The position numbers and the translations under genes were made by a program. From positions 17,883 through 81,882 of the forward strand of contig JAVDPD010000027.1 of NCBI GenBank assembly GCA_031296935.1: a DNA stretch of 64,000 nucleotides, read 5' to 3'. A model generated the notes under the pieces. It did not search any database. It saw nothing but the letters and a program-made list of their open reading frames with translations, and had not been told where the DNA came from. Origin of the DNA: Cerasicoccus maritimus. Its GTDB lineage: Bacteria > Verrucomicrobiota > Verrucomicrobiia > Opitutales > Cerasicoccaceae. How positions within the stretch are numbered: the first letter of the stretch is position 1; every line of letters starts with the position of its first letter. Of this stretch, positions 1 to 64,000 are shown in pieces.

Positions 1-3000
1 TGTCGCCGGCTCGGCGGCTCGGCTTTCCATCTGTGAAAATGATGTCTTTCCAGTCCTTCACGGTGGGAACATCGTCAATCGTAATTTTGCCTGCTGCCAA
101 ATCAGCATAGAGCGCGTCAGATTCTCCGCGGATGAACTTGAGCAACTTCGCGTCAGGCGTCTTGCCGACTTGCGCGTCTCGAGTTTTCTTGAGGGCAGGG
201 AAGCGTTGAGTGCCGGGATTTTTGGGATCCGGCGCTAATTTTTCCAAGCTCGCGCGGTGCTGGCTAATCAGACGGGCGTCGTCCAGATGAGAGGCTTCGA
301 AAACGGCGATGATATCATCGAGGCGGTTGAGGATGCTGCTCTTGCTGCCCGAAGGCAAATGGCTCATGGCCTCGATTTTTCCGCGCACCTGATTGAGGAA
401 GTTGAGCTTGGTGGCCTTAGTCAGCTTGGCCGGCGGAACAATGGAGCTAACGACCTCGAAGAAAATACGCCCCAGGTAGTAACCCTGCATGACGGGTTCC
501 TCGTTGGCGAAGGCCACCACAGCGCCCTCCATTACCTCGCCCATCAAAAAGAGCAGCTTCATCTGCGGGGAGGTCAGTTTAGCCTCCCATGCTTCGCTAA
601 AGTCACCTGCGTATATATGGGCGAGAATCTCGCCCCGCGCGCTTGCCTCGGCCACGGCGAAATTATATAGGTACTCGGCCAGCAGCATGGCAGACGCGCG
701 CACCTGAACCCAATCCACCTTGTGCCTTGTATAACTATCCCCAAACGTCATTTCGAGGGTATAGTCGACGACGGCATTCGAAGCGATGACCTCGACGACG
801 GCAAATTTACCTATGACCCAGGCGCCCTCGACTACCTCGACTCCTCCATCGAAGAAGCCAACAACGAATCCTCCCACGTATTCAGCCCCCGTTAGCTGTG
901 CGTGCTCGATGACTTCGGCAGCATCCGACAAGAACTCACTGGTCACATCCCCTGGCTGAAGATAATAAACCGCCGGAGGAGAATTCTTCATCTTTACGTA
1001 GTAATGGTCGTCTATCTCTGACTTTTCCACCTGACGCGGGCCGTCTAGAGTTTCAACTGACACGATTTGGGCCAATAACGCGTCCGGCCCATTGACCTGA
1101 AGCATATAAAATTTTTGCTTGCCACCATTACCAGCCTCAATCAGCTCAACTACGCCCGGTGAGAAAGAGAAATCAGCGTAGCTGGTCAGCTCGTAATCAT
1201 CTATCAGTCGATACCAAGTCTCCCCAAAGACATTGGTATCGGCGCCTGTTTCGACCAGATTAAACACCTCGTTCGCCATTCCAAAGGCTAGATGCTCCAC
1301 CAATGTGACACTAAGCAGCTCAGTGACGCTATCGTTAAATCCTGGAGCTGAGTTCAGGCTGAGGCTAAACGTTACGTAGGGATTGCCTTCCGCATCCACA
1401 TCGGTGTGTTCGAACGCCAGTGTATTTGACCCGGTTTCAGTCAGCACCTTGATATCGCTTGATCCGTCTATATGAGTTAAGCTGGCAGTGATTGTATCGG
1501 GTGAGGCCAAATCGAGAGCCTGACTAAAATCCAGACTGAGCGAGTAAGTTGGCTCGTAATACTGAGCTGCTGGACTAGGAACTTCCAATGGAGACGTGGC
1601 CAATATCTGTATTGAATGCCGTGAATAGCCGACAGCGCCAGTAATAGGATTCACCACACTAAATTCTATGATATTCTCCCCCTCAGTAACCGCTACTTCA
1701 GTCAGCGTTTGTGAAAAACTGCCATCATATGGGTAGGGCCGAAGAAATGAGCCATCATCAGTCGATTTAGAAGACGAAACACTGACCGTTTCCTCCACTT
1801 GATTACCCTCGTTAACATATACATCCAATGAAGTAATCTCACCGTTTTCGCCAGGGGTGATATCACACATAGCGGAGCTCACTTTACCGCTAATATAAAT
1901 ATCTCCGACTATTTTCTGATCATTGTCTATTGCACGGATATTCGAGATGGAAAGTGCTTCAACGGTAACCACAGGAGAGGGCTCGCCCAGTTCCATTGCT
2001 GCAATAGGCGTAGTATTATTGTTTTCATCTACTTCTACCAAATCGAGGCTAACCACCGTAATAGCCACTTCGTCTGTAGCAATGGGTGCTGAATTGGCAC
2101 CAGCGGTGCCATCAGGGTCATAAATCAAGCCAATCTCAATAGAATCTTGGGCAATTGAGGTGCTGTGCGTCACTGCCTCAAGGTAAAGCTCCAGAGTAGT
2201 TTCACTATCTCCTAAGCCTAATTCGGATAGCGCATAGTAGACTCCCGGCGCAACATAATCTCCAGCGTCGGGGTGACTTATCGGATTTACCCTTCTAATG
2301 TCTGCTTCACTCTTGGTCCAAAGGCGAATTTTTCCTGAAGCCGGTTCATACGTAAATCCGTCTGTGTCATCACCAGTTTTGGTGATCGCAGTTGGATCAG
2401 ACGCGTCGTATTTGAATATGACTTTCACCCCTTCAAGATTGGGAATTGTCACCAAGACAGGAATTAGGGGCGCAACTTCGTTTACGTTGTCTTCTTCTGC
2501 GTATCGCACGCCATCCTCCGAAAACAAATCTAATCCATCGGCAAAATCTGGGACACCGTCGGTGTCTGCATCCCCATTTGCCTTAAAGATAACCTTACCT
2601 GATCTCGTTGGATCAGGATTTGTAGCATCGTACTCCAAATCCTCCAGTTGATTTTCTATTTTTTCTTCAGCAAAGGAACGTGCCGGGACTTGCGTGCCTT
2701 GATTATTATCCGAATCGATATCAATATCGACCCACTGATAATTAAAGCCCTCTACGAGTTCTACTAACGGATCTGCTCCAACTGGAACTTCGCCATTCAG
2801 GGCTCTTGCGTAGCTGAGATGGATGAGAGCGGGTTTCAAAAATTCGCCCAGCTGCACTGTCTCGAGATAGAGGTTCGCCTCAATGCGACCAGTCTCTGGA
2901 TTGAGTTCAAAGCCATACTTATCCAAATCCAGATACACGCCAGAGGGTATGAAATCGCCTGGGTTAGATGAGGCATTAACCGCACTGACATCACGTAATT

Positions 3001-6000
3001 TATCGCCATTTTTTGTCCAGAGGCGAAGGGTCCCCTCGTTCGGCAATTGATACTCGTAACCACTCCCGGTGTCAGTGGACTCCAAATCAGCTGGATTCGA
3101 GGCATCGTAGGTAATCTTAAGATTAATGTCATCAGAAAGATTAATTACTGTCGGCAACACCAAAGTTAGCTCGTAAAAGTCATCACTCTCCGCAAACTCA
3201 TCCGTAGGCGTAGAACGAACGCCATGCCCCTCAAATTTCCCAATCAAGCCATCGGCGTAGTTGGGTACGCCATCGTCATCGATGTCGCCATGATTGAGAT
3301 GCAACTCGTCTTTAACCGGCGATATTGAACTGCGCGTGTAGGCGAGGATGTTTGGCTGAATAAGCTCTTCCTCATCTTCTGGGGGCTCCTCTGCCTTTGG
3401 CGGCTCTATACTAGGAGCCTCACGGGGCTCAACATGCTTCCCTCCTTCGACTGGCACCGTATCCCCTCCAGTATTGGGAAGGTCTTCATTAAAGGTGACA
3501 ATATCCTTTCCGAGTGGAGGCTGGAAGTCAGGACCTGATCCGACTTCACATTGGACGCTCGCGTAGTAGGTGACGCTGACTTGAACGTAGTCGTTGGGTA
3601 ATCGCTCAAGGCAATTGAGGAAACGGCGCAGATTGATTGGACGATGGTAAAATGGATTTTCTTCAGTGTGAATTTCCAGTGGGCCAAGTTCGTCATAGTA
3701 GTCATAGAAAAGATGCCAATCAGACTGATTCCCATCAAACACCCACTCGACATAGGGGCGGGCTGCATCGCTGATCTTGATATCAAACCGTGGGTCATCA
3801 AATCCTTCAAACTCAACCATGTCGGTGCGCATAAAGCCGCCCAGCACCACGGCGCCGGCATTGGCGAACCACCCTTCTGTTTCGGCGCCGCCGGTCAAAT
3901 AAACATCCCAGGGGGCGGAGGGCAGGGGCAATTCCTCCGAGGCGTTCGGGTCGTTTTCATACTCGGGATTAGGGACCGTCGGGACGGGAAAATGAACCAG
4001 CGCCGAGGTCTTGTAAGAATCATGATGTGGACTCTGCCCTGCATTGATCAGTACAAGGTTTTCCGGACAGACAATCGGCGTCAGAATGTTACGATCTGAG
4101 AGGTGGATAGATTCATCCTCAGAGTCATAAGGGTTGGTGCCATTTGCAATTTCAGTTTTATCATCCTCACCGTCAACGTCGCTGTCTTGCGTTGCTTCTG
4201 GATCATTGGAATCGGTGGGATCATACCCATAGCGAAGCTCGTCGCCGTCGTCGACATCGTCGCCGTCACTGTCTTTAGCATAGCGATTGGTTCCAAGCTC
4301 TACTTCACGCGCATCCGAGATCCCGTCGCCGTCACTGTCAATGAACTCAGGCAAAATCTCATCAACCAGATCCTGTAAATCCTCCTCATGAACAGTGACC
4401 AGGTAATCATTGGTCGTGTCGTACTCATCCGCATTATTTCGACCATCACCATCATAATCTTCCTCCCCTGAATGGTCCAGCGGATCAAACGGCAGGTATG
4501 GTCCCTCGGCGGGGTAGGGGTTATTTGCCACCTCCCAGCCATCCGGCATGGTGTCGTCATCGGTATCAGCGTCAGTGGGATCGGTGTGCCATACATTCAG
4601 CTCATCGTAGTCGGAAAGACCGTCACCGTCGGTGTCTGGATTAAGCGGATGAGTAATAATGAAGCGCGATTCCGTAAATGCCAAGCTGGGATCCCCCTCC
4701 CGATTGGTAACTGTCACCACAATCGTCCGGCCAAATGCCTCCTCGAGATCATTTAAAGTTTCATCAGGGCTTTCATTCCCGTTATCGTTGTCCGAGTCCA
4801 CCAAGCGCGGGTTGGTCAGGAAGGCGTCCGGAGCGCCGGCAGCAGCAACGGGGACTCCCCCATCGATGATAAAACCGTAGACTTCCAATCCATCTGAGAT
4901 TCCGTCACCGTCGCTATCCTCTTCATCTGAGGATAGAACCCAGGCCTGCTCGAAAAACTCAGTGACGCCGTCAGCATCGCGGTCTTTCAGGTTATCCCAC
5001 TCCGGGTTTAGCGGGTAAGAAAGCTTGGCGATGTCAGCACTTGAAAGAGTGGCCTGATAGAGGCGAAAATCGTCGAATTCGCTGTTGATAAACGTGGATG
5101 GAACGCCACGCAACGCCCCCAGCCGCAGCGGCAAGCCAGCATCGGTAAATTGAGTTCCAATTGTTAGGAACGTAGAATTTGAAACGTTAGCAGGGAGTGA
5201 GCCATTGACCGATTCAAAACCTTCGGGGCTGACCCGCTGGAGCGAGAGTTCGCCAGTGTCGCCGTCATAGACAACAGCTAAATAATGCCACTGATTAGCC
5301 CCAACGCCGCCTACTGAAACATTGGCGAACAAATCTGAAGTTTCGGCAGAAAAAGATACCGACGCCGTTGCTGGATTTAGCGTCAACTGATAGGCGCCTG
5401 GCTTAACAAGCAATGAGCGCTCTTCTCCGATCTGTAATAAACCCGATGGATGGGTAAAATGGTCAACCCCATCGTCGCTCCACCGGTACCAGAAGCCCAA
5501 CGTAAAGCCATTCGGATCAAGGCGTAAATCCGGGGCGTCCGGAGTCGCCAAGTAGCCATAGCTGCCCATATCGATAGTTGAGTCCTGCAACTTCAGCGTT
5601 TTCGGTTGTAGTTCATTAATTCCTCCGAAGTCGAAAGAACTGGAACCATGGATGAACGCGTCATTGAAGGAATGCCTGTCCATCATATTGCCTACCCCAA
5701 AGTAAGGCGATCGATCATAGACGCGGCCTTCATCATTAGAGTCAAAATTCCACCAAACGACCAAGTTTTCCAGTAACTCCGTCGGTTCTAATTCGCCCGA
5801 GTAGTTCGATAGGCTTTGATACTCGACTTCCCAGCCATCAAGCAGACCATCGCCATCGCTATCGTTGTAGTTTGGCAGCAACCCAGCCTGCATCTCAGCA
5901 AGATTGCTCAGGCCATCACCATCTATATCCTGCAAATCTACATCACTTACGATAAGGCCGCCATCAAGAGGATTACCGGGGTCTAATCCAAGGGCCAATT

Positions 6001-8038
6001 CGTAACCGTCAGGCATTCCATCATTGTCAGAATCAGTATTGCCAATGATCGTGTCGTAGTAGGATTCGCCCTCTAATAAATCGGGCATGCCGTCAGGCTC
6101 TGCATCGTCTGCTAACTGACTGCCCAATAAAAACTCAGTGGAGTGCAACAGGAAATTGCGCCGCAAACTCTCCCATAATGAATCATTAATCAATGTCGGA
6201 TCAAGGCCTCTGCTGATCTCATAGGCATCTGTCAGTCCCGTTTCATCATCCACCAGGGAGTAGGAGGATTCATCCCATACCATTTCACCAATCCAAGGCA
6301 CGTAGCGGAATCGCGTCACCATGATCTGCTGATCATTCTCGTCGAGCATTGGCGTGTCATAAATCACCAACGCAACTTCCTCCAGAATCACCCGCGCACT
6401 TTCAGGATAGGTTGATTCAAGGTCTCCCTCTTCAAATGCGTCCGAATAGAGATTGGCATTGTTGAAGTATTTTTCCGGGTATCGATCTGATATCGTGAAA
6501 CCAGCAGTCGTGGATGAATCAAAGTAGTAGAACCCTGGGTTGATTTCTGGATTGGGGATAGGCAATCCATCATCTCCGAATACCAGTGGATAATCCGAAT
6601 AATCGCCAGGCGCGCGGTAGGGAAGATAACCCAATGGATACTCGCTACTCTCCGTGCGGGGGTCCAGATAGGGATAGCCATGGCTGTCGACAACATCCTG
6701 CCCCTTCCCCGGCAGAGGAACCGTAATCACATTTGGCTCAATCCCGATGGTTTTCGGCGCTAATTCAGAAACCAGGAAATCAAGGTCCGAATTAACGCTG
6801 ATTGGATCAGAACCGTAATGATATTCCTCGAGATTTACCAGCCCATCGCCATCATAGTCCGCCAACGCATCATCCTCTGGGACTTCATCTGAAGCGAGGT
6901 TTAACGCATCCAGCGGATCAAAGCCATACTGTAGCTCCCATGGGTCTGGCATGCCGTCACCGTCCGTGTCCGGGTTAAAGGGATCGGTTCCGGCCACGGT
7001 GATTTCATATATAATCTCTAAACCGTCGCTATCTGGGTCGCCAATTTCATCGCCCGCAACGGTCGGATCAAAACCATAGGCAACTTCGTAATAATCGCTA
7101 AGGCCGCCGCCGTCTGTGTCGCCCACCCGAGGACAAGAACCAGCTGCAATCTCTGCGCCATCGAGCAGGAGATCGCCATCAACATCAGGATCCAAGGGGG
7201 AGGTGAAGTGCAAGTATTCGTCATAGTTCACCAAGCCGTCATCATCCTCGTCGCCCAACATGCTATGCAGTTGATCGAGTGAGCCATTTGCCACTTCCCG
7301 CTCCCACCAATCTGGAATCCCATCCCGATCGGAATCAATCATTTTGCCCAAGTTGGATGCAATTACTTCGCCTCCACCGTGATCAAACTCCCGCACCGGA
7401 ACAGTAAAAGTAAAATTGATCGGGTCATTCGAACGCTCTGTCGGCCAGTAGTTATTCAAAAGATCGAAGAGGACATCTGACCGAATGCGCAAGGTGGTGT
7501 GATTGTAGGTGTATTGCGTTACGTAATGCTCGTATTCCTCCAGATAGACCTCATCGTGGGGGATAAAATCCACCGTTTGCATCGCGAGAAATCGATACTC
7601 CACACTTTGCGCTAATATTGGATCAATGCCGGGCCACTCTGCGCTGGGAATGACCGTTCCGTCATTCGGACAATGGGCCATTTCACTTCTTCCAATTGAG
7701 TCGGGCAGTTCAAATGGCGAGGGCAACCTAAGGTCCCAATGCCAGATCTGGGTTCCAGCAGTTGTGCCAGGTCCAAGGACTAATGTATAAGTTTCATATT
7801 GGGTGTAGAGCTCATACAAAGGGAAGTTATTGATCAGAGAATCAAGATCCAAGGCAAGACCGGGGTAATCCTGCCCTTCGACAATTGTCGGGCCGACGTT
7901 ATCCCCGCCATCCGCGAGGGCATTGCGCCCCATGAATGTGAAAAAGGAAAGGGTCACCAGAAACCGAATAGTATGAGCCAATCGGCGAACTGAAGGCATC
8001 TTGAGCCGCGTAGTAAAAAAAGAATTCATGCTATGCAT
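1..8038 (-). CDS. Giant secreted TSP3-repeat/LamG protein with pre-toxin-like C-terminus (partial)
   Basis: An open frame runs from ATG 8038 to the window edge (2,678 codons, no end seen). I checked the reading phase at positions 4903, 2551 and 4, and all agree. GAGGG lies 10 nt before ATG 8038; an alternative ATG is at 8029. A basic N-terminus and hydrophobic stretch (about residues 20-38) look like a signal peptide. Many Asp/Gly calcium-binding repeats of the DSDGDGMPD type cluster near residues 235-400, 650-740 and 1020-1300, and isolated ones follow near 1584 and 1830. A LamG/concanavalin-like domain sits at about 800-1000. From about residue 2380 the composition changes to hydrophobic, helix-rich sequence (GGFVVGFFDGGVEVVEGAW) of the kind that precedes the toxin tip in polymorphic toxins. 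The tip itself is outside the window. Likely an exported surface or contact-dependent effector protein; the toxin reading is inference. Confidence 0.85.
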   Translation of the reverse strand, partial: MHSMNSFFTTRLKMPSVRRLAHTIRFLVTLSFFTFMGRNALADGGDNVGPTIVEGQDYPGLALDLDSLINNFPLYELYTQYETYTLVLGPGTTAGTQIWHWDLRLPSPFELPDSIGRSEMAHCPNDGTVIPSAEWPGIDPILAQSVEYRFLAMQTVDFIPHDEVYLEEYEHYVTQYTYNHTTLRIRSDVLFDLLNNYWPTERSNDPINFTFTVPVREFDHGGGEVIASNLGKMIDSDRDGIPDWWEREVANGSLDQLHSMLGDEDDDGLVNYDEYLHFTSPLDPDVDGDLLLDGAEIAAGSCPRVGDTDGGGLSDYYEVAYGFDPTVAGDEIGDPDSDGLEIIYEITVAGTDPFNPDTDGDGMPDPWELQYGFDPLDALNLASDEVPEDDALADYDGDGLVNLEEYHYGSDPISVNSDLDFLVSELAPKTIGIEPNVITVPLPGKGQDVVDSHGYPYLDPRTESSEYPLGYLPYRAPGDYSDYPLVFGDDGLPIPNPEINPGFYYFDSSTTAGFTISDRYPEKYFNNANLYSDAFEEGDLESTYPESARVILEEVALVIYDTPMLDENDQQIMVTRFRYVPWIGEMVWDESSYSLVDDETGLTDAYEISRGLDPTLINDSLWESLRRNFLLHSTEFLLGSQLADDAEPDGMPDLLEGESYYDTIIGNTDSDNDGMPDGYELALGLDPGNPLDGGLIVSDVDLQDIDGDGLSNLAEMQAGLLPNYNDSDGDGLLDGWEVEYQSLSNYSGELEPTELLENLVVWWNFDSNDEGRVYDRSPYFGVGNMMDRHSFNDAFIHGSSSFDFGGINELQPKTLKLQDSTIDMGSYGYLATPDAPDLRLDPNGFTLGFWYRWSDDGVDHFTHPSGLLQIGEERSLLVKPGAYQLTLNPATASVSFSAETSDLFANVSVGGVGANQWHYLAVVYDGDTGELSLQRVSPEGFESVNGSLPANVSNSTFLTIGTQFTDAGLPLRLGALRGVPSTFINSEFDDFRLYQATLSSADIAKLSYPLNPEWDNLKDRDADGVTEFFEQAWVLSSDEEDSDGDGISDGLEVYGFIIDGGVPVAAAGAPDAFLTNPRLVDSDNDNGNESPDETLNDLEEAFGRTIVVTVTNREGDPSLAFTESRFIITHPLNPDTDGDGLSDYDELNVWHTDPTDADTDDDTMPDGWEVANNPYPAEGPYLPFDPLDHSGEEDYDGDGRNNADEYDTTNDYLVTVHEEDLQDLVDEILPEFIDSDGDGISDAREVELGTNRYAKDSDGDDVDDGDELRYGYDPTDSNDPEATQDSDVDGEDDKTEIANGTNPYDSEDESIHLSDRNILTPIVCPENLVLINAGQSPHHDSYKTSALVHFPVPTVPNPEYENDPNASEELPLPSAPWDVYLTGGAETEGWFANAGAVVLGGFMRTDMVEFEGFDDPRFDIKISDAARPYVEWVFDGNQSDWHLFYDYYDELGPLEIHTEENPFYHRPINLRRFLNCLERLPNDYVQVSVTYYASVQCEVGSGPDFQPPLGKDIVTFNEDLPNTGGDTVPVEGGKHVEPREAPSIEPPKAEEPPEDEEELIQPNILAYTRSSISPVKDELHLNHGDIDDDGVPNYADGLIGKFEGHGVRSTPTDEFAESDDFYELTLVLPTVINLSDDINLKITYDASNPADLESTDTGSGYEYQLPNEGTLRLWTKNGDKLRDVSAVNASSNPGDFIPSGVYLDLDKYGFELNPETGRIEANLYLETVQLGEFLKPALIHLSYARALNGEVPVGADPLVELVEGFNYQWVDIDIDSDNNQGTQVPARSFAEEKIENQLEDLEYDATNPDPTRSGKVIFKANGDADTDGVPDFADGLDLFSEDGVRYAEEDNVNEVAPLIPVLVTIPNLEGVKVIFKYDASDPTAITKTGDDTDGFTYEPASGKIRLWTKSEADIRRVNPISHPDAGDYVAPGVYYALSELGLGDSETTLELYLEAVTHSTSIAQDSIEIGLIYDPDGTAGANSAPIATDEVAITVVSLDLVEVDENNNTTPIAAMELGEPSPVVTVEALSISNIRAIDNDQKIVGDIYISGKVSSAMCDITPGENGEITSLDVYVNEGNQVEETVSVSSSKSTDDGSFLRPYPYDGSFSQTLTEVAVTEGENIIEFSVVNPITGAVGYSRHSIQILATSPLEVPSPAAQYYEPTYSLSLDFSQALDLASPDTITASLTHIDGSSDIKVLTETGSNTLAFEHTDVDAEGNPYVTFSLSLNSAPGFNDSVTELLSVTLVEHLAFGMANEVFNLVETGADTNVFGETWYRLIDDYELTSYADFSFSPGVVELIEAGNGGKQKFYMLQVNGPDALLAQIVSVETLDGPRQVEKSEIDDHYYVKMKNSPPAVYYLQPGDVTSEFLSDAAEVIEHAQLTGAEYVGGFVVGFFDGGVEVVEGAWVIGKFAVVEVIASNAVVDYTLEMTFGDSYTRHKVDWVQVRASAMLLAEYLYNFAVAEASARGEILAHIYAGDFSEAWEAKLTSPQMKLLFLMGEVMEGAVVAFANEEPVMQGYYLGRIFFEVVSSIVPPAKLTKATKLNFLNQVRGKIEAMSHLPSGSKSSILNRLDDIIAVFEASHLDDARLISQHRASLEKLAPDPKNPGTQRFPALKKTRDAQVGKTPDAKLLKFIRGESDALYADLAAGKITIDDVPTVKDWKDIIFTDGKPSRRAGD

Positions 8039-8051
8039 CGAAATTATACCC

Positions 8052-9125
8052 TCACTCACCTAATTGTATTTTATCCAATTTTGACTGTGCCGCATTTCGG
8101 ATTCGATTATCCGACTTCGAGTTGCCAGCTGTAATCGCCAAAGCCCGCAACCGCTCACTGGCCAGAGGATGGTTACGCTCAGACCACTTCGCCAGACGAC
8201 CGGCAGCAGCCACCCGGACAGCGTATTGCGCTGAAGAATTCTGCGCGATATCGGAAGTCATCAACACATCTTCATTCTCGGGCGCGTCAGGCAACAGGCT
8301 CAGAGCAGTAATGCATGAAGCCGTGCATGCTTCAGGCGAAGCCGCCAGTCTCCTGGACGCCTTGGCCATAACCCCGCGCCCAAACTCCGGATAATCATCC
8401 GCCAAGTTATTTAGAACGATCAGAGCGGTTCCCGACAAAGGGGAATCTTCCATAAACAAAGCCTGCGCCAACGTCCGCTGCATCGCCCGCCGCAACGGCA
8501 TATCAGGATTACCGGCGTTGTCCCCGATTGGCCACATCGAGCGGTAATACTCCGCGAAATATTGTAAAACATATTCACGCCAAACGATGTCCTCAGACTC
8601 ATCATGCACTATTTTCAGCATCAGCTTGCCCAGGTCTTCGGGCATGGGCGACTGATCCAGAAGACAAACCAACGCATCATTCTTATGGGAAAGGTGCTGA
8701 AGATTCTCAGCGCCATATTCATCGACCTTCCTCACCAGCAGAAAGGACATGAGCGCAGCAACATCTTCGCTGCTGATATCCTCAAAGCGCATTTCACGCA
8801 GCAGGCTGTCTTTAAGCCTGAAATCGCCGTCATCCTCAACCAAGAGCTTCAAGCTCTGGGGATAATCCTCGACCGGCAGAGGCTCCGCGCCCAGCTTCAA
8901 TGACGACTCAACGCCCTGCAAAGATGTTTTAAGTTGATTCTGCTGATTGCCCCGCCCGGGCGAAGCAGCGCTGGCCTCACGCTCAAAGTCACTGTCGCTA
9001 TAGGCCCGCTCAAATTCCGAAGATGCGCTCGCGCCAGTCTTATCCGCAGGGATTGCCCAAAGAGATTGAGCCACTACGCTGAAGGTAAGGCAGGCAAGAA
9101 AAGATGTCCGTTTTATAAAATACAT
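8052..9125 (-). CDS. Secreted HEAT-like repeat protein
   Basis: The product is 357 residues from ATG 9125, preceded by AAGGGAATTC with a purine-rich core about 10 nt upstream. A longer frame begins at 9191 but would overlap the upstream gene. The N-terminus MYFIKRTSFLACLTFSVVAQ is a clear signal peptide ending near SLWA. An acidic low-complexity linker (residues about 30-70) follows, then helical pairs with alternating leucines and alanines that look like degenerate HEAT/ARM repeats. It lies 14 nt after the 1555-aa gene and 13 nt before the giant gene, so it is probably co-transcribed with both. It may be an export or assembly helper for the giant partners. No enzyme motif was seen. A shorter protein of similar style is encoded divergently at 14254. 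Confidence 0.8.
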   Translation of the reverse strand: MYFIKRTSFLACLTFSVVAQSLWAIPADKTGASASSEFERAYSDSDFEREASAASPGRGNQQNQLKTSLQGVESSLKLGAEPLPVEDYPQSLKLLVEDDGDFRLKDSLLREMRFEDISSEDVAALMSFLLVRKVDEYGAENLQHLSHKNDALVCLLDQSPMPEDLGKLMLKIVHDESEDIVWREYVLQYFAEYYRSMWPIGDNAGNPDMPLRRAMQRTLAQALFMEDSPLSGTALIVLNNLADDYPEFGRGVMAKASRRLAASPEACTASCITALSLLPDAPENEDVLMTSDIAQNSSAQYAVRVAAAGRLAKWSERNHPLASERLRALAITAGNSKSDNRIRNAAQSKLDKIQLGE

Positions 9126-9139
9126 ATGCTGAATTCCCT

Positions 9140-12100
9140 TTAGCGTCGGCCAAGATAAAGACTGTCCTGATATGCTTTGATTCGGTGGCACGGCCCGCCC
9201 CCGACCTCAGTCGGTTTGATGAAAGAAAAGGAATAAACCCCCAGTTCACTAAAGTCGTTATTCGTGAGAAAGCGTTGCCTCTCGCCATCGCTCAGGACCA
9301 CGCCAGCCTTAAAGACATCAATAAGCACATCTGTTGAATCTGGCAGTCCATACATGAAGATAGTGTTATGCACTTCCCAGGTTGACTCATCCAATTCCAC
9401 GGCAGGCAGATAGCCTTCCACCGCAGCTCTCAACCAAAATGCATTCGTTGGCGCCGTTGCCAAAACAGGGCCGCCTTCTTCGAGACGCGCCGTGATTGAA
9501 ACATCGGCATAGGCTTCTTCCCGCCCAAGGACAAACGCAGCGATTCCACCCGAATGAGATTCAAGACTTAGCAGCATGCCGTCAGCGTCAAAGGTTATGC
9601 CTTCAGGCGCCCCCTCCCACTTCCAGGGGCGGAGACGCTCCGTCCAAATCGTCGGTGAGTCAGTTGGCGGGGCAATGCCCACCACGGTAACAATGGCCGT
9701 CGCGGGATATTCCGTCAAATCAGACGCCACATAAACTGCATCAATGAGATATTCACCTGATTCGAAGAAGGCGCGCACAACGGAATCCGTGGCGCCAGAG
9801 GCGATTTCCACCCCATTGATGCTCACCGAAAAGGAACCACCCAGTTGTCCTTCGGGTAAAGCAAAGAGCTTCAATGAATCGCCTTCACGAATTCGGATAC
9901 TCTCCACATCAAACAGGTTTGTCGGCGCCCAATCGATCTGGGCGCTTTCAATGTAACCGCCATCCTGGAACGAAGCAGCGATCTCCGTTGGCTCATCCTC
10001 GCTCAGTGGCACATTCGCATACCACCGGTCTTTGCCAGTCCGAATGGGATCAATGCCCTCTCCGAGTGAAAGGCGTGATAAAAACCGGGCGTCACCCTCC
10101 AGGCAGTATGGAGAAACGTAGGAAACCGCCGTCAGACTGTCCAATGACGCAACTTTGGCAATTTCCGCCTGTTGCCAGCTCTCGAGGTTCTCCGGAGCCT
10201 GTTCCACCGGTTCTTCAATCGTAAGCGATTCCAGCATAATCGCATTGCCAGAGTACACATTCATCCACCTCAAAGAAAGTTGGTGCGCACCTGCTAAAAC
10301 GTATGGCGTGCGCAGATAAGCGGTGGTTTGCTTTGAACCCGATCCACTCGCATCAGTCTCAGTCGTCCCAATTAGCTCACCATCCAGATACCACAGAAAT
10401 ACGATTGGCTGATCAACCGAGGCGGCAGTATCCTGAATTCGGATGAAGGAATTCTTTAGCTGATAGATGCCGTCCTCAAGCAGATCGACATTCCAGGAAA
10501 TACGCCCTCCTCCTTGGCCAGCGCCAAGCAGAAATAGCCCGGTTGATTGCCAGAAACCACTGTCAATGGCCGCTGTGTTTCCGCTAAGTTCCACTAGCTG
10601 CTGCCACGCAACCGACTCGGCCGTCCCGGGATCGGTTCCCAGTTCGTGGATTTCGGTCCAATCCCCGTAACCATCGCCATCGGTGTCAGCAAAGCCGGGG
10701 TGTGAACCATATTGCAGCTCTTCATAATTGAGCACTCCATCGCTATCTTTATCACCGGAGAATCCGTCCACGCCATAGCCTGCAAGCGGGTCGAGTCCAA
10801 CGAGGGTTTCCCAGTCATCCGGCAAGCCATCCTGATCAGCGTCATTGGGCGTCTCAGAAGCGGTCATGAGATGCTCTCCTGGCACAACAATCCGTGCCTG
10901 TCCGGGATATGACCAGGCAACGGAAACGTGGTCGCGTCCAGTGCTTTCTTTATGAAGCACTTCAAAATAGTAGGCTTCTCCGGCTGTTAATTGTATTGGC
11001 GCTGAGCGTTGCGACTGAAATCGATCCCAATCCTGAAAGCTAACCGTAGTATCGAGCATTGCGATTTGCTGCTTGCCAAAGGTGGTCTCATCCGTGCTGA
11101 GCCATAGTTCTGAATTGTTATCCGAAGCCAACCAGAACGTGTACTCTCCAGAGACAGGTGCAATCAACACTCCCCTGATTCTTGCGCCATAGTTGGACTC
11201 ACCTGGGTCGTTGTTTTCAGTGGTAAGCTCGCTCAACAGGCTCTGCCGATCAGGTTCCAAAGGAAATTTGGAATGCCCTGTCAATGCGTCGACGGTCTTT
11301 CCACTCAAATGCGTCCATGTATGCCAGTTTACAACCCCAGGCAAAGCGTCCTGCTCAACGCTTGATGGGTCCAAACCGAACAGGAATTCATCGAGATTTG
11401 ATAAACCATCGCCATCCAGGTCGTCCGATCCGTCATTGGCCAACAAATCCAGTCCGTAACCATGCTCCCAGTAATCCGGCATGCCATCCTCATCTGAATC
11501 TGACGAATTCAGATTACTGCCTAGCAAACGCTCCAATTCATTATTTAAGCCGTCTCCATCGAAATCCATGCCTGCGGGCTCATAGCTGGAGACAAGAAAC
11601 TCGTCAAAATATGCAGAGCGCGTCTCTTCTTCTGCCGCCACAGCCTGCAACGCCCTGAACCTTGAGAAGGTCTGCAGCGAGTCATCAACAAAAGGAATGT
11701 TCCTGACTACAATCACCCCGTTAATCGCCAAAAGCCACTCCTTGGCTTCATAATCCAGGAACGCCGCATAGTGATTCCACTCTGTAGCCGTGACACCCGT
11801 CGCCACTTTCAACCATTCTCCAGCATCTGGGTCAAACACCTGCAAATCATTTTCAGTAGTAAAGCCAAACACGCCGGCAGTAGGGCCGGTAAGCGAGGCT
11901 GGGTCGGGCAGCACGCCAGCGCTCAACTTGGCGCGAAAGCTCAGCCACACCTGGTTCAACTCACCCGCTCCAACAAAACGTTTCATTTCCGCAATGGAGA
12001 ATTCATCGCTGGTCAACTCAGCTTCTTCTTCGGGCGTCACATTCACGTTGGCGGCATCCCAATAATTTTGCCCGTTTAGTCCGGCGCTGGCATAACCCTC

Positions 12101-13807
12101 GCTTACCGCAAAGCTCGTCGCCCAAAAGTGCCCGCCATTGCCATCATCCGCCAACGGCGCAATATCAGGGTCTGCCATCAAGGGGTCCTTGCCATACAGC
12201 ATTTCCAGCCCGTCTCCAAAGCCATCGGAATCCGTGTCATATAGCTCCTTACTCGTTTCACCAGCATCGACAACGCCATTGGCGTTCAAGTCTTCCAGCG
12301 CATTGATAAGACCATCCCCGTCATTGTCCAATTCAGCCGGCTCAGAGTAGCTCACGCTAAAGGCATCCAGGGCGCTGCTGCCACTGGCCCCTGTTTTCAT
12401 GCTGAATTCCGTAAAAAACGGAACAGAATAAGCATAGCCCAGATTCTCTTCCTCGCGGACGCCATCTACCCAAATCGCCCATTTCTGGAGAGAGTAGTCC
12501 AAATATACCGTAAGGCGGCGCCAAGCGTCTGCCTCCAGGACTGGCGCGTCCAATGCGCGCCATGCACCGCCCCCCTGGCTATTTCCGTCAAAAACCATCA
12601 AACGACCGTCTTCAGAAAAGTAGAAACCAACCGAAGAACCCTCATCCAGCGTGGGCGCATCACGCAATGGCCGCGCCATCAACTGAAAATCGACCCAAAC
12701 CGGACGGAAGGCATCGCCGGAAAACAAATTGGAGACTTCAATTTCCTCCTCCTCTGCCTCAACCGATAGAAGTTGAGCGCCTTCATGGGGATTATCCGAA
12801 GCGACAGTCGCTAACGTAGACGACGCCAGCCAATTGCCCCCACTCAAAGGGCCTGATGAATTCGATTCAAATCCCTCCCAGAATGGAATCGCAGTAAATA
12901 CGTAATTATCCAAGGTCAAGGGGTCCGCATTCGTCGCCAGCTCTCGCCAGTCACTCATGCCGTCGCCATCGCTATCGGGATCGCCAGCGTCAGTGCCGAA
13001 GAGGTATTCCGTCAAGTTCGTGAGACGGTCAAAATCCAAATCGCCATAGCGGTCGTTTAAATTCACATTCATACCCTGAGCCGTTTCATAGGCGTCAGGA
13101 ATCCCGTCCAAATCGAGGTCAGCGAAGATGGGATTGACCTCGCCAGCATAAAAGAAATCAAAGCCAAGACTAGCCTGCCCATCCGATGAAATGCGAAAAC
13201 TGCTGAATGATAACAGGCTGGCGTCCAAGAATCCCAAATCGACCAAAACCAATTGGTCATCGAGGTAAAGATCCCACGTTTTCGTTGAGTAGTTTAAGCG
13301 GTAGGTGAAACGATGCCAGTCAGCGCTAGCGCCAGAAGAAAGAACATAGCGCTCCCCAGAATAAATCCATTCGCCACTGCCAGCGCCATCGCCATGCATC
13401 GCAATGACTTCGCCTTCTTCGCTCACGCGCACAAAGCCAGTTTGGGCGGAAAGACCAGGAAAGGGACCGTTAGGCAGATCATCCACTTCGCCCGCTTCGG
13501 GCTTCAAATAGAAATCAACGAAAACAATCGGGCCTTGCTGCCCGGTAAAGCTGGCCTCAATGACGTGGGGCGCATCAATCAGGGTAAAAAACAGGGCCTG
13601 CTGACCCGAAGCTGAGTCAAGATCGGTGATTTCCGGGGAGCCCGCCTCCACCTGCCAGTTGGAATCCGTCGTAAATGTCCCAACCTGGTATCCTTCTGCG
13701 GGCTCAAAATCCGTCTCAAAAGGCAGTACCGTCTGCCCAAAGGCCGTATTAATGGTCAGGCAGAGCGAAATGCACCCTGCCAGTCGAATGGTATTGACTC
13801 GCCGCAT
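9140..13807 (-). CDS. Large secreted surface protein with LamG-like, TSP3-type and PA14 domains
   Basis: This 1555-residue protein starts with a signal peptide (RRVNTIRLAGCISLCLTINT). Three similar concanavalin/LamG-like beta-sandwich units of about 200 residues follow (near 30-225, 305-490, 555-745). They are separated by Asp/Gly calcium-binding spacers such as DLDLDGIPDAYE, DTDSDGFGDGLE and DSDEDGMPDYWE. A PA14-type domain (about 825-990) contains the typical YTFWLASDNNSELWLS stretch; more calcium repeats and beta-rich domains complete the chain. No PEP-CTERM or LPXTG anchor is visible. It is probably an adhesin or glycan-binding cell-surface protein. It belongs to a minus-strand cluster with the 57-aa membrane peptide upstream and the HEAT-like and giant proteins downstream. 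There is no strong SD before ATG 13807 (only AAGAAAG 8 nt upstream). Confidence 0.88.
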   Translation of the reverse strand: MRRVNTIRLAGCISLCLTINTAFGQTVLPFETDFEPAEGYQVGTFTTDSNWQVEAGSPEITDLDSASGQQALFFTLIDAPHVIEASFTGQQGPIVFVDFYLKPEAGEVDDLPNGPFPGLSAQTGFVRVSEEGEVIAMHGDGAGSGEWIYSGERYVLSSGASADWHRFTYRLNYSTKTWDLYLDDQLVLVDLGFLDASLLSFSSFRISSDGQASLGFDFFYAGEVNPIFADLDLDGIPDAYETAQGMNVNLNDRYGDLDFDRLTNLTEYLFGTDAGDPDSDGDGMSDWRELATNADPLTLDNYVFTAIPFWEGFESNSSGPLSGGNWLASSTLATVASDNPHEGAQLLSVEAEEEEIEVSNLFSGDAFRPVWVDFQLMARPLRDAPTLDEGSSVGFYFSEDGRLMVFDGNSQGGGAWRALDAPVLEADAWRRLTVYLDYSLQKWAIWVDGVREEENLGYAYSVPFFTEFSMKTGASGSSALDAFSVSYSEPAELDNDGDGLINALEDLNANGVVDAGETSKELYDTDSDGFGDGLEMLYGKDPLMADPDIAPLADDGNGGHFWATSFAVSEGYASAGLNGQNYWDAANVNVTPEEEAELTSDEFSIAEMKRFVGAGELNQVWLSFRAKLSAGVLPDPASLTGPTAGVFGFTTENDLQVFDPDAGEWLKVATGVTATEWNHYAAFLDYEAKEWLLAINGVIVVRNIPFVDDSLQTFSRFRALQAVAAEEETRSAYFDEFLVSSYEPAGMDFDGDGLNNELERLLGSNLNSSDSDEDGMPDYWEHGYGLDLLANDGSDDLDGDGLSNLDEFLFGLDPSSVEQDALPGVVNWHTWTHLSGKTVDALTGHSKFPLEPDRQSLLSELTTENNDPGESNYGARIRGVLIAPVSGEYTFWLASDNNSELWLSTDETTFGKQQIAMLDTTVSFQDWDRFQSQRSAPIQLTAGEAYYFEVLHKESTGRDHVSVAWSYPGQARIVVPGEHLMTASETPNDADQDGLPDDWETLVGLDPLAGYGVDGFSGDKDSDGVLNYEELQYGSHPGFADTDGDGYGDWTEIHELGTDPGTAESVAWQQLVELSGNTAAIDSGFWQSTGLFLLGAGQGGGRISWNVDLLEDGIYQLKNSFIRIQDTAASVDQPIVFLWYLDGELIGTTETDASGSGSKQTTAYLRTPYVLAGAHQLSLRWMNVYSGNAIMLESLTIEEPVEQAPENLESWQQAEIAKVASLDSLTAVSYVSPYCLEGDARFLSRLSLGEGIDPIRTGKDRWYANVPLSEDEPTEIAASFQDGGYIESAQIDWAPTNLFDVESIRIREGDSLKLFALPEGQLGGSFSVSINGVEIASGATDSVVRAFFESGEYLIDAVYVASDLTEYPATAIVTVVGIAPPTDSPTIWTERLRPWKWEGAPEGITFDADGMLLSLESHSGGIAAFVLGREEAYADVSITARLEEGGPVLATAPTNAFWLRAAVEGYLPAVELDESTWEVHNTIFMYGLPDSTDVLIDVFKAGVVLSDGERQRFLTNNDFSELGVYSFSFIKPTEVGGGPCHRIKAYQDSLYLGRR

Positions 13808-13836
13808 AAGGGGAACTTTCTTTGCGAAATTATCGC

Positions 13837-14010
13837 TTACTTGCGGCCTGATTTATTCTTACGCTTGTCGGCAAGGACCATTAGCCCTGTGGTGGTAAGG
13901 AGTATAGTCCCTATGCTGGACATCTCAATTAGCGTGCCCCCTGAAGTCTCACCGGCGAAGGCCAAGCTTGGCAGCATAAGAAGGAGAAAAGAGAACAGGC
14001 GAATTTTCAT
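13837..14010 (-). CDS. Small exported membrane peptide (57 aa)
   Basis: A short frame of 57 codons plus stop. Residues 1-19 (MKIRLFSFLLLMLPSLAFA) form a textbook signal peptide. A short Gly/Ser/Thr stretch follows, then a transmembrane segment near 31-48 and a basic tail DKRKNKSGRK. The layout (signal peptide, hydrophobic helix, basic end) resembles a minimal PEP-CTERM-like anchor, but the PEP motif is missing. It lies 29 nt upstream of the 1555-aa surface-protein gene on the same strand and is probably the first gene of that cluster. Function unknown; it could be a membrane partner or export component for the giant proteins. Confidence 0.6.
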   Translation of the reverse strand: MKIRLFSFLLLMLPSLAFAGETSGGTLIEMSSIGTILLTTTGLMVLADKRKNKSGRK

Positions 14011-14142
14011 GGCGATTGCGATTGATGTTTTTAGTAAAGTGTATCATTTGCTGCCAAATAATGGGGGACTGCAAAATTAGCCACCAAGCTGGTTGAATGA
14101 GCTATGCCGTCAATGGTTATTTTGCACCATTAAATCAAAATT

Positions 14143-14171
14143 TTGTTAATCAATGCTTTGCGCACTATAAT
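14143..14171 (+). promoter_or_regulatory. Sigma-70-type promoter
   Basis: TTGTTA (14143-14148) and a perfect TATAAT (14166-14171) are separated by 17 nt. This points at the gene starting at 14254 and would give a leader of about 75 nt. It is the clearest classical bacterial promoter in the window and contrasts with the short-leader TATA-like promoters inside the element. Confidence 0.65.
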
Positions 14172-14198
14172 TTATTTTGTCAGCTCATGCGTTAGAGC

Positions 14199-14221
14199 CT
14201 GCTTATCACTGCTATAAGCAG
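14199..14221 (+). promoter_or_regulatory. Stem-loop in the 5' leader
   Basis: CTGCTTAT (14199-14206) is perfectly complementary to ATAAGCAG (14214-14221) with a 7-nt loop. It lies between the predicted promoter and ATG 14254. It could be a leader hairpin affecting expression or an operator for a dimeric regulator. Confidence 0.4.
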
Positions 14222-14253
14222 TAGTCCCTAGAAAATCTTCACCGCCAACTGAC

Positions 14254-15174
14254 ATGAAATTCAACGCCGTCCGCTTGTTCGCGATCGTCAATGTCCTGAT
14301 CGTGGGCTACTTGTTTTATGAGCTCTATCAGATGAAGCAGCCGCCATCGCCAAAGGCGGTTCCGGTAAGCCAGCCTCCTTCCGGTGAGTTAGAAGTGGAT
14401 GTGAATCAGCTGGTTGCGGAATCGATTGACACGGAAATACCATCTGGTGAACGTTTGCTGGCCTTGCGTAAAATACCCGCCAGTGAGCTCTCCGAGACGC
14501 AAATCGCTCGAATCATCGAAGTGATTTTTAGCGATAATTCCAACGATCCCGTGTTGGAGACACTTGAATTAAGGAGTCAGGCAGGGGGAATACTCCTCCG
14601 CTCGAAGGTGGAACCAGAATCGCTTATTAACCGATGCTCATCCATCGCCTTAGATCAGGACAAAGCGCTGCCACTACGCAATCAATCATTAATTTTGCTG
14701 TATCAATTGTTCGGTCAATCTAATGAGACCAATTCCGCAATCAAACAGGTGTTTGATCGAGTCCGCGCAGAACTGTTCACCGACCGGTCCAGTTCGCTGG
14801 CCGCCACTGTGATTGAGGGCGACGCCTACCTGCTGGAGCGTCAGTCCAGTCTGGTGAATCGAGAGGTCATGCAGGAGCGGGTACTGCGCGGTCTGCGTGA
14901 TTTGCGCTCCAGTGAGGCGGTGCAACTGATGGCCCTACAGGTCGCGGCGAAGCACGGTATCGTTTCAGTCCGAGAAGATGCGGAGGCAATGGCGCAGGCC
15001 CACGAGTCACAGGCGTTGACTTTGGCGGCCCTTAATGCTGCCGCCGCGCTCGGTTCCCCGAAGTCTTTTTTCGAATCGATTGCCTATGAGGACAGCAATT
15101 TGGAACTGGCGCGTCTCAAGGCAATTGGAGTCGCATCGGTGGAGGCAGAGCAGACTCGGGTGAGCACTCAATAG
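14254..15174 (+). CDS. Membrane-anchored helical (HEAT-like) protein
   Basis: 306 residues. An N-terminal transmembrane anchor (about residues 7-25, FAIVNVLIVGYLFYELYQM) is followed by a proline-rich linker and then an all-helical region rich in Leu, Ala and Glu with repeated helix pairs. It resembles the HEAT-like protein encoded at 8052 in style, though identity is not obvious by eye. It is transcribed divergently from the giant surface-protein cluster and has its own sigma-70 promoter. No catalytic motif was seen. It may act as a periplasm-facing scaffold. The start at 14254 fits because the anchor begins there. Confidence 0.7.
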   Translation: MKFNAVRLFAIVNVLIVGYLFYELYQMKQPPSPKAVPVSQPPSGELEVDVNQLVAESIDTEIPSGERLLALRKIPASELSETQIARIIEVIFSDNSNDPVLETLELRSQAGGILLRSKVEPESLINRCSSIALDQDKALPLRNQSLILLYQLFGQSNETNSAIKQVFDRVRAELFTDRSSSLAATVIEGDAYLLERQSSLVNREVMQERVLRGLRDLRSSEAVQLMALQVAAKHGIVSVREDAEAMAQAHESQALTLAALNAAAALGSPKSFFESIAYEDSNLELARLKAIGVASVEAEQTRVSTQ

Positions 15175-15276
15175 GCTATCGCCCCTGAGATTTGCGGGCT
15201 TTCGAGAATCGAGTAGCGAGGAGATATCGCTTAACTTTCGAGGCGTTGTTTCCACTCACCACTTGATTCTGCTGCC

Positions 15277-15519
15277 ATGAAGACGATTCCTGCTGCTACG
15301 TCCCCAAGGCTTATATTGCCAGTCATCCAATTTGAACCGGATGTCGACGTTCCGTTCGATCTGTACGAGCGTTTGGCCCGGTTTGCCCAAGAAAAACTGA
15401 ACGCCTACCACTCCAGCGAACCCAACGCTGCCCACTACATTGCCGCGACGGCTCATCTTCATCAAGTGAAGAAGGAACTAATCGAGCTCTGTCGAATCCA
15501 GGATAAATTGTCCGCTTGA
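15277..15519 (+). CDS. Small conserved-looking hypothetical protein (80 aa)
   Basis: 80 residues: a short beta-like N-terminus (RLILPVIQFEPDVDVPFDL) followed by a long helical part with a heptad pattern ending at IQDKLSA. There is no signal peptide and no recognised domain. It lies between the HEAT-like gene and the helicase-associated-domain protein on the same strand. Codon usage is similar to its neighbours, which supports it being real. Function unknown. Confidence 0.5.
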   Translation: MKTIPAATSPRLILPVIQFEPDVDVPFDLYERLARFAQEKLNAYHSSEPNAAHYIAATAHLHQVKKELIELCRIQDKLSA

Positions 15520-15558
15520 GCGGAATTAGCGTGCTGACTGATTGACGATAGCCTTTGA

Positions 15559-16890
15559 TTGGAGCTTGGGCTTGATGCCGTTATGATGCTTAACTCGGCA
15601 CTGACTGCTATACTGACTGCTTGCTTCTCCCTCTCGATGAAATCGGCTCCACAACCGGATCTTCCATGCAAAATGTCCGCTGCTCGCTGGCGACGGCTTT
15701 ACCGTGAGTATTGCCAGGCCAAGGAAGATGCCGGGGGCAAGCAACTGCGCCGCAGCAATTTTCAGGGCAAGCCACTGGGCGAATGGATGCACTACAACGA
15801 CGCCCGCTATTCGGAATTGAGTGTGAAGCAACTGCGCGATTTATCCGAGGCTCAGTACAGCTACCGCGATCGGAATTTGATGGCCTGGTTGGAGAGGTAT
15901 TTGGAACTGTGTGATTTTCAACAGCAGCAGGGCCATTGTATCGTGGGGCCGGACCACAGAACCCTTAACTTCTGGGTTCGGGCGCCGCGCCAGCGCCGCG
16001 CTCAATTACCCACGGATCAGCGGCTGATGCTGGAGCGCCTTGGATTTTCCTGGGACCCACTTTATGAGCAATGGATGGGGCACTATGAGGAGCTTCGGGC
16101 GTTCATGGAGCAGCATGGTCACTGCAAAATTCCTGTCAATGAACCGCGATATGAGCAACTGGCCTGCTGGGTCAAAAAGCAGCGGACGAAGCGCGAGCGC
16201 ATGGAGCCGCGCCGGGTATTGCTCCTGGATAAAATAGGCTTTGTTTGGACGCCCTACGATGATGAGTGGGAGGCTAATTTCCAGAAGCTTAAGGCGATTT
16301 ACGCCAAACACGGTCCACTGGCCACCGCTACGGTGGATCCGGAATACCAGGAGGTCTCGGTGTGGGTGGATGTGCAGCGTTCACGCCAGCGTGGATCTGG
16401 CGGTTTCAACCCCTTGACTGATGAGCAGTTGGCAAAGCTGAAGTCCATCGGCTTTGTTTTTTACAAGTGGGAACACCTCTGGGAGCAGGCCTACGCGGAG
16501 CTGAAAGCCTTTTACGAGGAACATGGTCATCTCCGGCTTCCTCAGCTCAGCACGCGGAACCGCGAACTGCAGGCGTGGATGCTCCATCAACGTCAGCGCA
16601 AGGCATCTGGCGCGATGCCACGCAAACAGGTCATTTTGCTCAACCAGATTGAGTTTTCATGGGGCGTGCAGACCGACCGATGGGATGAGCAGTTCGCCGC
16701 GCTCAAGGCGTTTAAACAGGAACATGGCCACTGCCGCGTCAGCCCTCAAACCAATCCGTCGCTCAACAAATGGTGCCGTAAGCAGCGCGTCCTCCGGCGC
16801 GCAAACAAGCTGACCAAGCGGCAAATCAATCGCCTCAAGTGGCTTGGATTTAATTGGGGCAGACCACAGAAAACGATCAAAGCGGATTAA
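15559..16890 (+). CDS. Stand-alone helicase-associated (HA) domain repeat protein
   Basis: Up to 443 residues. At least five repeats of about 65-70 residues share the pattern W..F..L..F...HGHC..P....L..W...QR....L...R...L..IGF.W, with clear units around HGHCKIP, HGHLRLP and HGHCRVS. This is the helicase-associated domain family (PF03457), usually fused to DEAD-like helicases, but no helicase motor is present here. The domain is thought to bind nucleic acid. The start is uncertain: 15559 is a TTG, while ATGs at 15583, 15637 and 15673 are in frame, and the first repeat only begins after residue 90. Possible role in DNA or RNA binding. Confidence 0.75.
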   Translation: MELGLDAVMMLNSALTAILTACFSLSMKSAPQPDLPCKMSAARWRRLYREYCQAKEDAGGKQLRRSNFQGKPLGEWMHYNDARYSELSVKQLRDLSEAQYSYRDRNLMAWLERYLELCDFQQQQGHCIVGPDHRTLNFWVRAPRQRRAQLPTDQRLMLERLGFSWDPLYEQWMGHYEELRAFMEQHGHCKIPVNEPRYEQLACWVKKQRTKRERMEPRRVLLLDKIGFVWTPYDDEWEANFQKLKAIYAKHGPLATATVDPEYQEVSVWVDVQRSRQRGSGGFNPLTDEQLAKLKSIGFVFYKWEHLWEQAYAELKAFYEEHGHLRLPQLSTRNRELQAWMLHQRQRKASGAMPRKQVILLNQIEFSWGVQTDRWDEQFAALKAFKQEHGHCRVSPQTNPSLNKWCRKQRVLRRANKLTKRQINRLKWLGFNWGRPQKTIKAD

Positions 16891-16914
16891 CTTGGGCGCG
16901 ACTTATCTGGCAAG

Positions 16915-17760
16915 CTATGGCGCAAAGAGGGAGGGCAGCAGTCCCGGATTAATCTGATATTCGTCTACCTGAATGCTTTCGGGAAAACGTCCATCCGAGT
17001 AGGTGAATGCGATCTGGTGGGGCAGTCGCATGGAGTCCACTTCCCGGTAATCCGCGAAGGTTGCTTCGATTATTTGCTCGCCCTGAGCCAGTCGGCTCTT
17101 CGCAACCAGCTGCGTATCGGAATTCAGCCAGACCTCATACTGGAGTTCCGAGTCGCTCCATACTAAGCGATAGGCGCCATCGACCTGTTGACTAACGGAC
17201 ACATCTGTGCCTTCGCCTGGCCATTGGCCCAGCGGCATGCCGGGGGCTAGGCGTGAGTGGCGCCAAAGGCTCTCCTCCGCCGGTTCCAAATCGCTGGTTG
17301 AGCCATTGGATATACGAGAGCGCGTTCGCCGCACGGTTTCTCCGTCGCTGATGTATTCCAGCCTGATCTGATGGGTTTCGGCGATTTCTCGAATTTTATC
17401 TTCATCGCGTCGCATCAATGAGAATTCCGCGACATCGCCATTGCTATAAGCAAGCGTGCCTCGCGCAATCAGGGAATGCAGGTCAGCTTTCTGGTCGCCA
17501 TAAGTTCTCTGCCGATTAGCTTGGAGTAGCCGCCATGGATCGATGGTCCCGTCTGACTTATGAATTGGAGGCAATTCTTCTTTAGGCTCAGCGGTTTCAA
17601 CTTCAGCTTCAACGACAGTGGAGGAGGGCACCTCTTCCTCTTCGGCAAAGGCATTGCCGATCAGAATAAATACTGGGATTAGGACCAATTGAGCTAACCC
17701 GCCAAACAAGGCGATTTTGATAAGCAGGCGATGATCCCATTTGCTGGCGGTTCGAACCAT
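16915..17760 (-). CDS. Exported LolA-like/outer-membrane-lipoprotein-sorting-like protein
   Basis: 281 residues with an N-terminal membrane segment (about 13-39, LIKIALFGGLAQLVLIPVFI) and an acidic Glu/Val/Pro linker (residues 40-70). A beta-rich C-terminal half follows with repeated strands such as YRLVWSDSELQYEVWLNSD and EATFADYREVDSMRLPHQIA. This style is typical of LolA-fold or MucB/RseB-like periplasmic domains that carry lipid or sense envelope state. Convergent with the HA-domain gene. It lies just left of the probable element boundary and is host-like in character. The family assignment is by general pattern only. Confidence 0.6.
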   Translation of the reverse strand: MVRTASKWDHRLLIKIALFGGLAQLVLIPVFILIGNAFAEEEEVPSSTVVEAEVETAEPKEELPPIHKSDGTIDPWRLLQANRQRTYGDQKADLHSLIARGTLAYSNGDVAEFSLMRRDEDKIREIAETHQIRLEYISDGETVRRTRSRISNGSTSDLEPAEESLWRHSRLAPGMPLGQWPGEGTDVSVSQQVDGAYRLVWSDSELQYEVWLNSDTQLVAKSRLAQGEQIIEATFADYREVDSMRLPHQIAFTYSDGRFPESIQVDEYQINPGLLPSLFAP

Positions 17761-17905
17761 AGTCGATTTCCTAGCTCAGTGATTCCGTATGTCGAGCCAA
17801 GCGCAAAGTTGCTTGAGGATATTCGGGCCGCATCTCAGCGTACACCACTGATTTGGCGACAACCCTTTATAGCGGCATTCGTTGCTTCTCTCTGGTGATA
17901 CCAGA

Positions 17906-18496
17906 ATGGCAACCAGAGGATTAATTGGATTTCGGCTCAATGAAGCCGACAAACTCGCCTACAACCATTACGATTCCAACCCGGAGCACTTGGGCTCAAG
18001 AATCTGGGAAGAGGTGAGGGAAGTGGACCCAGATGCGTGGGACATAGTGCGTGAGCGGGCGCGAAGCTTGGTAACGATCAGCGAACAGCGACAGCTCGGC
18101 CCAAACGATGGCATGGTGATCGCGGAGATGCGCAGGCATTTACCGGAGGTCAAATACGACCGTCAACCCCGGGATTATTATGACCTGTTCAAGCCGGTTC
18201 AGGGAACGTTGAGACCCTATCTGAATGGCAAATTGACCTTCATGGCGGACGGGAGTGATTTTATTTACGACAGTCTGCACTGTGAATGGGCTTACATCGT
18301 CAATTTGGATGCTCATGCCTTCGAGGTATGGCGCGGAAAACAACTGAATCCGAGCGAGGAGGGAGCCAAGCGGTATGACATGGGGCCGGACCGGATGGGT
18401 TACTATCCGTGTGCGCTGCTCAAATCATACCGGCTGAATGAACTGCCGGATAAAAGAACGTTTCGTAAAGACACGACCTTGCCAAAGTTCCCGTAA
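17906..18496 (+). CDS. Conserved phage/mobile-element hypothetical protein
   Basis: 196 residues from ATG 17906; a TTG at 17882 is less likely. The N-terminus MATRGLIGFRLNEADKLAYN, followed by HYDSNPEHLG, resembles a family common in phages and mobile elements that begins G-x-R-G-x-x-G-F with a following YNHYDS motif. The mature fold could be an Ntn-hydrolase-like or GFYKFD-type domain, but I cannot assign a reaction. A second conserved-looking part is CEWAYIVNLDAHAFEVWRG. It is the first gene of the accessory region and lies 20 nt before the C5-methyltransferase-like gene, probably as one transcription unit. Confidence 0.65.
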   Translation: MATRGLIGFRLNEADKLAYNHYDSNPEHLGSRIWEEVREVDPDAWDIVRERARSLVTISEQRQLGPNDGMVIAEMRRHLPEVKYDRQPRDYYDLFKPVQGTLRPYLNGKLTFMADGSDFIYDSLHCEWAYIVNLDAHAFEVWRGKQLNPSEEGAKRYDMGPDRMGYYPCALLKSYRLNELPDKRTFRKDTTLPKFP

Positions 18497-18516
18497 TCCA
18501 GCGAGGAACCATCCTG

Positions 18517-19101
18517 GTGCTCTACGAAGCATCAGGAGTCTTTTCTACTCTTTACCGGAATCTCGGCTATCACGTTGTTCAGGTTGACCAGCAACTGGAT
18601 GGAACCGATGTCCGGCTTTTGCCCAAGCAATACGCTGATGTCGTCGGCATTCTGGCCTTTCCGCCTTGCACGCATTTAGCAGGCAGTGGCGCTCGCTGGT
18701 GGAAACAGAAAGGCGATGCGGCATTACTGGAAGCGTTGAGCTGTGTGGATGCCGTGTTTCGACTCGTTCAGATTTACCGGCCTCATTTCTGGCTGATCGA
18801 AAATCCGGTTGGGCGACTTACTCGATTCATTGGGAAACCAGCACACATGTTCCATCCTCATGAATATGCTGGGTATTTGGAAAATCCTTCCGTGGAGGCT
18901 TACAGCAAGAAGACTTGCCTTTGGGGGCATTTTCGAATGCCAGAAAAAAAGCCGGTTCCACCTTTGCATGGCAGTATGATGGCGAAGTTGCGTGATCCAG
19001 AGACCGGTAAGTTCTACTCATTTACTTCGAGAGAATGTAAAAACTGGCGCAGCAGGACGCCACTCGGATTTGCCCGGGCGTTTGTGGAGGTCAATTCATG
19101 A
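18517..19101 (+). CDS. Phage-type C5 cytosine methyltransferase-like protein
   Basis: 194 residues starting at GTG 18517 with GAGGA about 10 nt upstream. The sequence contains FPPCTHLAGSGARWW (about residues 48-62), matching the catalytic PC loop of C5 methyltransferases, and WLIENPVGRL (about 92-101), a variant of the ENV motif. The protein is much shorter than classical Dcm-like enzymes and lacks an obvious target-recognition domain. It matches the short phage/plasmid DNA methyltransferase-like family found beside other mobile genes. Likely a DNA-modifying or nucleotide-modifying enzyme protecting the element; inactive regulatory forms also exist. Confidence 0.7.
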   Translation: MLYEASGVFSTLYRNLGYHVVQVDQQLDGTDVRLLPKQYADVVGILAFPPCTHLAGSGARWWKQKGDAALLEALSCVDAVFRLVQIYRPHFWLIENPVGRLTRFIGKPAHMFHPHEYAGYLENPSVEAYSKKTCLWGHFRMPEKKPVPPLHGSMMAKLRDPETGKFYSFTSRECKNWRSRTPLGFARAFVEVNS

Positions 19102-19470
19102 TCAGATTTCCAGGGTTTCAAACCTGCCGTTCTCAATGTCTGTAAGCAACACATCCAGATGCTTGGACAATTGCGTTTTGAACGCCTTGTTTTTGATGGT
19201 GATATTTTCTCCAACTGGATCGTTCTTATTCCGGTAAAACAGAAGAAAGAGATCGCCTTCCTCGACGACCAGCATGAAGACGATGCGTTTGGCGCCGGCT
19301 GGCGAGGTCGCATAGGCTTTGAGCAGCCTTGTTCCCTTGGGCAAATCCTCGCCTTTAATTGGTGTAGTCAGGTCAACACGGGCTGCGCGCAGTAGAACGC
19401 TTTTATCCTGATCGGGAATGGTTTCGCCAAATTCTAACTGGCGAATCGAATAGCCAACGATTAGCGCCAT
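19102..19470 (-). CDS. Putative type II toxin (RelE/ParE-like)
   Basis: 122 residues. The start codon overlaps the antitoxin stop (TAATG), the usual coupling in toxin-antitoxin operons. The central part LLKAYATSPAGAKRIVFMLV and LFLLFYRNKNDPVGENITIK fits the beta-sheet core of RelE/ParE-fold mRNA interferases or a related nuclease. A helical C-terminus follows (HLDVLLTDIENGRFETLEI). Its 3' end abuts the stop of the methyltransferase gene, convergently. Specific family not certain; it is called a toxin mainly from its partner and coupling. Confidence 0.6.
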   Translation of the reverse strand: MALIVGYSIRQLEFGETIPDQDKSVLLRAARVDLTTPIKGEDLPKGTRLLKAYATSPAGAKRIVFMLVVEEGDLFLLFYRNKNDPVGENITIKNKAFKTQLSKHLDVLLTDIENGRFETLEI

Positions 19471-19712
19471 TATTGTTTGCGCTTGCGCCAGACTTTGGCC
19501 ACGGCGTCCATTTTGCGCTGGGTGGGCTGGTCTACTTCGACTTCCTTCAGGATGACGTCCGGGGCCTCCAGAGAGAAGGGGATGCTGCGGGTTTGCACAA
19601 TTTTATTGAGATACAGGCGGATGGCAGTCGGCATATCCAAACCGATATCCTCCAATACCTGATCGGCGTTGGAGCGTAATTCATCGGGCACTCTGACTTG
19701 CAGCGTTTTCAT
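19470..19712 (-). CDS. RelB/DinJ-family antitoxin
   Basis: 80 residues from ATG 19712. The N-terminus MKTLQVRVPDELRSNADQVL, with GLDMPTAIRLYLNKIVQTRS, is the ribbon-helix-helix signature of RelB/DinJ antitoxins (a beta strand, then two helices binding DNA as a dimer). The C-terminal KEVEVDQPTQRKMDAVAKVW region would wrap the toxin. An upstream in-frame start at 19766 is unlikely because the RHH strand begins at 19712. Translationally coupled to the toxin. Probably autoregulated through the AT-rich DNA just upstream. Confidence 0.8.
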   Translation of the reverse strand: MKTLQVRVPDELRSNADQVLEDIGLDMPTAIRLYLNKIVQTRSIPFSLEAPDVILKEVEVDQPTQRKMDAVAKVWRKRKQ

Positions 19713-19775
19713 TGCGTAATGTAGTGAATTTGTAATGATATTGCATTGAATGAGCCTCTGGATCAAGCTAATTCG

Positions 19776-20009
19776 TCAATCGCGCCTGAGGTGCGGCCAG
19801 TAGACAATGTATTGCAGTCCCAGGTTATCATATTTGGCGCCCTTGATTCCCTGCTCGGCAGCTTCTTCAATGCAGGTTACGATTTCCTCGCAAACGATGC
19901 CATAGCACTTGGCCCCATACATAAACCGTCCACTGTAGCCCTCATAGACTTCACCGCCGATGTTCTCGGCCACTTCGTTCAAAATTTCTATCTGCTGTTC
20001 TAAATTCAT
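19776..20009 (-). CDS. Small hypothetical protein (77 aa)
   Basis: 77 residues from ATG 20009, preceded by GGTG at good SD spacing. The frame is open further upstream but that part overlaps the preceding gene. The sequence is acidic and Cys-containing (GRFMYGAKCYGIVCEEIVTC) with no known motif. It lies 4 nt after the stop of the 151-aa gene, in the same operon as the HerA-like ATPase. Function unknown. Confidence 0.6.
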   Translation of the reverse strand: MNLEQQIEILNEVAENIGGEVYEGYSGRFMYGAKCYGIVCEEIVTCIEEAAEQGIKGAKYDNLGLQYIVYWPHLRRD

Positions 20010-20013
20010 GATT

Positions 20014-20469
20014 TCACCGGTTGTGAGTTGAATGCCCTTTGGCGGAATAATCCTCCTCGGGATTGAGCCGGTAAGTCTGACTGGCGCTTTTGAGTATTTC
20101 CTGTTTTGCCTGGGATTCCTCGAATGCATTCCAGGCTTCCATGAGCGGCTGAATGAGCCGGAGCAGATCATGCCAGCAGGCCTGATCCTGGGAGCGATTC
20201 TCCCGCTCCAGCGCGAAGCCTTGGGATATGAGCGAGGATTCCAGTGGCGAGGCATCCAGACGCCCGTCGTCACGTCTGCTCTCAAATGACTGTAGCATTC
20301 GTCGCACCCGACTCGCATCCGATTCCAAAGATTGAGAGGCCTCGTGATGCAGCCGCATCCGTTCGTGCAGGAATGCCACGAGGACATCCAGCTTGGCCTT
20401 TTGCCGACCAGTCCGGTCGGTGAATAATTTCGTGGGATCGAAGGGGTTGTCTTCAGGGCTGGTTTTCAA
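20014..20469 (-). CDS. Hypothetical helical protein in the HerA-like operon
   Basis: 151 residues, charged and helix-rich (RLHHEASQSLESDASRVRRM), with no membrane segments or known motifs. The start ATG at 20469 overlaps the stop of the upstream gene by 4 nt, so the genes are translationally coupled. It belongs to a five-gene minus-strand operon: D12 methyltransferase, HerA-like ATPase, two small proteins and the 77-aa protein. Possibly an accessory factor for DNA processing. Confidence 0.6.
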   Translation of the reverse strand: MKTSPEDNPFDPTKLFTDRTGRQKAKLDVLVAFLHERMRLHHEASQSLESDASRVRRMLQSFESRRDDGRLDASPLESSLISQGFALERENRSQDQACWHDLLRLIQPLMEAWNAFEESQAKQEILKSASQTYRLNPEEDYSAKGHSTHNR

Positions 20470-20840
20470 TCTGATGGTTTATTCGCAATCTCCGATGCAA
20501 CGGGACGTTGCCGTTGCCGGTGCCGGAGGAAGATACGGTACGGTCGTTTCATGGGATTCTTTTTGGAGGGGGCGCGGTCATAGTACAGGGCTGGCGTAGA
20601 TTCACTTTCGACATCGTAGGACAAGGATAGCACCCGCACCGCCATCAGGGTTGCTGATCCGCTGCGATGGCAGAGTTTCATGAGCCGGGACAGGCTTAGG
20701 GGGTAGCGATCACGCTCACGCATCTGGTAAAGCTCCACATAGTAATGGCGCACTTTGGCCAGCACCAGATCAAGCAGACGTTGTTGCCGGAGGTCAAAGT
20801 CCTCGGTAATCTCCGAGCCGACCCATTGACGCTTTCTCAT
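20466..20840 (-). CDS. Basic hypothetical protein next to HerA-like ATPase
   Basis: 124 residues, rich in Arg. A helical N-terminal half (ITEDFDLRQQRLLDLVLAKV) is followed by YPLSLSRLMKLCHRSGSATL and a very basic C-terminus (KKNPMKRPYRIFLRHRQRQR) suited to nucleic-acid binding. The start overlaps the ATPase stop by 4 nt and its end overlaps the next gene by 4 nt. Family unknown; context suggests a DNA-binding partner of the ATPase. Confidence 0.6.
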   Translation of the reverse strand: MRKRQWVGSEITEDFDLRQQRLLDLVLAKVRHYYVELYQMRERDRYPLSLSRLMKLCHRSGSATLMAVRVLSLSYDVESESTPALYYDRAPSKKNPMKRPYRIFLRHRQRQRPVASEIANKPSD

Positions 20841-22168
20841 GCGGTCAGATCCTCGTCCCGAATCGCGCCTGCTTTCACTTTGATGTGGGGAAACCGAACA
20901 TGGCAGGGCCCGGTTCGTTCCTTGATTTTGATGATGCCTTCACCGCGTTTGAGCCGGTCCAGATACTGATCGCTGCCTCGAGGTAAAAACAGCGCCTGCC
21001 GGGCGGCGATGATGTCGGCTTCATGGGTGAGTGAGAGGAAGATGAGGGAGTGCGTGTTACCCAGCACATAGATGGGCAGCAACGATGGATGCTGGGTGAT
21101 GGAGATGAGTCCCTGGCCGAAGGACCGGATTTCCCGGTAGAGGTTTTCGAGTCCACCTTGCAAACCAGCTTCCGTGACTCGGGGAAAGATGTTGTGTGCC
21201 TCTTCGAGGATCAGCACATGGCGCAGCTTTGAGGTTTCTCCCTGACCGAGCCGGTAGAGATGAATCCACCGCAGAATCGCTTCGCTGAAAAAGGTTCGCA
21301 CATTTCGGGGCAATTCCTGATCGAGTTCCAGCACGACCGGTTGCTCCAGCAGGGTTTCCAGATGAATAGGCTGCCTCGAGTTGAAACTGGCGGCGGCGGG
21401 GCCGAAGGTAAAGGTCCGCAGGATTCGCAGGGCGCTGTCCCGCCAGAGCGCCTGTCGTCCACTATACCGCGCCCGTTCAACCCGGCCCCTGACATCAAAC
21501 AGGTTCGGCCAGGAGCGTGCCGCTTCATCCAAATTATCTTTTTCTCGCAACTCGAATTCTCGGGCCATGTGTTCGATGAGGACATCGGCGACGCCTTGGC
21601 CGGAGACATGGGTTTTCTCGAGAATCTCCGCGAGAATTTGAATCCAGGTATGCGGATGCACGCCCGGTGGCGGTCTCAGGGGATTCCAGGCCAGCGGGGA
21701 AGCATAGCGGCCAACCGTGTACACTTTCAGATTCCGCAGCTCGACATGCTGCTTCAAATTCCGGTAACTTCGCTTCCAGTCAATCGCTAGCCAAGGAACT
21801 CCCTGCTTGCTGAGCTGGATGAGTAAATGGTAGGCTATGTTTGTTTTACCGCTACCGGTGGTGGCGAAGACGCCCATGTGCCTGGTCAGGTCTTTGCGTT
21901 TCAGCCGCAGTGGGGAAGGGGGCCTTCCCGGATACAGCGCTTCACCCAGATACAGATCGCCAAAGGACGCGCTCGGAGGCGTGAGCCAGATCTTGGCGTC
22001 ACTGGCGCCGCTGCCCAAATGCCGCAGCCCCATAAGTTGAATGAGGTTAGCCGCTTCCATTTTCTGAACTGGTGTTTCCGCCAGTGAGTATTGAGTCCAG
22101 AGCGCATCAGCGCCATCTCCGATTAGCGGACGGAGCCGCTGGCACATGCGCCGGAGCTCTTCGCTCAA
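20837..22168 (-). CDS. HerA/VirB4-like P-loop ATPase
   Basis: 443 residues. Walker A ATTGSGKT at about 102-109; the Walker B region HVLILEEAHNIFP at about 315-327. The following text GGLENLYREIRSFGQGLISI TQHPSLLP (about 335-362) is the sensor region of HerA/DUF87-type hexameric DNA-pumping ATPases. These act in conjugative transfer, DNA end processing or DNA packaging. The first gene product of this operon is a D12 adenine methyltransferase. No transmembrane segment is seen, so a soluble motor is more likely than a membrane coupling protein. Start ATG 22168 overlaps the methyltransferase stop by 4 nt. Likely motor for transfer or DNA processing of the element. Confidence 0.85.
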   Translation of the reverse strand: MSEELRRMCQRLRPLIGDGADALWTQYSLAETPVQKMEAANLIQLMGLRHLGSGASDAKIWLTPPSASFGDLYLGEALYPGRPPSPLRLKRKDLTRHMGVFATTGSGKTNIAYHLLIQLSKQGVPWLAIDWKRSYRNLKQHVELRNLKVYTVGRYASPLAWNPLRPPPGVHPHTWIQILAEILEKTHVSGQGVADVLIEHMAREFELREKDNLDEAARSWPNLFDVRGRVERARYSGRQALWRDSALRILRTFTFGPAAASFNSRQPIHLETLLEQPVVLELDQELPRNVRTFFSEAILRWIHLYRLGQGETSKLRHVLILEEAHNIFPRVTEAGLQGGLENLYREIRSFGQGLISITQHPSLLPIYVLGNTHSLIFLSLTHEADIIAARQALFLPRGSDQYLDRLKRGEGIIKIKERTGPCHVRFPHIKVKAGAIRDEDLTA

Positions 22169-23010
22169 GCCTTCACCTCATCCAGATTGTGGATAAAAAG
22201 TTCTTTGCGATCCGCGTTTCGGGTGCCCTCAACTTTTCGGGAATTGCCCAGCGAATATTTGGTGGTCACTTCCTCAATGGTGAAGTCCTGGAAGATTTCC
22301 CGCACCTCCGGGGTGTCGTTGAGCGACAGGATGAATTTGCCTTTCACTTCCCGCAAGGCATTCCGCAGTTTCAGAAAATCGTCTTTCGAGAATTGAACCG
22401 CGTACATCTTTTCGCAGTCCCAGTACGGTGGATCGATATAGAAGAACGTGGTTTCGGAATCGTACCGGCGGATGCACTCGCAGGCGTCCAGATGCTCAAT
22501 GGTGGTCCGCGCCATTCGCTCATAGGTCTGCCGTAAAATATCCTCAGCAGCCAGCGGATGGAAGGAGTTGGGCCGCACACAACTGGTTCCGAAGGTTCGT
22601 CCGGTGGTCTTGCCGCCATAACCCATTCGCTGGAGACGGTAGTAGCGCACAGCCCGTTGCACATCAGAGAGCAGCCTCGGGTCCTGCGCGTTGTCCTGCT
22701 GGAAGCCTTCCCGCGAGATGGTGGTAAATTCGAGGCACCGCAGGAATTCAGGAAGGTGGTGCTGGATCACCCGCCAGAAGGTCACCAGTTCGCCGTCCAT
22801 GTCATTGAGCACTTCTACTCGGCTGGGTTTCTTGGTGAAAAACACCCAGGCGCCTCCGCAGTAGGGCTCCACATAGCAGAGGTGGTGGGGGATCCGTTCG
22901 ACGATCTGTTTCGCCAGTCTCGACTTGCCGCCCAGATAACCGAGCGGGCTTTTTAGTGGACCGCTGGGTCTGGCGTCATCGTGGTTTGGGTTTGGGGATT
23001 CGGTGGTCAT
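22165..23010 (-). CDS. D12-class N6-adenine DNA methyltransferase (Dam-like)
   Basis: 281 residues. The AdoMet-binding motif SPLGYLGGKSRLAKQI lies near residue 20-35, CYVEPYCGGAWVFF near 45-60, and the catalytic DPPY in FFYIDPPYWDCEKMY near residue 190. This order (FxGxK, then DPPY) is the alpha-class D12 family that methylates adenine in double-stranded DNA. No cognate restriction nuclease is encoded next to it, so it is an orphan enzyme, probably protecting the element from host restriction or timing its replication. First gene of the operon; transcribed divergently from the winged-helix gene at 23186. Confidence 0.9.
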   Translation of the reverse strand: MTTESPNPNHDDARPSGPLKSPLGYLGGKSRLAKQIVERIPHHLCYVEPYCGGAWVFFTKKPSRVEVLNDMDGELVTFWRVIQHHLPEFLRCLEFTTISREGFQQDNAQDPRLLSDVQRAVRYYRLQRMGYGGKTTGRTFGTSCVRPNSFHPLAAEDILRQTYERMARTTIEHLDACECIRRYDSETTFFYIDPPYWDCEKMYAVQFSKDDFLKLRNALREVKGKFILSLNDTPEVREIFQDFTIEEVTTKYSLGNSRKVEGTRNADRKELFIHNLDEVKA

Positions 23011-23185
23011 CGTGAGGCGTGAGCAGCGTTACCTTTGTGAAGTGGCAACGCGCTTTCATGCTCAACCGGAATGACGCACCTTTAAAAAGAGACTCCCATG
23101 TTGGTGGGATAGTCAGCCAAATTCTACAGGGTCTCCCCACTAATACAGCGTCAAACATGACCGGCAGGGGGCAGTCCCTACCCGT

Positions 23186-23758
23186 ATGACATCCACTTTC
23201 TCAGTTGCTAAGAAAATCATCCGGGGCAAGCAGCGCCAAGCTGTGCATGAGGCCCTGCGGGTTCCGCGCACCGGTAAGCAGATACTCGAATTGGCCCGTG
23301 AGCAGGCGCCCCGCATGACCTATCAGGACTTGCGGCACATCTTGCGTAGTTTTCAGGATCAGGGAGTCGCTGTTTGCCTGAACCCGGAAAATCAGACTGG
23401 CAGGCTGTATGTGCTGGCCAGCGAACGGGACCAACATGCGCTTTCTTTACCAGAGATAGAACTGCAAGCTAAACTGCGTCGAGCTAAAGCAAGGATGTCG
23501 GTGCTGGCGGAAATCGGCCGCGACCATACTTTCGAGCCCAAGCCGCTGACGGCTTCGCAGATTCGGAAAAACCTGGTTCCAACCCATCCTTTGGGATTGA
23601 ACCATGTCCTGGCGGCGATCAAATACCTGGAGCAACACCTGCTGGTCGAAGTAGTCGATTACACCGCCAAGCGAAATCTCAAGATTTTTGATCTGACTGC
23701 ATTGGGCCGGGATGTTCTGGCCAAAGCGCAAGCGGATAAGCAGGACAAGTTTCTGTAG
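23186..23758 (+). CDS. Tandem winged-helix DNA-binding protein
   Basis: 190 residues. Residues about 18-75 (AVHEALRVPRTGKQILELAR then YQDLRHILRSFQDQGVAVCL) form one winged-helix unit with a wing ending in GRLYVLAS. A second unit spans about 120-185 (TASQIRKNLVPTHPLGLNHV then YTAKRNLKIFDLTALGRDVL). It is probably a transcription regulator; this compact wHTH style is common in archaea and their mobile elements. Divergent from the D12 methyltransferase across about 175 nt, so it may control that operon. Confidence 0.7.
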   Translation: MTSTFSVAKKIIRGKQRQAVHEALRVPRTGKQILELAREQAPRMTYQDLRHILRSFQDQGVAVCLNPENQTGRLYVLASERDQHALSLPEIELQAKLRRAKARMSVLAEIGRDHTFEPKPLTASQIRKNLVPTHPLGLNHVLAAIKYLEQHLLVEVVDYTAKRNLKIFDLTALGRDVLAKAQADKQDKFL

Positions 23759-23889
23759 AAAAACACCACGGGTTTACCCCCGTAATGCGACAGGCCAGGC
23801 ATGCGCGATAGCTTTATAAAGAGGCGCTATTTTTCGGAGACTTGTGGCAATTATGATGGAATTAGAAAAGTATGCAAGGAAGGCTGGAG

Positions 23890-24093
23890 ATGCGCACTCC
23901 GACAGGCGTTACCTCCGGCCAGGGCGTTTACTTAAACGTTCGACGCCCCAACCGTTTTCTATGGTTGGCGACAATGCCAGTGGAGTTTCCCAATGGGAAA
24001 TTCCAGTCTGGTCCAGTTGCGATGTTGGCTGTCGTAGCAGCCATTCACTCCAGCAATGCAGCAGTAGATTTAAAGCTGGGCGCAATGAGGTGA
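23890..24093 (+). CDS. Small hypothetical protein upstream of the recombinase
   Basis: 67 residues if it starts at ATG 23890 (MRTPTGVTSGQGVYLNVRRP). The frame ends 9 nt before the recombinase start. It has a plausible hydrophobic patch VAMLAVVAAI and natural codon use. A competing frame starting at GTG 23844 lies 27 nt behind a TATA-like box (TTTATAAA, 23813-23820), so a frameshift merging the two is possible. Weakly supported; function unknown. Confidence 0.35.
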   Translation: MRTPTGVTSGQGVYLNVRRPNRFLWLATMPVEFPNGKFQSGPVAMLAVVAAIHSSNAAVDLKLGAMR

Positions 24094-24102
24094 TGGGTAA
24101 CG

Positions 24103-25374
24103 ATGCCAATTGTTGACTACGCTGCCCGGGCCCGAAGATACGAAGCCCGCCTGTTTGAGGATGAGGAAATTTCCAAGCACAATAAAACCGCACTACGTCG
24201 ATTTTTGGTCAGCTACGATGTCAGCGCCGGACGCCGTAGTATTTTCTTTGATAAGATTCGAGTGCTCCTGGCTCATTTCCCCAAAGTCGAAACGGCTTTA
24301 ACCGACCGGGATGAGGTCAATTTGTTCTTTGCGAATCTTCGAGGGCGGTACAGCGCCGCGACTTATGCGACTTACATCAACGTGATCCGTCGTTTTCTAA
24401 CCTGGCTCAATGATGGGGAAAAGCCCGCGAGTTTACGGGATGTGAAAGTGGGTCGTAATGCTTCGCGCAATAAAAAGCTTCGGGCCGAGGACATGATGAC
24501 CTGGGAGGAAGGCGTGCAACTCGCGGAGGCCAGTGGTGATATTCAGATGGCGGCGATTATTTTGACTCAGCTTGACTGCGGGTTTCGTCCCTCGGAATTC
24601 CATGAACTGAATTATTCCTGCGTGAAGATCGAGAACGCTCTGGCGATCATTGACGTGCGTGATGGAAAAACGGGTGCCCGAAGTGTGGTGGCTCACCGGT
24701 GTGTGCCCGCCCTCATGAAATGGCTGGATGCCCATCCGAGCAAACGCCCCGAGGATCCCCTGTGGGTTGCTTTGGGCTCGATGCGAAAATTGCCCGGTCA
24801 ACCGATGCGGGTTCAGCGTTACGGATACAAGGGCATGGTTTCTCGAATCGGGCGTATTGCGCGAAAAATATCACTGACCAAACCTCTGGCGTTTTACCCT
24901 CTACGGCATTCCAGTTGCCGTCTCGACAAAATGGCGAACCTCCCCACTGATTTGGCGGCGGAGCGGCATGGGCATACGGTGAAGCATTTTGTTGGAACAT
25001 ATGGCAGACTGTCGGTGGATGATGTGGTGCGTCGATTCAACAGTCACTACGGACGAGAAAGCGAATCGCCAAGCCCAGTCGAAACCATCGAGCACCATAC
25101 TTGTTCAGGGTGCAAGATGGTGTTAAGCAAATCGGCGTCATGGTGTCATAAATGCGGCTTGCCAACGTCTTCTCTAGACGCGATGGAACGCTTTCATGCG
25201 CAGCGGCAGTTGAATGAAACCTCGCCGGATGCTCGATCCGATGAAATTACCTTGCTCAAGGCCGAACTTCAATCCGTGAGAGAGCGGGAGCAGTCGCTGC
25301 GGAACAACCAGGAGGAGCTGCTAAAAGAAATGCTAGAGATCCGGCGTGACCTGACTGCCGGGAGAAACGAGTAA
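24103..25374 (+). CDS. Archaeal-type tyrosine recombinase with C-terminal zinc ribbon
   Basis: 423 residues. A SAM-like core-binding domain (about 60-110, SAATYATYINVIRRFLTWLN) precedes the catalytic domain: Arg162 in CGFRPSEF, Lys189 in DGKTGARS, box II FYPLRHSSC with Arg268, His289/His291 in RHGHTVKHF and the likely nucleophile Tyr300 in GTYGRLS. The usual box II His is Tyr265. A CxxC...CxxC zinc ribbon (334, 337, 348, 351) and a coiled coil (about 380-420) follow. This architecture (box II, a Tyr just before a RLS/HLS stretch, then a zinc ribbon) recalls integrases of archaeal plasmids and viruses more than bacterial XerC or phage integrases. Likely integrates or resolves the element. GAGGTGATGGG lies just upstream. 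Confidence 0.8.
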   Translation: MPIVDYAARARRYEARLFEDEEISKHNKTALRRFLVSYDVSAGRRSIFFDKIRVLLAHFPKVETALTDRDEVNLFFANLRGRYSAATYATYINVIRRFLTWLNDGEKPASLRDVKVGRNASRNKKLRAEDMMTWEEGVQLAEASGDIQMAAIILTQLDCGFRPSEFHELNYSCVKIENALAIIDVRDGKTGARSVVAHRCVPALMKWLDAHPSKRPEDPLWVALGSMRKLPGQPMRVQRYGYKGMVSRIGRIARKISLTKPLAFYPLRHSSCRLDKMANLPTDLAAERHGHTVKHFVGTYGRLSVDDVVRRFNSHYGRESESPSPVETIEHHTCSGCKMVLSKSASWCHKCGLPTSSLDAMERFHAQRQLNETSPDARSDEITLLKAELQSVREREQSLRNNQEELLKEMLEIRRDLTAGRNE

Positions 25375-25444
25375 AGATACGGTGCGGTTTTCCCAGCGAT
25401 TGGCGGCAAGTGCTTAAAATGTCTGGTGGTTCGTTGTTTTTACT

Positions 25445-25630
25445 ATGAAAAAGCAACAGACCAAACTACCAGCGTCACCCCGGCGCCTGTCGAACACACG
25501 CAAGCTTGATGACTTCATTGCCCGGATCGGAGACATCGACACCAAGGTGGAACATGTGATCTTCCGCCTTAAAGACAGTCTCTATGCTCCCAAGCAGCAA
25601 GAGGACAAAGAAACCGAGGTGAGAAAATGA
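25445..25630 (+). CDS. Small basic hypothetical protein (61 aa)
   Basis: 61 residues, basic N-terminus (MKKQQTKLPASPRRLSNTRK) and a helical middle (IARIGDIDTKVEHVIFRLKD). It overlaps the next gene by 4 nt (ATGA-type coupling), so the two are made together. A TTAAAA box lies about 29 nt upstream of the start. It may be a small partner of the SSB-like protein. No family recognised. Confidence 0.6.
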   Translation: MKKQQTKLPASPRRLSNTRKLDDFIARIGDIDTKVEHVIFRLKDSLYAPKQQEDKETEVRK

Positions 25631-25950
25631 ACGTTTGCGCGATCAGCGGCAGACTGGTGGCCAAACCCATTTCCGCAGGCAACGAGCAAATGATCCGCTT
25701 TTTGGTGAGAACACATTTCCCGAGTAAAAAACCGGGAATGAAATTTGGTTCTACCATCGTGCCGTGCATTCTGCTCGAGGCGAGTGAAGCTCACCGAGAG
25801 ATGCTGATGGGCAAGGAGTGGGATCGATTCCACATCGAACTGCTTGGTCGGGTGGTGCGTTCGGTTTATGAAAATGCTGAAGGCGAAGAACTCCACCTTA
25901 CCGAAGTATTGGTGAACCCTCGTGGACTTTTGCTAAAGCGGGTGAAATAA
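25627..25950 (+). CDS. SSB-like OB-fold protein
   Basis: 107 residues. The pattern MNVCAISGRLVAKPISAGNE, IRFLVRTHFPSKK, IVPCILLEASEAHREMLMGK and DRFHIELLGRVVRS follows the strand order of single-stranded-DNA-binding OB folds (N-terminal SGRL motif, then long strands). It lacks the acidic C-terminal tip of host SSB, which is common in plasmid and phage versions. Coupled to the upstream 61-aa gene and followed 2 nt later by a membrane protein. Likely protects single-stranded DNA during replication or transfer. Confidence 0.65.
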   Translation: MNVCAISGRLVAKPISAGNEQMIRFLVRTHFPSKKPGMKFGSTIVPCILLEASEAHREMLMGKEWDRFHIELLGRVVRSVYENAEGEELHLTEVLVNPRGLLLKRVK

Positions 25951-25951
25951 A

Positions 25952-26407
25952 ATGGCCGATGCGCCATTGTCCGAGAACTATCGTTTGCCTCGAGGCCCGC
26001 TCATTGAACCAGTGGCGACGTGCATGTTCTGGTGCGCGGTTGGCGTGACGATAATTGCTGCACCGATCTGGCCCTGGAACCTGATCGGGTTTCTGCCGCT
26101 CGGGTGGGCCTACTGGATTTGGCGTCATCAGTTTCTGCGGCAGTGGCGATATGTGATCGCCATTGACGAAAAGAAGCTGAGTCTCATGCGTCAGGAATAC
26201 GCATGGTCGAATCTATCGCAACTCAAGATCGAGCAGAATGGATTGCTCAAACAGTTGCGGCTCACCTACCAGATCGGTCCCGAAGCGATTGATGTCGTGA
26301 TTCCCAGCAACGTGATTCGGTTCGACGAACTGGCCAGACATTGCTTCGACCGGTACTTGCGACTGCAGCGAAACGGGACCGTTGGTTCGCTCAATAACAA
26401 ACACTGA
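25952..26407 (+). CDS. Two-helix membrane protein with PH-like cytoplasmic domain
   Basis: 151 residues. Two transmembrane helices (about 21-38 FWCAVGVTIIAAPIWPW and 40-57) separated by a tight turn are followed by a beta-rich domain (about 64-140) starting RYVIAIDEKKLSLMRQEYAW, similar to bacterial PH (YdbS/YdbT-like) domains. The 4-residue-spaced Trp motif WIWRHQFLRQW fits the membrane boundary. Last gene of a three-gene unit with the SSB-like protein. Role unknown; perhaps a membrane-associated partner of transfer. Confidence 0.6.
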   Translation: MADAPLSENYRLPRGPLIEPVATCMFWCAVGVTIIAAPIWPWNLIGFLPLGWAYWIWRHQFLRQWRYVIAIDEKKLSLMRQEYAWSNLSQLKIEQNGLLKQLRLTYQIGPEAIDVVIPSNVIRFDELARHCFDRYLRLQRNGTVGSLNNKH

Positions 26408-26437
26408 AAGCACACTCTGGTATTGGATTCCTCCTGG

Positions 26438-26647
26438 CTATTTGGAGGTCAGTTCATCCAATGCCGTGGCGATGAAATTACTTCGATTCCTATTCTCGGC
26501 GGCGGCGAGTTTGTCTATGCGCTCGACCAGATCCGCAGACAGACTGATGGATATCTGAGTTTTGCCAGCGGCACGATTGGTCGCAGCCTGTTTGCGGGCG
26601 GCCTTCTTGGATACAGTTTTCTTTTTGGTGGATTTTTTCTTAGGCAT
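26438..26647 (-). CDS. Ribbon-helix-helix (CopG-like) regulator
   Basis: 69 residues. The very basic N-terminus (MPKKKSTKKKTVSKKAARKQ) is followed by an RHH core TQISISLSADLVERIDKLAA and RNRSNFIATALDELTSK, typical of CopG/Arc-type DNA-binding dimers that control plasmid copy number or transfer. It is convergent with the membrane protein and is transcribed away from a block of GGTAAC repeats starting 175 nt upstream, which could be its operator. Confidence 0.75.
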   Translation of the reverse strand: MPKKKSTKKKTVSKKAARKQAATNRAAGKTQISISLSADLVERIDKLAAAENRNRSNFIATALDELTSK

Positions 26648-26821
26648 GACGAAGAGATTTATTCAGTCATTGCGTTAAATCAAGCTGGCAGTTTGCCACC
26701 GCGACTCACCCTGAATCTCGCCACTGGACAGGCGGGCGGCTAAGGTATTTAAGGGCGAATGCCCCACCATCACTAACCATTGGATCGGCTTGCCAGGGAC
26801 TGCGATTTGCGATGAACACCG

Positions 26822-26919
26822 GGTAACGAAACCAGTAATATAAGGGTAACAAAAGCGTAATGTAATGTTACTGCCTTTCTCTGGTAACCTGCTAGTTGTC
26901 AGCGGGTTACTCGGGTGAC
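26822..26919. repeat. GGTAAC iteron-like repeats (candidate replication or operator region)
   Basis: GGTAAC occurs at 26822, 26845 and 26883; GGTTAC at 26905, GGTGAC at 26914, and the reverse GTTAC at 26867. Starts are mostly 22-23 nt apart, about two helix turns. Two copies continue as GGTAACGAAA and GGTAACAAAA. The cluster fills the 335-nt gap between the RHH gene (26647) and the gene starting at 26983, with no coding signal in it. It could be a plasmid-type origin with iterons, or an operator array for the RHH protein. Confidence 0.5.
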
Positions 26920-26982
26920 GAAAGTCGAATAGTACCAATTTCGCAGGATTGGTCAGGCAGGTCCAGGATGGGTGGATGGAAC

Positions 26983-27231
26983 ATGGAGCGACGGGTATTG
27001 GAAAACGGTAATGTGCAGCTAAGTCTGGACAAGAATGGCGGATCGGTATTGGCAAGGTTGACAGTCGAACATGGCTGCGCCCGTTCGGCGGTGAGTCTCT
27101 CTGGTTACCGGGATGTGCTCAGCGCCCTTGCAGTTCTGGAATCGACGTTGAAGCATTTGATTGAGGAAGAACGACGGGAGATTGCGGAGGCGATTGATTC
27201 CAGTAGAGTGGATTTCGAAGGTGCGCCGTGA
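26983..27231 (+). CDS. Small hypothetical protein (82 aa)
   Basis: 82 residues from ATG 26983, with GGTGGATGGAAC just upstream. In-frame ATG 26968 and an upstream start at 26896 are also possible. The first half is beta-like (RRVLENGNVQLSLDKNGGSV), the second a helix (SALAVLESTLKHLIEEERRE). No family recognised. It follows the GGTAAC repeat block and faces the exonuclease gene. Confidence 0.5.
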   Translation: MERRVLENGNVQLSLDKNGGSVLARLTVEHGCARSAVSLSGYRDVLSALAVLESTLKHLIEEERREIAEAIDSSRVDFEGAP

Positions 27232-27253
27232 AGCCGAATTTTTGTTCGCTTCG

Positions 27254-27895
27254 CTATGGCAAAGCCTGTTCGAATGACCCGAGATCGAAGCTCAGTGTGC
27301 TCGCGTCAAATTGTGGTTTTGTGGCCCGTGTTTCCTGGAATAATAGCTTGGCTTCCGCCCACTCGACTAGTGCATCGGCCAGTGCGAAGAGATTGCGCAC
27401 ATCCGCTGCCGCATAACTGAGCAGTTGTTCGAGGGCTTCCTGGTCATTGTGCAATTGATATTGCCGCCAGAGATGATGCGTTCTGCCGGTTGCGGAGGCG
27501 GCTTCATTTGGCCTGGCAATGCCCAGCACCCGTTCCAGTGTTTTTAGGCTGCCGTGTAGGCCGATGGCTTGCGCGAGTAACAGGAGGTCGAGGACCGGAG
27601 TGTTTACTGGGAGTGCTCCGGGCTGCTCGGCCTTGAGTTTGGGCAGGTCATGTTTGAGTCCGTTGTAGGTGAGTATCAGTGATGCGGTTCGCAGTTCGGT
27701 TGCAATGGACTTGCTGGGCAACGCGGGATGTTTGGCAAACTGCACGGTCTCGGCGGAACCATTGGGGTGCTGCTTGCAAAGCGAAAGAACGGAGATTGGT
27801 CCGTCGATGGACTCGGTCTCGATGTCGAGAGCGACCGCATGGTCTTTATGTTTTTTGTAGAGTTCGCAGTAATACCGCACCGATTGCCTCACCAT
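27254..27895 (-). CDS. YprB-like RNase H-fold 3'-5' exonuclease
   Basis: 213 residues from ATG 27895, chosen because a TATATAT box is centred 27 nt upstream; an earlier in-frame ATG at 27913 lies too close to it. DEDD-family motifs are present: ALDIETES (ExoI, DxE), LTYNGLKHDLPKL (ExoII, N...D), and YAAADVRNLFALADALV (ExoIII, D). This pattern matches the YprB/RNase_H_2 group of single-stranded nucleic-acid exonucleases. It stands in a minus-strand block with a winged-helix gene, a Bax1-like nuclease and an XPB helicase, which suggests DNA repair or defence. A similar promoter precedes the neighbouring gene. Confidence 0.75.
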   Translation of the reverse strand: MVRQSVRYYCELYKKHKDHAVALDIETESIDGPISVLSLCKQHPNGSAETVQFAKHPALPSKSIATELRTASLILTYNGLKHDLPKLKAEQPGALPVNTPVLDLLLLAQAIGLHGSLKTLERVLGIARPNEAASATGRTHHLWRQYQLHNDQEALEQLLSYAAADVRNLFALADALVEWAEAKLLFQETRATKPQFDASTLSFDLGSFEQALP

Positions 27896-27916
27896 GAGTG
27901 GGTATTTAGGCAAACT

Positions 27917-27951
27917 GGTATATATGGTTTTCGGCTGTAGGTGACCAGTGG
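27917..27951 (-). promoter_or_regulatory. Duplicated TATA-like promoter element, copy 1
   Basis: A 35-nt unit repeated at 28311-28345 with one mismatch. On the minus strand it reads from CCACTGG through CGAAAACCATATATACC. The TATATAT core is centred 27 nt upstream of the exonuclease ATG (27895). Either an archaeal BRE-plus-TATA arrangement with leaderless mRNA, or a sigma-type promoter with TGGTCA and TATATA 18 nt apart. Confidence 0.6.
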
Positions 27952-27996
27952 GAACAGGTTGAAGTTATTATTTCGGTGTCAGGTGCTGGCGTTAGC

Positions 27997-28290
27997 TTAG
28001 AACTTTGAAGCGAGTTTTCGAATTTGCTGAAGACCTGCGATCTGGTCATGCATCTTCAATGGTGTGGCGCGGTATGTCCCAGCAGGTTTCTGCGCAATCG
28101 CCTCTTTGGTCAGTAATGCATCCAATATCTGTTTTGTTTCGGCAACAGGCAACTGTGTTGCTTTGGCAATTGTCTCCGCGTTTATTCCTTCGGTGTCTCT
28201 ACAGGTTTCGAATACGTGGGCTTCATTCATGGTAAGTGCATACCGCACCATGCTGTCGATGACATGTTCCTGTTGATCTGTGTTGGCCAT
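27997..28290 (-). CDS. Winged-helix DNA-binding protein
   Basis: 97 residues. The helix-turn-helix core INAETIAKATQLPVAETKQI and LDALLTKEAIAQKPAGTYRA forms a winged helix of the ArsR/TrmB/MarR style. No sensing domain is present. The TATA-like promoter 28311-28345 is centred 26 nt upstream of the ATG. It sits between the exonuclease and Bax1-like genes and shares its promoter sequence with the former, so the two are probably expressed together. Confidence 0.7.
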   Translation of the reverse strand: MANTDQQEHVIDSMVRYALTMNEAHVFETCRDTEGINAETIAKATQLPVAETKQILDALLTKEAIAQKPAGTYRATPLKMHDQIAGLQQIRKLASKF

Positions 28291-28310
28291 AGCACCATAT
28301 CAGTGCCTCA

Positions 28311-28345
28311 GGTATATATGGTTTTCGGCTGTAGGTGGCCAGTGG
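28311..28345 (-). promoter_or_regulatory. Duplicated TATA-like promoter element, copy 2
   Basis: Near-identical to 27917-27951 (one A/G difference). TATATAT core at 28313-28319, 26 nt upstream of ATG 28290. No Shine-Dalgarno lies between it and the start, so translation from a short or absent leader is implied. Confidence 0.6.
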
Positions 28346-28352
28346 CCGTTAT

Positions 28353-29519
28353 CTAAGGTCTGGTCGATTGCAGTGCTTCCAAGACGGCCTTCAACTGAAT
28401 CGACTTACCATAGCAGATTACCGGAAGATCGCTGGGCGGCAATTTTCCCGCCATTGATTTGGGAACCGCGAGAATGATGGGAATGTTTTTGAAGGTTCGC
28501 AAGGTTTCGAGTTTTCGGTTCCAGTAGGATTCGGTCCAGAACCCGGCGATTTCAAAGAAGACTTCTTTGCCGGATTTATGGACGCACACGAAGTCGGGGA
28601 CGAAGACTTTTTGATCTTGATGGAGAATACGTTCCTCGCGCATAAGTTGCCAGCCATCCCGGGACTGGTCACCCCACTTTTCCGCGAAGCTGGCTTCGAT
28701 GCTCGAATCAAATTCCTCATCCGGTGTGATGGTGCTGCGCAATCGACAGTCGGAGGTCAGGGTAAAACGTGGGTTGAAGGCTGTGTTCTTGAGCTTGATC
28801 GCAGCGTTTAGCCGCCAGTCCTGACAGGCCAGGAGCGCGGGCAGAAATCGCGCCATTGCCGAGCCGTAGCGGCGGGTTTCGCGCAGCACCGATGCGGGGC
28901 CATCGAGGAGTATCCGGTAGCCGCTATCGGTTTTATCGATAGTGTGCATGAGCCGGGCCAGCTTTGCCTGACGGATGACCTGCTTGAGATCGCGCGTAAC
29001 ATAGAGCTCCAGTTCAATCGCATCAAAGAGCACGCCTTGGGTTTGGGCGACGTTGTAACGGGCTAAGAGGTCTTCTGGCGATGCGTACCCTTCGAAACTG
29101 CTGAGGCGCTGAAAATGCAGGACGTCGGAGAAGAGGTTATCTTCGATGTCCTCCCAGGGGAGCTTGAGTGTTTCGGCAATGGCCGTTTTTACTTCTTGCT
29201 GTGGTTTCCCAAAGATGCTTTCGGTGGACTCGTAGATGAGCGGGTGACTCTTGGCGGCTAGCGCATAGACTTTCTGGCGCAGCTTCGTCCACTTATTTCC
29301 CCGTTCATAAGTCGCGCCCTCATCCAGCAGTTTTTGAAAGGCCGCGACGCGTTTGGGAGGACAATTGTCAACGTCATCGAAAAGGGCATCGATTCGTCGG
29401 TGCAGTTCTTTACGCGAGAGCCCGATTCCGGTGCGGTAGACATTCAGCATACGCTCTGCCAGCGGTAGATACTGCTTATTCTTTGCGCGTGATCCAGTCC
29501 GGTCGAACCTGCGGGCCAT
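28353..29519 (-). CDS. Bax1-like nuclease (DUF790)
   Basis: 388 residues from ATG 29519. The sequence matches the DUF790/Bax1 style: an N-terminal helical region, then a C-terminal restriction-like nuclease domain with FEFDSSIEASFAEKWG-type text (EEFDSSIEASFAEKW), VFVPDFVCVHKSGKEVFFEI (PD...ExK-like core, D and ExA) and AGFWTESYWNRKLETL. In archaea Bax1 is the partner nuclease of the XPB helicase; together they open and cut damaged or stalled DNA. The gene directly overlaps the XPB 3' end by 1 nt (TGATG), exactly the archaeal gene pair. Here the pair lies on a bacterial mobile element. Family call by pattern. Confidence 0.75.
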   Translation of the reverse strand: MARRFDRTGSRAKNKQYLPLAERMLNVYRTGIGLSRKELHRRIDALFDDVDNCPPKRVAAFQKLLDEGATYERGNKWTKLRQKVYALAAKSHPLIYESTESIFGKPQQEVKTAIAETLKLPWEDIEDNLFSDVLHFQRLSSFEGYASPEDLLARYNVAQTQGVLFDAIELELYVTRDLKQVIRQAKLARLMHTIDKTDSGYRILLDGPASVLRETRRYGSAMARFLPALLACQDWRLNAAIKLKNTAFNPRFTLTSDCRLRSTITPDEEFDSSIEASFAEKWGDQSRDGWQLMREERILHQDQKVFVPDFVCVHKSGKEVFFEIAGFWTESYWNRKLETLRTFKNIPIILAVPKSMAGKLPPSDLPVICYGKSIQLKAVLEALQSTRP

Positions 29520-30876
29520 CAAAGTGGTAATAAACTTCCTTTTTGGTAAGCATCGGTTCTTCGGCGTTTGCGGGAGCGTTGCACTTCTCCGGTATTATCG
29601 CAGACGATTTCGTAGAGAATGGCCTGAGCGTTGCCGCTGGGTCGCAGGATTCGTCCCAGCCGCTGGATGGCCTGCCGGGTGGTGGATTTTCCGCCGAGCA
29701 CGATGGCGATCTTGGCGGTTGGCACATCAATGCCCTCATCGAGCACCTGATTGGCGATGATCGCCTTGAATTTCCCTTCACGGTAGCCTTCAAGAATGAA
29801 GGCGCGTTCGTCGCTGTGGCAGTGATCGAGCAGGCAGGGAATCAGAAACCGGGAGGAGAGTTCATAGGCCATCTGGTTGGAGCCGGTGTAGATGAGGGTT
29901 TGCGCATCGGCGTGCAGGCATAAGAGTTCTTCGAGTATCACGATTTTGTTCGCCGCCCGGTCCTCAATGGCGGTGCGGGCTCGCTTGGCTTTCAGCGCTT
30001 TGCGGGCGGCAAGCTCCGTGGCGCTCTCGGCATACGCATCCTTCCAAGCAAAGTTTGGATCGTTTTTCGTTTATCGGCGACGAACTGCTGGATGATTTGT
30101 CCGAGCCGTGTGTATTCGATTCGTTCAATTTCGTGAGTTCAACGGGGATGCGTTTGACGCGATGTTTCGCCAATGAATCCGTTGGAACCTGATCGAGTGG
30201 CAGCATATAGATGATTGGGCCGATTAAGGATTCACAGTCGGTGCTTTCCGCTGGGGTTGCCGTCAGTCCCAATCGATACGGGGCCGCCGACATTCGCGCC
30301 GAATCGCCCAGCACGGGTCCTGGCAGGTGGTGGCATTCATCAAAGATCAGACACTGGAACTGGTTGCCCAGTTTGGGCATATGAATGCACGCGCTTTTAT
30401 AGGTGGTGACCGTGAGTGGCTGGAGGTGGAAATGGGTATCGCCAATGACGCCAATTTTGCAGTCGAAAGCTTGCTGGAGCCGTTCTTTCCATTGATACAT
30501 GAGCGCTTTGAGCGGACAGACAATAAGAACCGAACACTGTAGTTCTGCGATGATGGAAAGCGCCACTTCGGTTTTGCCGGTGCCAGTGGGCATGACCACC
30601 ATGCCACGCTTGTTTTGGAGCCATGCGCTCTTGGCCTCTTGCTGGTAGTCTCGCAATGGTTTGAGGTGTAGAGTGGACAGAGACGTTGGGAGCCATGCCG
30701 GGATTGTGTCGATGAACGGGATCCGTGTACTTTGGAGCGTGTGGTAATGGATGGCATCGCAGACAACCGCTGCGGGGATCCTCGTTCCAGTTGGCCGCTG
30801 TGCACAAGTCGCTCTCCAGCTCGAGGGGAGCACAGAGCGTTCCCTGATCGAAATGCAGTGTGGGCGGCGTTGGCAT
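29519..30876 (-). pseudogene. XPB-like DNA helicase, frameshifted at three points
   Basis: The helicase is recoverable across three frame changes. The N-terminus MPTPPTLHFDQGTLCAPLEL begins at ATG 30876. At a C run (30774-30777) one extra base shifts into LRDYQQEAKSAW and Walker A MPTGTGKTEVAL; then FDECHHLPG (motif II) and GLTATP (motif III). Near 30126 one G seems missing, giving EYTRLGQIIQQFVADKRK, and at an A run (30063-30067) one A seems missing, giving FAWKDAYAESATELAARK. The C-terminal half (29941 down) has the RecA-2 motifs QVLDEGIDVPTAKIAIVLGG and RQAIQRLGRILRP. Restored length is about 452 residues, normal for archaeal-type XPB. The breaks are all at homopolymers or doublets, so they may be sequencing errors. 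Confidence 0.8.
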
Positions 30877-30927
30877 CCTTCCAGTGGAAGATACTGGCCC
30901 GCTGATGTCGATACTCCTGTGGCGCCC

Positions 30928-31113
30928 TTATCGGTTACTGAGCTGTTCTCTGATCTGGAGTGCCCGTCGCTCAATCATGGCGCCCAGTTCGCTCAAGGTG
31001 TCAGGATCGATGGTGATGATGTTGCTATCGCACTGACCAAAGGCGTTGAGCAGGGAGCCAAACGTGGCGATTTCGGCGGCTAGCGTGTCAATCTGCTGGT
31101 CGATCTCATCCAT
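30928..31113 (-). CDS. Small helical hypothetical protein upstream of XPB
   Basis: 61 residues from ATG 31113 (MDEIDQQIDTLAAEIATFGS); an in-frame ATG at 31134 is also open. Acidic, helical, ending in RRALQIREQLSNR. Same strand as XPB and Bax1, 51 nt upstream of the XPB start. No recognised family; possibly an accessory subunit or just a leader ORF. Confidence 0.4.
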   Translation of the reverse strand: MDEIDQQIDTLAAEIATFGSLLNAFGQCDSNIITIDPDTLSELGAMIERRALQIREQLSNR

Positions 31114-31257
31114 TTTCGTTGACCAAGCAGGCAAGCTCCGTGCTAGTCGAGCCCCGAAAATAAGTATTTAGGCTCTGCCATATTAGGCGGTCTACTGCAT
31201 GGGGCGAAAGGTCTTTGCATTTTGATTCTAAGTTGACAGTGGGGTATTAGTATCCAC

Positions 31258-31354
31258 CTTGTTTCGCATTATCTTCTCCTACGGGAGATGGGGTAACAAG
31301 CAACGAGATAAAGTAGAAAACAATGACGGGCGGCTTAGGGGTAGGTCGCCCGTC
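31258..31354. ncRNA. Candidate structured RNA or oriT-like hairpin region
   Basis: Two strong hairpins in a gene-free stretch (31140-31399). First: CTTGTT (31258-31263) pairs with AACAAG (31295-31300) and encloses CTCC/GGAG with a 3-nt loop. Second: GACGGGCG (31325-31332) pairs perfectly with CGCCCGTC (31347-31354) around a 14-nt loop. Strand undetermined. Could be a small RNA, a transfer-origin hairpin region, or attenuator. No clear promoter was recognised. Confidence 0.35.
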
Positions 31355-31399
31355 TTCAATGTACGATTAGGAAAGGGGCAGGGGACTTCCCGATGGCCG

Positions 31400-31534
31400 T
31401 CACTGCTGATTGAGTAACTCTCGAAGGCTTTGGGCGATGTCGTGCAGTTCATTGGCAATCAGCAGATTGCTTGCGATAAGCCGTGCATCTGCTGGAATGT
31501 GTTCCAGATCCTTGACTGAATATTTTGCTGTCAT
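31400..31534 (-). CDS. Very small helical protein (44 aa)
   Basis: 44 codons plus stop, ATG 31534 (MTAKYSVKDLEHIPADARLI). The whole sequence is amphipathic helix. A palindromic TTATATATAA box lies about 31 nt upstream and is shared with the divergent winged-helix gene. Natural composition and promoter position support it, but it is too short for certainty. Confidence 0.4.
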   Translation of the reverse strand: MTAKYSVKDLEHIPADARLIASNLLIANELHDIAQSLRELLNQQ

Positions 31535-31560
31535 GTTGCATCGGTATATCGATGTAGCAG

Positions 31561-31570
31561 TTATATATAA
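31561..31570. promoter_or_regulatory. Palindromic TATA-like box between divergent small genes
   Basis: TTATATATAA is a perfect palindrome centred 25.5 nt before ATG 31591 (plus) and 31.5 nt before ATG 31534 (minus). No SD precedes either start. It is symmetrical and could serve both directions. Confidence 0.5.
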
Positions 31571-31590
31571 ACCTTCTCATTTCGTAGGTC

Positions 31591-31854
31591 ATGAGCTGGT
31601 ATGAATTTAAGGAAATCCACTGCACGCACTCGGTCCTGCAGCGATTGAGCACTGAGGCTGCAACGTATTCTAGGTTGTTTAAACTAACGCAGGTATCCCA
31701 CACCACCCTGCAACGGGTGCTGTCGGATTTGATTATTGCAAAGGCTATTGTGAAAATCTCTGCGAAAGAAACCCGGCGATTGTATGAGATTACGGCCAAA
31801 GGCAAGAAGCTTGATATACATCTGGATGCTGCGATGCGATTGTCTAAGAAGTGA
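31591..31854 (+). CDS. Winged-helix DNA-binding protein (87 aa)
   Basis: 87 residues. The helices VLQRLSTEAATYSRLFKLTQ and VSHTTLQRVLSDLIIAKAIV, with wing VKISAKETRRLYEITAKGKK, form a MarR/archaeal-type winged helix; the wing ends in the standard YEITAKGKKL. No ligand domain. The TATA-like box 31561-31570 lies 25.5 nt upstream. Likely a regulator of neighbouring element genes. Confidence 0.65.
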   Translation: MSWYEFKEIHCTHSVLQRLSTEAATYSRLFKLTQVSHTTLQRVLSDLIIAKAIVKISAKETRRLYEITAKGKKLDIHLDAAMRLSKK

Positions 31855-31871
31855 AACGCAACGCAGGCGAT

Positions 31872-32291
31872 CTACCGATCATTCGCTGGAACCAATTCCT
31901 TTGCGATATGCTGATGGAAGATGAGCAGCAGACCGTAGAGTATACGCAGTGCTTGAAATTCAATCGAGAATTCCTTGGTGTGAGCCATGTCTTTGGTGAG
32001 CTCATCTTCCCGGTGGCTGAGGGCTGCAAACACGCTCTCCCAATTCACAATCTGATAGGTTAGTTCACCGGTTTGGTCGTGGAACGTAATTTTTCGGTTG
32101 GTTAGTCGTTTGATGGCATCAAGGGTCCGTTGTCTGGATAGTTCAATGCAGGCTTGAACTTCTGCTTCGGTCGATCCCTTAAGCTTTTGCATCGCATTGT
32201 AGGTTTCCGCTTCGCCGAGCGTAAGGGGTAGCCTATCCATGTATGCGATCAGGGTCTGTAATTCCTTGATGACGATATCCAAGTAAATCAT
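31872..32291 (-). CDS. TrmB-like winged-helix protein
   Basis: 139 residues. LPLTLGEAETYNAMQKLKGS, VQACIELSRQRTLDAIKRLT and KITFHDQTGELTYQIVNWES follow the TrmB-family winged-helix pattern (LT..EA..Y..L) common in archaea. The C-terminal half is helical (FQALRILYGLLLIFHQHIAK), possibly a dimerisation domain. It faces the winged-helix gene on the plus strand and is convergent with it. A TTTATTAA box lies 28 nt before the ATG. Confidence 0.55.
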   Translation of the reverse strand: MIYLDIVIKELQTLIAYMDRLPLTLGEAETYNAMQKLKGSTEAEVQACIELSRQRTLDAIKRLTNRKITFHDQTGELTYQIVNWESVFAALSHREDELTKDMAHTKEFSIEFQALRILYGLLLIFHQHIAKELVPANDR

Positions 32292-32332
32292 GTATGCTCA
32301 AGGAATTGCAGCGTGTTAATAAATGTTGGTGC

Positions 32333-32587
32333 TTAGTGCATTTCTTTGGCTGTGTGTTGTTCGTAGTGCTGCGCTACCGTGAGGATAATATCGCTAAAGG
32401 TTGAGGAGAGTCCATTTTGCCGCAGGCGTTGTCCTATGTGCGTGAGTCTCTCGTAGAGGTCATCGGTGAGTGTGATTTCCCAGACATCCTCGGTGACTGC
32501 CTGGTAACTGCCGATGGACAGCTGTCCTCCATGCGCGTGCCGATCGAGTGCTTCCTTGGCCTTGTTGTTGATGTGGATTGTTTTCAT
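32333..32587 (-). CDS. Small hypothetical protein (84 aa)
   Basis: 84 residues starting MKTIHINNKAKEALDRHAHG, with a beta strand-like middle (EDVWEITLTDDLYERLTHIG) and a helical end (TFSDIILTVAQHYEQHTAKE). AAAAAGGA precedes the ATG. The layout resembles an RHH-type or antitoxin protein but no toxin partner is adjacent. Function unknown. Confidence 0.5.
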   Translation of the reverse strand: MKTIHINNKAKEALDRHAHGGQLSIGSYQAVTEDVWEITLTDDLYERLTHIGQRLRQNGLSSTFSDIILTVAQHYEQHTAKEMH

Positions 32588-32631
32588 GGTCCTTTTTGGG
32601 GCGAACCAAGGCGGGAAGCGTTGGAGTAGTC

Positions 32632-32811
32632 GAGCGCGAAAGCGCTCAAAGCTGCAAAAGGCGCTTCACTTGTTGAGTTTCAGCTAACCATTTGGAGCTT
32701 TGCCACGGATCGTGGACGCCCCGTCGTCTGTGTGTCGGTTGATGTCGTGACAGTTTTTACGGTTTCTTCCCTTGGATGGGTAAGGGGGCGAAACCAATCT
32801 GTTGTGATGGG
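32632..32811. repeat. 180-bp direct repeat, copy 1
   Basis: Nearly the same sequence appears at 33600-33779, roughly nine positions in ten alike by eye, offset 968. Contains a hairpin-capable stretch (GGTTTC/GAAACC enclosing CCCTT/AAGGG, about 32761-32795) and, on the minus strand, the last 18 codons (ending TAA 32759-32757) of a truncated copy of the gene at 33725. The repeats flank the PEP-CTERM gene 32881-33495. Confidence 0.75.
32757..32811 (-). pseudogene. Remnant of the 3' end of the gene at 33725
   Basis: Within repeat copy 1 the minus frame PSQQIGFAPLPIQGKKP* is nearly the same as the tail of the protein encoded at 33725-34093. No start or upstream part exists, so this is a left-over 3' fragment after a duplication or insertion. 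Confidence 0.5.
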
Positions 32812-32880
32812 AAGGATTCGTTTACATTATTATGACAGTCGCCGTCATTAAATTTATAGGCGACAGCTGAATCGTCGCCA

Positions 32881-33495
32881 CTATGCTTTGCGCCTGAGCA
32901 GCAAATATCCAAGGATTGCCAGTCCAAATATTAACGCATACTGGCCCGGTTCAGGTATCGGTTCCAAGCTTGCGGCTCCAGAGATTTCAGGCTTATGGGC
33001 TGAATCGCCAACCTTGATGAAAATCGAGGAGACACTGTTTCCCATTGCGATGCCAAAATCATTAAGATCAACACGAATTTCATTAATATTGGTGCCACCT
33101 TCTTGGAAGGAAAACACGGAGGCATAGACAATTGACATTGATTCCATCGAACCGACCGTGAGGGAGATGGTTTCTGGATTGGCTCCATACTCAAAGATGA
33201 CCAAGTCGTTTCCTGCTATATTTTTGATGGTGTTATCGATGAAATCGATTTGAACCGTTTCAGCACCCACGAACTCAACACCTGTGGTAAGATCGCTCCC
33301 TGAGAGGGCATCCGATATGCTTAATGCGCCACCATATATCAGTGGACTTCCCGTGCTTGACGCCGCATCGGCAAACGCATCATCTCGATAACTGGTAGTT
33401 CCCTTGATGATCACCGCATCTGCGATAGGGCATAGGATTTGGGCAATGCTAAAAGCTATTAGGAATTTTTGCACAGTGAACACGTATGAAAACAT
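32881..33495 (-). CDS. PEP-CTERM exported protein
   Basis: 204 residues. A hydrophobic N-terminus (about 10-28) is followed by a beta-rich ectodomain (TVQIDFIDNTIKNIAGNDLV, IFEYGANPETISLTVGSMES). The C-terminus PIPEPGQYALIFGLAILGYL plus LLRRKA is a classical PEP-CTERM anchor (PEP motif, membrane helix, basic end), processed by exosortase in Verrucomicrobia and other Gram-negatives. It is the only gene between the two 180-bp repeats. It is host-like in character and probably hitch-hiked into the element. Confidence 0.85.
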   Translation of the reverse strand: MFSYVFTVQKFLIAFSIAQILCPIADAVIIKGTTSYRDDAFADAASSTGSPLIYGGALSISDALSGSDLTTGVEFVGAETVQIDFIDNTIKNIAGNDLVIFEYGANPETISLTVGSMESMSIVYASVFSFQEGGTNINEIRVDLNDFGIAMGNSVSSIFIKVGDSAHKPEISGAASLEPIPEPGQYALIFGLAILGYLLLRRKA

Positions 33496-33599
33496 CGAGT
33501 AAGTTCAATATAATAAAGAAGCTATAGATAGGTATAAGAATCAGTTTATTCAATTAGTATTTGCTTTGTTATCCTGCCGGTTTGGATTTTTCTCTAGTT

Positions 33600-33779
33600 G
33601 AGCGAGAAGGGGCTCAAAGCTGCAAAAGGCGCTTCACTCAAGTACGTTTCAGCTAACCATTTGGATTGTTGCCACTATCGTGGACGCCTCGTCGTCTGCG
33701 TATCGGTTGATGCCGTGACAGTTGTTACGGTTTCTTCCCTTGGATGAGTAAGGGGGCGAAACCGATCTGTTGTGATGGA
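33600..33779. repeat. 180-bp direct repeat, copy 2
   Basis: Copy of 32632-32811. Here the stop codon at 33725 ends an intact frame (33725-34093) whose C-terminal 18 codons lie inside the repeat. The repeats might result from insertion of the PEP-CTERM gene together with part of the target, or from a tandem duplication later decayed. Confidence 0.75.
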
Positions 33780-34093
33780 GGATGATGCGTAGAACTGGTT
33801 TTAAAGCCAACGCCAATTGACAGTGGTACGCCTGCCTTTTCGAACATTGCTCTAAATGCGTGGATGGACACGGTCTGATCGCCAATTGAGACTTGGGTTG
33901 GATCTATGCACCCGGCATAGCAATAGATTTGGTTGCTACCTCGACCCATTGCGGTGAGATACTTTTCAAGGTCGGCAAAGGTCGTAAATACGCCCTTAGG
34001 ATACTCGCGCCCATCATCGGCAATATACGAGACAAGCGCCGCTCGCTGAACTGTCTGGCTACCTGGAACCGGGTTCAGGTTGACGAACGTCAT
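33725..34093 (-). CDS. Hypothetical protein ending in the repeat
   Basis: 122 residues from ATG 34093 (an ATG two codons earlier at 34099 is also in frame). Contains VQRAALVSYIADDGREYPKG and VFTTFADLEKYLTAMGRGSN, then a Cys-bearing piece YCYAGCIDPTQVSIGDQTVS. No known family. Its last 18 residues are encoded in the 180-bp repeat. Low to moderate support. Confidence 0.45.
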   Translation of the reverse strand: MTFVNLNPVPGSQTVQRAALVSYIADDGREYPKGVFTTFADLEKYLTAMGRGSNQIYCYAGCIDPTQVSIGDQTVSIHAFRAMFEKAGVPLSIGVGFKTSSTHHPPSQQIGFAPLLIQGKKP

Positions 34094-34239
34094 TTGCAAC
34101 AGGTCTTTACCAAAGGCGTAAGAACCGAAAATGACTTGGGTACAAAAAAGGAATACGAGTGCTGGTCACATTGCAAGGCTGACAGCGCCATCATCGCTTA
34201 GTGCCAAAAATTGTAGGCAGATAGCCTTCGATTCCGTGG

Positions 34240-34656
34240 CTAGTTTTCGGGCAGTTGCCAACCCAGTTCAGGCCATTTTTTGAAATCCCGGTCAAAGGAC
34301 ATGACTGCGTATCCTTTTTCGATCGCAAACCTCGCTTGGAAGGCGTCGAGGTAATCAACTGATTTGGTCTGGAGGTCATCCAACGCCGCAAGCGTTGCTT
34401 TGGCGTGTTCGAGGCGAATGCCAGGTCGCTGCAGAAATTCACTTAAGATTCTGGCGACGTGTTTGCGATCCTGCTCATAGTAGCTGGTCAGCACCCATAC
34501 GATTTCCGCAATGCAGCCGCTGGTGAAATACAGCAGGTAGTCGCCTGCCTCAGCTTTGGCAAATACTTCCTTGGCAATCGGCGAGAGTTTCTCGTGATCC
34601 CATTGCAATAGGCGAATCACGATATTGGCATCGCAGAGGAATACCGGTTTGCTCAT
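34240..34656 (-). CDS. vapC: VapC-type PIN-domain toxin
   Basis: 138 residues. PIN acidic residues appear in order: Asp9 (FLCDANIVIRLLQ), Glu in the middle (SGCIAEIVWVLTSYY), then Asp in SVDYLDAFQARFA and SFDRDFKKWPEL. PIN toxins are Mg-dependent RNases cutting tRNA or rRNA. The start overlaps the AbrB-like antitoxin stop by 4 nt. Together with 34653-34901 it forms a complete VapBC module that could stabilise the element. Confidence 0.88.
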   Translation of the reverse strand: MSKPVFLCDANIVIRLLQWDHEKLSPIAKEVFAKAEAGDYLLYFTSGCIAEIVWVLTSYYEQDRKHVARILSEFLQRPGIRLEHAKATLAALDDLQTKSVDYLDAFQARFAIEKGYAVMSFDRDFKKWPELGWQLPEN

Positions 34657-34901
34657 CGCTTCTTACCCTTAAGCGCGAGTGCTTTTGCGACAGCTTTTCG
34701 CTCCTGCGCCTTATTGGCGGCTGGACGCTTGCTTGGCAAAATCCCTGCAAAACGATCCAGGGAGCTATTCACTGATCGCATTATTACGTAGCCGTCCTTG
34801 GCTTCAAAAGCGATTTGCTGTTGCGGGTGCAAGTCGAGATACTCCCGTATTTCCTTGGGGATGGTTGTCTGCCCCTTACTGGTCATGGTTGAGATTGTCA
34901 T
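34653..34901 (-). CDS. vapB: VapB-type AbrB-fold antitoxin
   Basis: 82 residues. The N-terminus MTISTMTSKGQTTIPKEIRE, followed by YLDLHPQQQIAFEAKDGYVI, is the swapped-hairpin AbrB/VapB DNA-binding fold; the basic tail (PAANKAQERKAVAKALALKG) would bind the toxin. It precedes VapC as usual. A 9-bp inverted repeat TTTCCTTAC/GTAAGGAAA lies 32-60 nt upstream and may be the operator. Confidence 0.88.
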   Translation of the reverse strand: MTISTMTSKGQTTIPKEIREYLDLHPQQQIAFEAKDGYVIMRSVNSSLDRFAGILPSKRPAANKAQERKAVAKALALKGKKR

Positions 34902-34932
34902 AATCTTTAGAATTATTCTTACTTTATATAGT

Positions 34933-34961
34933 TTTCCTTACATTTTCAAGTAGTAAGGAAA
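34933..34961. promoter_or_regulatory. Inverted repeat upstream of vapB
   Basis: TTTCCTTAC (34933-34941) and GTAAGGAAA (34953-34961) form a perfect 9-bp inverted repeat separated by 11 nt, in AT-rich DNA with ACTTTATATA between it and the gene. Plausible operator for the VapBC complex. Confidence 0.5.
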
Positions 34962-35008
34962 CCTTTCGTGGTAAGAGTGCCTGAAACCGCCACACCGGTT
35001 GCGCCGCT

Positions 35009-35764
35009 ATGCTTGCGATGCAACTTTCTGGAAAATCGCTCTTTTTACAGTCGTTGGCTGAGTATCGGTGCTTAACGGTTCGCCAGAGTGTGGCGGCGGG
35101 ACTTGCCAGTGAGCAGATGACTCGGCGCTATGCTCGCACATTGACTGCCATTGGGCTGATTCGAAGTGGTGCCTGGCAAACTCCAGATGGCAAGGGTCGG
35201 CCAGAGAATATGCTGGCAGTAACCCTCAAGGGCCTTGGGGAGTTGGGCCTGTCAGGCAAGGAACTGGAATCCCGCTGCTATTCCCACCAGTATCATCTCA
35301 ATTGGGTGCGTATCTGGCTGATGCAGTTATCGGAGCGGTATCCGGGGCTTGCAGTGCAATTCCGGCGCGGTTCCTTGGATACACTGTGGCCGGATGGAAT
35401 TGTCATCCTGACGCATGAAGGCAAATCACTCCTGTTTTTCCTGGAGATAGATATGGGGACTGAGTCGCTAGCGGTGCTTGAGGAGAAACTGGTGGCCTAC
35501 CGTGATTCGTTTCTGGCGGGCAGCTATAAACAGTTCGGAGAGTCGTGTCGCGGGTTCCGGGTGCTGCTGGTATGTCAGGAATGGAAGCGACTTCGCGGTG
35601 TTGCTCGTGTTTGCCAGAAGATGGCTCCGCTACCCTTTGTCTGGCTCACTGAATATAAGTCCTTGGCGCAGGCGGGTGCCGGAGCTGCAGTGTGGAGTCG
35701 GGGTGGCGAACTGAAACCGCAATTCAGTATCCTAGGATCGTTGGCCAAATTAGGGGCGCTTTGA
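35009..35764 (+). CDS. Replication-relaxation family protein
   Basis: 251 residues. A winged-helix N-terminal half (SLAEYRCLTVRQSVAAGLAS, RRYARTLTAIGLIRSGAWQT, then LAVTLKGLGELGLSGKELES) is followed by a domain with DGIVILTHEGKSLLFFLEID and EEKLVAYRDSFLAGSYKQFG. This matches the replication-relaxation family encoded on conjugative plasmids and ICEs next to transfer genes. Start could be ATG 35009 or 35018. Likely acts on transfer or replication of the element. Confidence 0.75.
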   Translation: MLAMQLSGKSLFLQSLAEYRCLTVRQSVAAGLASEQMTRRYARTLTAIGLIRSGAWQTPDGKGRPENMLAVTLKGLGELGLSGKELESRCYSHQYHLNWVRIWLMQLSERYPGLAVQFRRGSLDTLWPDGIVILTHEGKSLLFFLEIDMGTESLAVLEEKLVAYRDSFLAGSYKQFGESCRGFRVLLVCQEWKRLRGVARVCQKMAPLPFVWLTEYKSLAQAGAGAAVWSRGGELKPQFSILGSLAKLGAL

Positions 35765-35902
35765 TATTTTTTAGGTAGCCTATTCACTTCGCTCAGATTG
35801 CCTACGGTTGGTTCGTGTGTAACTGCTGAATATAGCATGATACATGATTATCAGATTTTTATGGTAGATTTATGATTGTATTAGATATTTTATGGAGATT
35901 CC

Positions 35903-36889
35903 ATGAAAACTACTATACTCATAACCTGTATTCACATTAACGCCATTGCCGGCTTTGCGGCAGTGAACTTCGATATGGCCATTGTTGGCGATATTGGCAA
36001 TCCGGCCTATGCGGCTCCTCAAGGTGATTTTGGTTCGGTTCCCTATCAATATTCGATCTCAAAACATGAAGTAACGACAACACAATATGCTGAGTTTTTG
36101 AATGCTGTGGCCAAAACTGATACGCACAGCCTTTATAGTAATGGAATGCAAACCGACGGATCGTTAAACGGCATTCAACGTACTGGCAGTAGTGGTAGTT
36201 TTGTCTACATGCCGACTGCCGGACACGAAAATCGTCCCATTAGTTTCGTGAGCTTCTGGGATGCGACTCGTTTTGCGAATTGGTTGTCAAATGGACAACC
36301 GACTGGCTCTCAGTCTGCCGCCACAACGGAGGATGGCGCTTACACGCTCGGTGGCGTAACAAATCCGAGCAACTTATCAGTGACGCGAAACACCATTAAC
36401 CCCAATACTGGAAGCGCTGCGGGTCTATACTTCATTCCTTCTGAGGATGAGTGGTTTAAGGCGGCTTATTACAATTCCGCGACATCGTCATACTACCTCT
36501 ATCCAACAGCCAGTGATATACAGCCAATTGCCGAAAATCCACCAGGGGGAACAAATTCAGCCAATTATGGAACGCCTGGTAGCACATTTACCGCCGTGGG
36601 GGCTTATGAAAACACTCTTAGCCCTTACGGACTTTACGACATGGCAGGCAATGCGTGGGAATATAACGAAGGTATTGTTTCAACTACAAATCGCTCTTTT
36701 CGAGGAAGCTCGAATGGTGATATGGGAAACAGTAATTTGACACGCGACTTTCAAAATAACGGTAATGCCAGCCTAGACTTAAGGGAGGTCGGTTTTCGAG
36801 TGTCGCAAGTGCCCGAGCCCCAAACTTGGGCTATCTTTAGTGGGCTAGTTGCTTTCGGATTGGCTTGGATTCGTCATCGTCGATCTTGA
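35903..36889 (+). CDS. PEP-CTERM protein with formylglycine-generating enzyme-like (SUMF1) domain
   Basis: 328 residues. A signal peptide leads to the FGE/SUMF1-type domain: SKHEVTTTQYAEFLNAVAKT, ENRPISFVSFWDATRFANWL, YFIPSEDEWFKAAYYNS, SPYGLYDMAGNAWEYNEGIV, SFRGSSN and LREVGFRVSQVPEPQTW. The final VPEPQTWAIFSGLVAFGLAW plus basic tail is a PEP-CTERM anchor. Many such secreted FGE-like proteins of Verrucomicrobia are not true sulfatase activators. TGGAGA precedes the ATG (SD-like). A strong terminator follows at 36920. Host-like cargo in the element. Confidence 0.88.
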   Translation: MKTTILITCIHINAIAGFAAVNFDMAIVGDIGNPAYAAPQGDFGSVPYQYSISKHEVTTTQYAEFLNAVAKTDTHSLYSNGMQTDGSLNGIQRTGSSGSFVYMPTAGHENRPISFVSFWDATRFANWLSNGQPTGSQSAATTEDGAYTLGGVTNPSNLSVTRNTINPNTGSAAGLYFIPSEDEWFKAAYYNSATSSYYLYPTASDIQPIAENPPGGTNSANYGTPGSTFTAVGAYENTLSPYGLYDMAGNAWEYNEGIVSTTNRSFRGSSNGDMGNSNLTRDFQNNGNASLDLREVGFRVSQVPEPQTWAIFSGLVAFGLAWIRHRRS

Positions 36890-36919
36890 TTGCCATAGTG
36901 TTATGTTCCATCGTTTTCT

Positions 36920-36944
36920 GGCCCGGAGAAATCCGGGCCTTTTT
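36920..36944 (+). terminator. Rho-independent terminator
   Basis: GGCCCGGA (36920-36927) pairs with TCCGGGCC (36932-36939) around GAAA and is followed by TTTTT (36940-36944). It ends the PEP-CTERM/FGE gene. Confidence 0.9.
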
Positions 36945-37107
36945 GGTAATGATTTGCTGTTATCGAATGGCGTTATTGCGGTAGTACCATATGCATGCTC
37001 GATTAATTTCAGGCTTAGATGATTGTTCTTGGTGATGCTTTTGTTCGGTCAGCGGCTCCCAGTGATTTGGCGCAAGTGTTTTTACTTGGAAGTGGTCCTG
37101 CTTTTAC

Positions 37108-37503
37108 ATGGACGACATATTTGAAGACATTGCCCAAAACTGTTTTGGGATCGAAACGCTCGAATCCAGAAAAATGGATGCCCTCGACTTTCCGACCTGC
37201 TCGGTCTGGGACCTGCGTGAGGGACTGGAAGCCGCATACCGTAAAGGGCTGGAGGATCAAGTGGTGGTTCTCGGAGCCGGTACCATGTTTGGATTTAAGC
37301 GCAACGCGGTTATCCGAGCCTTATCGACCAGTCACAGAATGGCTACGGCAACCATTGCGGCTGCCATGCAGTCATTTGGGCTGCAATACGAAGCAGAAGA
37401 CTTGAGGCGAATCGCATCGCACGATGGCTATCGAGCGACATTGACCGGAGAACAGCATTTTTTGCTTTGCGAACGGGCTGAATTGTATTCGCGGGTGAAA
37501 TAG
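37108..37503 (+). CDS. Conserved mobile-element hypothetical protein (DUF6900-like style)
   Basis: 131 residues. The N-terminus MDDIFEDIAQNCFGIETLES, with RKMDALDFPTCSVWDLREGL and EAAYRKGLE, matches a small conserved family common on ICEs and plasmids of Bacteroidota and Firmicutes that carries an ETLE.R..D.LDF..V.VW..R..LEAA pattern; the DUF number is from memory. The C-terminal half is unique to this protein (HRMATATIAAAMQSFGLQYE). No SD. Next gene is the primase, 30 nt away, so it likely belongs to the replication unit. Confidence 0.6.
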   Translation: MDDIFEDIAQNCFGIETLESRKMDALDFPTCSVWDLREGLEAAYRKGLEDQVVVLGAGTMFGFKRNAVIRALSTSHRMATATIAAAMQSFGLQYEAEDLRRIASHDGYRATLTGEQHFLLCERAELYSRVK

Positions 37504-37533
37504 TCTGCTGGCAAGTGCCGCTGGTATGGGTAA

Positions 37534-38583
37534 ATGGCGAATTATTATTCTCGGGAACAGCTGGACGCGCTCAAAGGACGCGTTGATTTGGCTGCGTATG
37601 TGCAGCACAGCGGAATTGCCGAGTTGAAGCGGGTTGGAGCCCGGTATCGGGGACACTGTCCGCTTCATGATGATGGCACACCATCGTTCTACGTCGATTC
37701 GACGCATTCGGGTTATTATTGTTTTGGCTGCCAGGCAAAGGGTGATGTGTTTGCCCTGACTCAGGAGCATTTTGGATTGAGTTTCAATGAGGCGGTGGAG
37801 CGGGTCCGAGCTTTCGCTTGTGGTCATCCCATCGAAAGTATGCCTCCTAAGCCAGTCGAGCCCGACCTTCCGCAACCATTAACTTTGGCGGATACGTTGG
37901 CCTTGGAACAGGCCGCTGCATATTACCAGCGCCAGTTGAGCAATAGCGAGATTGTGCAAGACTACCTGGCTTCCCGAAAAATCATGCCAAGTGCTATCGA
38001 GGATTTTGACTTGGGGTATGGCATAGGATTTTTGGCGAAGGCTTTGCCCAAGAACGCCAAGCGATTGACCCAATTGGGACTGGTGACCCAGAAAGGACAG
38101 GATGCGTTCTTTGGACGAATCACCGTTCCCATTCGTGATGCGTCAGGGACCGTGAGGCAATTCTATGGACGAAGCGTGAAGGAGCAGTATAAGCACCGCT
38201 ATCTGTCTCGCCCTCACCAAACCTTGTTCAATCCTCAAGCGTTGGATGAGAAGACGGTGATTCTGTGCGAATCGATTATTGATGCACTGACATGCTATGG
38301 GCTGGGGTTTGAGAATACGGTTTCAATTTATGGGGCGCATGGCATGAAAACGCAATACACGGAGCAAATGGCTCAGGCAGGTGTCAAGAAGGTAATTTTG
38401 GCGTACGATGCGGATAAGGCAGGTGACACTGGCGCCTCTCAAGCAGCGGAGATGCTTGATGAATGTGGGGTCAGAACCAGCCGCTTGCAGTTGCCTCGGG
38501 GATTGGATGTTAACCGACTGGCGGTGGAGTCCAGTCATGCGCGGCAGGCGCTAGAAGGGCTGGTGCGAGAGGCTCAGCGATAG
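37534..38583 (+). CDS. DnaG-type primase (CHC2 zinc finger plus TOPRIM)
   Basis: 349 residues. The zinc-binding CHC2 module is RGHCPLHDDGTPSF with Cys42/His45 and YYCFGCQAKGDVF with Cys63/Cys66. A TOPRIM domain follows: FFGRITVPIRDASGTVRQFY, ILCESIIDALTCYG (catalytic Glu) and ILAYDADKAGDTGASQAAEM (DxD). It lacks the C-terminal helicase-binding domain of host DnaG, as in plasmid, ICE and phage primases. Synthesises RNA primers for element replication or after transfer. Probably co-transcribed with 37108. Confidence 0.88.
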   Translation: MANYYSREQLDALKGRVDLAAYVQHSGIAELKRVGARYRGHCPLHDDGTPSFYVDSTHSGYYCFGCQAKGDVFALTQEHFGLSFNEAVERVRAFACGHPIESMPPKPVEPDLPQPLTLADTLALEQAAAYYQRQLSNSEIVQDYLASRKIMPSAIEDFDLGYGIGFLAKALPKNAKRLTQLGLVTQKGQDAFFGRITVPIRDASGTVRQFYGRSVKEQYKHRYLSRPHQTLFNPQALDEKTVILCESIIDALTCYGLGFENTVSIYGAHGMKTQYTEQMAQAGVKKVILAYDADKAGDTGASQAAEMLDECGVRTSRLQLPRGLDVNRLAVESSHARQALEGLVREAQR

Positions 38584-38751
38584 TCAGGCTCATGCGGTTC
38601 GTGCGCTCAATAATTCTAATAGTAGTAAACGTGATGCCTTATGATTGGATTTTAGTTCATAAGAATGGCGTGTTTCTTACTTTTTAGATCGCATTTACGG
38701 ATAATTTACTATGTTTGAAAAGCCAGCTCCGATACTGGGCAATTTCTGGGG

Positions 38752-39372
38752 ATGGTCATCAAACACACAGTGTTTGCTTTGGACTGCAGCGAAAGCATGT
38801 TGCAGCGCGACTACTTTCCCAGTCGCCTGGGTGGGGCAGCTCTGGTAACGCGGACATTGCACCAGGACCTGTTGCAAAAATCGCACACTGAATCCATTGG
38901 GGTGGTGGCGTTTGGCTCCGAGGCGGAGGTGGTGTGTCCACTGACTTCGCCCAACAAATGCGAGGATCTGCGTGAGGCAGTGGAGTCTCTTTCTGGTATG
39001 GGTAAGACCAATCTCAGCCTGGGCTTGATGTTGGCGGCCAAACTGCTTGAGCAGTCGGGCATCAATTCTCATGCGCAGATTCTGCTGCTGAGCGATGGCT
39101 GGCATGATGAGGGACGACTTGATCCGGTGGACGCATCAAATAAAATCGCTGCGATGGGGATCACGATTGGTTGCATTGGCATTGCTGGTGACCCCGGCAG
39201 TGTTGATGTTAATCGCCTGCAAAAGATTGCCTCTCCAACCAAAACCGGCAGACGCTACTGTTTTATCAAAAACGCTTTTGCGATGGGAGCTTTGGAGCGT
39301 TCTTCCGTCATTGCGACTGATGGCATTTTGACTGCGGGGATCTTTTCCGAAGGATACCGCCGCATCCAGTAA
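38752..39372 (+). CDS. VWA-domain protein
   Basis: 206 residues. The von Willebrand A fold shows the MIDAS metal site as FALDCSESM (DxSxS) at about 8-16, then GMGKTNLSLGLMLAAKLLEQ (MIDAS Thr, about 84) and ILLLSDGWHDEGRLDP (MIDAS Asp). Such domains bind partner proteins through a metal ion and often pair with AAA+ or protease modules; a Lon-like gene follows 3 kb downstream. An open frame starting at ATG 38711 (MFEKPAPILGNFWG) would join this frame if one G were missing in the G run at 38748-38751, so the start may be earlier. Natural in the VWA family to start near MVIKHTVFALDCSES. Confidence 0.8.
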   Translation: MVIKHTVFALDCSESMLQRDYFPSRLGGAALVTRTLHQDLLQKSHTESIGVVAFGSEAEVVCPLTSPNKCEDLREAVESLSGMGKTNLSLGLMLAAKLLEQSGINSHAQILLLSDGWHDEGRLDPVDASNKIAAMGITIGCIGIAGDPGSVDVNRLQKIASPTKTGRRYCFIKNAFAMGALERSSVIATDGILTAGIFSEGYRRIQ

Positions 39373-39395
39373 CGATCGAACAACCACGACGCACT

Positions 39396-39599
39396 ATGAA
39401 AGATACACAATACGAATCCACTGACACGACTACCATCAACACGCCCGAGACCTCGGTAACCTGCACCTGTGAGGAGGATCATCATCACGGCTACGGTTCA
39501 TGCGGTTCATCCTGTCCCGAATGTTGGTCGAATGTCTGTGAAAAGCCATCGGGTCATGGTGGGCCGCATGCCTGCTGGGTCTGTAAGCAGACATGGTAA
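39396..39599 (+). CDS. Small Cys/His-rich protein (probably zinc-binding)
   Basis: 67 residues with 9 Cys and 5 His after an acidic Thr-rich N-terminus: CTCEEDHHHGYGSCGSSCPE, CWSNVCEKPSGHG and CWVCKQTW. Pairs CxxC and HHH suggest one or two zinc sites. It lies between the VWA gene and the 187-aa gene in an apparent operon. No family recognised. Confidence 0.55.
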   Translation: MKDTQYESTDTTTINTPETSVTCTCEEDHHHGYGSCGSSCPECWSNVCEKPSGHGGPHACWVCKQTW

Positions 39600-39608
39600 T
39601 CGTATCCC

Positions 39609-40172
39609 ATGAGAACGATTGAACACATTAAGCGTGAGCTGGAGCCTCGGGCCTTGCTCTCGGTCAGTAACGCGCATGACGATGCGCGGATTTCGTATCG
39701 CCTGGATTCCAACACGGTTCAGGATATGCACGAGTTTATCTCGGTCATTGGCGATTACCTGAATTATCACCATGAAACTTGCCTGGGAGGACGGTTGCCC
39801 GACTTTCAAGCGGAGGAAATGGCCAAGGAAATTGTCGAGCGTCACCACAAACGCAGTGGGGGCAACCTGCTCAGCGCTTACACGCAAGCCAATACCGGAC
39901 TCAATGGCGGAATGCGAAAAATTCTGGATGTGATTGCCGATGAGCTTCGCGAGGATGCGCTGCGACGCTACACCAATCATGTGCTGGATACGTATGTCAC
40001 GCCCAATGCCTGGCCGGAGAAGGTGGCGCTGATTCGTGAGCTGGTTGCTGTCCTGAAACTGGATGGCGCGGATACGGATCATCCCGAGCGATACGCCAGT
40101 GATTACAAGGCGCTGATTGAGACCTATCTGCGCAACCTTCGCCGCACCGAGGAAGCCTTCTTTCGGATGTAA
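39609..40172 (+). CDS. Hypothetical helical protein
   Basis: 187 residues, helical, with charged N-terminus (RTIEHIKRELEPRALLSVSN) and conserved-looking HHETCLGGRLPDFQAEEMAK and PNAWPEKVALIRELVAVLKL. No membrane segment. It is followed directly by the next gene (stop TAA then ATG). Its neighbour at 40173 resembles it in some parts (TCLGGRLPD versus YGGRLERD), hinting at a shared origin. Confidence 0.6.
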   Translation: MRTIEHIKRELEPRALLSVSNAHDDARISYRLDSNTVQDMHEFISVIGDYLNYHHETCLGGRLPDFQAEEMAKEIVERHHKRSGGNLLSAYTQANTGLNGGMRKILDVIADELREDALRRYTNHVLDTYVTPNAWPEKVALIRELVAVLKLDGADTDHPERYASDYKALIETYLRNLRRTEEAFFRM

Positions 40173-40799
40173 ATGAGGCCGGAGCTTGCACAGTTCCTGG
40201 AGGAGATTCTTCTCTGCCACCGCAAGTCGCAGGCGCTGATCAATGAGCGTTTCCTGGCGCTTGAGGGCAACGATTGGCGGGTGTGTTCTGAGGCTGAGTT
40301 TGTCGCGCTCCTACACCGGGTGACGGTTTATTTGTTGTATGGCGACTCGGTTAGCACTGATGGGCACACGCATGGCCTCAAGATTATCCAGGAACGATTG
40401 GAGAAAGTCTTTGGGGCAGCGCAGCGTCAGGTGGTGTTCGAAGCAATCGAAGGCCGGGGGCTGCGCAAGAGCGTCGAGCAATATGTCGATGCGGTTCAAC
40501 AGGAACTGGTGAGTGAACTGTTGTATGCGCTCATCGACAGTTACTTCGAGATCGCCTATGGCGGTCGATTGGAGCGTGATTATGACCTGATGCATCAGGA
40601 TGGCAGCGAGTACTTCGAGGAGCATCGCCTGCTTTTGCCATCTTCTATTTGGGAGCAGCGGGATACCTACATCAAGGGGTCCATGGTCGTTCAGCATCCC
40701 ATAACCGGTCAGGATGCTCTCAGGCCTCGTATGTGGGAAGTCTATGTTCGCCATCCCGAGTGGATGAACGCGCAACGCCAACCGCTGCTGTCACGATGA
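40173..40799 (+). CDS. Hypothetical protein in the VWA/Lon-like operon
   Basis: 208 residues starting immediately after the previous stop. Helix-rich: ELAQFLEEILLCHRKSQALI, KIIQERLEKVFGAAQRQVVF and VQQELVSELLYALIDSYFEI, followed by an acidic GGRLERDYDLMHQDGSEYFE. No catalytic motif or membrane helix seen. Overlaps the next start by 4 nt (ATGA), so it is co-translated. Role unknown. Confidence 0.6.
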   Translation: MRPELAQFLEEILLCHRKSQALINERFLALEGNDWRVCSEAEFVALLHRVTVYLLYGDSVSTDGHTHGLKIIQERLEKVFGAAQRQVVFEAIEGRGLRKSVEQYVDAVQQELVSELLYALIDSYFEIAYGGRLERDYDLMHQDGSEYFEEHRLLLPSSIWEQRDTYIKGSMVVQHPITGQDALRPRMWEVYVRHPEWMNAQRQPLLSR

Positions 40800-41864
40800 C
40801 GAAAGCCGTTCCCTTTCCCGGTCAATCTACTGTAGCAACAGACTATCCATCATTGCCGCTGTACACACTTCTGCGACTCATCGTGGATGATGCGAATCCC
40901 GAGGCGTTAGCGGAATTACACAACCGTCGCACGGTTTTTCAGCAGGAGGCCGGGCAACGGATGCTGTTCACGCAGTATCTGCACTCGCTACGGTCATGGG
41001 CCTTGTCACGCGGCTGGAGTCATGCCATTGTCGAGGGCGCGGCTGATCTGTGTCAGGAACGATTCTCCCGGTTGCCTGCCGATGGCCAGGGTGTGGATTG
41101 TCGCAATTATTTTCGGGCTGTCCTGATTCACTTCACCGGCAATGACGCTGCCTCCATTGGGCGTGAATACGAACTGGCTCGTCTGCTTGAGCGGATGGTC
41201 TTCCGGCATTTTTCGCTTTGCCTCAAGGAGGTGAAACGTTCGTTGCATTCCAGCCGCTATGTTTGGCGAATGGACTCTGGAACGCTCACACTGCGCTTTC
41301 CCCGGCATATTTCCGGGCGGGCTCGCCTTGCCTGGTTGGAAGAACATGCGCCAGATGCCGATGCCGCTCGTGTCGGGGAGCGGGATCGTATTCAGGCCCT
41401 GGTTGATGCGCATTTTGGATCGGGAGAGCCGGTGAGCTTGGATGATGGAGTAGGGCAGTTAGTGCTACCTCAGAGCGACATCCCCTCAAACATTGTGCAG
41501 CGGCTGGAATCACAGGGCTTGGCGCAGGCGGTGGCGGAAGAAAAAGCTGACCGAATCGATGAGCAACGAAGCGCCATTGCCGCTCTGGGGCCGTTGGCGG
41601 TGAGAGAGATGGTGCTGCGCATTTTTGAGGAGATCGCCGCTGGTGAGGTCAATGACCACCAGATTGCACAGGAGTACGGGATCACGAAACCAACGTATTC
41701 GAGGTGGGCAGGCTCTTCCTGGGAAATCAGGCGCACGGCAGGTTCCTGATCTGTGGCGCAACACCGCCCAAGTGCTGGCGCAACATGCCGCCTTTCGTGA
41801 GACAGCGGTTGCAGCCTCGGTATGGCCGGTCGTTGAATCCATCAATGAGGGAGGCCGGTCATGA
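40796..41864 (+). pseudogene. Sigma-factor-like regulator, frameshifted near 41721
   Basis: Coding starts at ATG 40796 (overlapping the previous stop). The N-terminal part LFTQYLHSLRSWALSRGWSH, CRNYFRAVLIHF is helical and recalls sigma-70 region 2; the C-terminus has HTH EVNDHQIAQEYGITKPTYSR. The frame ends at 41749 as WEIRRTAGS. Dropping one G in the GGGAAA at 41721-41726 continues into GARQVPDLWRNTAQVLAQHA and ends at 41864, exactly 4 nt into the next gene. ATG coupling and the HTH-to-PDLWRNT join make the restored form convincing. Possibly a dedicated sigma factor for the element promoters, which is inference. Confidence 0.6.
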
Positions 41865-42337
41865 GCGGAGAACTCGCATACATCGCCCGTCTGCAACAAG
41901 CCTACCGAAATGGCGCGAGTCGGGAGGAACTGGCCGCTGCGTTTGCCGCGATCAAGGATCTGGATCCCGAATCGCAGAGGCAGTTTGCTGACTTTATGGA
42001 AGTGGTTGCCGCTTCTGCTGAGTGTTCTGCGGCGCTGTCGGTAAACGATAACGAGGTTGCAAAGATCGATCTGCATGCTCGGGATGCGGCAATTGATCTG
42101 ACCGAACCCGGTCACTACACGCTCACGCTGTCAACTGGACGGGTTATCTGGAAGCAGCATCTTGACGCGAAAGAGTTATTTTTGGTGGACCATGACACGC
42201 TTCCGGTGGCTGCGGATACGGACGATGCCCAAGATCGGGTTTCGTTTGAAACCACACTCCTTGATGGCGAAATCATCCTTTCGCTGACTCCTGGCCTACA
42301 CCAGGGAACCCTTCGCATCCAATGGCAAGCCGGGTAA
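41861..42337 (+). CDS. Hypothetical protein (158 aa)
   Basis: 158 residues. An N-terminal helical part (AYIARLQQAYRNGASREELA, QRQFADFMEVVAASAECSAA) is followed by a beta-rich C-terminal part (GHYTLTLSTGRVIWKQHLDA, EIILSLTPGLHQGTLRIQWQ). The helical half resembles an anti-sigma or zf-HC2-like N-terminus, and the position directly behind the sigma-like gene supports an anti-sigma role, but the Cys/His pattern is missing. Overlaps the next gene by 16 nt. Confidence 0.55.
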   Translation: MSGELAYIARLQQAYRNGASREELAAAFAAIKDLDPESQRQFADFMEVVAASAECSAALSVNDNEVAKIDLHARDAAIDLTEPGHYTLTLSTGRVIWKQHLDAKELFLVDHDTLPVAADTDDAQDRVSFETTLLDGEIILSLTPGLHQGTLRIQWQAG

Positions 42338-43911
42338 ACGCAGTTCTGGTTGCCGGTGATGGTACTGCGCTGGTCACTGAAATCATTGCCAAGGTCGTCT
42401 CGAAACATCGTTCCCGAATAACCTTCACTGGTCCTGGCGTATTCGATCACCGAATAAAGAGGCATATTCGGGCAACTGTCCTGCCGCTCATTGATTCAAT
42501 TCTCACTGAACTGGATGTATCGCTTCCATGCTTTGAGCTATCGGTGGTCAATCCAGCTGTTGCTTCAAGCATGGAGGCAGCCGTTAGAGTGTCAGGGTTT
42601 TCTGTGGACGTTCCGATTGCCTTGGCCTTACTTGGTGCAGCCTGTGGCATGCCAGTTAAATCGAGTGTGGTTGCAACCGGACACATCGCTTCATCGGCGG
42701 GCGATATTCGGATGGTGCGCAGCCTTGATCAGAAGGTGCAGGCGGTGGTTACTCGTGGGAAAGGGATGTGTTTTGTGTATCCGCAATTCGATGCCTCGAG
42801 TGATCTGCCATCCGGTGATGAGCGTGAACGGATCGATTTAGCGTTTCGCAAAATTCGATTCCGGGTGCGGTTGCAACCGATTTCTCAGTTTTCACAAGCT
42901 CTTACGTTGGCCTTTGCCGAACACGATCTGTTTCTTGCCTCGTTGACCTGCGGGTATTACGGACGAGAATCTGCGGACTCGACGGTCATTCGCGACCTTG
43001 GGCTTGGCGAGGGAAATCGGTTCATCCGGGTGCTCGAGCAACATTTACGTGATACTGACATGGTCCGCATTCAGGAGGTGCTTGGGGCGTGGATTCGGTT
43101 TCTCGTCAAGAACGGGCAGTATCCTCATGGCGTCGGTCGAGAGTTGCATGCGCTGTTACAATCCATACCACCAGCAGTCAGGCGCCTCAAACTGCGGTTT
43201 CCGTTGATTGCCTCCAGTGAGGTCATGCGACTGGCGCCATTAGTTGGAAGCGAGGATACGGCGGACTTTCAGCAACTGCTGCGGGCAATTGAGGGGAATA
43301 TTGCGGTTGTCTCGGTAGTCACTCACGGTGTCGAAGATTTCTCTGATTCATGCGATGCCGCCGAGATAATCTTGGATGCGATTCTGTCTGAATTGGATGA
43401 GGCGGCCATTTACGAGCAATTGTGCGCTCCAATGGATCGAGCCTTCAACCTGTTCCAGATTCCAATTGAAGGGAGCTTTCATGATCTGGTTTTCTCCTTT
43501 TATGCCGCACTGATGCGAGCTGTCGATGGATGCCTTGAATCGGATAATTTGGCATCAGATGCGTATGCGCTCGTGGAACGAGCCTATGCTCGAAACGGTG
43601 GAATCAAGGGGGCAACCACTGATGCCGAAACTCCGGGTGGCCGACGAGTAATCCTTGAGCGGATGTTGCAAACCTTGCGAAAAGAGCGTGTGGAGAGCCA
43701 TATCCAATACGTCTTTCACCAAGCCATTGATCCACTCGATTATGCTGCCAAACTCGCGGTGACCAAGGCGTTCATCGTTCGGTTCCGCTCAGTGTTGCCT
43801 GAGCAGGTCGTCGACGATCCACCCGAGAAATATGCCCAGTCATGGTATGTGTTGATCCGTCATTGGCTGGAGATGCGGACGGAATTTCAGGAGTGGATTC
43901 ATATGAGGTAA
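42322..43911 (+). CDS. Lon-like (S16-fold) protease-domain protein
   Basis: 529 residues. The N-terminal 150 residues resemble the Lon/ComM ribosomal-S5-like fold: PCFELSVVNPAVASSMEAAV, then SGFSVDVPIALALLGAACG with Ser94 at the catalytic site and SSAGDIRMVRSLDQKVQAVV with Lys138 as catalytic partner. The classic Lon motif PSAG is replaced by FSVD, so activity is uncertain. The other 380 residues are helical and unique, and there is no AAA+ motor. It ends a five- or six-gene unit with the VWA, Cys-rich, sigma-like and other proteins. Perhaps a regulated protease acting on a sigma/anti-sigma pair. Confidence 0.6.
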   Translation: MASRVNAVLVAGDGTALVTEIIAKVVSKHRSRITFTGPGVFDHRIKRHIRATVLPLIDSILTELDVSLPCFELSVVNPAVASSMEAAVRVSGFSVDVPIALALLGAACGMPVKSSVVATGHIASSAGDIRMVRSLDQKVQAVVTRGKGMCFVYPQFDASSDLPSGDERERIDLAFRKIRFRVRLQPISQFSQALTLAFAEHDLFLASLTCGYYGRESADSTVIRDLGLGEGNRFIRVLEQHLRDTDMVRIQEVLGAWIRFLVKNGQYPHGVGRELHALLQSIPPAVRRLKLRFPLIASSEVMRLAPLVGSEDTADFQQLLRAIEGNIAVVSVVTHGVEDFSDSCDAAEIILDAILSELDEAAIYEQLCAPMDRAFNLFQIPIEGSFHDLVFSFYAALMRAVDGCLESDNLASDAYALVERAYARNGGIKGATTDAETPGGRRVILERMLQTLRKERVESHIQYVFHQAIDPLDYAAKLAVTKAFIVRFRSVLPEQVVDDPPEKYAQSWYVLIRHWLEMRTEFQEWIHMR

Positions 43912-43936
43912 TTGGAGATTATTTGTTTTCTCAGCC

Positions 43937-44602
43937 TCAGTTTTTTCTGTTCTTAGCGCTTGGCTTCATCGAGGCTAGTTTAGCTCTGCCTGACTTTTCG
44001 TATTCTACCAATGTTCGTATTCTCCGATAAAAAGATAGTAGTATTTTTAATGTGGTAAGTGGGTTTTTGGTTATTTCATTTATTTCTTCATAGTATGGAA
44101 AGTCCATCATCTCAGCGAGCTCATGGCCTGATTCTTTTATGAAGGCGATGGTTTCCTTATCTAAATCTAGCTTTTTTCTTTGTACCTCTATTTTGCGTAG
44201 TTCACGTTCTGTGATGCCTTTTTGAATGTAATCATACAGGTCTGCGATTTCGCGACCGGCTGCGCAGAATGCCTTAACGATTTTTTTGATATTACGGGCT
44301 ACCGTAGCAACCATTGTCAGTTCTATCCAACCGGGAGAGGCGTATTGTAGAGAAACAACTTGTGGGCGTTCATCACGGGGAGTGAGCGTATGAAGATTGT
44401 TGTAAAAATTAACAGCGCTGTATCCACCTCGCCACGGATGCTTCGTAAATGCATTTTCCCTGTAGTCGACTCTACTTCTGTTGAGCGTTGCTTCGAGAGC
44501 ATATACTAACCCATAGACCTGTGAATAAGTTCGGGGAAAAGTATATAAATCATCCAGAGTCCAACTTCCGTCAATGGGGATCTTAATTGCTTTGCTTTTC
44601 AT
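43937..44602 (-). CDS. Hypothetical protein of rare-codon, AT-rich character
   Basis: 221 residues in more AT-rich DNA than its neighbours, convergent with the Lon-like gene. Contains DLYTFPRTYSQVYGLVYALE, SLQYASPGWIELTMVATVAR and a basic C-terminus (SGRAKLASMKPSAKNRKN). GAGGA is 10 nt before the ATG. The PGWIEL and VYALE pattern occurs in a family of hypothetical proteins found near defence genes, but I cannot name it. Possibly cargo, for instance a defence effector. Confidence 0.6.
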   Translation of the reverse strand: MKSKAIKIPIDGSWTLDDLYTFPRTYSQVYGLVYALEATLNRSRVDYRENAFTKHPWRGGYSAVNFYNNLHTLTPRDERPQVVSLQYASPGWIELTMVATVARNIKKIVKAFCAAGREIADLYDYIQKGITERELRKIEVQRKKLDLDKETIAFIKESGHELAEMMDFPYYEEINEITKNPLTTLKILLSFYRRIRTLVEYEKSGRAKLASMKPSAKNRKN

Positions 44603-44691
44603 GTGAAGTATTTCCTCTAGATAAGTTTCAGTAGCAGAAAATCATGCCACATTGACAAGACTGAAACACTGCCGCTGCTTCCACCGCTTGT

Positions 44692-47118
44692 ATGGCAGAG
44701 ATGTCTATTGAAGCGGCCATGATTCAGCGATCCCGATCTTTTCTGCAAGGGCGGCAGATTGAACGCATCCTGGAATCGGAGTTGCTCAAGGGGTGTTCCT
44801 CGGAAATCTCGCCCGAACCAGTGGCATTGATCCCGCCATACCGTCATCTTCGGACACTTGCAAATGAGATCATTTGCGAACCAAAGCCCATGCTCGATCC
44901 AGCCATTTTCCGGCTTTGGCTCTCACCGCAACAGGAATTCTCATGGGTTCACAGCGAACGATTCCTCAAGGAACTGACCCGAATTTCCTCCCCTGCCACC
45001 TTTGAGATCCACGGAAACAGTCAGGATATCCAACTGCAATTCCGGATCAATCAGGACGATGCGGGCGTACTCCAAACGGCATTTAATGGGGAGCATCAGT
45101 CCTGCCAACTGACGAGACCTGAAACCTGCGCCTTTCGAAACTGCCTGAGGCAAGCGAAACATCTGACGTTTCGCGATTATTATCCAGCCGCCCCGTATCA
45201 TGGCAGTCTGACCCGACATGATGAGTTTGTCTTCACGCCCTTTGAGTCGTTGCTCTGCGCCCTGAGCTACTTGCCTGAGGATGTTGTCGGATTTTACCAG
45301 TGCGTGTTCCAGCCGGTCAGCCATGCCTGGCATGAAAACATTGAGACGATTTACGATTTGGAGTATCTGTATCATGCCCACCGGGATGGACGAAGTTTGC
45401 AGTATGCCAGCCAGCTCCCCTCAACGGAGCTGAAGTTGATGACGCAGCGCTTGGAGCGCAAAGCTGATCCGGATAAACCATTTTTTGCCACCGTGATTCG
45501 CATTGGTATGATTAGTGATAAGCCCGTTGCGCCAAACGATATGCAATCCCTGACCACGTTCCTTGGATTGTTACAGCAAAACGCCAAGCAACTAACCTAT
45601 CTCGATCAGGACGACTACGCGCCGGTCCTGCCATCCAACAGTCAACGGCGGATGTTGGAACAGGGCGTCGTGCATCGAAACGGCTTTTTGTGCAACTCAC
45701 AGGAACTGGTCAGCTTCGTCCATACCTTCGATGCCAGGGTCGTTACCGAGCGACAACTGCCCATTGAGCTTGCGAGCGATTTTGCCAGTGATCTGGATGC
45801 AACCACTGAAGGCGTTGTCGTTGGGCTGGCCCGGAATACCGGAGTGGATGTTCCCATCCGAATACCGTCCGAACTTCGCGAGCGAACGGTGCACCTCATG
45901 GGATCATCGGGATCGGGGAAAACATCCGTGATGATCCACATGGCGCTGCAGGATGTCGCCGAAGGGCATGGGCTGGTCTTCATTGATCCACACGGGGATG
46001 CGGTCAAAGATATCCTGACCCGATTGCCCGAAGAGCACCTTCATCGCGTTATCTGGTTGGATGCTGGAAATCCCAACGTTGTTCCCGCCTGGAATCCGCT
46101 TCATTTGGAGGATGGCGCCAATCTCCACCGTCTGGCTGATGATATGCTCGCCAGCATTGAACGGGTATCGACTGCCTGGGGAGACCGGCTGGCCCATGTG
46201 CTGCGAAATGGACTCCTCGGGCTGCTACAGGCCAAACCGCAGGCCACCTTGCGTGATCTGTATGACCTGATCCGGGATACGCCAAGTGGCGCTGCGCTGC
46301 GTGAGCTCATCGTCAGTAATGCTGCTGATGATACGGTTTGCACGTTCTGGAAGCATGATTTTATGAAGGCGTATAAGCGAAGCGATCTGGCGGCTCCCGC
46401 TCACAAGCTGGATAAACTGATGTCTGGCGGCACGATCCAGCTCATGTATTCCCAGCGCGAAAGCCGGATTGGGATTCCGAGGGTGATGGATGAGGGAAGC
46501 GTTCTGCTGGTCGACTTATCCACAATCGGACAGGAAGCCCGAAGTCATCTTGGCTCATTTTTGCTCACGCAGTTCATGACTGCGGCCTTGGGCAGGAGTC
46601 AGACGTCATACGAACGACGTCGGTCATTTGGCGTGTATTTGGATGAGTGCCACCTCTTTGTTGGTCCTGACACCATTGAAAGCCTGATTACGCAGGCGCG
46701 AAAATACCGGGTGCGACTGGTTCTGGCGAATCAGTATCTCAAGCAATTCGGGAGGGCTTCGCAGATTGATGCGTTATCAACAGTTGGTTGTGCCATTCTC
46801 GGGCGACTGGACCGCCATGACGCCAGCTATCTTGCCAAAGATTTTTCCCGCAAGGGTGTCACTGCGGATGATCTGGCGAGCTTGGAACCCTATACCATGT
46901 TTGCCCGGCTGGATACGGAGGTGTGCAAACTTAGGACATTGCCACTGACTGAGCCAGTGCGCAGGGATGTGTCCGGTATTATCCAAGACTCATATGAACG
47001 CTACTACCGATCTGCGGAGGAGGTGAGGGGAGAACTCTCGGGGAATCGTCGCTCGCCGGTTGCGGGCGCGACTCAACAAACTGAGTCTGAGGGGGATTTC
47101 TATTATGAGGAATTTTAA
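44692..47118 (+). CDS. VirD4/TraG-like conjugative coupling ATPase
   Basis: 808 residues. Walker A HLMGSSGSGKTSVMIHM at about residue 403, followed by VFIDPHGDAVKDILTRL (Walker B-like D), and RSFGVYLDECHLFVG near 644. The sentence LLVDLSTIGQEARSHLGSFL, LTQFMTAALGRS is typical of type IV coupling/DUF853-TraG ATPases. The N-terminal 380 residues are beta/alpha rich without clear membrane helices, unlike canonical VirD4. It would pump element DNA to a transfer channel. It is the most direct evidence for conjugative ability, but no mating-pair genes are in this window. Confidence 0.8.
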   Translation: MAEMSIEAAMIQRSRSFLQGRQIERILESELLKGCSSEISPEPVALIPPYRHLRTLANEIICEPKPMLDPAIFRLWLSPQQEFSWVHSERFLKELTRISSPATFEIHGNSQDIQLQFRINQDDAGVLQTAFNGEHQSCQLTRPETCAFRNCLRQAKHLTFRDYYPAAPYHGSLTRHDEFVFTPFESLLCALSYLPEDVVGFYQCVFQPVSHAWHENIETIYDLEYLYHAHRDGRSLQYASQLPSTELKLMTQRLERKADPDKPFFATVIRIGMISDKPVAPNDMQSLTTFLGLLQQNAKQLTYLDQDDYAPVLPSNSQRRMLEQGVVHRNGFLCNSQELVSFVHTFDARVVTERQLPIELASDFASDLDATTEGVVVGLARNTGVDVPIRIPSELRERTVHLMGSSGSGKTSVMIHMALQDVAEGHGLVFIDPHGDAVKDILTRLPEEHLHRVIWLDAGNPNVVPAWNPLHLEDGANLHRLADDMLASIERVSTAWGDRLAHVLRNGLLGLLQAKPQATLRDLYDLIRDTPSGAALRELIVSNAADDTVCTFWKHDFMKAYKRSDLAAPAHKLDKLMSGGTIQLMYSQRESRIGIPRVMDEGSVLLVDLSTIGQEARSHLGSFLLTQFMTAALGRSQTSYERRRSFGVYLDECHLFVGPDTIESLITQARKYRVRLVLANQYLKQFGRASQIDALSTVGCAILGRLDRHDASYLAKDFSRKGVTADDLASLEPYTMFARLDTEVCKLRTLPLTEPVRRDVSGIIQDSYERYYRSAEEVRGELSGNRRSPVAGATQQTESEGDFYYEEF

Positions 47119-47217
47119 GGAGGGCGTATCTCATGTGATGACGCAGACAAATTCTTACAGTTCTTAGCCAGTAATCGGTGTGAAGTCTGCCTGCGCCATC
47201 CAAGAAGATCTCAAGGG

Positions 47218-47562
47218 CTAGTTGCACTGGATCGTGATCTTACCCACGGCTCGTTGGACGGTGCCTTCGCCTACTTTGCGCGTCTTGAACTGGCCCCGCG
47301 CATCGGGTCCGCCAACGTGTTTGGAAATGACAATCGTGTAGGGCGATTTGTGATTGCGGCCAAACATCGCGGTTATGATTTCAAACGGATTTTCTCCGCG
47401 TGCGATGCCGCCGCCCGAAATTTTTCGTCCATCGCCGCTGTAGATCTCGTATTGATGCGTTGTTTTGGGATCCGCACCCTTGAGGGTGACAGTGACATCG
47501 GCCTGCGCCAATATTGGCAGCGCCAGCAGGGAGAAGAGGATTAGGTATAATCGGTTATTCAT
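47218..47562 (-). CDS. Small secreted hypothetical protein
   Basis: 114 residues with a signal peptide (LYLILFSLLALPILAQA). The mature part is a beta-rich small domain (VTVTLKGADPKTTHQYEIYS, SPYTIVISKHVGGPDARGQF), ending with a single Cys. Convergent with the coupling ATPase and followed by another secreted gene on the same strand. May be a periplasmic component of transfer or a host-surface factor. Family unknown. Confidence 0.65.
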   Translation of the reverse strand: MNNRLYLILFSLLALPILAQADVTVTLKGADPKTTHQYEIYSGDGRKISGGGIARGENPFEIITAMFGRNHKSPYTIVISKHVGGPDARGQFKTRKVGEGTVQRAVGKITIQCN

Positions 47563-47595
47563 TGTATTTTGTTGGTTGATGGTTGGTTTAGATGA

Positions 47596-48309
47596 TTAGG
47601 ATTCTGGAAAAGTAACCGTGACCGTGATCTGCTTGCCTGTGACTTTGGCCTCTACGGTGAGTCCGAATTCGCTGCTGCGATGCGTTTGGGTGACTGGGGC
47701 GCCATCATCATTAAGGAACTTCCAGCGAATCTGCTTGGATTGTCCTCGGCCCTGCTGCTCGCCGTATACATTATACGCCCAGTAGCCCGACTTACTGTCG
47801 GGGACCATTGGCTCGAGGGCGGTGATTCTTGTCGTTGGCCACCGAATCTGCTGCTGAGACCTGCGGTCAAACTCGATGGTAATGCTTTCCGAGACTGGCT
47901 TTCGTGGCCTGTGTTCGTGGCGATCCTGTGATTTGCTTCGAACGGGATTAAGCACAATGGTCTGAAACCCCGGATTGCGGTTGGGCCACGTTTGGGACCA
48001 CTGCTGGACCTCGTAGCCCGGAGCGACAATTTTCAGATCGATCATTCGAGTGGGACTACTGCTTTTACCGAGACGGTAATTGTAGGGCTGTGTGTAGTTC
48101 TGATAGCGCTGCAACCGCGAGTAGGCATCCACGGTTCCAATGCCCTGATCGCCGAATGCGCGGTAGCTGGCTTCATCGGGATATTTCCAGTAAAACTGGG
48201 CGTCCTTGACGAGCCGTTCACGCTCATCGACTAATTTGAGAAAGAGATAGCCGGCCTGTGCAGATTGCAGAGTGAGGCCAAGAATCAGGATATACAGTAG
48301 GTGTTTCAT
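47596..48309 (-). CDS. Secreted hypothetical protein
   Basis: 237 residues with signal peptide (KHLLYILILGLTLQSAQAG). Beta-rich and Tyr/Arg-rich: DAQFYWKYPDEASYRAFGDQ, LQRYQNYTQPYNYRLGKSSS, APGYEVQQWSQTWPNRNPGF, a carboxypeptidase-regulatory-like or PKD-like sandwich. It lies 33 nt upstream of the 114-aa secreted gene and is probably co-transcribed. Role unknown. Confidence 0.65.
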   Translation of the reverse strand: MKHLLYILILGLTLQSAQAGYLFLKLVDERERLVKDAQFYWKYPDEASYRAFGDQGIGTVDAYSRLQRYQNYTQPYNYRLGKSSSPTRMIDLKIVAPGYEVQQWSQTWPNRNPGFQTIVLNPVRSKSQDRHEHRPRKPVSESITIEFDRRSQQQIRWPTTRITALEPMVPDSKSGYWAYNVYGEQQGRGQSKQIRWKFLNDDGAPVTQTHRSSEFGLTVEAKVTGKQITVTVTFPES

Positions 48310-48332
48310 AACATTGAGACCGTCTTCGGACG

Positions 48333-48677
48333 GTGCTTAATCACCTTCTGTGGATGGTGTTAAGGGCGTCGCTTGTCGAGTATTATTTTCGGCATTTGGA
48401 AGATTATCACTACAAACTCGCCGAACGTCTTAAATCCTTACGCCTCTCCGCAAAGCTCACTCAAGAAGGTGTCGCTGAGATGGCGTCTTTAAGCTATAAG
48501 CATTACCAGTCACTGGAAGCGGGCCGGAAAAAAGACGTGAAGCTATCATCCTTGGTCCAATTGGCTCGCGCCTTCGAACTGGAGCCCTGGGAGCTGTTGT
48601 ATCCTGACCAGCCGGTGCTCTCGCCATCATTTTTGCGCCGGGTGCAGCGGTTCGCATCCAAACGAACTAAGAGCTGA
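48333..48677 (+). CDS. XRE-family helix-turn-helix regulator
   Basis: Up to 114 residues (GTG 48333; a later start is possible since the HTH begins near residue 28). LAERLKSLRLSAKLTQEGVA, EMASLSYKHYQSLEAGRKKD and VKLSSLVQLARAFELEPWEL form a Cro/cI-type HTH. The sequence ends with basic residues. It is divergent from the secreted pair and may regulate it. Confidence 0.7.
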   Translation: MLNHLLWMVLRASLVEYYFRHLEDYHYKLAERLKSLRLSAKLTQEGVAEMASLSYKHYQSLEAGRKKDVKLSSLVQLARAFELEPWELLYPDQPVLSPSFLRRVQRFASKRTKS

Positions 48678-48734
48678 TTATCGGGTGGCGCCTGTACGGT
48701 GAAACCCTGCGTTGATAACATCCGCTTTATTTGC

Positions 48735-49286
48735 ATGAAGCACGCGAGGGAAATTCTGGATGACATCTTCGGGCAACTGGATCCAGCAGTCCTGCGCAGG
48801 TATATTGACGAGCCACTGCGGGATGCCATTGCGGCGCTCGACCTCGAGGTGGAGTCCACGTACACGGGCTTCACGAAACTGCTAATAAGGATTATTCGAG
48901 TTTTTGTTCCATCGGTTGATGATGCTTCAGCCTTGGCCCAAGCCCGTGTATGGCTCAATGAGAAGCCCGGTGGGTTTGATCTCGCACTGCTGGAATTTCT
49001 GGAGGGCGGCTCCATTGTGATGGAGAGCATTACTCAGCGATTGCTCGTCTGCGCCATCGCACAGAAGCGGAAGCGATATGAACGCAGTGTGTTCGCCATT
49101 CACCTTGCGCCGTTGAACTGGCAAGAGCGACTCGACCTTGTCCGGGAATGCAAACGTCGATTTGATCTGCCTGGTGATCTCGCGGGGCGTCCTGACTGGT
49201 GTTTGGTTGAGTCAGTGGAGGAGCTGATTGCGGTCTGTTGCGTTTTTCCAATCCCGACATTGAGGAATTCCATTTTCTTCGGATAA
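48735..49286 (+). CDS. Hypothetical protein, possibly frameshifted near 49235
   Basis: 183 residues from ATG 48735 (MKHAREILDDIFGQLDPAVL). The frame ends with VESVEELIAVCCVFPIPTLR. In the next frame the text reads LRFSNPDIEEFHFLRINGQL and NFNIQEVD and stops at 49408, which looks more protein-like and suggests one missing base near 49230-49237. No SD. Mostly helical with acidic segments. Function unknown. Confidence 0.5.
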   Translation: MKHAREILDDIFGQLDPAVLRRYIDEPLRDAIAALDLEVESTYTGFTKLLIRIIRVFVPSVDDASALAQARVWLNEKPGGFDLALLEFLEGGSIVMESITQRLLVCAIAQKRKRYERSVFAIHLAPLNWQERLDLVRECKRRFDLPGDLAGRPDWCLVESVEELIAVCCVFPIPTLRNSIFFG

Positions 49287-49434
49287 ACGGGCAACTGAAT
49301 TTCAATATTCAGGAAGTGGATTGTTCCTCTGCTATTGTCTCATGTCTGTGGCCCGGGAGCTCACGTGTGCATCATCGTTCACGGGAGGTGTCGATGATGC
49401 CCACATAAGCCTGGGCGTCACAGAGAACATACAA

Positions 49435-49671
49435 ATGACGAACTACCACATCCATCAGATAATTGAATACCTGCTTAGCCAGGTTGAGTTTCCCTTCGAC
49501 AGCATTGATGTCGAGGAGTCGCTTGATGACGTATTGGTCCATTTCGGGATCGATGAGACATTCACCGCAGTGGAAGAGGCCGAAATCAGGCGGTATATCC
49601 TGCCGCGAGGCATCAACTTCCAGATCAGTGAAATGCAGCGCCTGCGGCAGCAATGGCAGGTGGGCGCATGA
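49435..49671 (+). CDS. Small acidic hypothetical protein (78 aa)
   Basis: 78 residues from ATG 49435 (MTNYHIHQIIEYLLSQVEFP), acidic and helical. The frame is open from 49321 but nothing upstream looks coding. Its stop overlaps the start of the next gene (ATGA). It may pair with that gene. No known family. Confidence 0.5.
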   Translation: MTNYHIHQIIEYLLSQVEFPFDSIDVEESLDDVLVHFGIDETFTAVEEAEIRRYILPRGINFQISEMQRLRQQWQVGA

Positions 49672-49913
49672 AGAAGAAAGTCGTCATCGAAATCACCGAT
49701 GGGCATCGCTACGATTCAAGTGTGAAGGGCGGCAAAGCTTTTACCTCGGTCGATTACATGGCATCCACTTATGGCGCGGCATGTCCTTGCGACTGGGAAG
49801 GGGAGGTGGCCGAAGCGGTTGCACGCTCACAGCAAGATATTCGGGCAAATGGCGATATTCCGGTGGTGCAAGATAAACGCATTACGTTGCTGCGGTATTT
49901 GGGGTCGGGATAA
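49668..49913 (+). CDS. Small hypothetical protein (81 aa)
   Basis: 81 residues from ATG 49668 (MKKKVVIEITDGHRYDSSVK). A beta strand followed by an alpha helix and a Cys-containing YGAACPCDWEGEVAEAVARS. Coupled to the previous gene by a 4-nt overlap. No family recognised. Confidence 0.5.
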   Translation: MKKKVVIEITDGHRYDSSVKGGKAFTSVDYMASTYGAACPCDWEGEVAEAVARSQQDIRANGDIPVVQDKRITLLRYLGSG

Positions 49914-50022
49914 TGGTTACCGCCGTGGATTCAGTTCGTTACACAATTAGCTGTCTGAGCGCTTGTCTTACCAAGAGTAGACAAGCGACAGGGTAGCAGT
50001 CGCCTATGAGGTAAATAGCAAC

Positions 50023-50463
50023 ATGGGTTCAAGAATTGGATATAGAGTAAAATGCAATACAGATAGATCGCAGATCTTGCGAAAACAATGGATGTCGAGC
50101 ATCCAGACACTGGTGGTTGATATGTGGAATGCGCTTGGCGGCAAGCCTGACAATGGCGCTCAGGCAATCCGTGGTGATTTAGGGTTTGATCGTGCATTCG
50201 CCGCGATGGTTGGGGTTGGCTACCATGCTCCCTTTAACTCGATTGAGAAAGATACGAGGTGTGACATTTCAGATAATGGCCTGATCGAAGTCGACATCAG
50301 TCAATTCGATACTTGGAAAATCTACCACATTGAGATCGGATGGTTGGGTGATGATGATGGTAAAGAGGGCATGCGAACCTTGATTGGTGAGATGTCGATT
50401 GATGGGTTTTCGTGGGAAATTTCAGAGCGTGAACTCGATAACTTAGGCGAAGGGCTGTTTTAG
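50023..50463 (+). CDS. Hypothetical protein (146 aa)
   Basis: 146 residues. The middle GVGYHAPFNSIEKDTRCDIS, NGLIEVDISQFDTWKIYHIE is beta-rich. The N-terminus is basic (GSRIGYRVKCNTDRSQILRK). It has no membrane segment and no known family. Stands alone between two AT-richer gaps. Confidence 0.5.
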   Translation: MGSRIGYRVKCNTDRSQILRKQWMSSIQTLVVDMWNALGGKPDNGAQAIRGDLGFDRAFAAMVGVGYHAPFNSIEKDTRCDISDNGLIEVDISQFDTWKIYHIEIGWLGDDDGKEGMRTLIGEMSIDGFSWEISERELDNLGEGLF

Positions 50464-50488
50464 CCTTACCCGCTTTTTCTTATTTTTC

Positions 50489-50653
50489 GTGAAACGCGCT
50501 CATAACCGCTGCCGCTGTTGTTATGTAACCATCCAAGTACGCGTGAACAGCAAGAACCATCAACCATCCTCGGACCCCAAGGCGCCTCACGTGCGTCAGG
50601 TGGTCGCAAAAATTCTGGTGAAGGTGCTGAAGCGACAGTTAAGCCAGAAATAA
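50489..50653 (+). CDS. Possible very small basic protein (54 aa)
   Basis: GTG 50489 opens a 54-residue frame, basic and with a Cys cluster (VKRAHNRCRCCYVTIQVRVN) and a helical end (VRQVVAKILVKVLKRQLSQK). No SD, so support is weak. The otherwise empty 210-nt gap between 50463 and the DUF2924 gene holds only this. Confidence 0.3.
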   Translation: MKRAHNRCRCCYVTIQVRVNSKNHQPSSDPKAPHVRQVVAKILVKVLKRQLSQK

Positions 50654-50747
50654 TCCAAACAGGTGCAGAGAAGACTTGTCTTCCCTTTTCACCTATGGCC
50701 CTACAACACCCATCATGAAAACTGGAGAATTGATTAATGTTGAGACA

Positions 50748-51224
50748 ATGACCAGCGAGTTGGCCTCGATGGGGATGTCGGATATTCGGGAGCGGTTCGC
50801 GGGGTATTATGGGTATACGCCACAGACTCGCAACAAGGCGCATCTGGTGGCGAAGATCCTGTGGGCGGCGCAGCGTGAGTCATTGGGTGACATCAGCGAG
50901 GCAGCGCGCCAGAAGGCCTACGCGATTGCCGATGACCGTGATGTGAAGGAGCGTTTCCCGCGCATCCAGCAAGTCGCTGCTCCAAATGGAGATGAGTCGA
51001 TGACGTTGAGCTATCGCCCGGAGGCCCAGATGACGCCCGGCTCGGTGCTGCGTCGTCAGTATCAGGGGCGGGACATTCGAGTGCTGGTGCTCGAAGAAGG
51101 TTTTGAGTGGGACAGCCGCTGGTTCAAATCGCTCTCGGCGATTGCCCGTGAGGTCACCGGTACCCGCTGGAATGGCAAATTGTGGTTTGGACTGAAAAAA
51201 GGAGGTTCCCGTGAACGCAGCTAA
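50748..51224 (+). CDS. DUF2924 protein
   Basis: 158 residues from ATG 50748 (MTSELASMGMSDIRERFAGY); earlier starts at 50676 and 50715 are open. The text YGYTPQTRNKAHLVAKILWA, then DIRVLVLEEGFEWDSRWFKS and LSAIAREVTGTRWNGKLWFG, is the DUF2924 signature, a small protein encoded directly before large serine recombinases. The stop overlaps the recombinase start by 14 nt. Likely a recombination directionality factor or control protein. Confidence 0.8.
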   Translation: MTSELASMGMSDIRERFAGYYGYTPQTRNKAHLVAKILWAAQRESLGDISEAARQKAYAIADDRDVKERFPRIQQVAAPNGDESMTLSYRPEAQMTPGSVLRRQYQGRDIRVLVLEEGFEWDSRWFKSLSAIAREVTGTRWNGKLWFGLKKGGSRERS

Positions 51225-52722
51225 TGACATTATCCCGGTCGCGATCTATACGCGCAAATCCACCGATGCCCATATCGAACGCGAGGTACACTCCTTGTCG
51301 GTCCAGCAGGCATCCGCTGAAAGTTTCATTGAGTCACAGAAGCATCGCGGCTGGCGCTGTCTCGAAGAGCATTTTGACGACAACAATGTCTCCGGTGGCA
51401 CGCTGGAGCGTCCGGCGCTTAACCGCCTCATGGAGCGTATTCGGGAGGGCAAGGTCAAGGTGGTGGTCATCAATCGTCTCGACCGCATCTCGCGCAGTCT
51501 GGTGCAGTTTCTCGAACTCACAGAGTTTTTCGAAACACATGGCGCCTCCATCGTCAGCGTCACTCAGAATTTCAATACGGGCGATTCCATTGGCAAGTTG
51601 CTCCTGCACATTTTGATTTCTTTTGCGGAATTCGAGCGGGCGCTTATTCGCGAGCGGGTGACCGAGCGCATGCACGCCGCGCGTCGTCAGGGGCGTTTCG
51701 TGGGTGGGCGTCCGGTCCTGGGGTATTCGATCAAGCCCGGAGGCGGCGAACTCATAGTCGACGATCTGGAAGCGGTTCGCGTGTGCGATATGTTTGCGTT
51801 GTATCTGGAACTCGCCTCCCTGAAAGCGACGGTGCGCGAGTGCAAGCAGCGGGGCTGGAAGAATAAGAAGTGGGTGACCCGTCAGGGCAAGGTGATGGGC
51901 GGCAATGATTTTTCTGTTAATGGGCTGCACAAGCTGCTGACCAACCGTCTGTATTTGGGGGAGATTGCGTTTCAGGGCGAAGTGTTTCCCGGCAAGCATG
52001 AAGCGATTGTGGACTCAGAACTCTTTGATGCGGTGCAGGCGCAGCTTGCCTCAACTTCCTTGACCGAGGAAAGCCGCAAGCGTAACCGGCATGCCGCTTC
52101 GCTCAAAGGGCTGCTCCATTGCACCGCGTGTCATGCGCCCTTCGTGCATACCTATACCCAGAAGCAAGGGCGTCAATATCGCTATTATACCTGCCGTCAT
52201 AAGCGTGATGAGGGACCGCACGCCTGTCCGTCTCCCTCGCTACCCGCTGGCGAAATCGAGTCACTGGTCGCTCAGCAACTCTTGGCGGTTGGATGTGATG
52301 CGGAGCTCCAGGATCTCGTGTATCAGCAACTCACCGAAGCCGCCCAGCAGGATCAAGAAAAGCGCCAGAAGCAGGAGAAGGCTGCTCGTCAGCAGCTTCG
52401 CCGGATCCGTGAGGAACTTAAGCAGTCGGAGGAATTGGAGGCGCCCTTGCCGATGGTGCGGCATCTTCAGGCGCAGGAACGCGAAATCGTGGCGCTGCTG
52501 CAAAGCTTCGATGAACCCGAACCGCTGCCGTCCAAGGAAACCATCGTCGCCATGCTCCGTGATCTGCAGTCCCTCTGGCCATCCTTCAACGCTCAGGAGC
52601 GGTGCGATTTTACGCAGGCCCTGATTCGTCAGGTCGAATTTGACGCGGAAGGTGGCAAGGTGACCTTGCACTTTAGCGATGCCGGACTGGTCCGGGGACT
52701 GGAAATGGAGGCCGCGTCATGA
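51211..52722 (+). CDS. Large serine recombinase (resolvase/integrase)
   Basis: 503 residues. The catalytic domain starts VAIYTRKSTDAHIEREVHSL with Ser17 and continues through VVVINRLDRISRSLVQFLEL and SFAEFERALIRERVTERMHA. The recombinase domain contains LTNRLYLGEIAFQGEVFPGK, then a zinc ribbon (LHCTACHAPFVHTYTQ and YYTCRHKRDEGPHAC) and a coiled coil (about 375-430). This is the family that integrates mobile elements. It belongs to the DUF2924/recombinase/HTH trio and may mark an element nested inside the larger one. The start ATG 51211 follows GGAGG. Confidence 0.9.
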   Translation: MNAANDIIPVAIYTRKSTDAHIEREVHSLSVQQASAESFIESQKHRGWRCLEEHFDDNNVSGGTLERPALNRLMERIREGKVKVVVINRLDRISRSLVQFLELTEFFETHGASIVSVTQNFNTGDSIGKLLLHILISFAEFERALIRERVTERMHAARRQGRFVGGRPVLGYSIKPGGGELIVDDLEAVRVCDMFALYLELASLKATVRECKQRGWKNKKWVTRQGKVMGGNDFSVNGLHKLLTNRLYLGEIAFQGEVFPGKHEAIVDSELFDAVQAQLASTSLTEESRKRNRHAASLKGLLHCTACHAPFVHTYTQKQGRQYRYYTCRHKRDEGPHACPSPSLPAGEIESLVAQQLLAVGCDAELQDLVYQQLTEAAQQDQEKRQKQEKAARQQLRRIREELKQSEELEAPLPMVRHLQAQEREIVALLQSFDEPEPLPSKETIVAMLRDLQSLWPSFNAQERCDFTQALIRQVEFDAEGGKVTLHFSDAGLVRGLEMEAAS

Positions 52723-53120
52723 GCTCAGTAACCTTGGATATTCATCTGGCTCTGGGACGCTGCGGGCATCAGCGCATTCGCCCGGGAAAAAAGCCCAAAT
52801 CCGCGAAACCGACTCGCCTGCCTCGAGTCACGAGGCTGATGGCGCTGGCCATCAAGTATGGCGATATGCTGGATCAGGGAGTCGTCAGTAATCAGGAGGG
52901 GCTTGCACGGCTGGCGGGCGTGGATCGCAGTCATGTCTCGAGAATCCTGCGGCTGCGACTGCTGTCTCCCGAGATCCAGGAATGGCTCCTCAACTTGCCT
53001 GAAACCACTGAAAGCAGGGATCCTGTGACATGGGAGCAGCTGGATGAGTTGATTCGGATGCCATCGTGGCAGTCGCAACGCGAATCGCTTCAGCAGTTGG
53101 GAGTCGTTCTGCACCAGTAA
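52719..53120 (+). CDS. HTH protein of the recombinase trio (ParB/KorB-like)
   Basis: 133 residues. The core GVVSNQEGLARLAGVDRSHV followed by SRILRLRLLSPEIQEWLLNL is a ParB/KorB-type HTH. The N-terminus is basic (RPGKKPKSAKPTRLPRVTRL). It overlaps the recombinase stop by 4 nt. Such genes always follow DUF2924 and the recombinase in these modules. Possible regulator. Confidence 0.75.
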   Translation: MSSVTLDIHLALGRCGHQRIRPGKKPKSAKPTRLPRVTRLMALAIKYGDMLDQGVVSNQEGLARLAGVDRSHVSRILRLRLLSPEIQEWLLNLPETTESRDPVTWEQLDELIRMPSWQSQRESLQQLGVVLHQ

Positions 53121-53132
53121 TTAGCCGCCAAA

Positions 53133-53140
53133 CTTATAAG
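53133..53140 (+). promoter_or_regulatory. TATA-like box before 53165
   Basis: GCCGCCAAACTTATAAGGC at 53126-53144 with the palindromic CTTATAAG centre 28.5 nt before the ATG. The CAAAC stretch just before it resembles a purine-rich BRE. Same spacing as other SD-less genes of the element. Confidence 0.5.
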
Positions 53141-53164
53141 GCGCCCTCGGGCGATTCACATGCT

Positions 53165-53668
53165 ATGGAAAATGCTATTGAACAACGGATCAAGCGACTG
53201 CGTCGGCAAAGTCTTACCGAGGAGATGGCGAACCGGCCCGATGAGTTTGGCTGGTGGATTGTAGCCCAATACGGGGAAGAGCTTTTGTTTCGCAATGATC
53301 CATCGCTCTTTGCCGATGCGGCGAAGTATGTGGAACAACTGGCCAGCTACCTGAACTGGGACTATCATGGTGTGCTGCATCAAGTGCGGGAAAATTACCT
53401 GCTGTATCTACAGGTCCGGGCGGATCGGATTGGCTCCGAGGAGCGGGACTCAACGCAAGGGCAGTTCATCGGCTATGCCATCGGCGCCCGTGGGTATGCG
53501 AGCAAGGTGGTGGAGGCGCTGGATGATCATCTCGGGCTGGAGCCTGAGGGCATAAAAGCGCAAGACCTCCGGGTCGTGAGTAAGTTGTATGACCGGTTGC
53601 ATGAAATCCATGAATTGATTGAGCCCTATGGTTACGGCCTTGAGCGAAGCGAGTTACCTTCGACGTAG
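53165..53668 (+). CDS. Hypothetical protein, paralog of 60059
   Basis: 167 residues from ATG 53165. CTTATAAG is centred 28.5 nt upstream and there is no SD. The sequence EFGWWIVAQYGEELLFRNDP and QGQFIGYAIGARGYASKVVE matches the protein at 60059 (ESEWWMAAHYARSQMADQTP and REQFFAYVNRAGYKAGKVNA). Helical with Trp and Tyr positions conserved. Function unknown; present twice in the element, so probably of use to it. Confidence 0.6.
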   Translation: MENAIEQRIKRLRRQSLTEEMANRPDEFGWWIVAQYGEELLFRNDPSLFADAAKYVEQLASYLNWDYHGVLHQVRENYLLYLQVRADRIGSEERDSTQGQFIGYAIGARGYASKVVEALDDHLGLEPEGIKAQDLRVVSKLYDRLHEIHELIEPYGYGLERSELPST

Positions 53669-53759
53669 ACTGAATGTCGTCATCGGATTTTTTTGGAGCC
53701 CTGGCTGCTCCCACTGATCGGCCGCAAAACTGATAATAATCCCATCGTCATGCCTTGGT

Positions 53760-54173
53760 ATGGCGAATCCATTAGAAAAGATACTTGTTTACTTGCCCAA
53801 CAGTTACCCCATCGCATCGGAATCATTCTGGGCTGCGGCTTTGGGCAATGAGCTGTACCGTTTGGAGAACGTGCCGTTCTTTGCTTACGGACTCAATTTC
53901 AAGGATGTTGTGCTGGCGACGCCCAATCGTGGCGACCCGCGGCCCGAAATCAGGAAAGTGGTCACTCCGAGTGGACACAAGACATGCCGGGTCTTATTTT
54001 CTGACGCTACTTCACGCTCGAAGCAGTCGGAGCTTCTTGACCAATTGGCGCCATGGGGCGGATTGTTCGAACGGGCTAATGACAGCTATGTCGCAATCGA
54101 TATCCAGCCGGATGGGGATTATGCGGCCATTTACAGCCAGCTCGAAAGGTATGCGGTGCAACAATACCTCTAA
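53760..54173 (+). CDS. DUF4265-like protein
   Basis: 137 residues. NPLEKILVYLPNSYPIASES, FWAAALGNELYRLENVPFFA, YGLNFKDVVLATPNRGDPRP and VVTPSGHKTCRVLFSDATSR match the DUF4265 pattern (PF14085 by memory), a small family of unknown function often near toxin or immunity-type genes. A GATAATAA box lies 24.5 nt before the ATG (GCCGCAAAACTGATAATAA). Possibly a defence or immunity component. Confidence 0.7.
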   Translation: MANPLEKILVYLPNSYPIASESFWAAALGNELYRLENVPFFAYGLNFKDVVLATPNRGDPRPEIRKVVTPSGHKTCRVLFSDATSRSKQSELLDQLAPWGGLFERANDSYVAIDIQPDGDYAAIYSQLERYAVQQYL

Positions 54174-54299
54174 TTCGAGACGTGCGAGGCCAGAGCCGAG
54201 GGGCGTTTCGATGATTATCCGGGAAGCATCGATGGCCTGAATTAGTGCGGGAAATTGCACTGGTCAGTTTGTATTCTTATGATATGAAATTTGACTCCT

Positions 54300-54950
54300 A
54301 TGGCAAATGGAGCTGAGGCATCGCCATGTGGGCTTTTCCCGCATGACCTGGTTATTTTTCGTGAGCATTTCCTGGCAATCGAGTCCGACTTCGTGCGCAC
54401 ACTCCCATTTGTTGAGGTCTGTGATGCCAACAATGGGACATACTCGCTCGAATATATGAAGATCCTATTGGCGGCTGGAGCAGAGGTGGACATCCTGACG
54501 CGATATCTGGCCAAGCATTTGGACCCTGATCCTGAAAAGGAGTATCGGCGCCTGGATAAAAAAGGAGAAGTTATCCTGAAGAACTTCCCCAATATCGGGA
54601 TGTGCCATGTGTTGCCTGCGAATAAGATGCGCGTTAAGGCCAGCCAAATAGTCATTGCGCCTTGGTCTGATTGGGATGGAAATGAGGATGGCGAACTTGA
54701 TTGTCAGCCCCCACGTTGGTGGACCGCATATAACGACGTAAAACACGATCGCGGAAATAGTTTCAGTAGCGCCACGCTATGGAATGCCATGTCAGCAATG
54801 GCTGCTTGGCTAGTTGTGTTACTTTACCTTGAGCGAATCATTACTCAAGATGTGGTAATGTTTGACACACAGTTCTTCAGGATGAACGGAATGAATTCTC
54901 GACGAATTATGGCGCGTCCCCAAGAGTTTCTCCCCGATTTTAGGATATAA
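54300..54950 (+). CDS. HEPN-like hypothetical protein
   Basis: 216 residues from ATG 54300. The C-terminal half WWTAYNDVKHDRGNSFSSAT, LWNAMSAMAAWLVVLLYLER is the RiboL-PSP-HEPN or HEPN-like motif (WxxYNxVKHxR with a following hydrophobic helix). HEPN domains are often RNases of defence or toxin systems. No neighbouring antitoxin-like (MNT) gene is present. Family call by pattern only. Confidence 0.55.
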   Translation: MANGAEASPCGLFPHDLVIFREHFLAIESDFVRTLPFVEVCDANNGTYSLEYMKILLAAGAEVDILTRYLAKHLDPDPEKEYRRLDKKGEVILKNFPNIGMCHVLPANKMRVKASQIVIAPWSDWDGNEDGELDCQPPRWWTAYNDVKHDRGNSFSSATLWNAMSAMAAWLVVLLYLERIITQDVVMFDTQFFRMNGMNSRRIMARPQEFLPDFRI

Positions 54951-55081
54951 CTGTCAGTGTCATTACATAGATTGTTTTCGGCCTGCTAGCAAGAGAGTCT
55001 CAGCGTAAGCGTTTTTTTGGGGCTTGGAATTATGTAGTGTGCTGCCACTAGGGTTTGCGGTTATGCTGCGAAGCCGGAAGG

Positions 55082-55089
55082 TATATAAA
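55082..55089 (+). promoter_or_regulatory. TATA-like box before 55114
   Basis: TATATAAA centred 28.5 nt before ATG 55114, preceded by GCCGGAAGG. A partial AGGA is about 10 nt before the start. Same geometry as 27922, 28316, 31565, 53136 and 53735. Confidence 0.5.
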
Positions 55090-55113
55090 GCTTAGTTACT
55101 TTCTAGGATAACT

Positions 55114-55431
55114 ATGGCATACAGATTATCCCATGAGCAGCTTGTGGATTTGGTGCGTGACATCTTGCGATACCGGCGGGTGACCGTTGGGTATCGGCAG
55201 AAGCTCAAATTGCTGATGGGGCAGGTGCCTGATCCAGCGACAGCGATGCTGCTTATCATGCGATGCCGTGAACAGCGGGAACGCGAGGCTTTGCTGCGTC
55301 AGATGAATCCAGCCCAGCGAATACGGGCGATGGAACAGAACGACTTAAAAGTAGTAGACTCGATGATGGCTCCGATTAGTCCAGAGATGATTGTTGAGGA
55401 GTCGATGCATCCCCGGACGTCCATTCCATGA
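55114..55431 (+). CDS. Small hypothetical protein (105 aa)
   Basis: 105 residues, basic and helical: SHEQLVDLVRDILRYRRVTV, YRQKLKLLMGQVPDPATAML, REREALLRQMNPAQRIRAME. No known motif. Its start lies under a clear TATA-like box, and a terminator-like hairpin follows its stop. Function unknown. Confidence 0.55.
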   Translation: MAYRLSHEQLVDLVRDILRYRRVTVGYRQKLKLLMGQVPDPATAMLLIMRCREQREREALLRQMNPAQRIRAMEQNDLKVVDSMMAPISPEMIVEESMHPRTSIP

Positions 55432-55524
55432 TGATTCCATGCTCCTAGTGCGGGCTGATAGTTCTGTGCAGCGCACTGAAATTTTGGGGGACTAAGTTCA
55501 AAATAGGGCCATTTTCTTGGATTT

Positions 55525-55549
55525 ACCGTGCTAGCACGGTGTGTTTTTT
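55525..55549 (+). terminator. Terminator-like hairpin
   Basis: ACCGTGCTAGCACGGT (55525-55540) is a perfect palindrome followed by GTG and six T. It could stop transcription after 55431 or be an operator upstream of the LuxR-type gene. Confidence 0.6.
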
Positions 55550-55611
55550 AGCATAAATGAAAAAATAGTTTGATTTGCTGTAAATTGGGTAGTGATGTCG
55601 AAAATACCCTG

Positions 55612-56820
55612 ATGAGGCACACTACTGACAGCATCGCGAACCGGTTTGGCATCAGTCACATGGCTGCACGCGTGTTGTTGGATTTGAAACTGCGGATCAC
55701 TGATAGGTCCTTATCGGCAACGGAGATGTATGCCGCTATCATGGAAGAACTCAGTCAGGTGATTCCCAACGATTGGGCTTCCATTGGCGTTTTGGCTCCG
55801 GGACGGAAATTGATTGGGGCGATGACCTATCCAGCGGTTAATTTTGATTTTGATGTCGTGGTGCCCGCCTTGGATGAAACGATTCATGAGCAAAAAATGC
55901 TCTGTGAGATTGAAGCTTCCAATTATAGCGTTGCGCCTCACCACCTGGACTACGCGTTCCGGTCTCGTGGTCTTAATTATCTGGAATCCGGCATCTATCG
56001 TGAAGCCTACCGGCTCTTGGACTGTCGTGACCAGATTGGGATGGTGATTCACAATGAGGATGTGCGGGAGGTCTATGGTTCGACTCCGTGCTGGGTATTT
56101 CTGAATTTTATACGAGCTAATCGAACATTTACTGCTCTAGGTGGATCAGATGATGTTGAGGAGTACGGACGCATTCTGGTGGCCTGCTATCGACTGATTC
56201 TGAGTCGCAAAGCGATTAAGCAGATTCTGGCCAAGTTCAATCGGGAGCTCTACGCCAAACAGCGAATCGTTGATGCATTGAATCAGGAAGGAACATATTA
56301 CGATTGGCATGACTGCCCTGATGTGCCCTTTGCCGGAGAGCTTTTCGATTACATCAAGCAGGTTGGCGGCAGTGAACTCGCTCAGTGGGTGAAAGCTCAG
56401 GTGTTGGTTCGCCAGCATGATGGCATTACAGATTTTCAGCGCTATGCGCAGAATGAGCGCATGGTTACCCTATCTGGCGGTGAATCCCATATGCTCCGAC
56501 TATATCAGTTTATTGACCAGTCGGGATTCGTGACGCGGTTAGCAATCAACGGCCACAATGGCGCTACAAGAAAAAGGATGAACGATACTCTAAAGAAAGT
56601 GATTGCTGGCGTGAGCCTTGGCTACGCCAACGAAGCTATCGCAAGAAAACTGGGCCTCAGCACGCGCACTGTGGAGTCGTATATTTCCGATGTGCAAAAG
56701 AGTCTGGGCATTCCCGGTGATGACTACAATAAGCGCGTCGTGTTGGCGCTTCATTTTCAGAATGATCCCGAGATTCAGCGGGAAGCTATGGCTCTTCGTT
56801 CAAAAATTAAGGACTCATGA
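55612..56820 (+). CDS. LuxR-type transcription regulator
   Basis: 402 residues from ATG 55612; TTG 55570 is in frame too. The C-terminal GVSLGYANEAIARKLGLSTR, TVESYISDVQKSLGIPGDDY, NKRVVLALHF is a LuxR (GerE) HTH. The N-terminal 330 residues are not PAS or receiver-like by eye but have a GAF-like look (GVLAPGRKLIGAMTYPAVNF). Neighbouring membrane/NTPase pair starts 2 nt after it, so it may regulate that pair. Single-domain orphan. Confidence 0.8.
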   Translation: MRHTTDSIANRFGISHMAARVLLDLKLRITDRSLSATEMYAAIMEELSQVIPNDWASIGVLAPGRKLIGAMTYPAVNFDFDVVVPALDETIHEQKMLCEIEASNYSVAPHHLDYAFRSRGLNYLESGIYREAYRLLDCRDQIGMVIHNEDVREVYGSTPCWVFLNFIRANRTFTALGGSDDVEEYGRILVACYRLILSRKAIKQILAKFNRELYAKQRIVDALNQEGTYYDWHDCPDVPFAGELFDYIKQVGGSELAQWVKAQVLVRQHDGITDFQRYAQNERMVTLSGGESHMLRLYQFIDQSGFVTRLAINGHNGATRKRMNDTLKKVIAGVSLGYANEAIARKLGLSTRTVESYISDVQKSLGIPGDDYNKRVVLALHFQNDPEIQREAMALRSKIKDS

Positions 56821-56821
56821 A

Positions 56822-57481
56822 ATGAAATCTCTAAGGATTAAGCAGCGTTTTAAAATCTTTTCAATAAGGTTAATCCGAACATACAAGCGCTACAGACGTT
56901 GGTCATCATTAAAGCGTATAAGCAATTTAAATTTCATCCAAAAGTTAAATGTCTGGCTCTTGATCTACCCATTGCTTGTATCGATTAACGCTTATGTTTC
57001 CTCGCTGACGGAGGGCAGCGTAACCATCGCTTTACCGATCGCATGGCTCTCAATTTATTTATCGTGCATTTTATTTTTAATAGGGAACTCTGTTTTTAAT
57101 ACCTTCTGTCCTCCGTTAATTAAATTTTCGAATTTTGAGAATATGAAAGAAATTGATATTTCATTTTCCAAGGTTATCGAAGAAATTATTGCCTTCCTGA
57201 GAGGTCCGGAAAATAAGGAGCATGAAAATTTCTATATTGAAATAGAAAGCGCTTACGGGGTGAGCAGGTATGACAATATTGAAGACATCTCCCATGCGAT
57301 CAGAATCGCCAAAATAGAACCCGCAATTATGGAGAGGTTATATCAGTCTTCACTTAATGTGGTTGATTTAAGGAATGGATTTAGTGCGAATGTCGTGGCT
57401 ATGGTTTACATAATGGCGATTATCTTGTTTTTCGTCTATGCTGCTTCATCGTTTATATTAACAATCATTAAGACAGTATGA
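56822..57481 (+). CDS. Multi-pass membrane protein (part of candidate defence pair)
   Basis: 219 residues from ATG 56822. Basic N-terminus (KSLRIKQRFKIFSIRLIRTY), then about three transmembrane helices (YPLLVSINAYVSSLTEGSVT, ALPIAWLSIYLSCILFLIGN and a C-terminal one near 195-215). A central cytoplasmic domain (DISFSKVIEEIIAFLRGPEN) lies between. AT-rich, unlike the neighbouring GC-balanced genes. Its stop overlaps the NTPase start by 4 nt, so the two act together. Membrane plus NTPase pairs are common in anti-phage systems. Confidence 0.6.
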   Translation: MKSLRIKQRFKIFSIRLIRTYKRYRRWSSLKRISNLNFIQKLNVWLLIYPLLVSINAYVSSLTEGSVTIALPIAWLSIYLSCILFLIGNSVFNTFCPPLIKFSNFENMKEIDISFSKVIEEIIAFLRGPENKEHENFYIEIESAYGVSRYDNIEDISHAIRIAKIEPAIMERLYQSSLNVVDLRNGFSANVVAMVYIMAIILFFVYAASSFILTIIKTV

Positions 57482-59649
57482 ACGACTACCTTGAAAAAAA
57501 TTGCTTTACAGAAAAGTATGAGTCGAAATGGTATGCGAATGGAAGAATAGCAGATTTTCGATCTGAGGAACTCACAGAATTTGAAGACCTAATTGCTAGT
57601 ATTTTTGGGCATCCACGTGCGATCTTCGACCGCCCTAGTGATATAAAATCCAAAACCACTAGTCATTTTTTCAACTGCATATTGAAGTCAAAGATTTGTA
57701 AAGGAATTCGCCACGATTTGGGCACAGTGGAATTGAGTCCTGAACAATTCTCGAAAGTCCTTTTCCAGAAATCTCCTCCTATCGGAAGGAATGAAATTGT
57801 GTTTCTAGTTGGAACGGTTGGAACGGGTAAGACAACACTTATCAATAGATTAATTTCGGTAGAATTTCGAAATTTAGTTGATTCGAATGATTTGTTTTTT
57901 GTTCGAATTGACATCGAGTCTGTTCATGGCAGGCGACTGCCAACAGTAAATAAGCTGATATTGGCAATTGGTAATAAAATTAAAGATATTCTAAGTAAGC
58001 CAGGGGTTTTGCGTAATAATTATCGTGATTGTCGAGACCCGTTTAATGATCTTAAGCGCCTTTTGGATGGCGCAAACCCAGAATGCGATACGGATTGCAG
58101 GCAGGTTCTGGATAGAGTACAAGAGATACTTAGGAGGATCAGGCAAAGAGGCAGAAAAATCTACATAATTTTAGACAATATTGACTATATTTGTTACTTA
58201 AATTCGCCGAGAATCATTTCGGAGAATGACAAAACCGATGGAACAGGAGAGGCTGATCATTTCACTTGCTTTCGAGATTTTTTAGAGAAGTTTTTTGCAG
58301 AGGATCAGCTTGCTAGACTTAGTAGTACGATTGTTATTGTCGGTAGGCCAGAGACTTATAATCCACTGAAAGCGATAATGACCACCTCATGGGAAGATTT
58401 CTCTGAGCGGTCAGAATGTTACGCGATAATCCCGCCGAGCGAAGTAGATTACTTGGAATCTAAGGTTAAAATGCTTGAATATTATAAAGAGCATGAAGCC
58501 ATAGTTAGTGCCGAGAATATGGAGCGGATTAATCGCCTGATCGATGTGATTAACAAAAATATCGAAGGCGATAGCGATATGCCGCTTTTTCTATCTTATA
58601 TTAAGGGTGTTTCGCGATTTGGATACAGAGAAATAGTTAAATATTTCATCGAGGCCATTTGGTCTGCCGGAGATGATTTGCTATATGATAGCAAGAAGGA
58701 AAACTTCCTGTTTAATCGATTCGTAAAGTCTTACCCGGTAGGTATGATCTATTACATGCTTGATGGTAATATACTATTTGAGCAGTTCAAATCTTACTTT
58801 TGTAATGTATTTTTAGTGAATATCATTCCGAGTAGAGCAATCCCTGGTCATGTGCTTAGTCATCCGCACAGTTATTTGCTCAAGTGGCTAATTGTCAGTT
58901 CATGCATGGCAAAGCCATACAGCACCATTGATGAACTCGTTACGGATATGTGTTCCGGTAAAGGCTATTCGGAAAATATGGTTCTAGCTTCACTAAATAG
59001 CATGAGTGATGCAAATTCATGCAATGTAATGACTTTTGACAGAGAGGTTATTACCAGATGTGCGGATAAATCAGAGAGTTTCTCATTTATCTACAGACAC
59101 TTAGCGGTTTCGGAAAGAGGACGCTTTTTATTTGATAAGATAATAAGCAGATTCTTCTACCTGCAATTGATTATTGATGATCCAAACCTTCCCTTACCCA
59201 GAGCGTTCAAGAGGCCTCCCTTTAACTTCAAGTATGCCTGGCAAGAAGATGATGAGCCAATGCACTATGGATACATAGCTCGAAAAGACCCCCACAGATA
59301 TATGCTCGGGCTTTGCGCAATGATTGAAAGAAAAGCTTATCAAGTGTTGTGCTTTGTCGAGTTACTGAAGGAATGCTACGCCCTTGAGATGGAAATCTAC
59401 CCTGATGCCTTTAAGAGGGCTATGGATAGAATCACTAGTAATGATGATTCAAATCAAATATTTGCACCAAACCTAGATAGCTATCTTGAGCAGGTGAAGT
59501 CTGAGCTATCCGATCTTGAGGACAAATTATCGGGAAATCTAGACCTTAGCAATGTCTATGAACGCTTTAACAAAGATAGAGCACACATCCCTGCTGCCGC
59601 ATCTACTCTGTATCAGAGGAATTGGCGATCACGTAGGTCAGGTCTATAA
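57478..59649 (+). CDS. STAND/AAA-like P-loop NTPase
   Basis: 723 residues. Walker A VGTVGTGKTTLINRL near 111, and IYIILDNIDYICYL (Walker B) near 227. The C-terminal 400 residues are helical and unique, with TIVIVGRPETYNPLKAIMTT as a possible sensor. The combination resembles KAP/STAND NTPases used in anti-phage defence but no known effector domain (nuclease, TIR, TM) is attached; the membrane protein just upstream could supply the effector. AT-rich. Not matched to a named system. Confidence 0.75.
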   Translation: MNDYLEKNCFTEKYESKWYANGRIADFRSEELTEFEDLIASIFGHPRAIFDRPSDIKSKTTSHFFNCILKSKICKGIRHDLGTVELSPEQFSKVLFQKSPPIGRNEIVFLVGTVGTGKTTLINRLISVEFRNLVDSNDLFFVRIDIESVHGRRLPTVNKLILAIGNKIKDILSKPGVLRNNYRDCRDPFNDLKRLLDGANPECDTDCRQVLDRVQEILRRIRQRGRKIYIILDNIDYICYLNSPRIISENDKTDGTGEADHFTCFRDFLEKFFAEDQLARLSSTIVIVGRPETYNPLKAIMTTSWEDFSERSECYAIIPPSEVDYLESKVKMLEYYKEHEAIVSAENMERINRLIDVINKNIEGDSDMPLFLSYIKGVSRFGYREIVKYFIEAIWSAGDDLLYDSKKENFLFNRFVKSYPVGMIYYMLDGNILFEQFKSYFCNVFLVNIIPSRAIPGHVLSHPHSYLLKWLIVSSCMAKPYSTIDELVTDMCSGKGYSENMVLASLNSMSDANSCNVMTFDREVITRCADKSESFSFIYRHLAVSERGRFLFDKIISRFFYLQLIIDDPNLPLPRAFKRPPFNFKYAWQEDDEPMHYGYIARKDPHRYMLGLCAMIERKAYQVLCFVELLKECYALEMEIYPDAFKRAMDRITSNDDSNQIFAPNLDSYLEQVKSELSDLEDKLSGNLDLSNVYERFNKDRAHIPAAASTLYQRNWRSRRSGL

Positions 59650-59941
59650 TCTTCTCAATGTTATACGATATCGGTATTATACTGCTGCTGGAATCATGAC
59701 TATCGTTCGCGTAAAGGACTAATCCCCCAACGCTATGTAAAAGCGGACTTTCTATCCGGTCATATTCTAGCGGTTTAATTAGCTCCAAGCCAAGAAATCC
59801 CATATTTAGGCGACTGCCCATTGAAGTTCGTTCCATGATTGCGCACGCCCAACGTCGACCTTCGTATTCGCTACATTTATCAGCAAGCATTCTCTCAGCA
59901 GACTCGTAGTCTAAGTCTTGATATGTTTTCTTCGATTCCAT
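59603..59941 (-). CDS. Hypothetical protein convergent with the NTPase
   Basis: 112 residues; overlaps the NTPase 3' end by 47 nt in antisense. SAERMLADKCSEYEGRRWAC, AIMERTSMGSRLNMGFLGLE, SVGGLVLYANDSHDSSSSII. A TTTAAA box lies 25.5 nt and a TATATAAT further down 16 nt before the ATG. Plausible protein but no family known. It may be part of the same module or an antisense transcript source. Confidence 0.45.
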   Translation of the reverse strand: MESKKTYQDLDYESAERMLADKCSEYEGRRWACAIMERTSMGSRLNMGFLGLELIKPLEYDRIESPLLHSVGGLVLYANDSHDSSSSIIPISYNIEKIIDLTYVIANSSDTE

Positions 59942-60058
59942 GCTTGGAGAAAAATTATATACATTTAAAAATGTTATCGAATACCATGTGTTCAGGAGTC
60001 ACCAATTACCCACTGATCCGAGGACAAGTTTATCAAGCAGTCATGCCACCACCACGGT

Positions 60059-60589
60059 ATGGTAGACAGTATCGAAACGATCATGAAACACATGATGCAA
60101 CCACGCATCGTGAAAGAAATCGCCTCAAACCCTCATGAATCGGAGTGGTGGATGGCCGCACACTACGCCCGGTCCCAGATGGCCGATCAAACGCCAATGG
60201 CTGAGGATTGCAGACGAATCGTTGGTTACTTGCATGGCGAGGTTGACGCGCCATACATGAGCGAAACCAAGCTCATTACCGAGACGCGTGACCAATTTCT
60301 CCAGCACCTCGATGAACTGGCGGATCAACTCTCTGAATCTACAAAGATGCCAGAGTCCGCTGAAAACCCGCTCCGGGAGCAGTTCTTCGCATACGTTAAC
60401 CGAGCTGGCTACAAGGCTGGTAAAGTGAATGCCGCTCTGGCGCTCAATCTCGGGATGAATTCTGAGAGGATCGGTATTGCGGATGTTGAGTTTGCCGAGG
60501 GTATGCACGCCCAAATCGATTCCGTGTATACGGCGATGTATTCGGCGTATGCTGAAATGATCGAGCGGGAGCAGGAACGTTTCAGGTAA
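60059..60589 (+). CDS. Hypothetical protein, paralog of 53165
   Basis: 176 residues. ESEWWMAAHYARSQMADQTP and REQFFAYVNRAGYKAGKVNA resemble parts of 53165-53668. TTTATCAA is centred 26.5 nt before the ATG and there is no SD. Lies 450 nt after the NTPase gene. Function unknown. Confidence 0.6.
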   Translation: MVDSIETIMKHMMQPRIVKEIASNPHESEWWMAAHYARSQMADQTPMAEDCRRIVGYLHGEVDAPYMSETKLITETRDQFLQHLDELADQLSESTKMPESAENPLREQFFAYVNRAGYKAGKVNAALALNLGMNSERIGIADVEFAEGMHAQIDSVYTAMYSAYAEMIEREQERFR

Positions 60590-60613
60590 TGTCTTTCCTG
60601 ATGCGGGATGGCG

Positions 60614-61393
60614 TTAGATGATACCCTTGTCTTTCATGACTTGAGCCACAATCCGATTCTTAAAATCAGGATTCTCGGCCTGTATGTATTCGACAGCAGC
60701 TAAATCATCGCCGCGTTTGCGATTCTGACGGGGCTCAAGGGCCTCGATTAGGATTGCTTCCAAGGCAGGTATGAGTTTCTGAGAATCGAAACTTTCTGGC
60801 ATGGTGCCAAGCGTACCTTTTTCTGAAACTGGAAGTAGTCCAAACCATGAGAAACGATCCCAACGAGCCGCCATACGATCAAGAGTGTGGTCATAAAGTC
60901 GGCGACCAAGTGAACGTTCGGTGGCTCGGCCAACGTAAATGACTTCACGGCCATCGTAGAGTAAGTAAATCCCGAGCTGGCCAGCAAAGTTCACCGAATC
61001 AGCTCCAGTGTCCTGCATCCCAAGGATCTTTGGCTTTGATGACCATTCGATTGCCTCTCGTCGCCAGAACATGCCAAATGAACTGATTACCGCATACTGT
61101 TCTTCCTCTGCGTCCTCTTTGCTGGATAGAGCATGATCGCGCTCAACCCTGGAGGTCACCTTTTTGGTTAACCCAAAAATACCTCGTCCCGTTCTAACAT
61201 AGGGGGAGGCATCGCCCAATTTTTTGATTGAGCTGCTGATCTGTGTATTGACGGTAGCTGCTGGGGTCGCTCCCAAGTTTTTGCGAAGTCCCTCGGATCG
61301 AATCCGTTCAGCAATTTCTTTATAGTGAAGTGGCTCTGGCGATGCGGATAGGACCTTGTCGATTGCTTTCTTCCAAGTCAGTTCTCTGCTCAT
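60614..61393 (-). CDS. HARE-HTH plus GIY-YIG nuclease
   Basis: 259 residues from ATG 61393 (MSRELTWKKAIDKVLSASPE); two more in-frame ATGs lie upstream. The N-terminal EPLHYKEIAERIRSEGLRKN, with the AAATVNTQISSS type text (ATPAATVNTQISSSIKKLGD), is a HARE-HTH domain (HB1/ASXL/restriction endonuclease HTH). The C-terminal GQLGIYLLYDGREVIYVGRA with GIY at 141-143 and YVG at 153-155, then EAILIEALEPRQNRKRGDDL, is a GIY-YIG nuclease. HARE-HTH plus nuclease fusions occur in restriction and modification-sensing systems. Likely a restriction-like defence nuclease. Convergent with 60059. Confidence 0.75.
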   Translation of the reverse strand: MSRELTWKKAIDKVLSASPEPLHYKEIAERIRSEGLRKNLGATPAATVNTQISSSIKKLGDASPYVRTGRGIFGLTKKVTSRVERDHALSSKEDAEEEQYAVISSFGMFWRREAIEWSSKPKILGMQDTGADSVNFAGQLGIYLLYDGREVIYVGRATERSLGRRLYDHTLDRMAARWDRFSWFGLLPVSEKGTLGTMPESFDSQKLIPALEAILIEALEPRQNRKRGDDLAAVEYIQAENPDFKNRIVAQVMKDKGII

Positions 61394-61535
61394 GATTCCC
61401 AATGGTTTAAAGGCATTCTTGCGGCAGGGGAATTGGGGGCAAGAAAGTTTCTCCCGACTTTACATCATCGCTTATCAGCGGCTAGTTTGTTGAGCGAATG
61501 ACATATCCAGGCAAGCATCCATCGACTCTCGGCTC

Positions 61536-62471
61536 ATGAAAGTATTCACAGCGCTATCTTTGTTTCCTGCATTGAGCGTTAGCCTGATGGCAACGCCTGG
61601 GTTCGATGCGTTTGACCTGAGCTTTACGCTATTTGGCAATACGAACTTGAGTTTTGCCCGCTCAGCAGTCGCCGAACAATACACCGAGAATTTCTCGGTC
61701 AGCTCTCAGGATCAGGATGACTTTGACATCCCCATCGATTTTGGCGTTGAGAAATACGAATCCCGAGCAGGCTGGAGTGGAAATTGGACTCAACACTTTG
61801 AGGAAACTGAAACCGGCGTGACCCTAATCATTGAAGGGAGCTTGGATCCCGACAACAGCGCTTCCGTTACAACCGATTTTGAGCAGATTGCCGCCTCAGG
61901 CACAATGAATGGCTTTCTTGCGCTAGGCATTAGGCCCTCGTATCCCACTGCATACAGTGCTGAGATTGAAGTGACTGCTGGCGATGGGTCTTACTACAGC
62001 ATTGGGGTTAGTGTGGATAATAACATTGCCGGTCGGAATTCCATCGAGTTAGAGGAGGTTCCTGGCAACACCACACGCTCAATCAATGGCAGGTTGCCTC
62101 GTGGGGATTCGATGATTCAGTTCCAGATTCAATCTGACGCCTATGCCGAATTTGTTTCCAATCGAATCCCGCCTGAGATTGTCGAGCTTGGAGCCCCGGT
62201 CGAATTTCGGTTGATTTTGTCATTGCAGCCCGATTTTGCGTTTGTTCCGCCTACTCCAACAGTAGCTATCAGCTTGGTGAATGAGTCGATTCTCCTGGAT
62301 ATGCAGAACCTGACACCAGGCTATGGCTACAGTGTGTATTGTTCGCGAGATTTATCCAATGACTCTTGGGAGGAGGTGTTTTCATTCGATGCGTTCACTA
62401 CCAGCTTAAAGCAGTTCTTTGTGTTGCCCGATGACTGGGATCGAGCCTTTTACCGGGTGGTGATCGAGTGA
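61536..62471 (+). CDS. Secreted host-type protein
   Basis: 311 residues with signal peptide (KVFTALSLFPALSVSLMATP). A beta-rich exported domain follows: FDIPIDFGVEKYESRAGWSG, GVTLIIEGSLDPDNSASVTT and a C-terminal IgG/FN3-like YGYSVYCSRDLSNDSWEEVF. The last part is typical of small C-terminal beta-sandwiches of Verrucomicrobia surface proteins. GATAAGC-type motif absent. No transfer or mobile feature, so it is probably outside the element. Confidence 0.7.
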   Translation: MKVFTALSLFPALSVSLMATPGFDAFDLSFTLFGNTNLSFARSAVAEQYTENFSVSSQDQDDFDIPIDFGVEKYESRAGWSGNWTQHFEETETGVTLIIEGSLDPDNSASVTTDFEQIAASGTMNGFLALGIRPSYPTAYSAEIEVTAGDGSYYSIGVSVDNNIAGRNSIELEEVPGNTTRSINGRLPRGDSMIQFQIQSDAYAEFVSNRIPPEIVELGAPVEFRLILSLQPDFAFVPPTPTVAISLVNESILLDMQNLTPGYGYSVYCSRDLSNDSWEEVFSFDAFTTSLKQFFVLPDDWDRAFYRVVIE

Positions 62472-62620
62472 ACGGGCGTCGAGAGATTGTCCAAGATTCA
62501 GAGAGACAATCTGACCCAACTGCCTCAAAAACCCTCAAGGGAGGAAGGATACTATAGTTCGTAAGCTTATCCTGAAAGCCACTCCAGCGGGGAAATAACA
62601 GGGGAGGAAGGAGTGGAGAA

Positions 62621-62711
62621 ACGGAGAGCGAACGGAGAATTCTGCCCACCAAACGGAGAAAATTGCAGATTTAGCTGCTTAGAAACATCACGATTTGTCG
62701 TAAACGGAGAA
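62621..62711. repeat. Helically phased ACGGAGAA repeats
   Basis: ACGGAGAG/ACGGAGAA starts at 62621, 62632, 62653 and 62704, 11, 21 and 51 nt apart, close to whole helix turns. They fill part of the gene-free 62472-62828 gap. An imperfect hairpin CACTCC...GGAGTG (62580-62615) precedes them. Possible operator or control region; nothing coding was seen here. Confidence 0.45.
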
Positions 62712-62828
62712 TTTGAGAGCCGCCAATCCGAATCCACAAAGCATTGACAATCATGCTGTTTAGCAGCTACTGTTGTCTCTGTCGAAACAAGGGACTAACC
62801 CCTTTCAAAAGTTCGCATTAGAAATTTA

Positions 62829-62906
62829 TGGTCGGGGCGGAGGGATTCGAACCCCCGACCCTCTGCTCCCAAAGCAGATGCGCTAGCCAGGCTGCGCTAC
62901 GCCCCG
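62829..62906 (-). tRNA. tRNA-Pro (UGG)
   Basis: The minus strand folds as a full tRNA: acceptor stem CGGGGCG with CGCCCCG, D arm GTAGCGCAGCCTGGCTAGCG, anticodon loop CTTTGGGA giving anticodon UGG, T arm GGGGGTTCGAATCCC. The discriminator is A and CCA is encoded (62829-62831), counted in. Its 3' end faces left, towards the element, so it is a candidate att site, but no repeated tRNA fragment was seen. Confidence 0.95.
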
Positions 62907-63080
62907 ATCAAATGTAAACGCGGAATATGGGTAGTTGGGCTATAGGGTGCAAGTCATAATTTCACGCTTTTTTGCGTTATGCTGATTACTGACCCGAATG
63001 GCGCTAAGATTTGGTCCCTAATCGTTGATTTTACGGACATGAAGCTCGCCCTTACAGCGTCCTATTAGTAGATTGCTTGT

Positions 63081-64000
63081 GTGAGCAAAACAAAATACCT
63101 TCCAGGACTTCACTTGCTGTGTGGGCGAGCCAAATTGATGCCGAGCCATCGGCTCCACAAAGAACTTAACCATCTGCGTGGCGGCGGTGGCGGTCAACTG
63201 CAAAGCCTTTTCGGCGAGGATATCACGCTTCCGCCGGGTGGTGGTTATCGTCGTGTATTTGATCGCAGCACCACGTTTTGGACTTTTCTCAATCAAGTGC
63301 TCCTTGGTGGTTCTTGTCGTGAGGCCACGCGTGAGGTGCAGGCCCATCGTGAGTCCGATGGGCAGCGGCCGATCAGCTCGGCAAACTCAGCTTACTGCCA
63401 AGCGCGGGCGCGTTTGCCCTTATCGTGGATCGAGCAGGAGGGCGAGCGCGTGGCCCAGCAGTTGCAACTTAGCTCGCGCTGGGACTGGCGAGGTCGGCGC
63501 GTGCTCTTGGCCGACGCCACGAGTTGCCAGCTTGCTGATAGGTCTCTGAACCAAGCCGCCTATCCTCAACCAGGCAGCCAGCAGCCGGGCTGCGGCCATC
63601 CAGTCATGCAGCTCTTGGGCGTCTTTGATCTGGGCAGCGGCGCGTTGCTATCTTGGGAAAAGAGCCCTTGGAACGTGGGCGAAGCCAGCCTGTTTGAGAC
63701 CGCCGTAATGCCGCAGATTGGCGCCGGAGATGTGCTGGTGGGCGACCGCGCCTACGAGTCCTATCGTTGTCATGCCTTCTTGAAGATGCGCGGCGCAGAG
63801 TCAGTCATCCGCCTGCACCAACGTCGCAAATGTCCCCTCCGGGCCAACCAACGCGAAGCCATCACCACGATCAAGCGCCCGGCTCAACAAAGCAACCACT
63901 GCACCCGGCAGGAATGGTTGGCCATGCCCGAGGAGCTCACCCTGCGCTTCGTGCGCGTGAACCTTGCCCGCCCGGGCTTCCGCACCAAGGAACTCACCGT
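63081..64000 (+). mobile_element. IS4-family transposase (partial)
   Basis: A frame of 306 codons opens at GTG 63081 and runs beyond the window edge. The first catalytic Asp is in RRVLLADATSCQLAD and the second in DVLVGDRAYESYRCHAF; the block LNQAAYPQPGSQQPGCGHP is the IS4 pattern (NQ..YPQP..Q..G.G.P). The Glu and the inverted repeat at the right end are outside. The left end is somewhere in 62907-63080. Classified as IS4 family. No second copy is in the window. Confidence 0.85.

Follow-up and report, generated by a model that had tools for sequence, protein, structure and literature searches.

Gene content of the window

The window, the whole stretch of 64,000 nucleotides analysed here (positions 17883-81882 of contig C27), belongs to a bacterial assembly (G000) of 4.8 Mb in 66 contigs that is 97.6% complete. 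Its middle part is a mobile element encoding a tyrosine integrase, HerA-like and VirD4-like ATPases, a DnaG-like primase, a replication-relaxation protein and a serine recombinase (Table 1), and PEP-CTERM-like tails are encoded in the host stretches. An integrase profile search across 387 genomes of the phylum identified seven with a relative, including the window's own and G056. Scans of the genome_contigs and viral_contigs collections gave no relatives. An island consisting of the methyltransferase, HerA, the gene at 23186 and the integrase is common to all six element copies that bear the motif described below. These copies lie in five genomes (the window's own, G056, G430 with two copies, G511 and G530), the last three of which represent a single genus. 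A search for an attachment site found no 14-base repeat of the tRNA-Pro region in the window or in L004.

An XPB-like helicase, spread over two open reading frames (ORFs) in different frames (29519-30974, minus strand), adjoins a Bax1-like gene (DUF790) and an RNase-H-like gene. A direct repeat of about 190 bp (87.5%) lies on both sides of a PEP-CTERM gene (32627-32817 and 33595-33783). Upstream of a PIN-domain gene (34240-34901, minus strand) there is a small gene that resembles its antitoxin by eye, and the start at 34901 has a promoter-like TTGAAA-N15-TATAAA at about -27.

Table 1. Positions in the window of the genes, motif copies and repeats discussed in the text
Feature	Position	Strand	Remarks
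Motif copy	17842..17871	+	61 nt upstream of ATG 17906
DNA methyltransferase and HerA-like ATPase	20837..23010	-	belong to the shared island
Weak motif copy	23134..23163	+	3.8 bits; 49 nt upstream of ATG 23186, gene of the candidate regulator
Winged-helix-like protein	23186..23758	+	190 aa; adjoins the integrase; proposed reader of the motif
Degenerate motif copy	24050..24074	+	upstream of integrase 24103; TTTAAA at -34; outside the 27 sites
Tyrosine integrase	24103..25374	+	C-terminal cysteine pairs
Motif copy	25390..25419	+	52 nt upstream of ATG 25445
35-bp repeat	27917..27951	-	contains GCCGAAAACCATATATACC; upstream of ATG 27895
35-bp repeat, second copy	28311..28345	-	upstream of ATG 28290
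Motif copy	37056..37085	+	49 nt upstream of ATG 37108 (DUF6900 gene, followed by the DnaG-like primase)
Sigma-like gene	40796..41749	+	named in the sequence-only reading
Motif copy	53111..53140	+	51 nt upstream of ATG 53165; 3' end is the box CTTATAAG of that reading
Motif copy	53708..53737	+	49 nt upstream of ATG 53760 (DUF4265); 3' end is its box GATAATAA
Motif copy	60007..60036	+	49 nt upstream of ATG 60059; 3' end is its box TTTATCAA

TATA-like boxes upstream of element genes

An earlier, sequence-only reading of this DNA had reported TATA-like boxes at a fixed distance from eight start codons with little or no Shine-Dalgarno sequence, and had proposed archaeal-like promoters or a special sigma factor. 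All eight boxes are present in the sequence, those at 27895 and 28290 reading ATATATA on the coding strand. Their clustering was borne out by a comparison with shuffled upstream regions: 13 of 42 hand-chosen element genes have a box starting at -33 to -25 (shuffle mean 2.3, sd 1.4), and none of 300 shuffles reached 13. When the related element of G056 was included (one of its starts was listed 3 nt off), 17 of 67 starts had a box, versus 3.0 in shuffles; among host genes, 17 of 335 did. Both the box word list and the gene list contain the sites of the earlier reading, and with its eight sites excluded a box remained at -33 to -25 in 9 of 59 starts, compared with 2, 0, 3, 5 and 1 when the box was sought in five other distance ranges as wide as this one. 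Enrichment and the motif scores relative to the host thus support an element-specific box at a fixed distance that differs from the host pattern.

Other parts of that description held only in part. The sites at 27895 and 28290 are not independent, since they share a 35-bp direct repeat (97% identical). The CAAAAC-like tract exists, but at 53165, 53760 and 60059 it belongs to a longer motif that extends to about -52, and the starts at 31591 and 55114, counted among those with little or no Shine-Dalgarno sequence, carry AGG-type remnants of one. Searched genome-wide with up to two mismatches, the short motif originally described had 47 matches, versus 44 for a reversed control. The TATA-like boxes are real, and several of them form the end of a 30-base control sequence belonging to a mobile-element family: three of the eight (53165, 53760 and 60059) are the 3' end of this motif, two (27895 and 28290) belong to the 35-bp repeat, and the other three (31591, 32291 and 55114) fall in neither class. 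Despite different surroundings, TATATACCAG also lies at -29 upstream of the G056 orthologue of 27895; this may therefore be a second conserved promoter type.

A conserved motif of about 30 nt

By comparing orthologous upstream regions between the window and G056 we found a motif whose consensus over 27 sites is TTCCCAC(C/T)GATTnGnnGCMAAnnATTTAAA. The 27 copies come from five genomes and lie 48 (1 site), 49 (15), 50 (3), 51 (2), 52 (2), 57 (1), 60 (1) or 61 nt (2) from the start codon, so that 15 are at exactly 49 nt. Seven of them, scoring 3.8 to 10.8 bits, were included because their orthologues carry the site. Left out were the degenerate site of the window's integrase, a variant at 50334 in G056, minus-strand matches at 14064 in the window and at 39723 (21.5 bits, 30 nt upstream of a GTG) and 42951 (15.8 bits, with no ORF) in G056, matches at 6032 (minus) and 21890 in G430_C80, 28520 (minus) in G511 and 5230 in G594_C242, and weaker matches of 9-15 bits. 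One uncharacterised protein family of about 170 aa has the motif upstream of its genes at 53165 and 60059 in the window and at 48759 and 49613 in G056, the last of which, a 63-aa ORF, was placed in the family by eye; a structure model of this family (pLDDT 45) was set aside.

In a leave-one-out test, 10 of 11 sites scored above every position on both strands of 1.2 Mb of host sequence, and one host position equalled or exceeded the eleventh; the highest score upstream of the 335 host genes was 8.2 bits. Contigs of G430, G511 and G530, 115 kb in total, yielded seven matches above 15 bits to a matrix based solely on 12 sites taken from G000 and G056, where about 0.3 would be expected at the host rate. 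All seven are in G430 and G511 and lie 49-61 nt upstream of an ORF of at least 45 aa (one ORF being of 50 aa), and the G530 contig (7.9 kb) had no match above 15 bits. The motif therefore stands at like distances in a genus that belongs to another family. Neither G251 (80 kb) nor G594 (three contigs, 51 kb) had a match above 15 bits; variant sites at 50 nt were spotted by eye in G251. Among orthologues, the motif is present in all four found for 25445 (49-52 nt) and in all four of 17906 whose upstream region is available (57-61 nt), and for the integrase it can be recognised in five of six (9-18 bits).

The exact pattern occurs five times in G000, always on the window's contig. Across 322 genomes of the order, the exact long pattern had 22 matches in 16 genomes, versus 4 in the reversed control; seven of these are in the elements of the window and G056. 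The 15 elsewhere, five of which have the start codon of a frame of 40 or more aa (43-78 aa) 46-59 nt downstream, are presumed, though not proven, to be due to chance. A scan anchored on 2582 ORF starts gave 11 scores above 15 bits at 46-55 nt, while seven shifted offsets gave 1-4. Ten of the 11, however, are the training sites of the matrix, so the scan cannot count as independent evidence. We also considered the motif as an RNA element and rejected this: of eight leaders folded, seven had z values from -0.25 to 0.74 and one of -2.05.

If the boxes were ordinary, unrelated sigma-70 promoters standing at similar distances by chance, those outside the motif would fit well, as in the cases of TTGAAA-N15-TATAAA at 34901 and TGGTCA-N17-TATATA at 27895, and the boxes at 31591, 32291, 34901 and 55114 may indeed be such promoters. 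Chance leaves the 27 copies of the long motif at 48-61 nt unexplained, however, and is contradicted for the motif class; as a general account we regard it as very improbable.

Bacterial or archaeal promoters

We compared the element with 335 host genes that have free upstream space, out of 907 identified by an in-house gene caller on contigs C2-C8 and C12 (1.2 Mb). These genes show no Shine-Dalgarno peak but a sharp TTG[AC] peak at -40 to -31, with a -35-like TTG[AC]C at about -36, and in 41 genes an A/T excess where a -10 element would put the transcription start near the start codon. Many host messages thus seem to be short-leadered or leaderless and made from a bacterial sigma-70 promoter, and the lack of Shine-Dalgarno sequences, once taken as a mark of the element, is not special to it. 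An excerpt of a published study (PMC10783764) counts Akkermansia and one other Verrucomicrobia genome among those scarce in Shine-Dalgarno sequences, in line with this host pattern provided that the host belongs to that phylum.

Integrase genes are different in this respect. All ten related integrase genes (one of which, G594_C289, has an ambiguous start codon) have a TTTA-type box at -34 to -27 followed by a GAGG or GGAG word upstream of the start, whereas a Shine-Dalgarno word was found in only 4 of 22 other motif genes, in one case at -6 and in another at -20. Such a word between box and start would serve no purpose in a message that begins at the start codon, which speaks against leaderless messages and suggests that the transcript should start upstream, with the box acting like a bacterial -10. 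The 27-site alignment puts about 18 bp between TTCCCA and TTTAAA, where sigma-70-type promoters have 16-18 bp between their hexamers; TTCCCA itself differs from the host -35, TTG[AC]C.

The proposal of archaeal-type promoters, with BRE and TATA elements read by TBP and TFB on genes acquired from archaea and giving leaderless mRNAs, has some points in its favour. Archaeal geometry is matched by AA at -33/-32 and T-W-T-N-A at -28 to -24 in ten starts whose motif, or a variant of it, stands at 49 nt; XPB-like and Bax1-like genes are present in the window; and in the plasmid collection the integrase (7 of 7 matches) and the RNase-H-like protein (4 of 4) matched only records that we take to be haloarchaeal, at no more than 34% identity. 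A separate point, which counts against a bacterial model, is the narrow distance of 49 nt: it would be unusual for an mRNA that has a leader but no Shine-Dalgarno sequence, and is expected of a leaderless one. Yet the similarity of these proteins to archaeal ones is remote, the ten integrases carry their Shine-Dalgarno words between box and start, and searches for TBP and TFB gave no match in G000 and were positive in four archaeal control genomes. Archaeal machinery is thus highly unlikely in our judgement, and the motif is probably used by ordinary bacterial RNA polymerase together with a DNA-binding protein encoded by the element.

The candidate reader of the motif

The gene at 40796 had been put forward as a sigma factor that might read the boxes. 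G000 contains 19 sigma-70-type matches, 10 of them above the cut-off. The 40796 protein matches the sigma70-ECF family weakly (E 3.9e-5, 23.3 bits, below the cut-off of 42.9), and in two of three family members both domains align weakly and in order with a host sigma-factor profile. In the window, the C-terminal part found in G056 and G594 is missing in frame, the frame seemingly being broken at 41700-41750. These matches, and a spacing of the end boxes that suits a sigma factor, are consistent with the idea that the motif serves as -35 and -10 for a sigma factor encoded by the element, be it 40796 or another protein. On the other hand, comparison with host sigma factors by hhalign gave only 11%, the G056 and G594 members had no NCBIfam family match, a PDB sequence search with 40796 gave nothing useful, and the structure model of the family (pLDDT 49) was set aside. 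Among 387 genomes of the phylum, three (G000, G056 and G594) have a relative of 40796, with none reported for the motif-bearing G430, G511 and G530, whose inclusion in the 387 is inferred, whereas G594 has a relative but no motif excess (7 matches with one mismatch versus 6 in the reversed control). Conserved bases also fill the spacer. A sigma factor of the element appears improbable, and the case for 40796 is weakened. The gene order of 40796-43911 is kept in G594:C160 (L146), from another family, where the sigma-like gene was matched by search and a 160-aa protein and a Lon-like protein by eye.

The gene at 23186 is a better candidate. It lies in the shared island, its product is winged-helix-like, and the motif stands 49 nt upstream of the gene itself in all six copies (window, G056, two in G430, G511 and G530); for these reasons we propose it as the reader. 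These own-gene sites are weak in two copies (3.8 bits in the window and 8.0 in G056), and the -10 part of these promoters is poor. Four of five members of the 23186 alignment have a weak PadR match (best E 3.9e-4); the window's protein is the member that does not, its best Pfam match being Replic_Relax (E 0.015), and a match to the MarR-like chain 3f3x has E 0.016. The gene is present in every motif-bearing copy and has diverged in G251 (37%) and G594 (28%), both of which are without a match above 15 bits. Given this neighbourhood, own-gene motif and co-occurrence, 23186 is most likely the reader of the motif.

The site might instead be read by another protein, such as the methyltransferase or the conserved, uncharacterised product of 17906. 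The methyltransferase also occurs in all six motif-bearing copies, and 17906, itself a motif-bearing gene, occurs in five (it is not seen on the G530 contig); neither had a match in the G251 and G594 contigs examined. It is 23186, however, that looks like a DNA-binding protein and has the motif at its own gene in six of six copies, and another reader is rather unlikely.

A proposed regulon of the mobile element

From the motif, its narrow distance, its conservation, the gene set and the Shine-Dalgarno words between box and start, we infer, as the most probable account, that the element has its own regulon with a composite bacterial promoter, used by host polymerase and with 23186 as the likely operator-binding factor. 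In each member promoter, a -35-like TTCCCA would be separated by about 18 bp from a -10-like TTTAAA, which we take to be the "TATA box", and the spacer would be filled by a conserved operator, roughly CYGATTnGnnGCMAA. Host RNA polymerase would then start about 16 nt upstream of the start codon; integrase leaders would use that space for a Shine-Dalgarno-like word, and most others would lack one, as host genes do. The 23186 protein most likely binds the operator, controlling its own gene too, and its effect could be activation or repression. Because the integrase and the gene preceding the DnaG-like primase belong to this group, the switch would probably be between quiet integration and excision or replication. 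A more specific version, that this winged-helix protein replaces -35 recognition in a dedicated switch, with a promoter class occurring only in this element family and starts spaced for a host that lacks Shine-Dalgarno sites, is possible but clearly the less likely form.

The motif marks genes that would be switched together by a little-studied element family and names a candidate regulator that can be tested in vitro. It also illustrates that, in a host without Shine-Dalgarno sites, a TATA-like box may be misleading. Among the literature matches listed, there was no description of the motif or of the regulator family.

Several known systems resemble this arrangement. In archaeal BRE/TATA promoters an A-rich tract precedes an AT-rich box that lies about 27 nt upstream of the start codon, and the geometry of tract and box is alike; the element differs in that no TBP or TFB was found, in its extra conserved upstream block and in the Shine-Dalgarno words of its integrase leaders. 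In the middle promoters of phage T4, the MotA box is an activator site that replaces the normal -35 close to the -10. The element would be similar in having an activator site in the place of the -35 near a -10, but its conserved site fills the whole spacer. Promoters of the MerR and phage-repressor type also have the regulator site between -35 and -10, although the site of the element is not palindromic and its candidate reader is winged-helix-like. Finally, some integrative and conjugative elements have regulons whose regulator adjoins the integrase, and the element described here would be like them in grouping its own regulator, integrase and primase operon.
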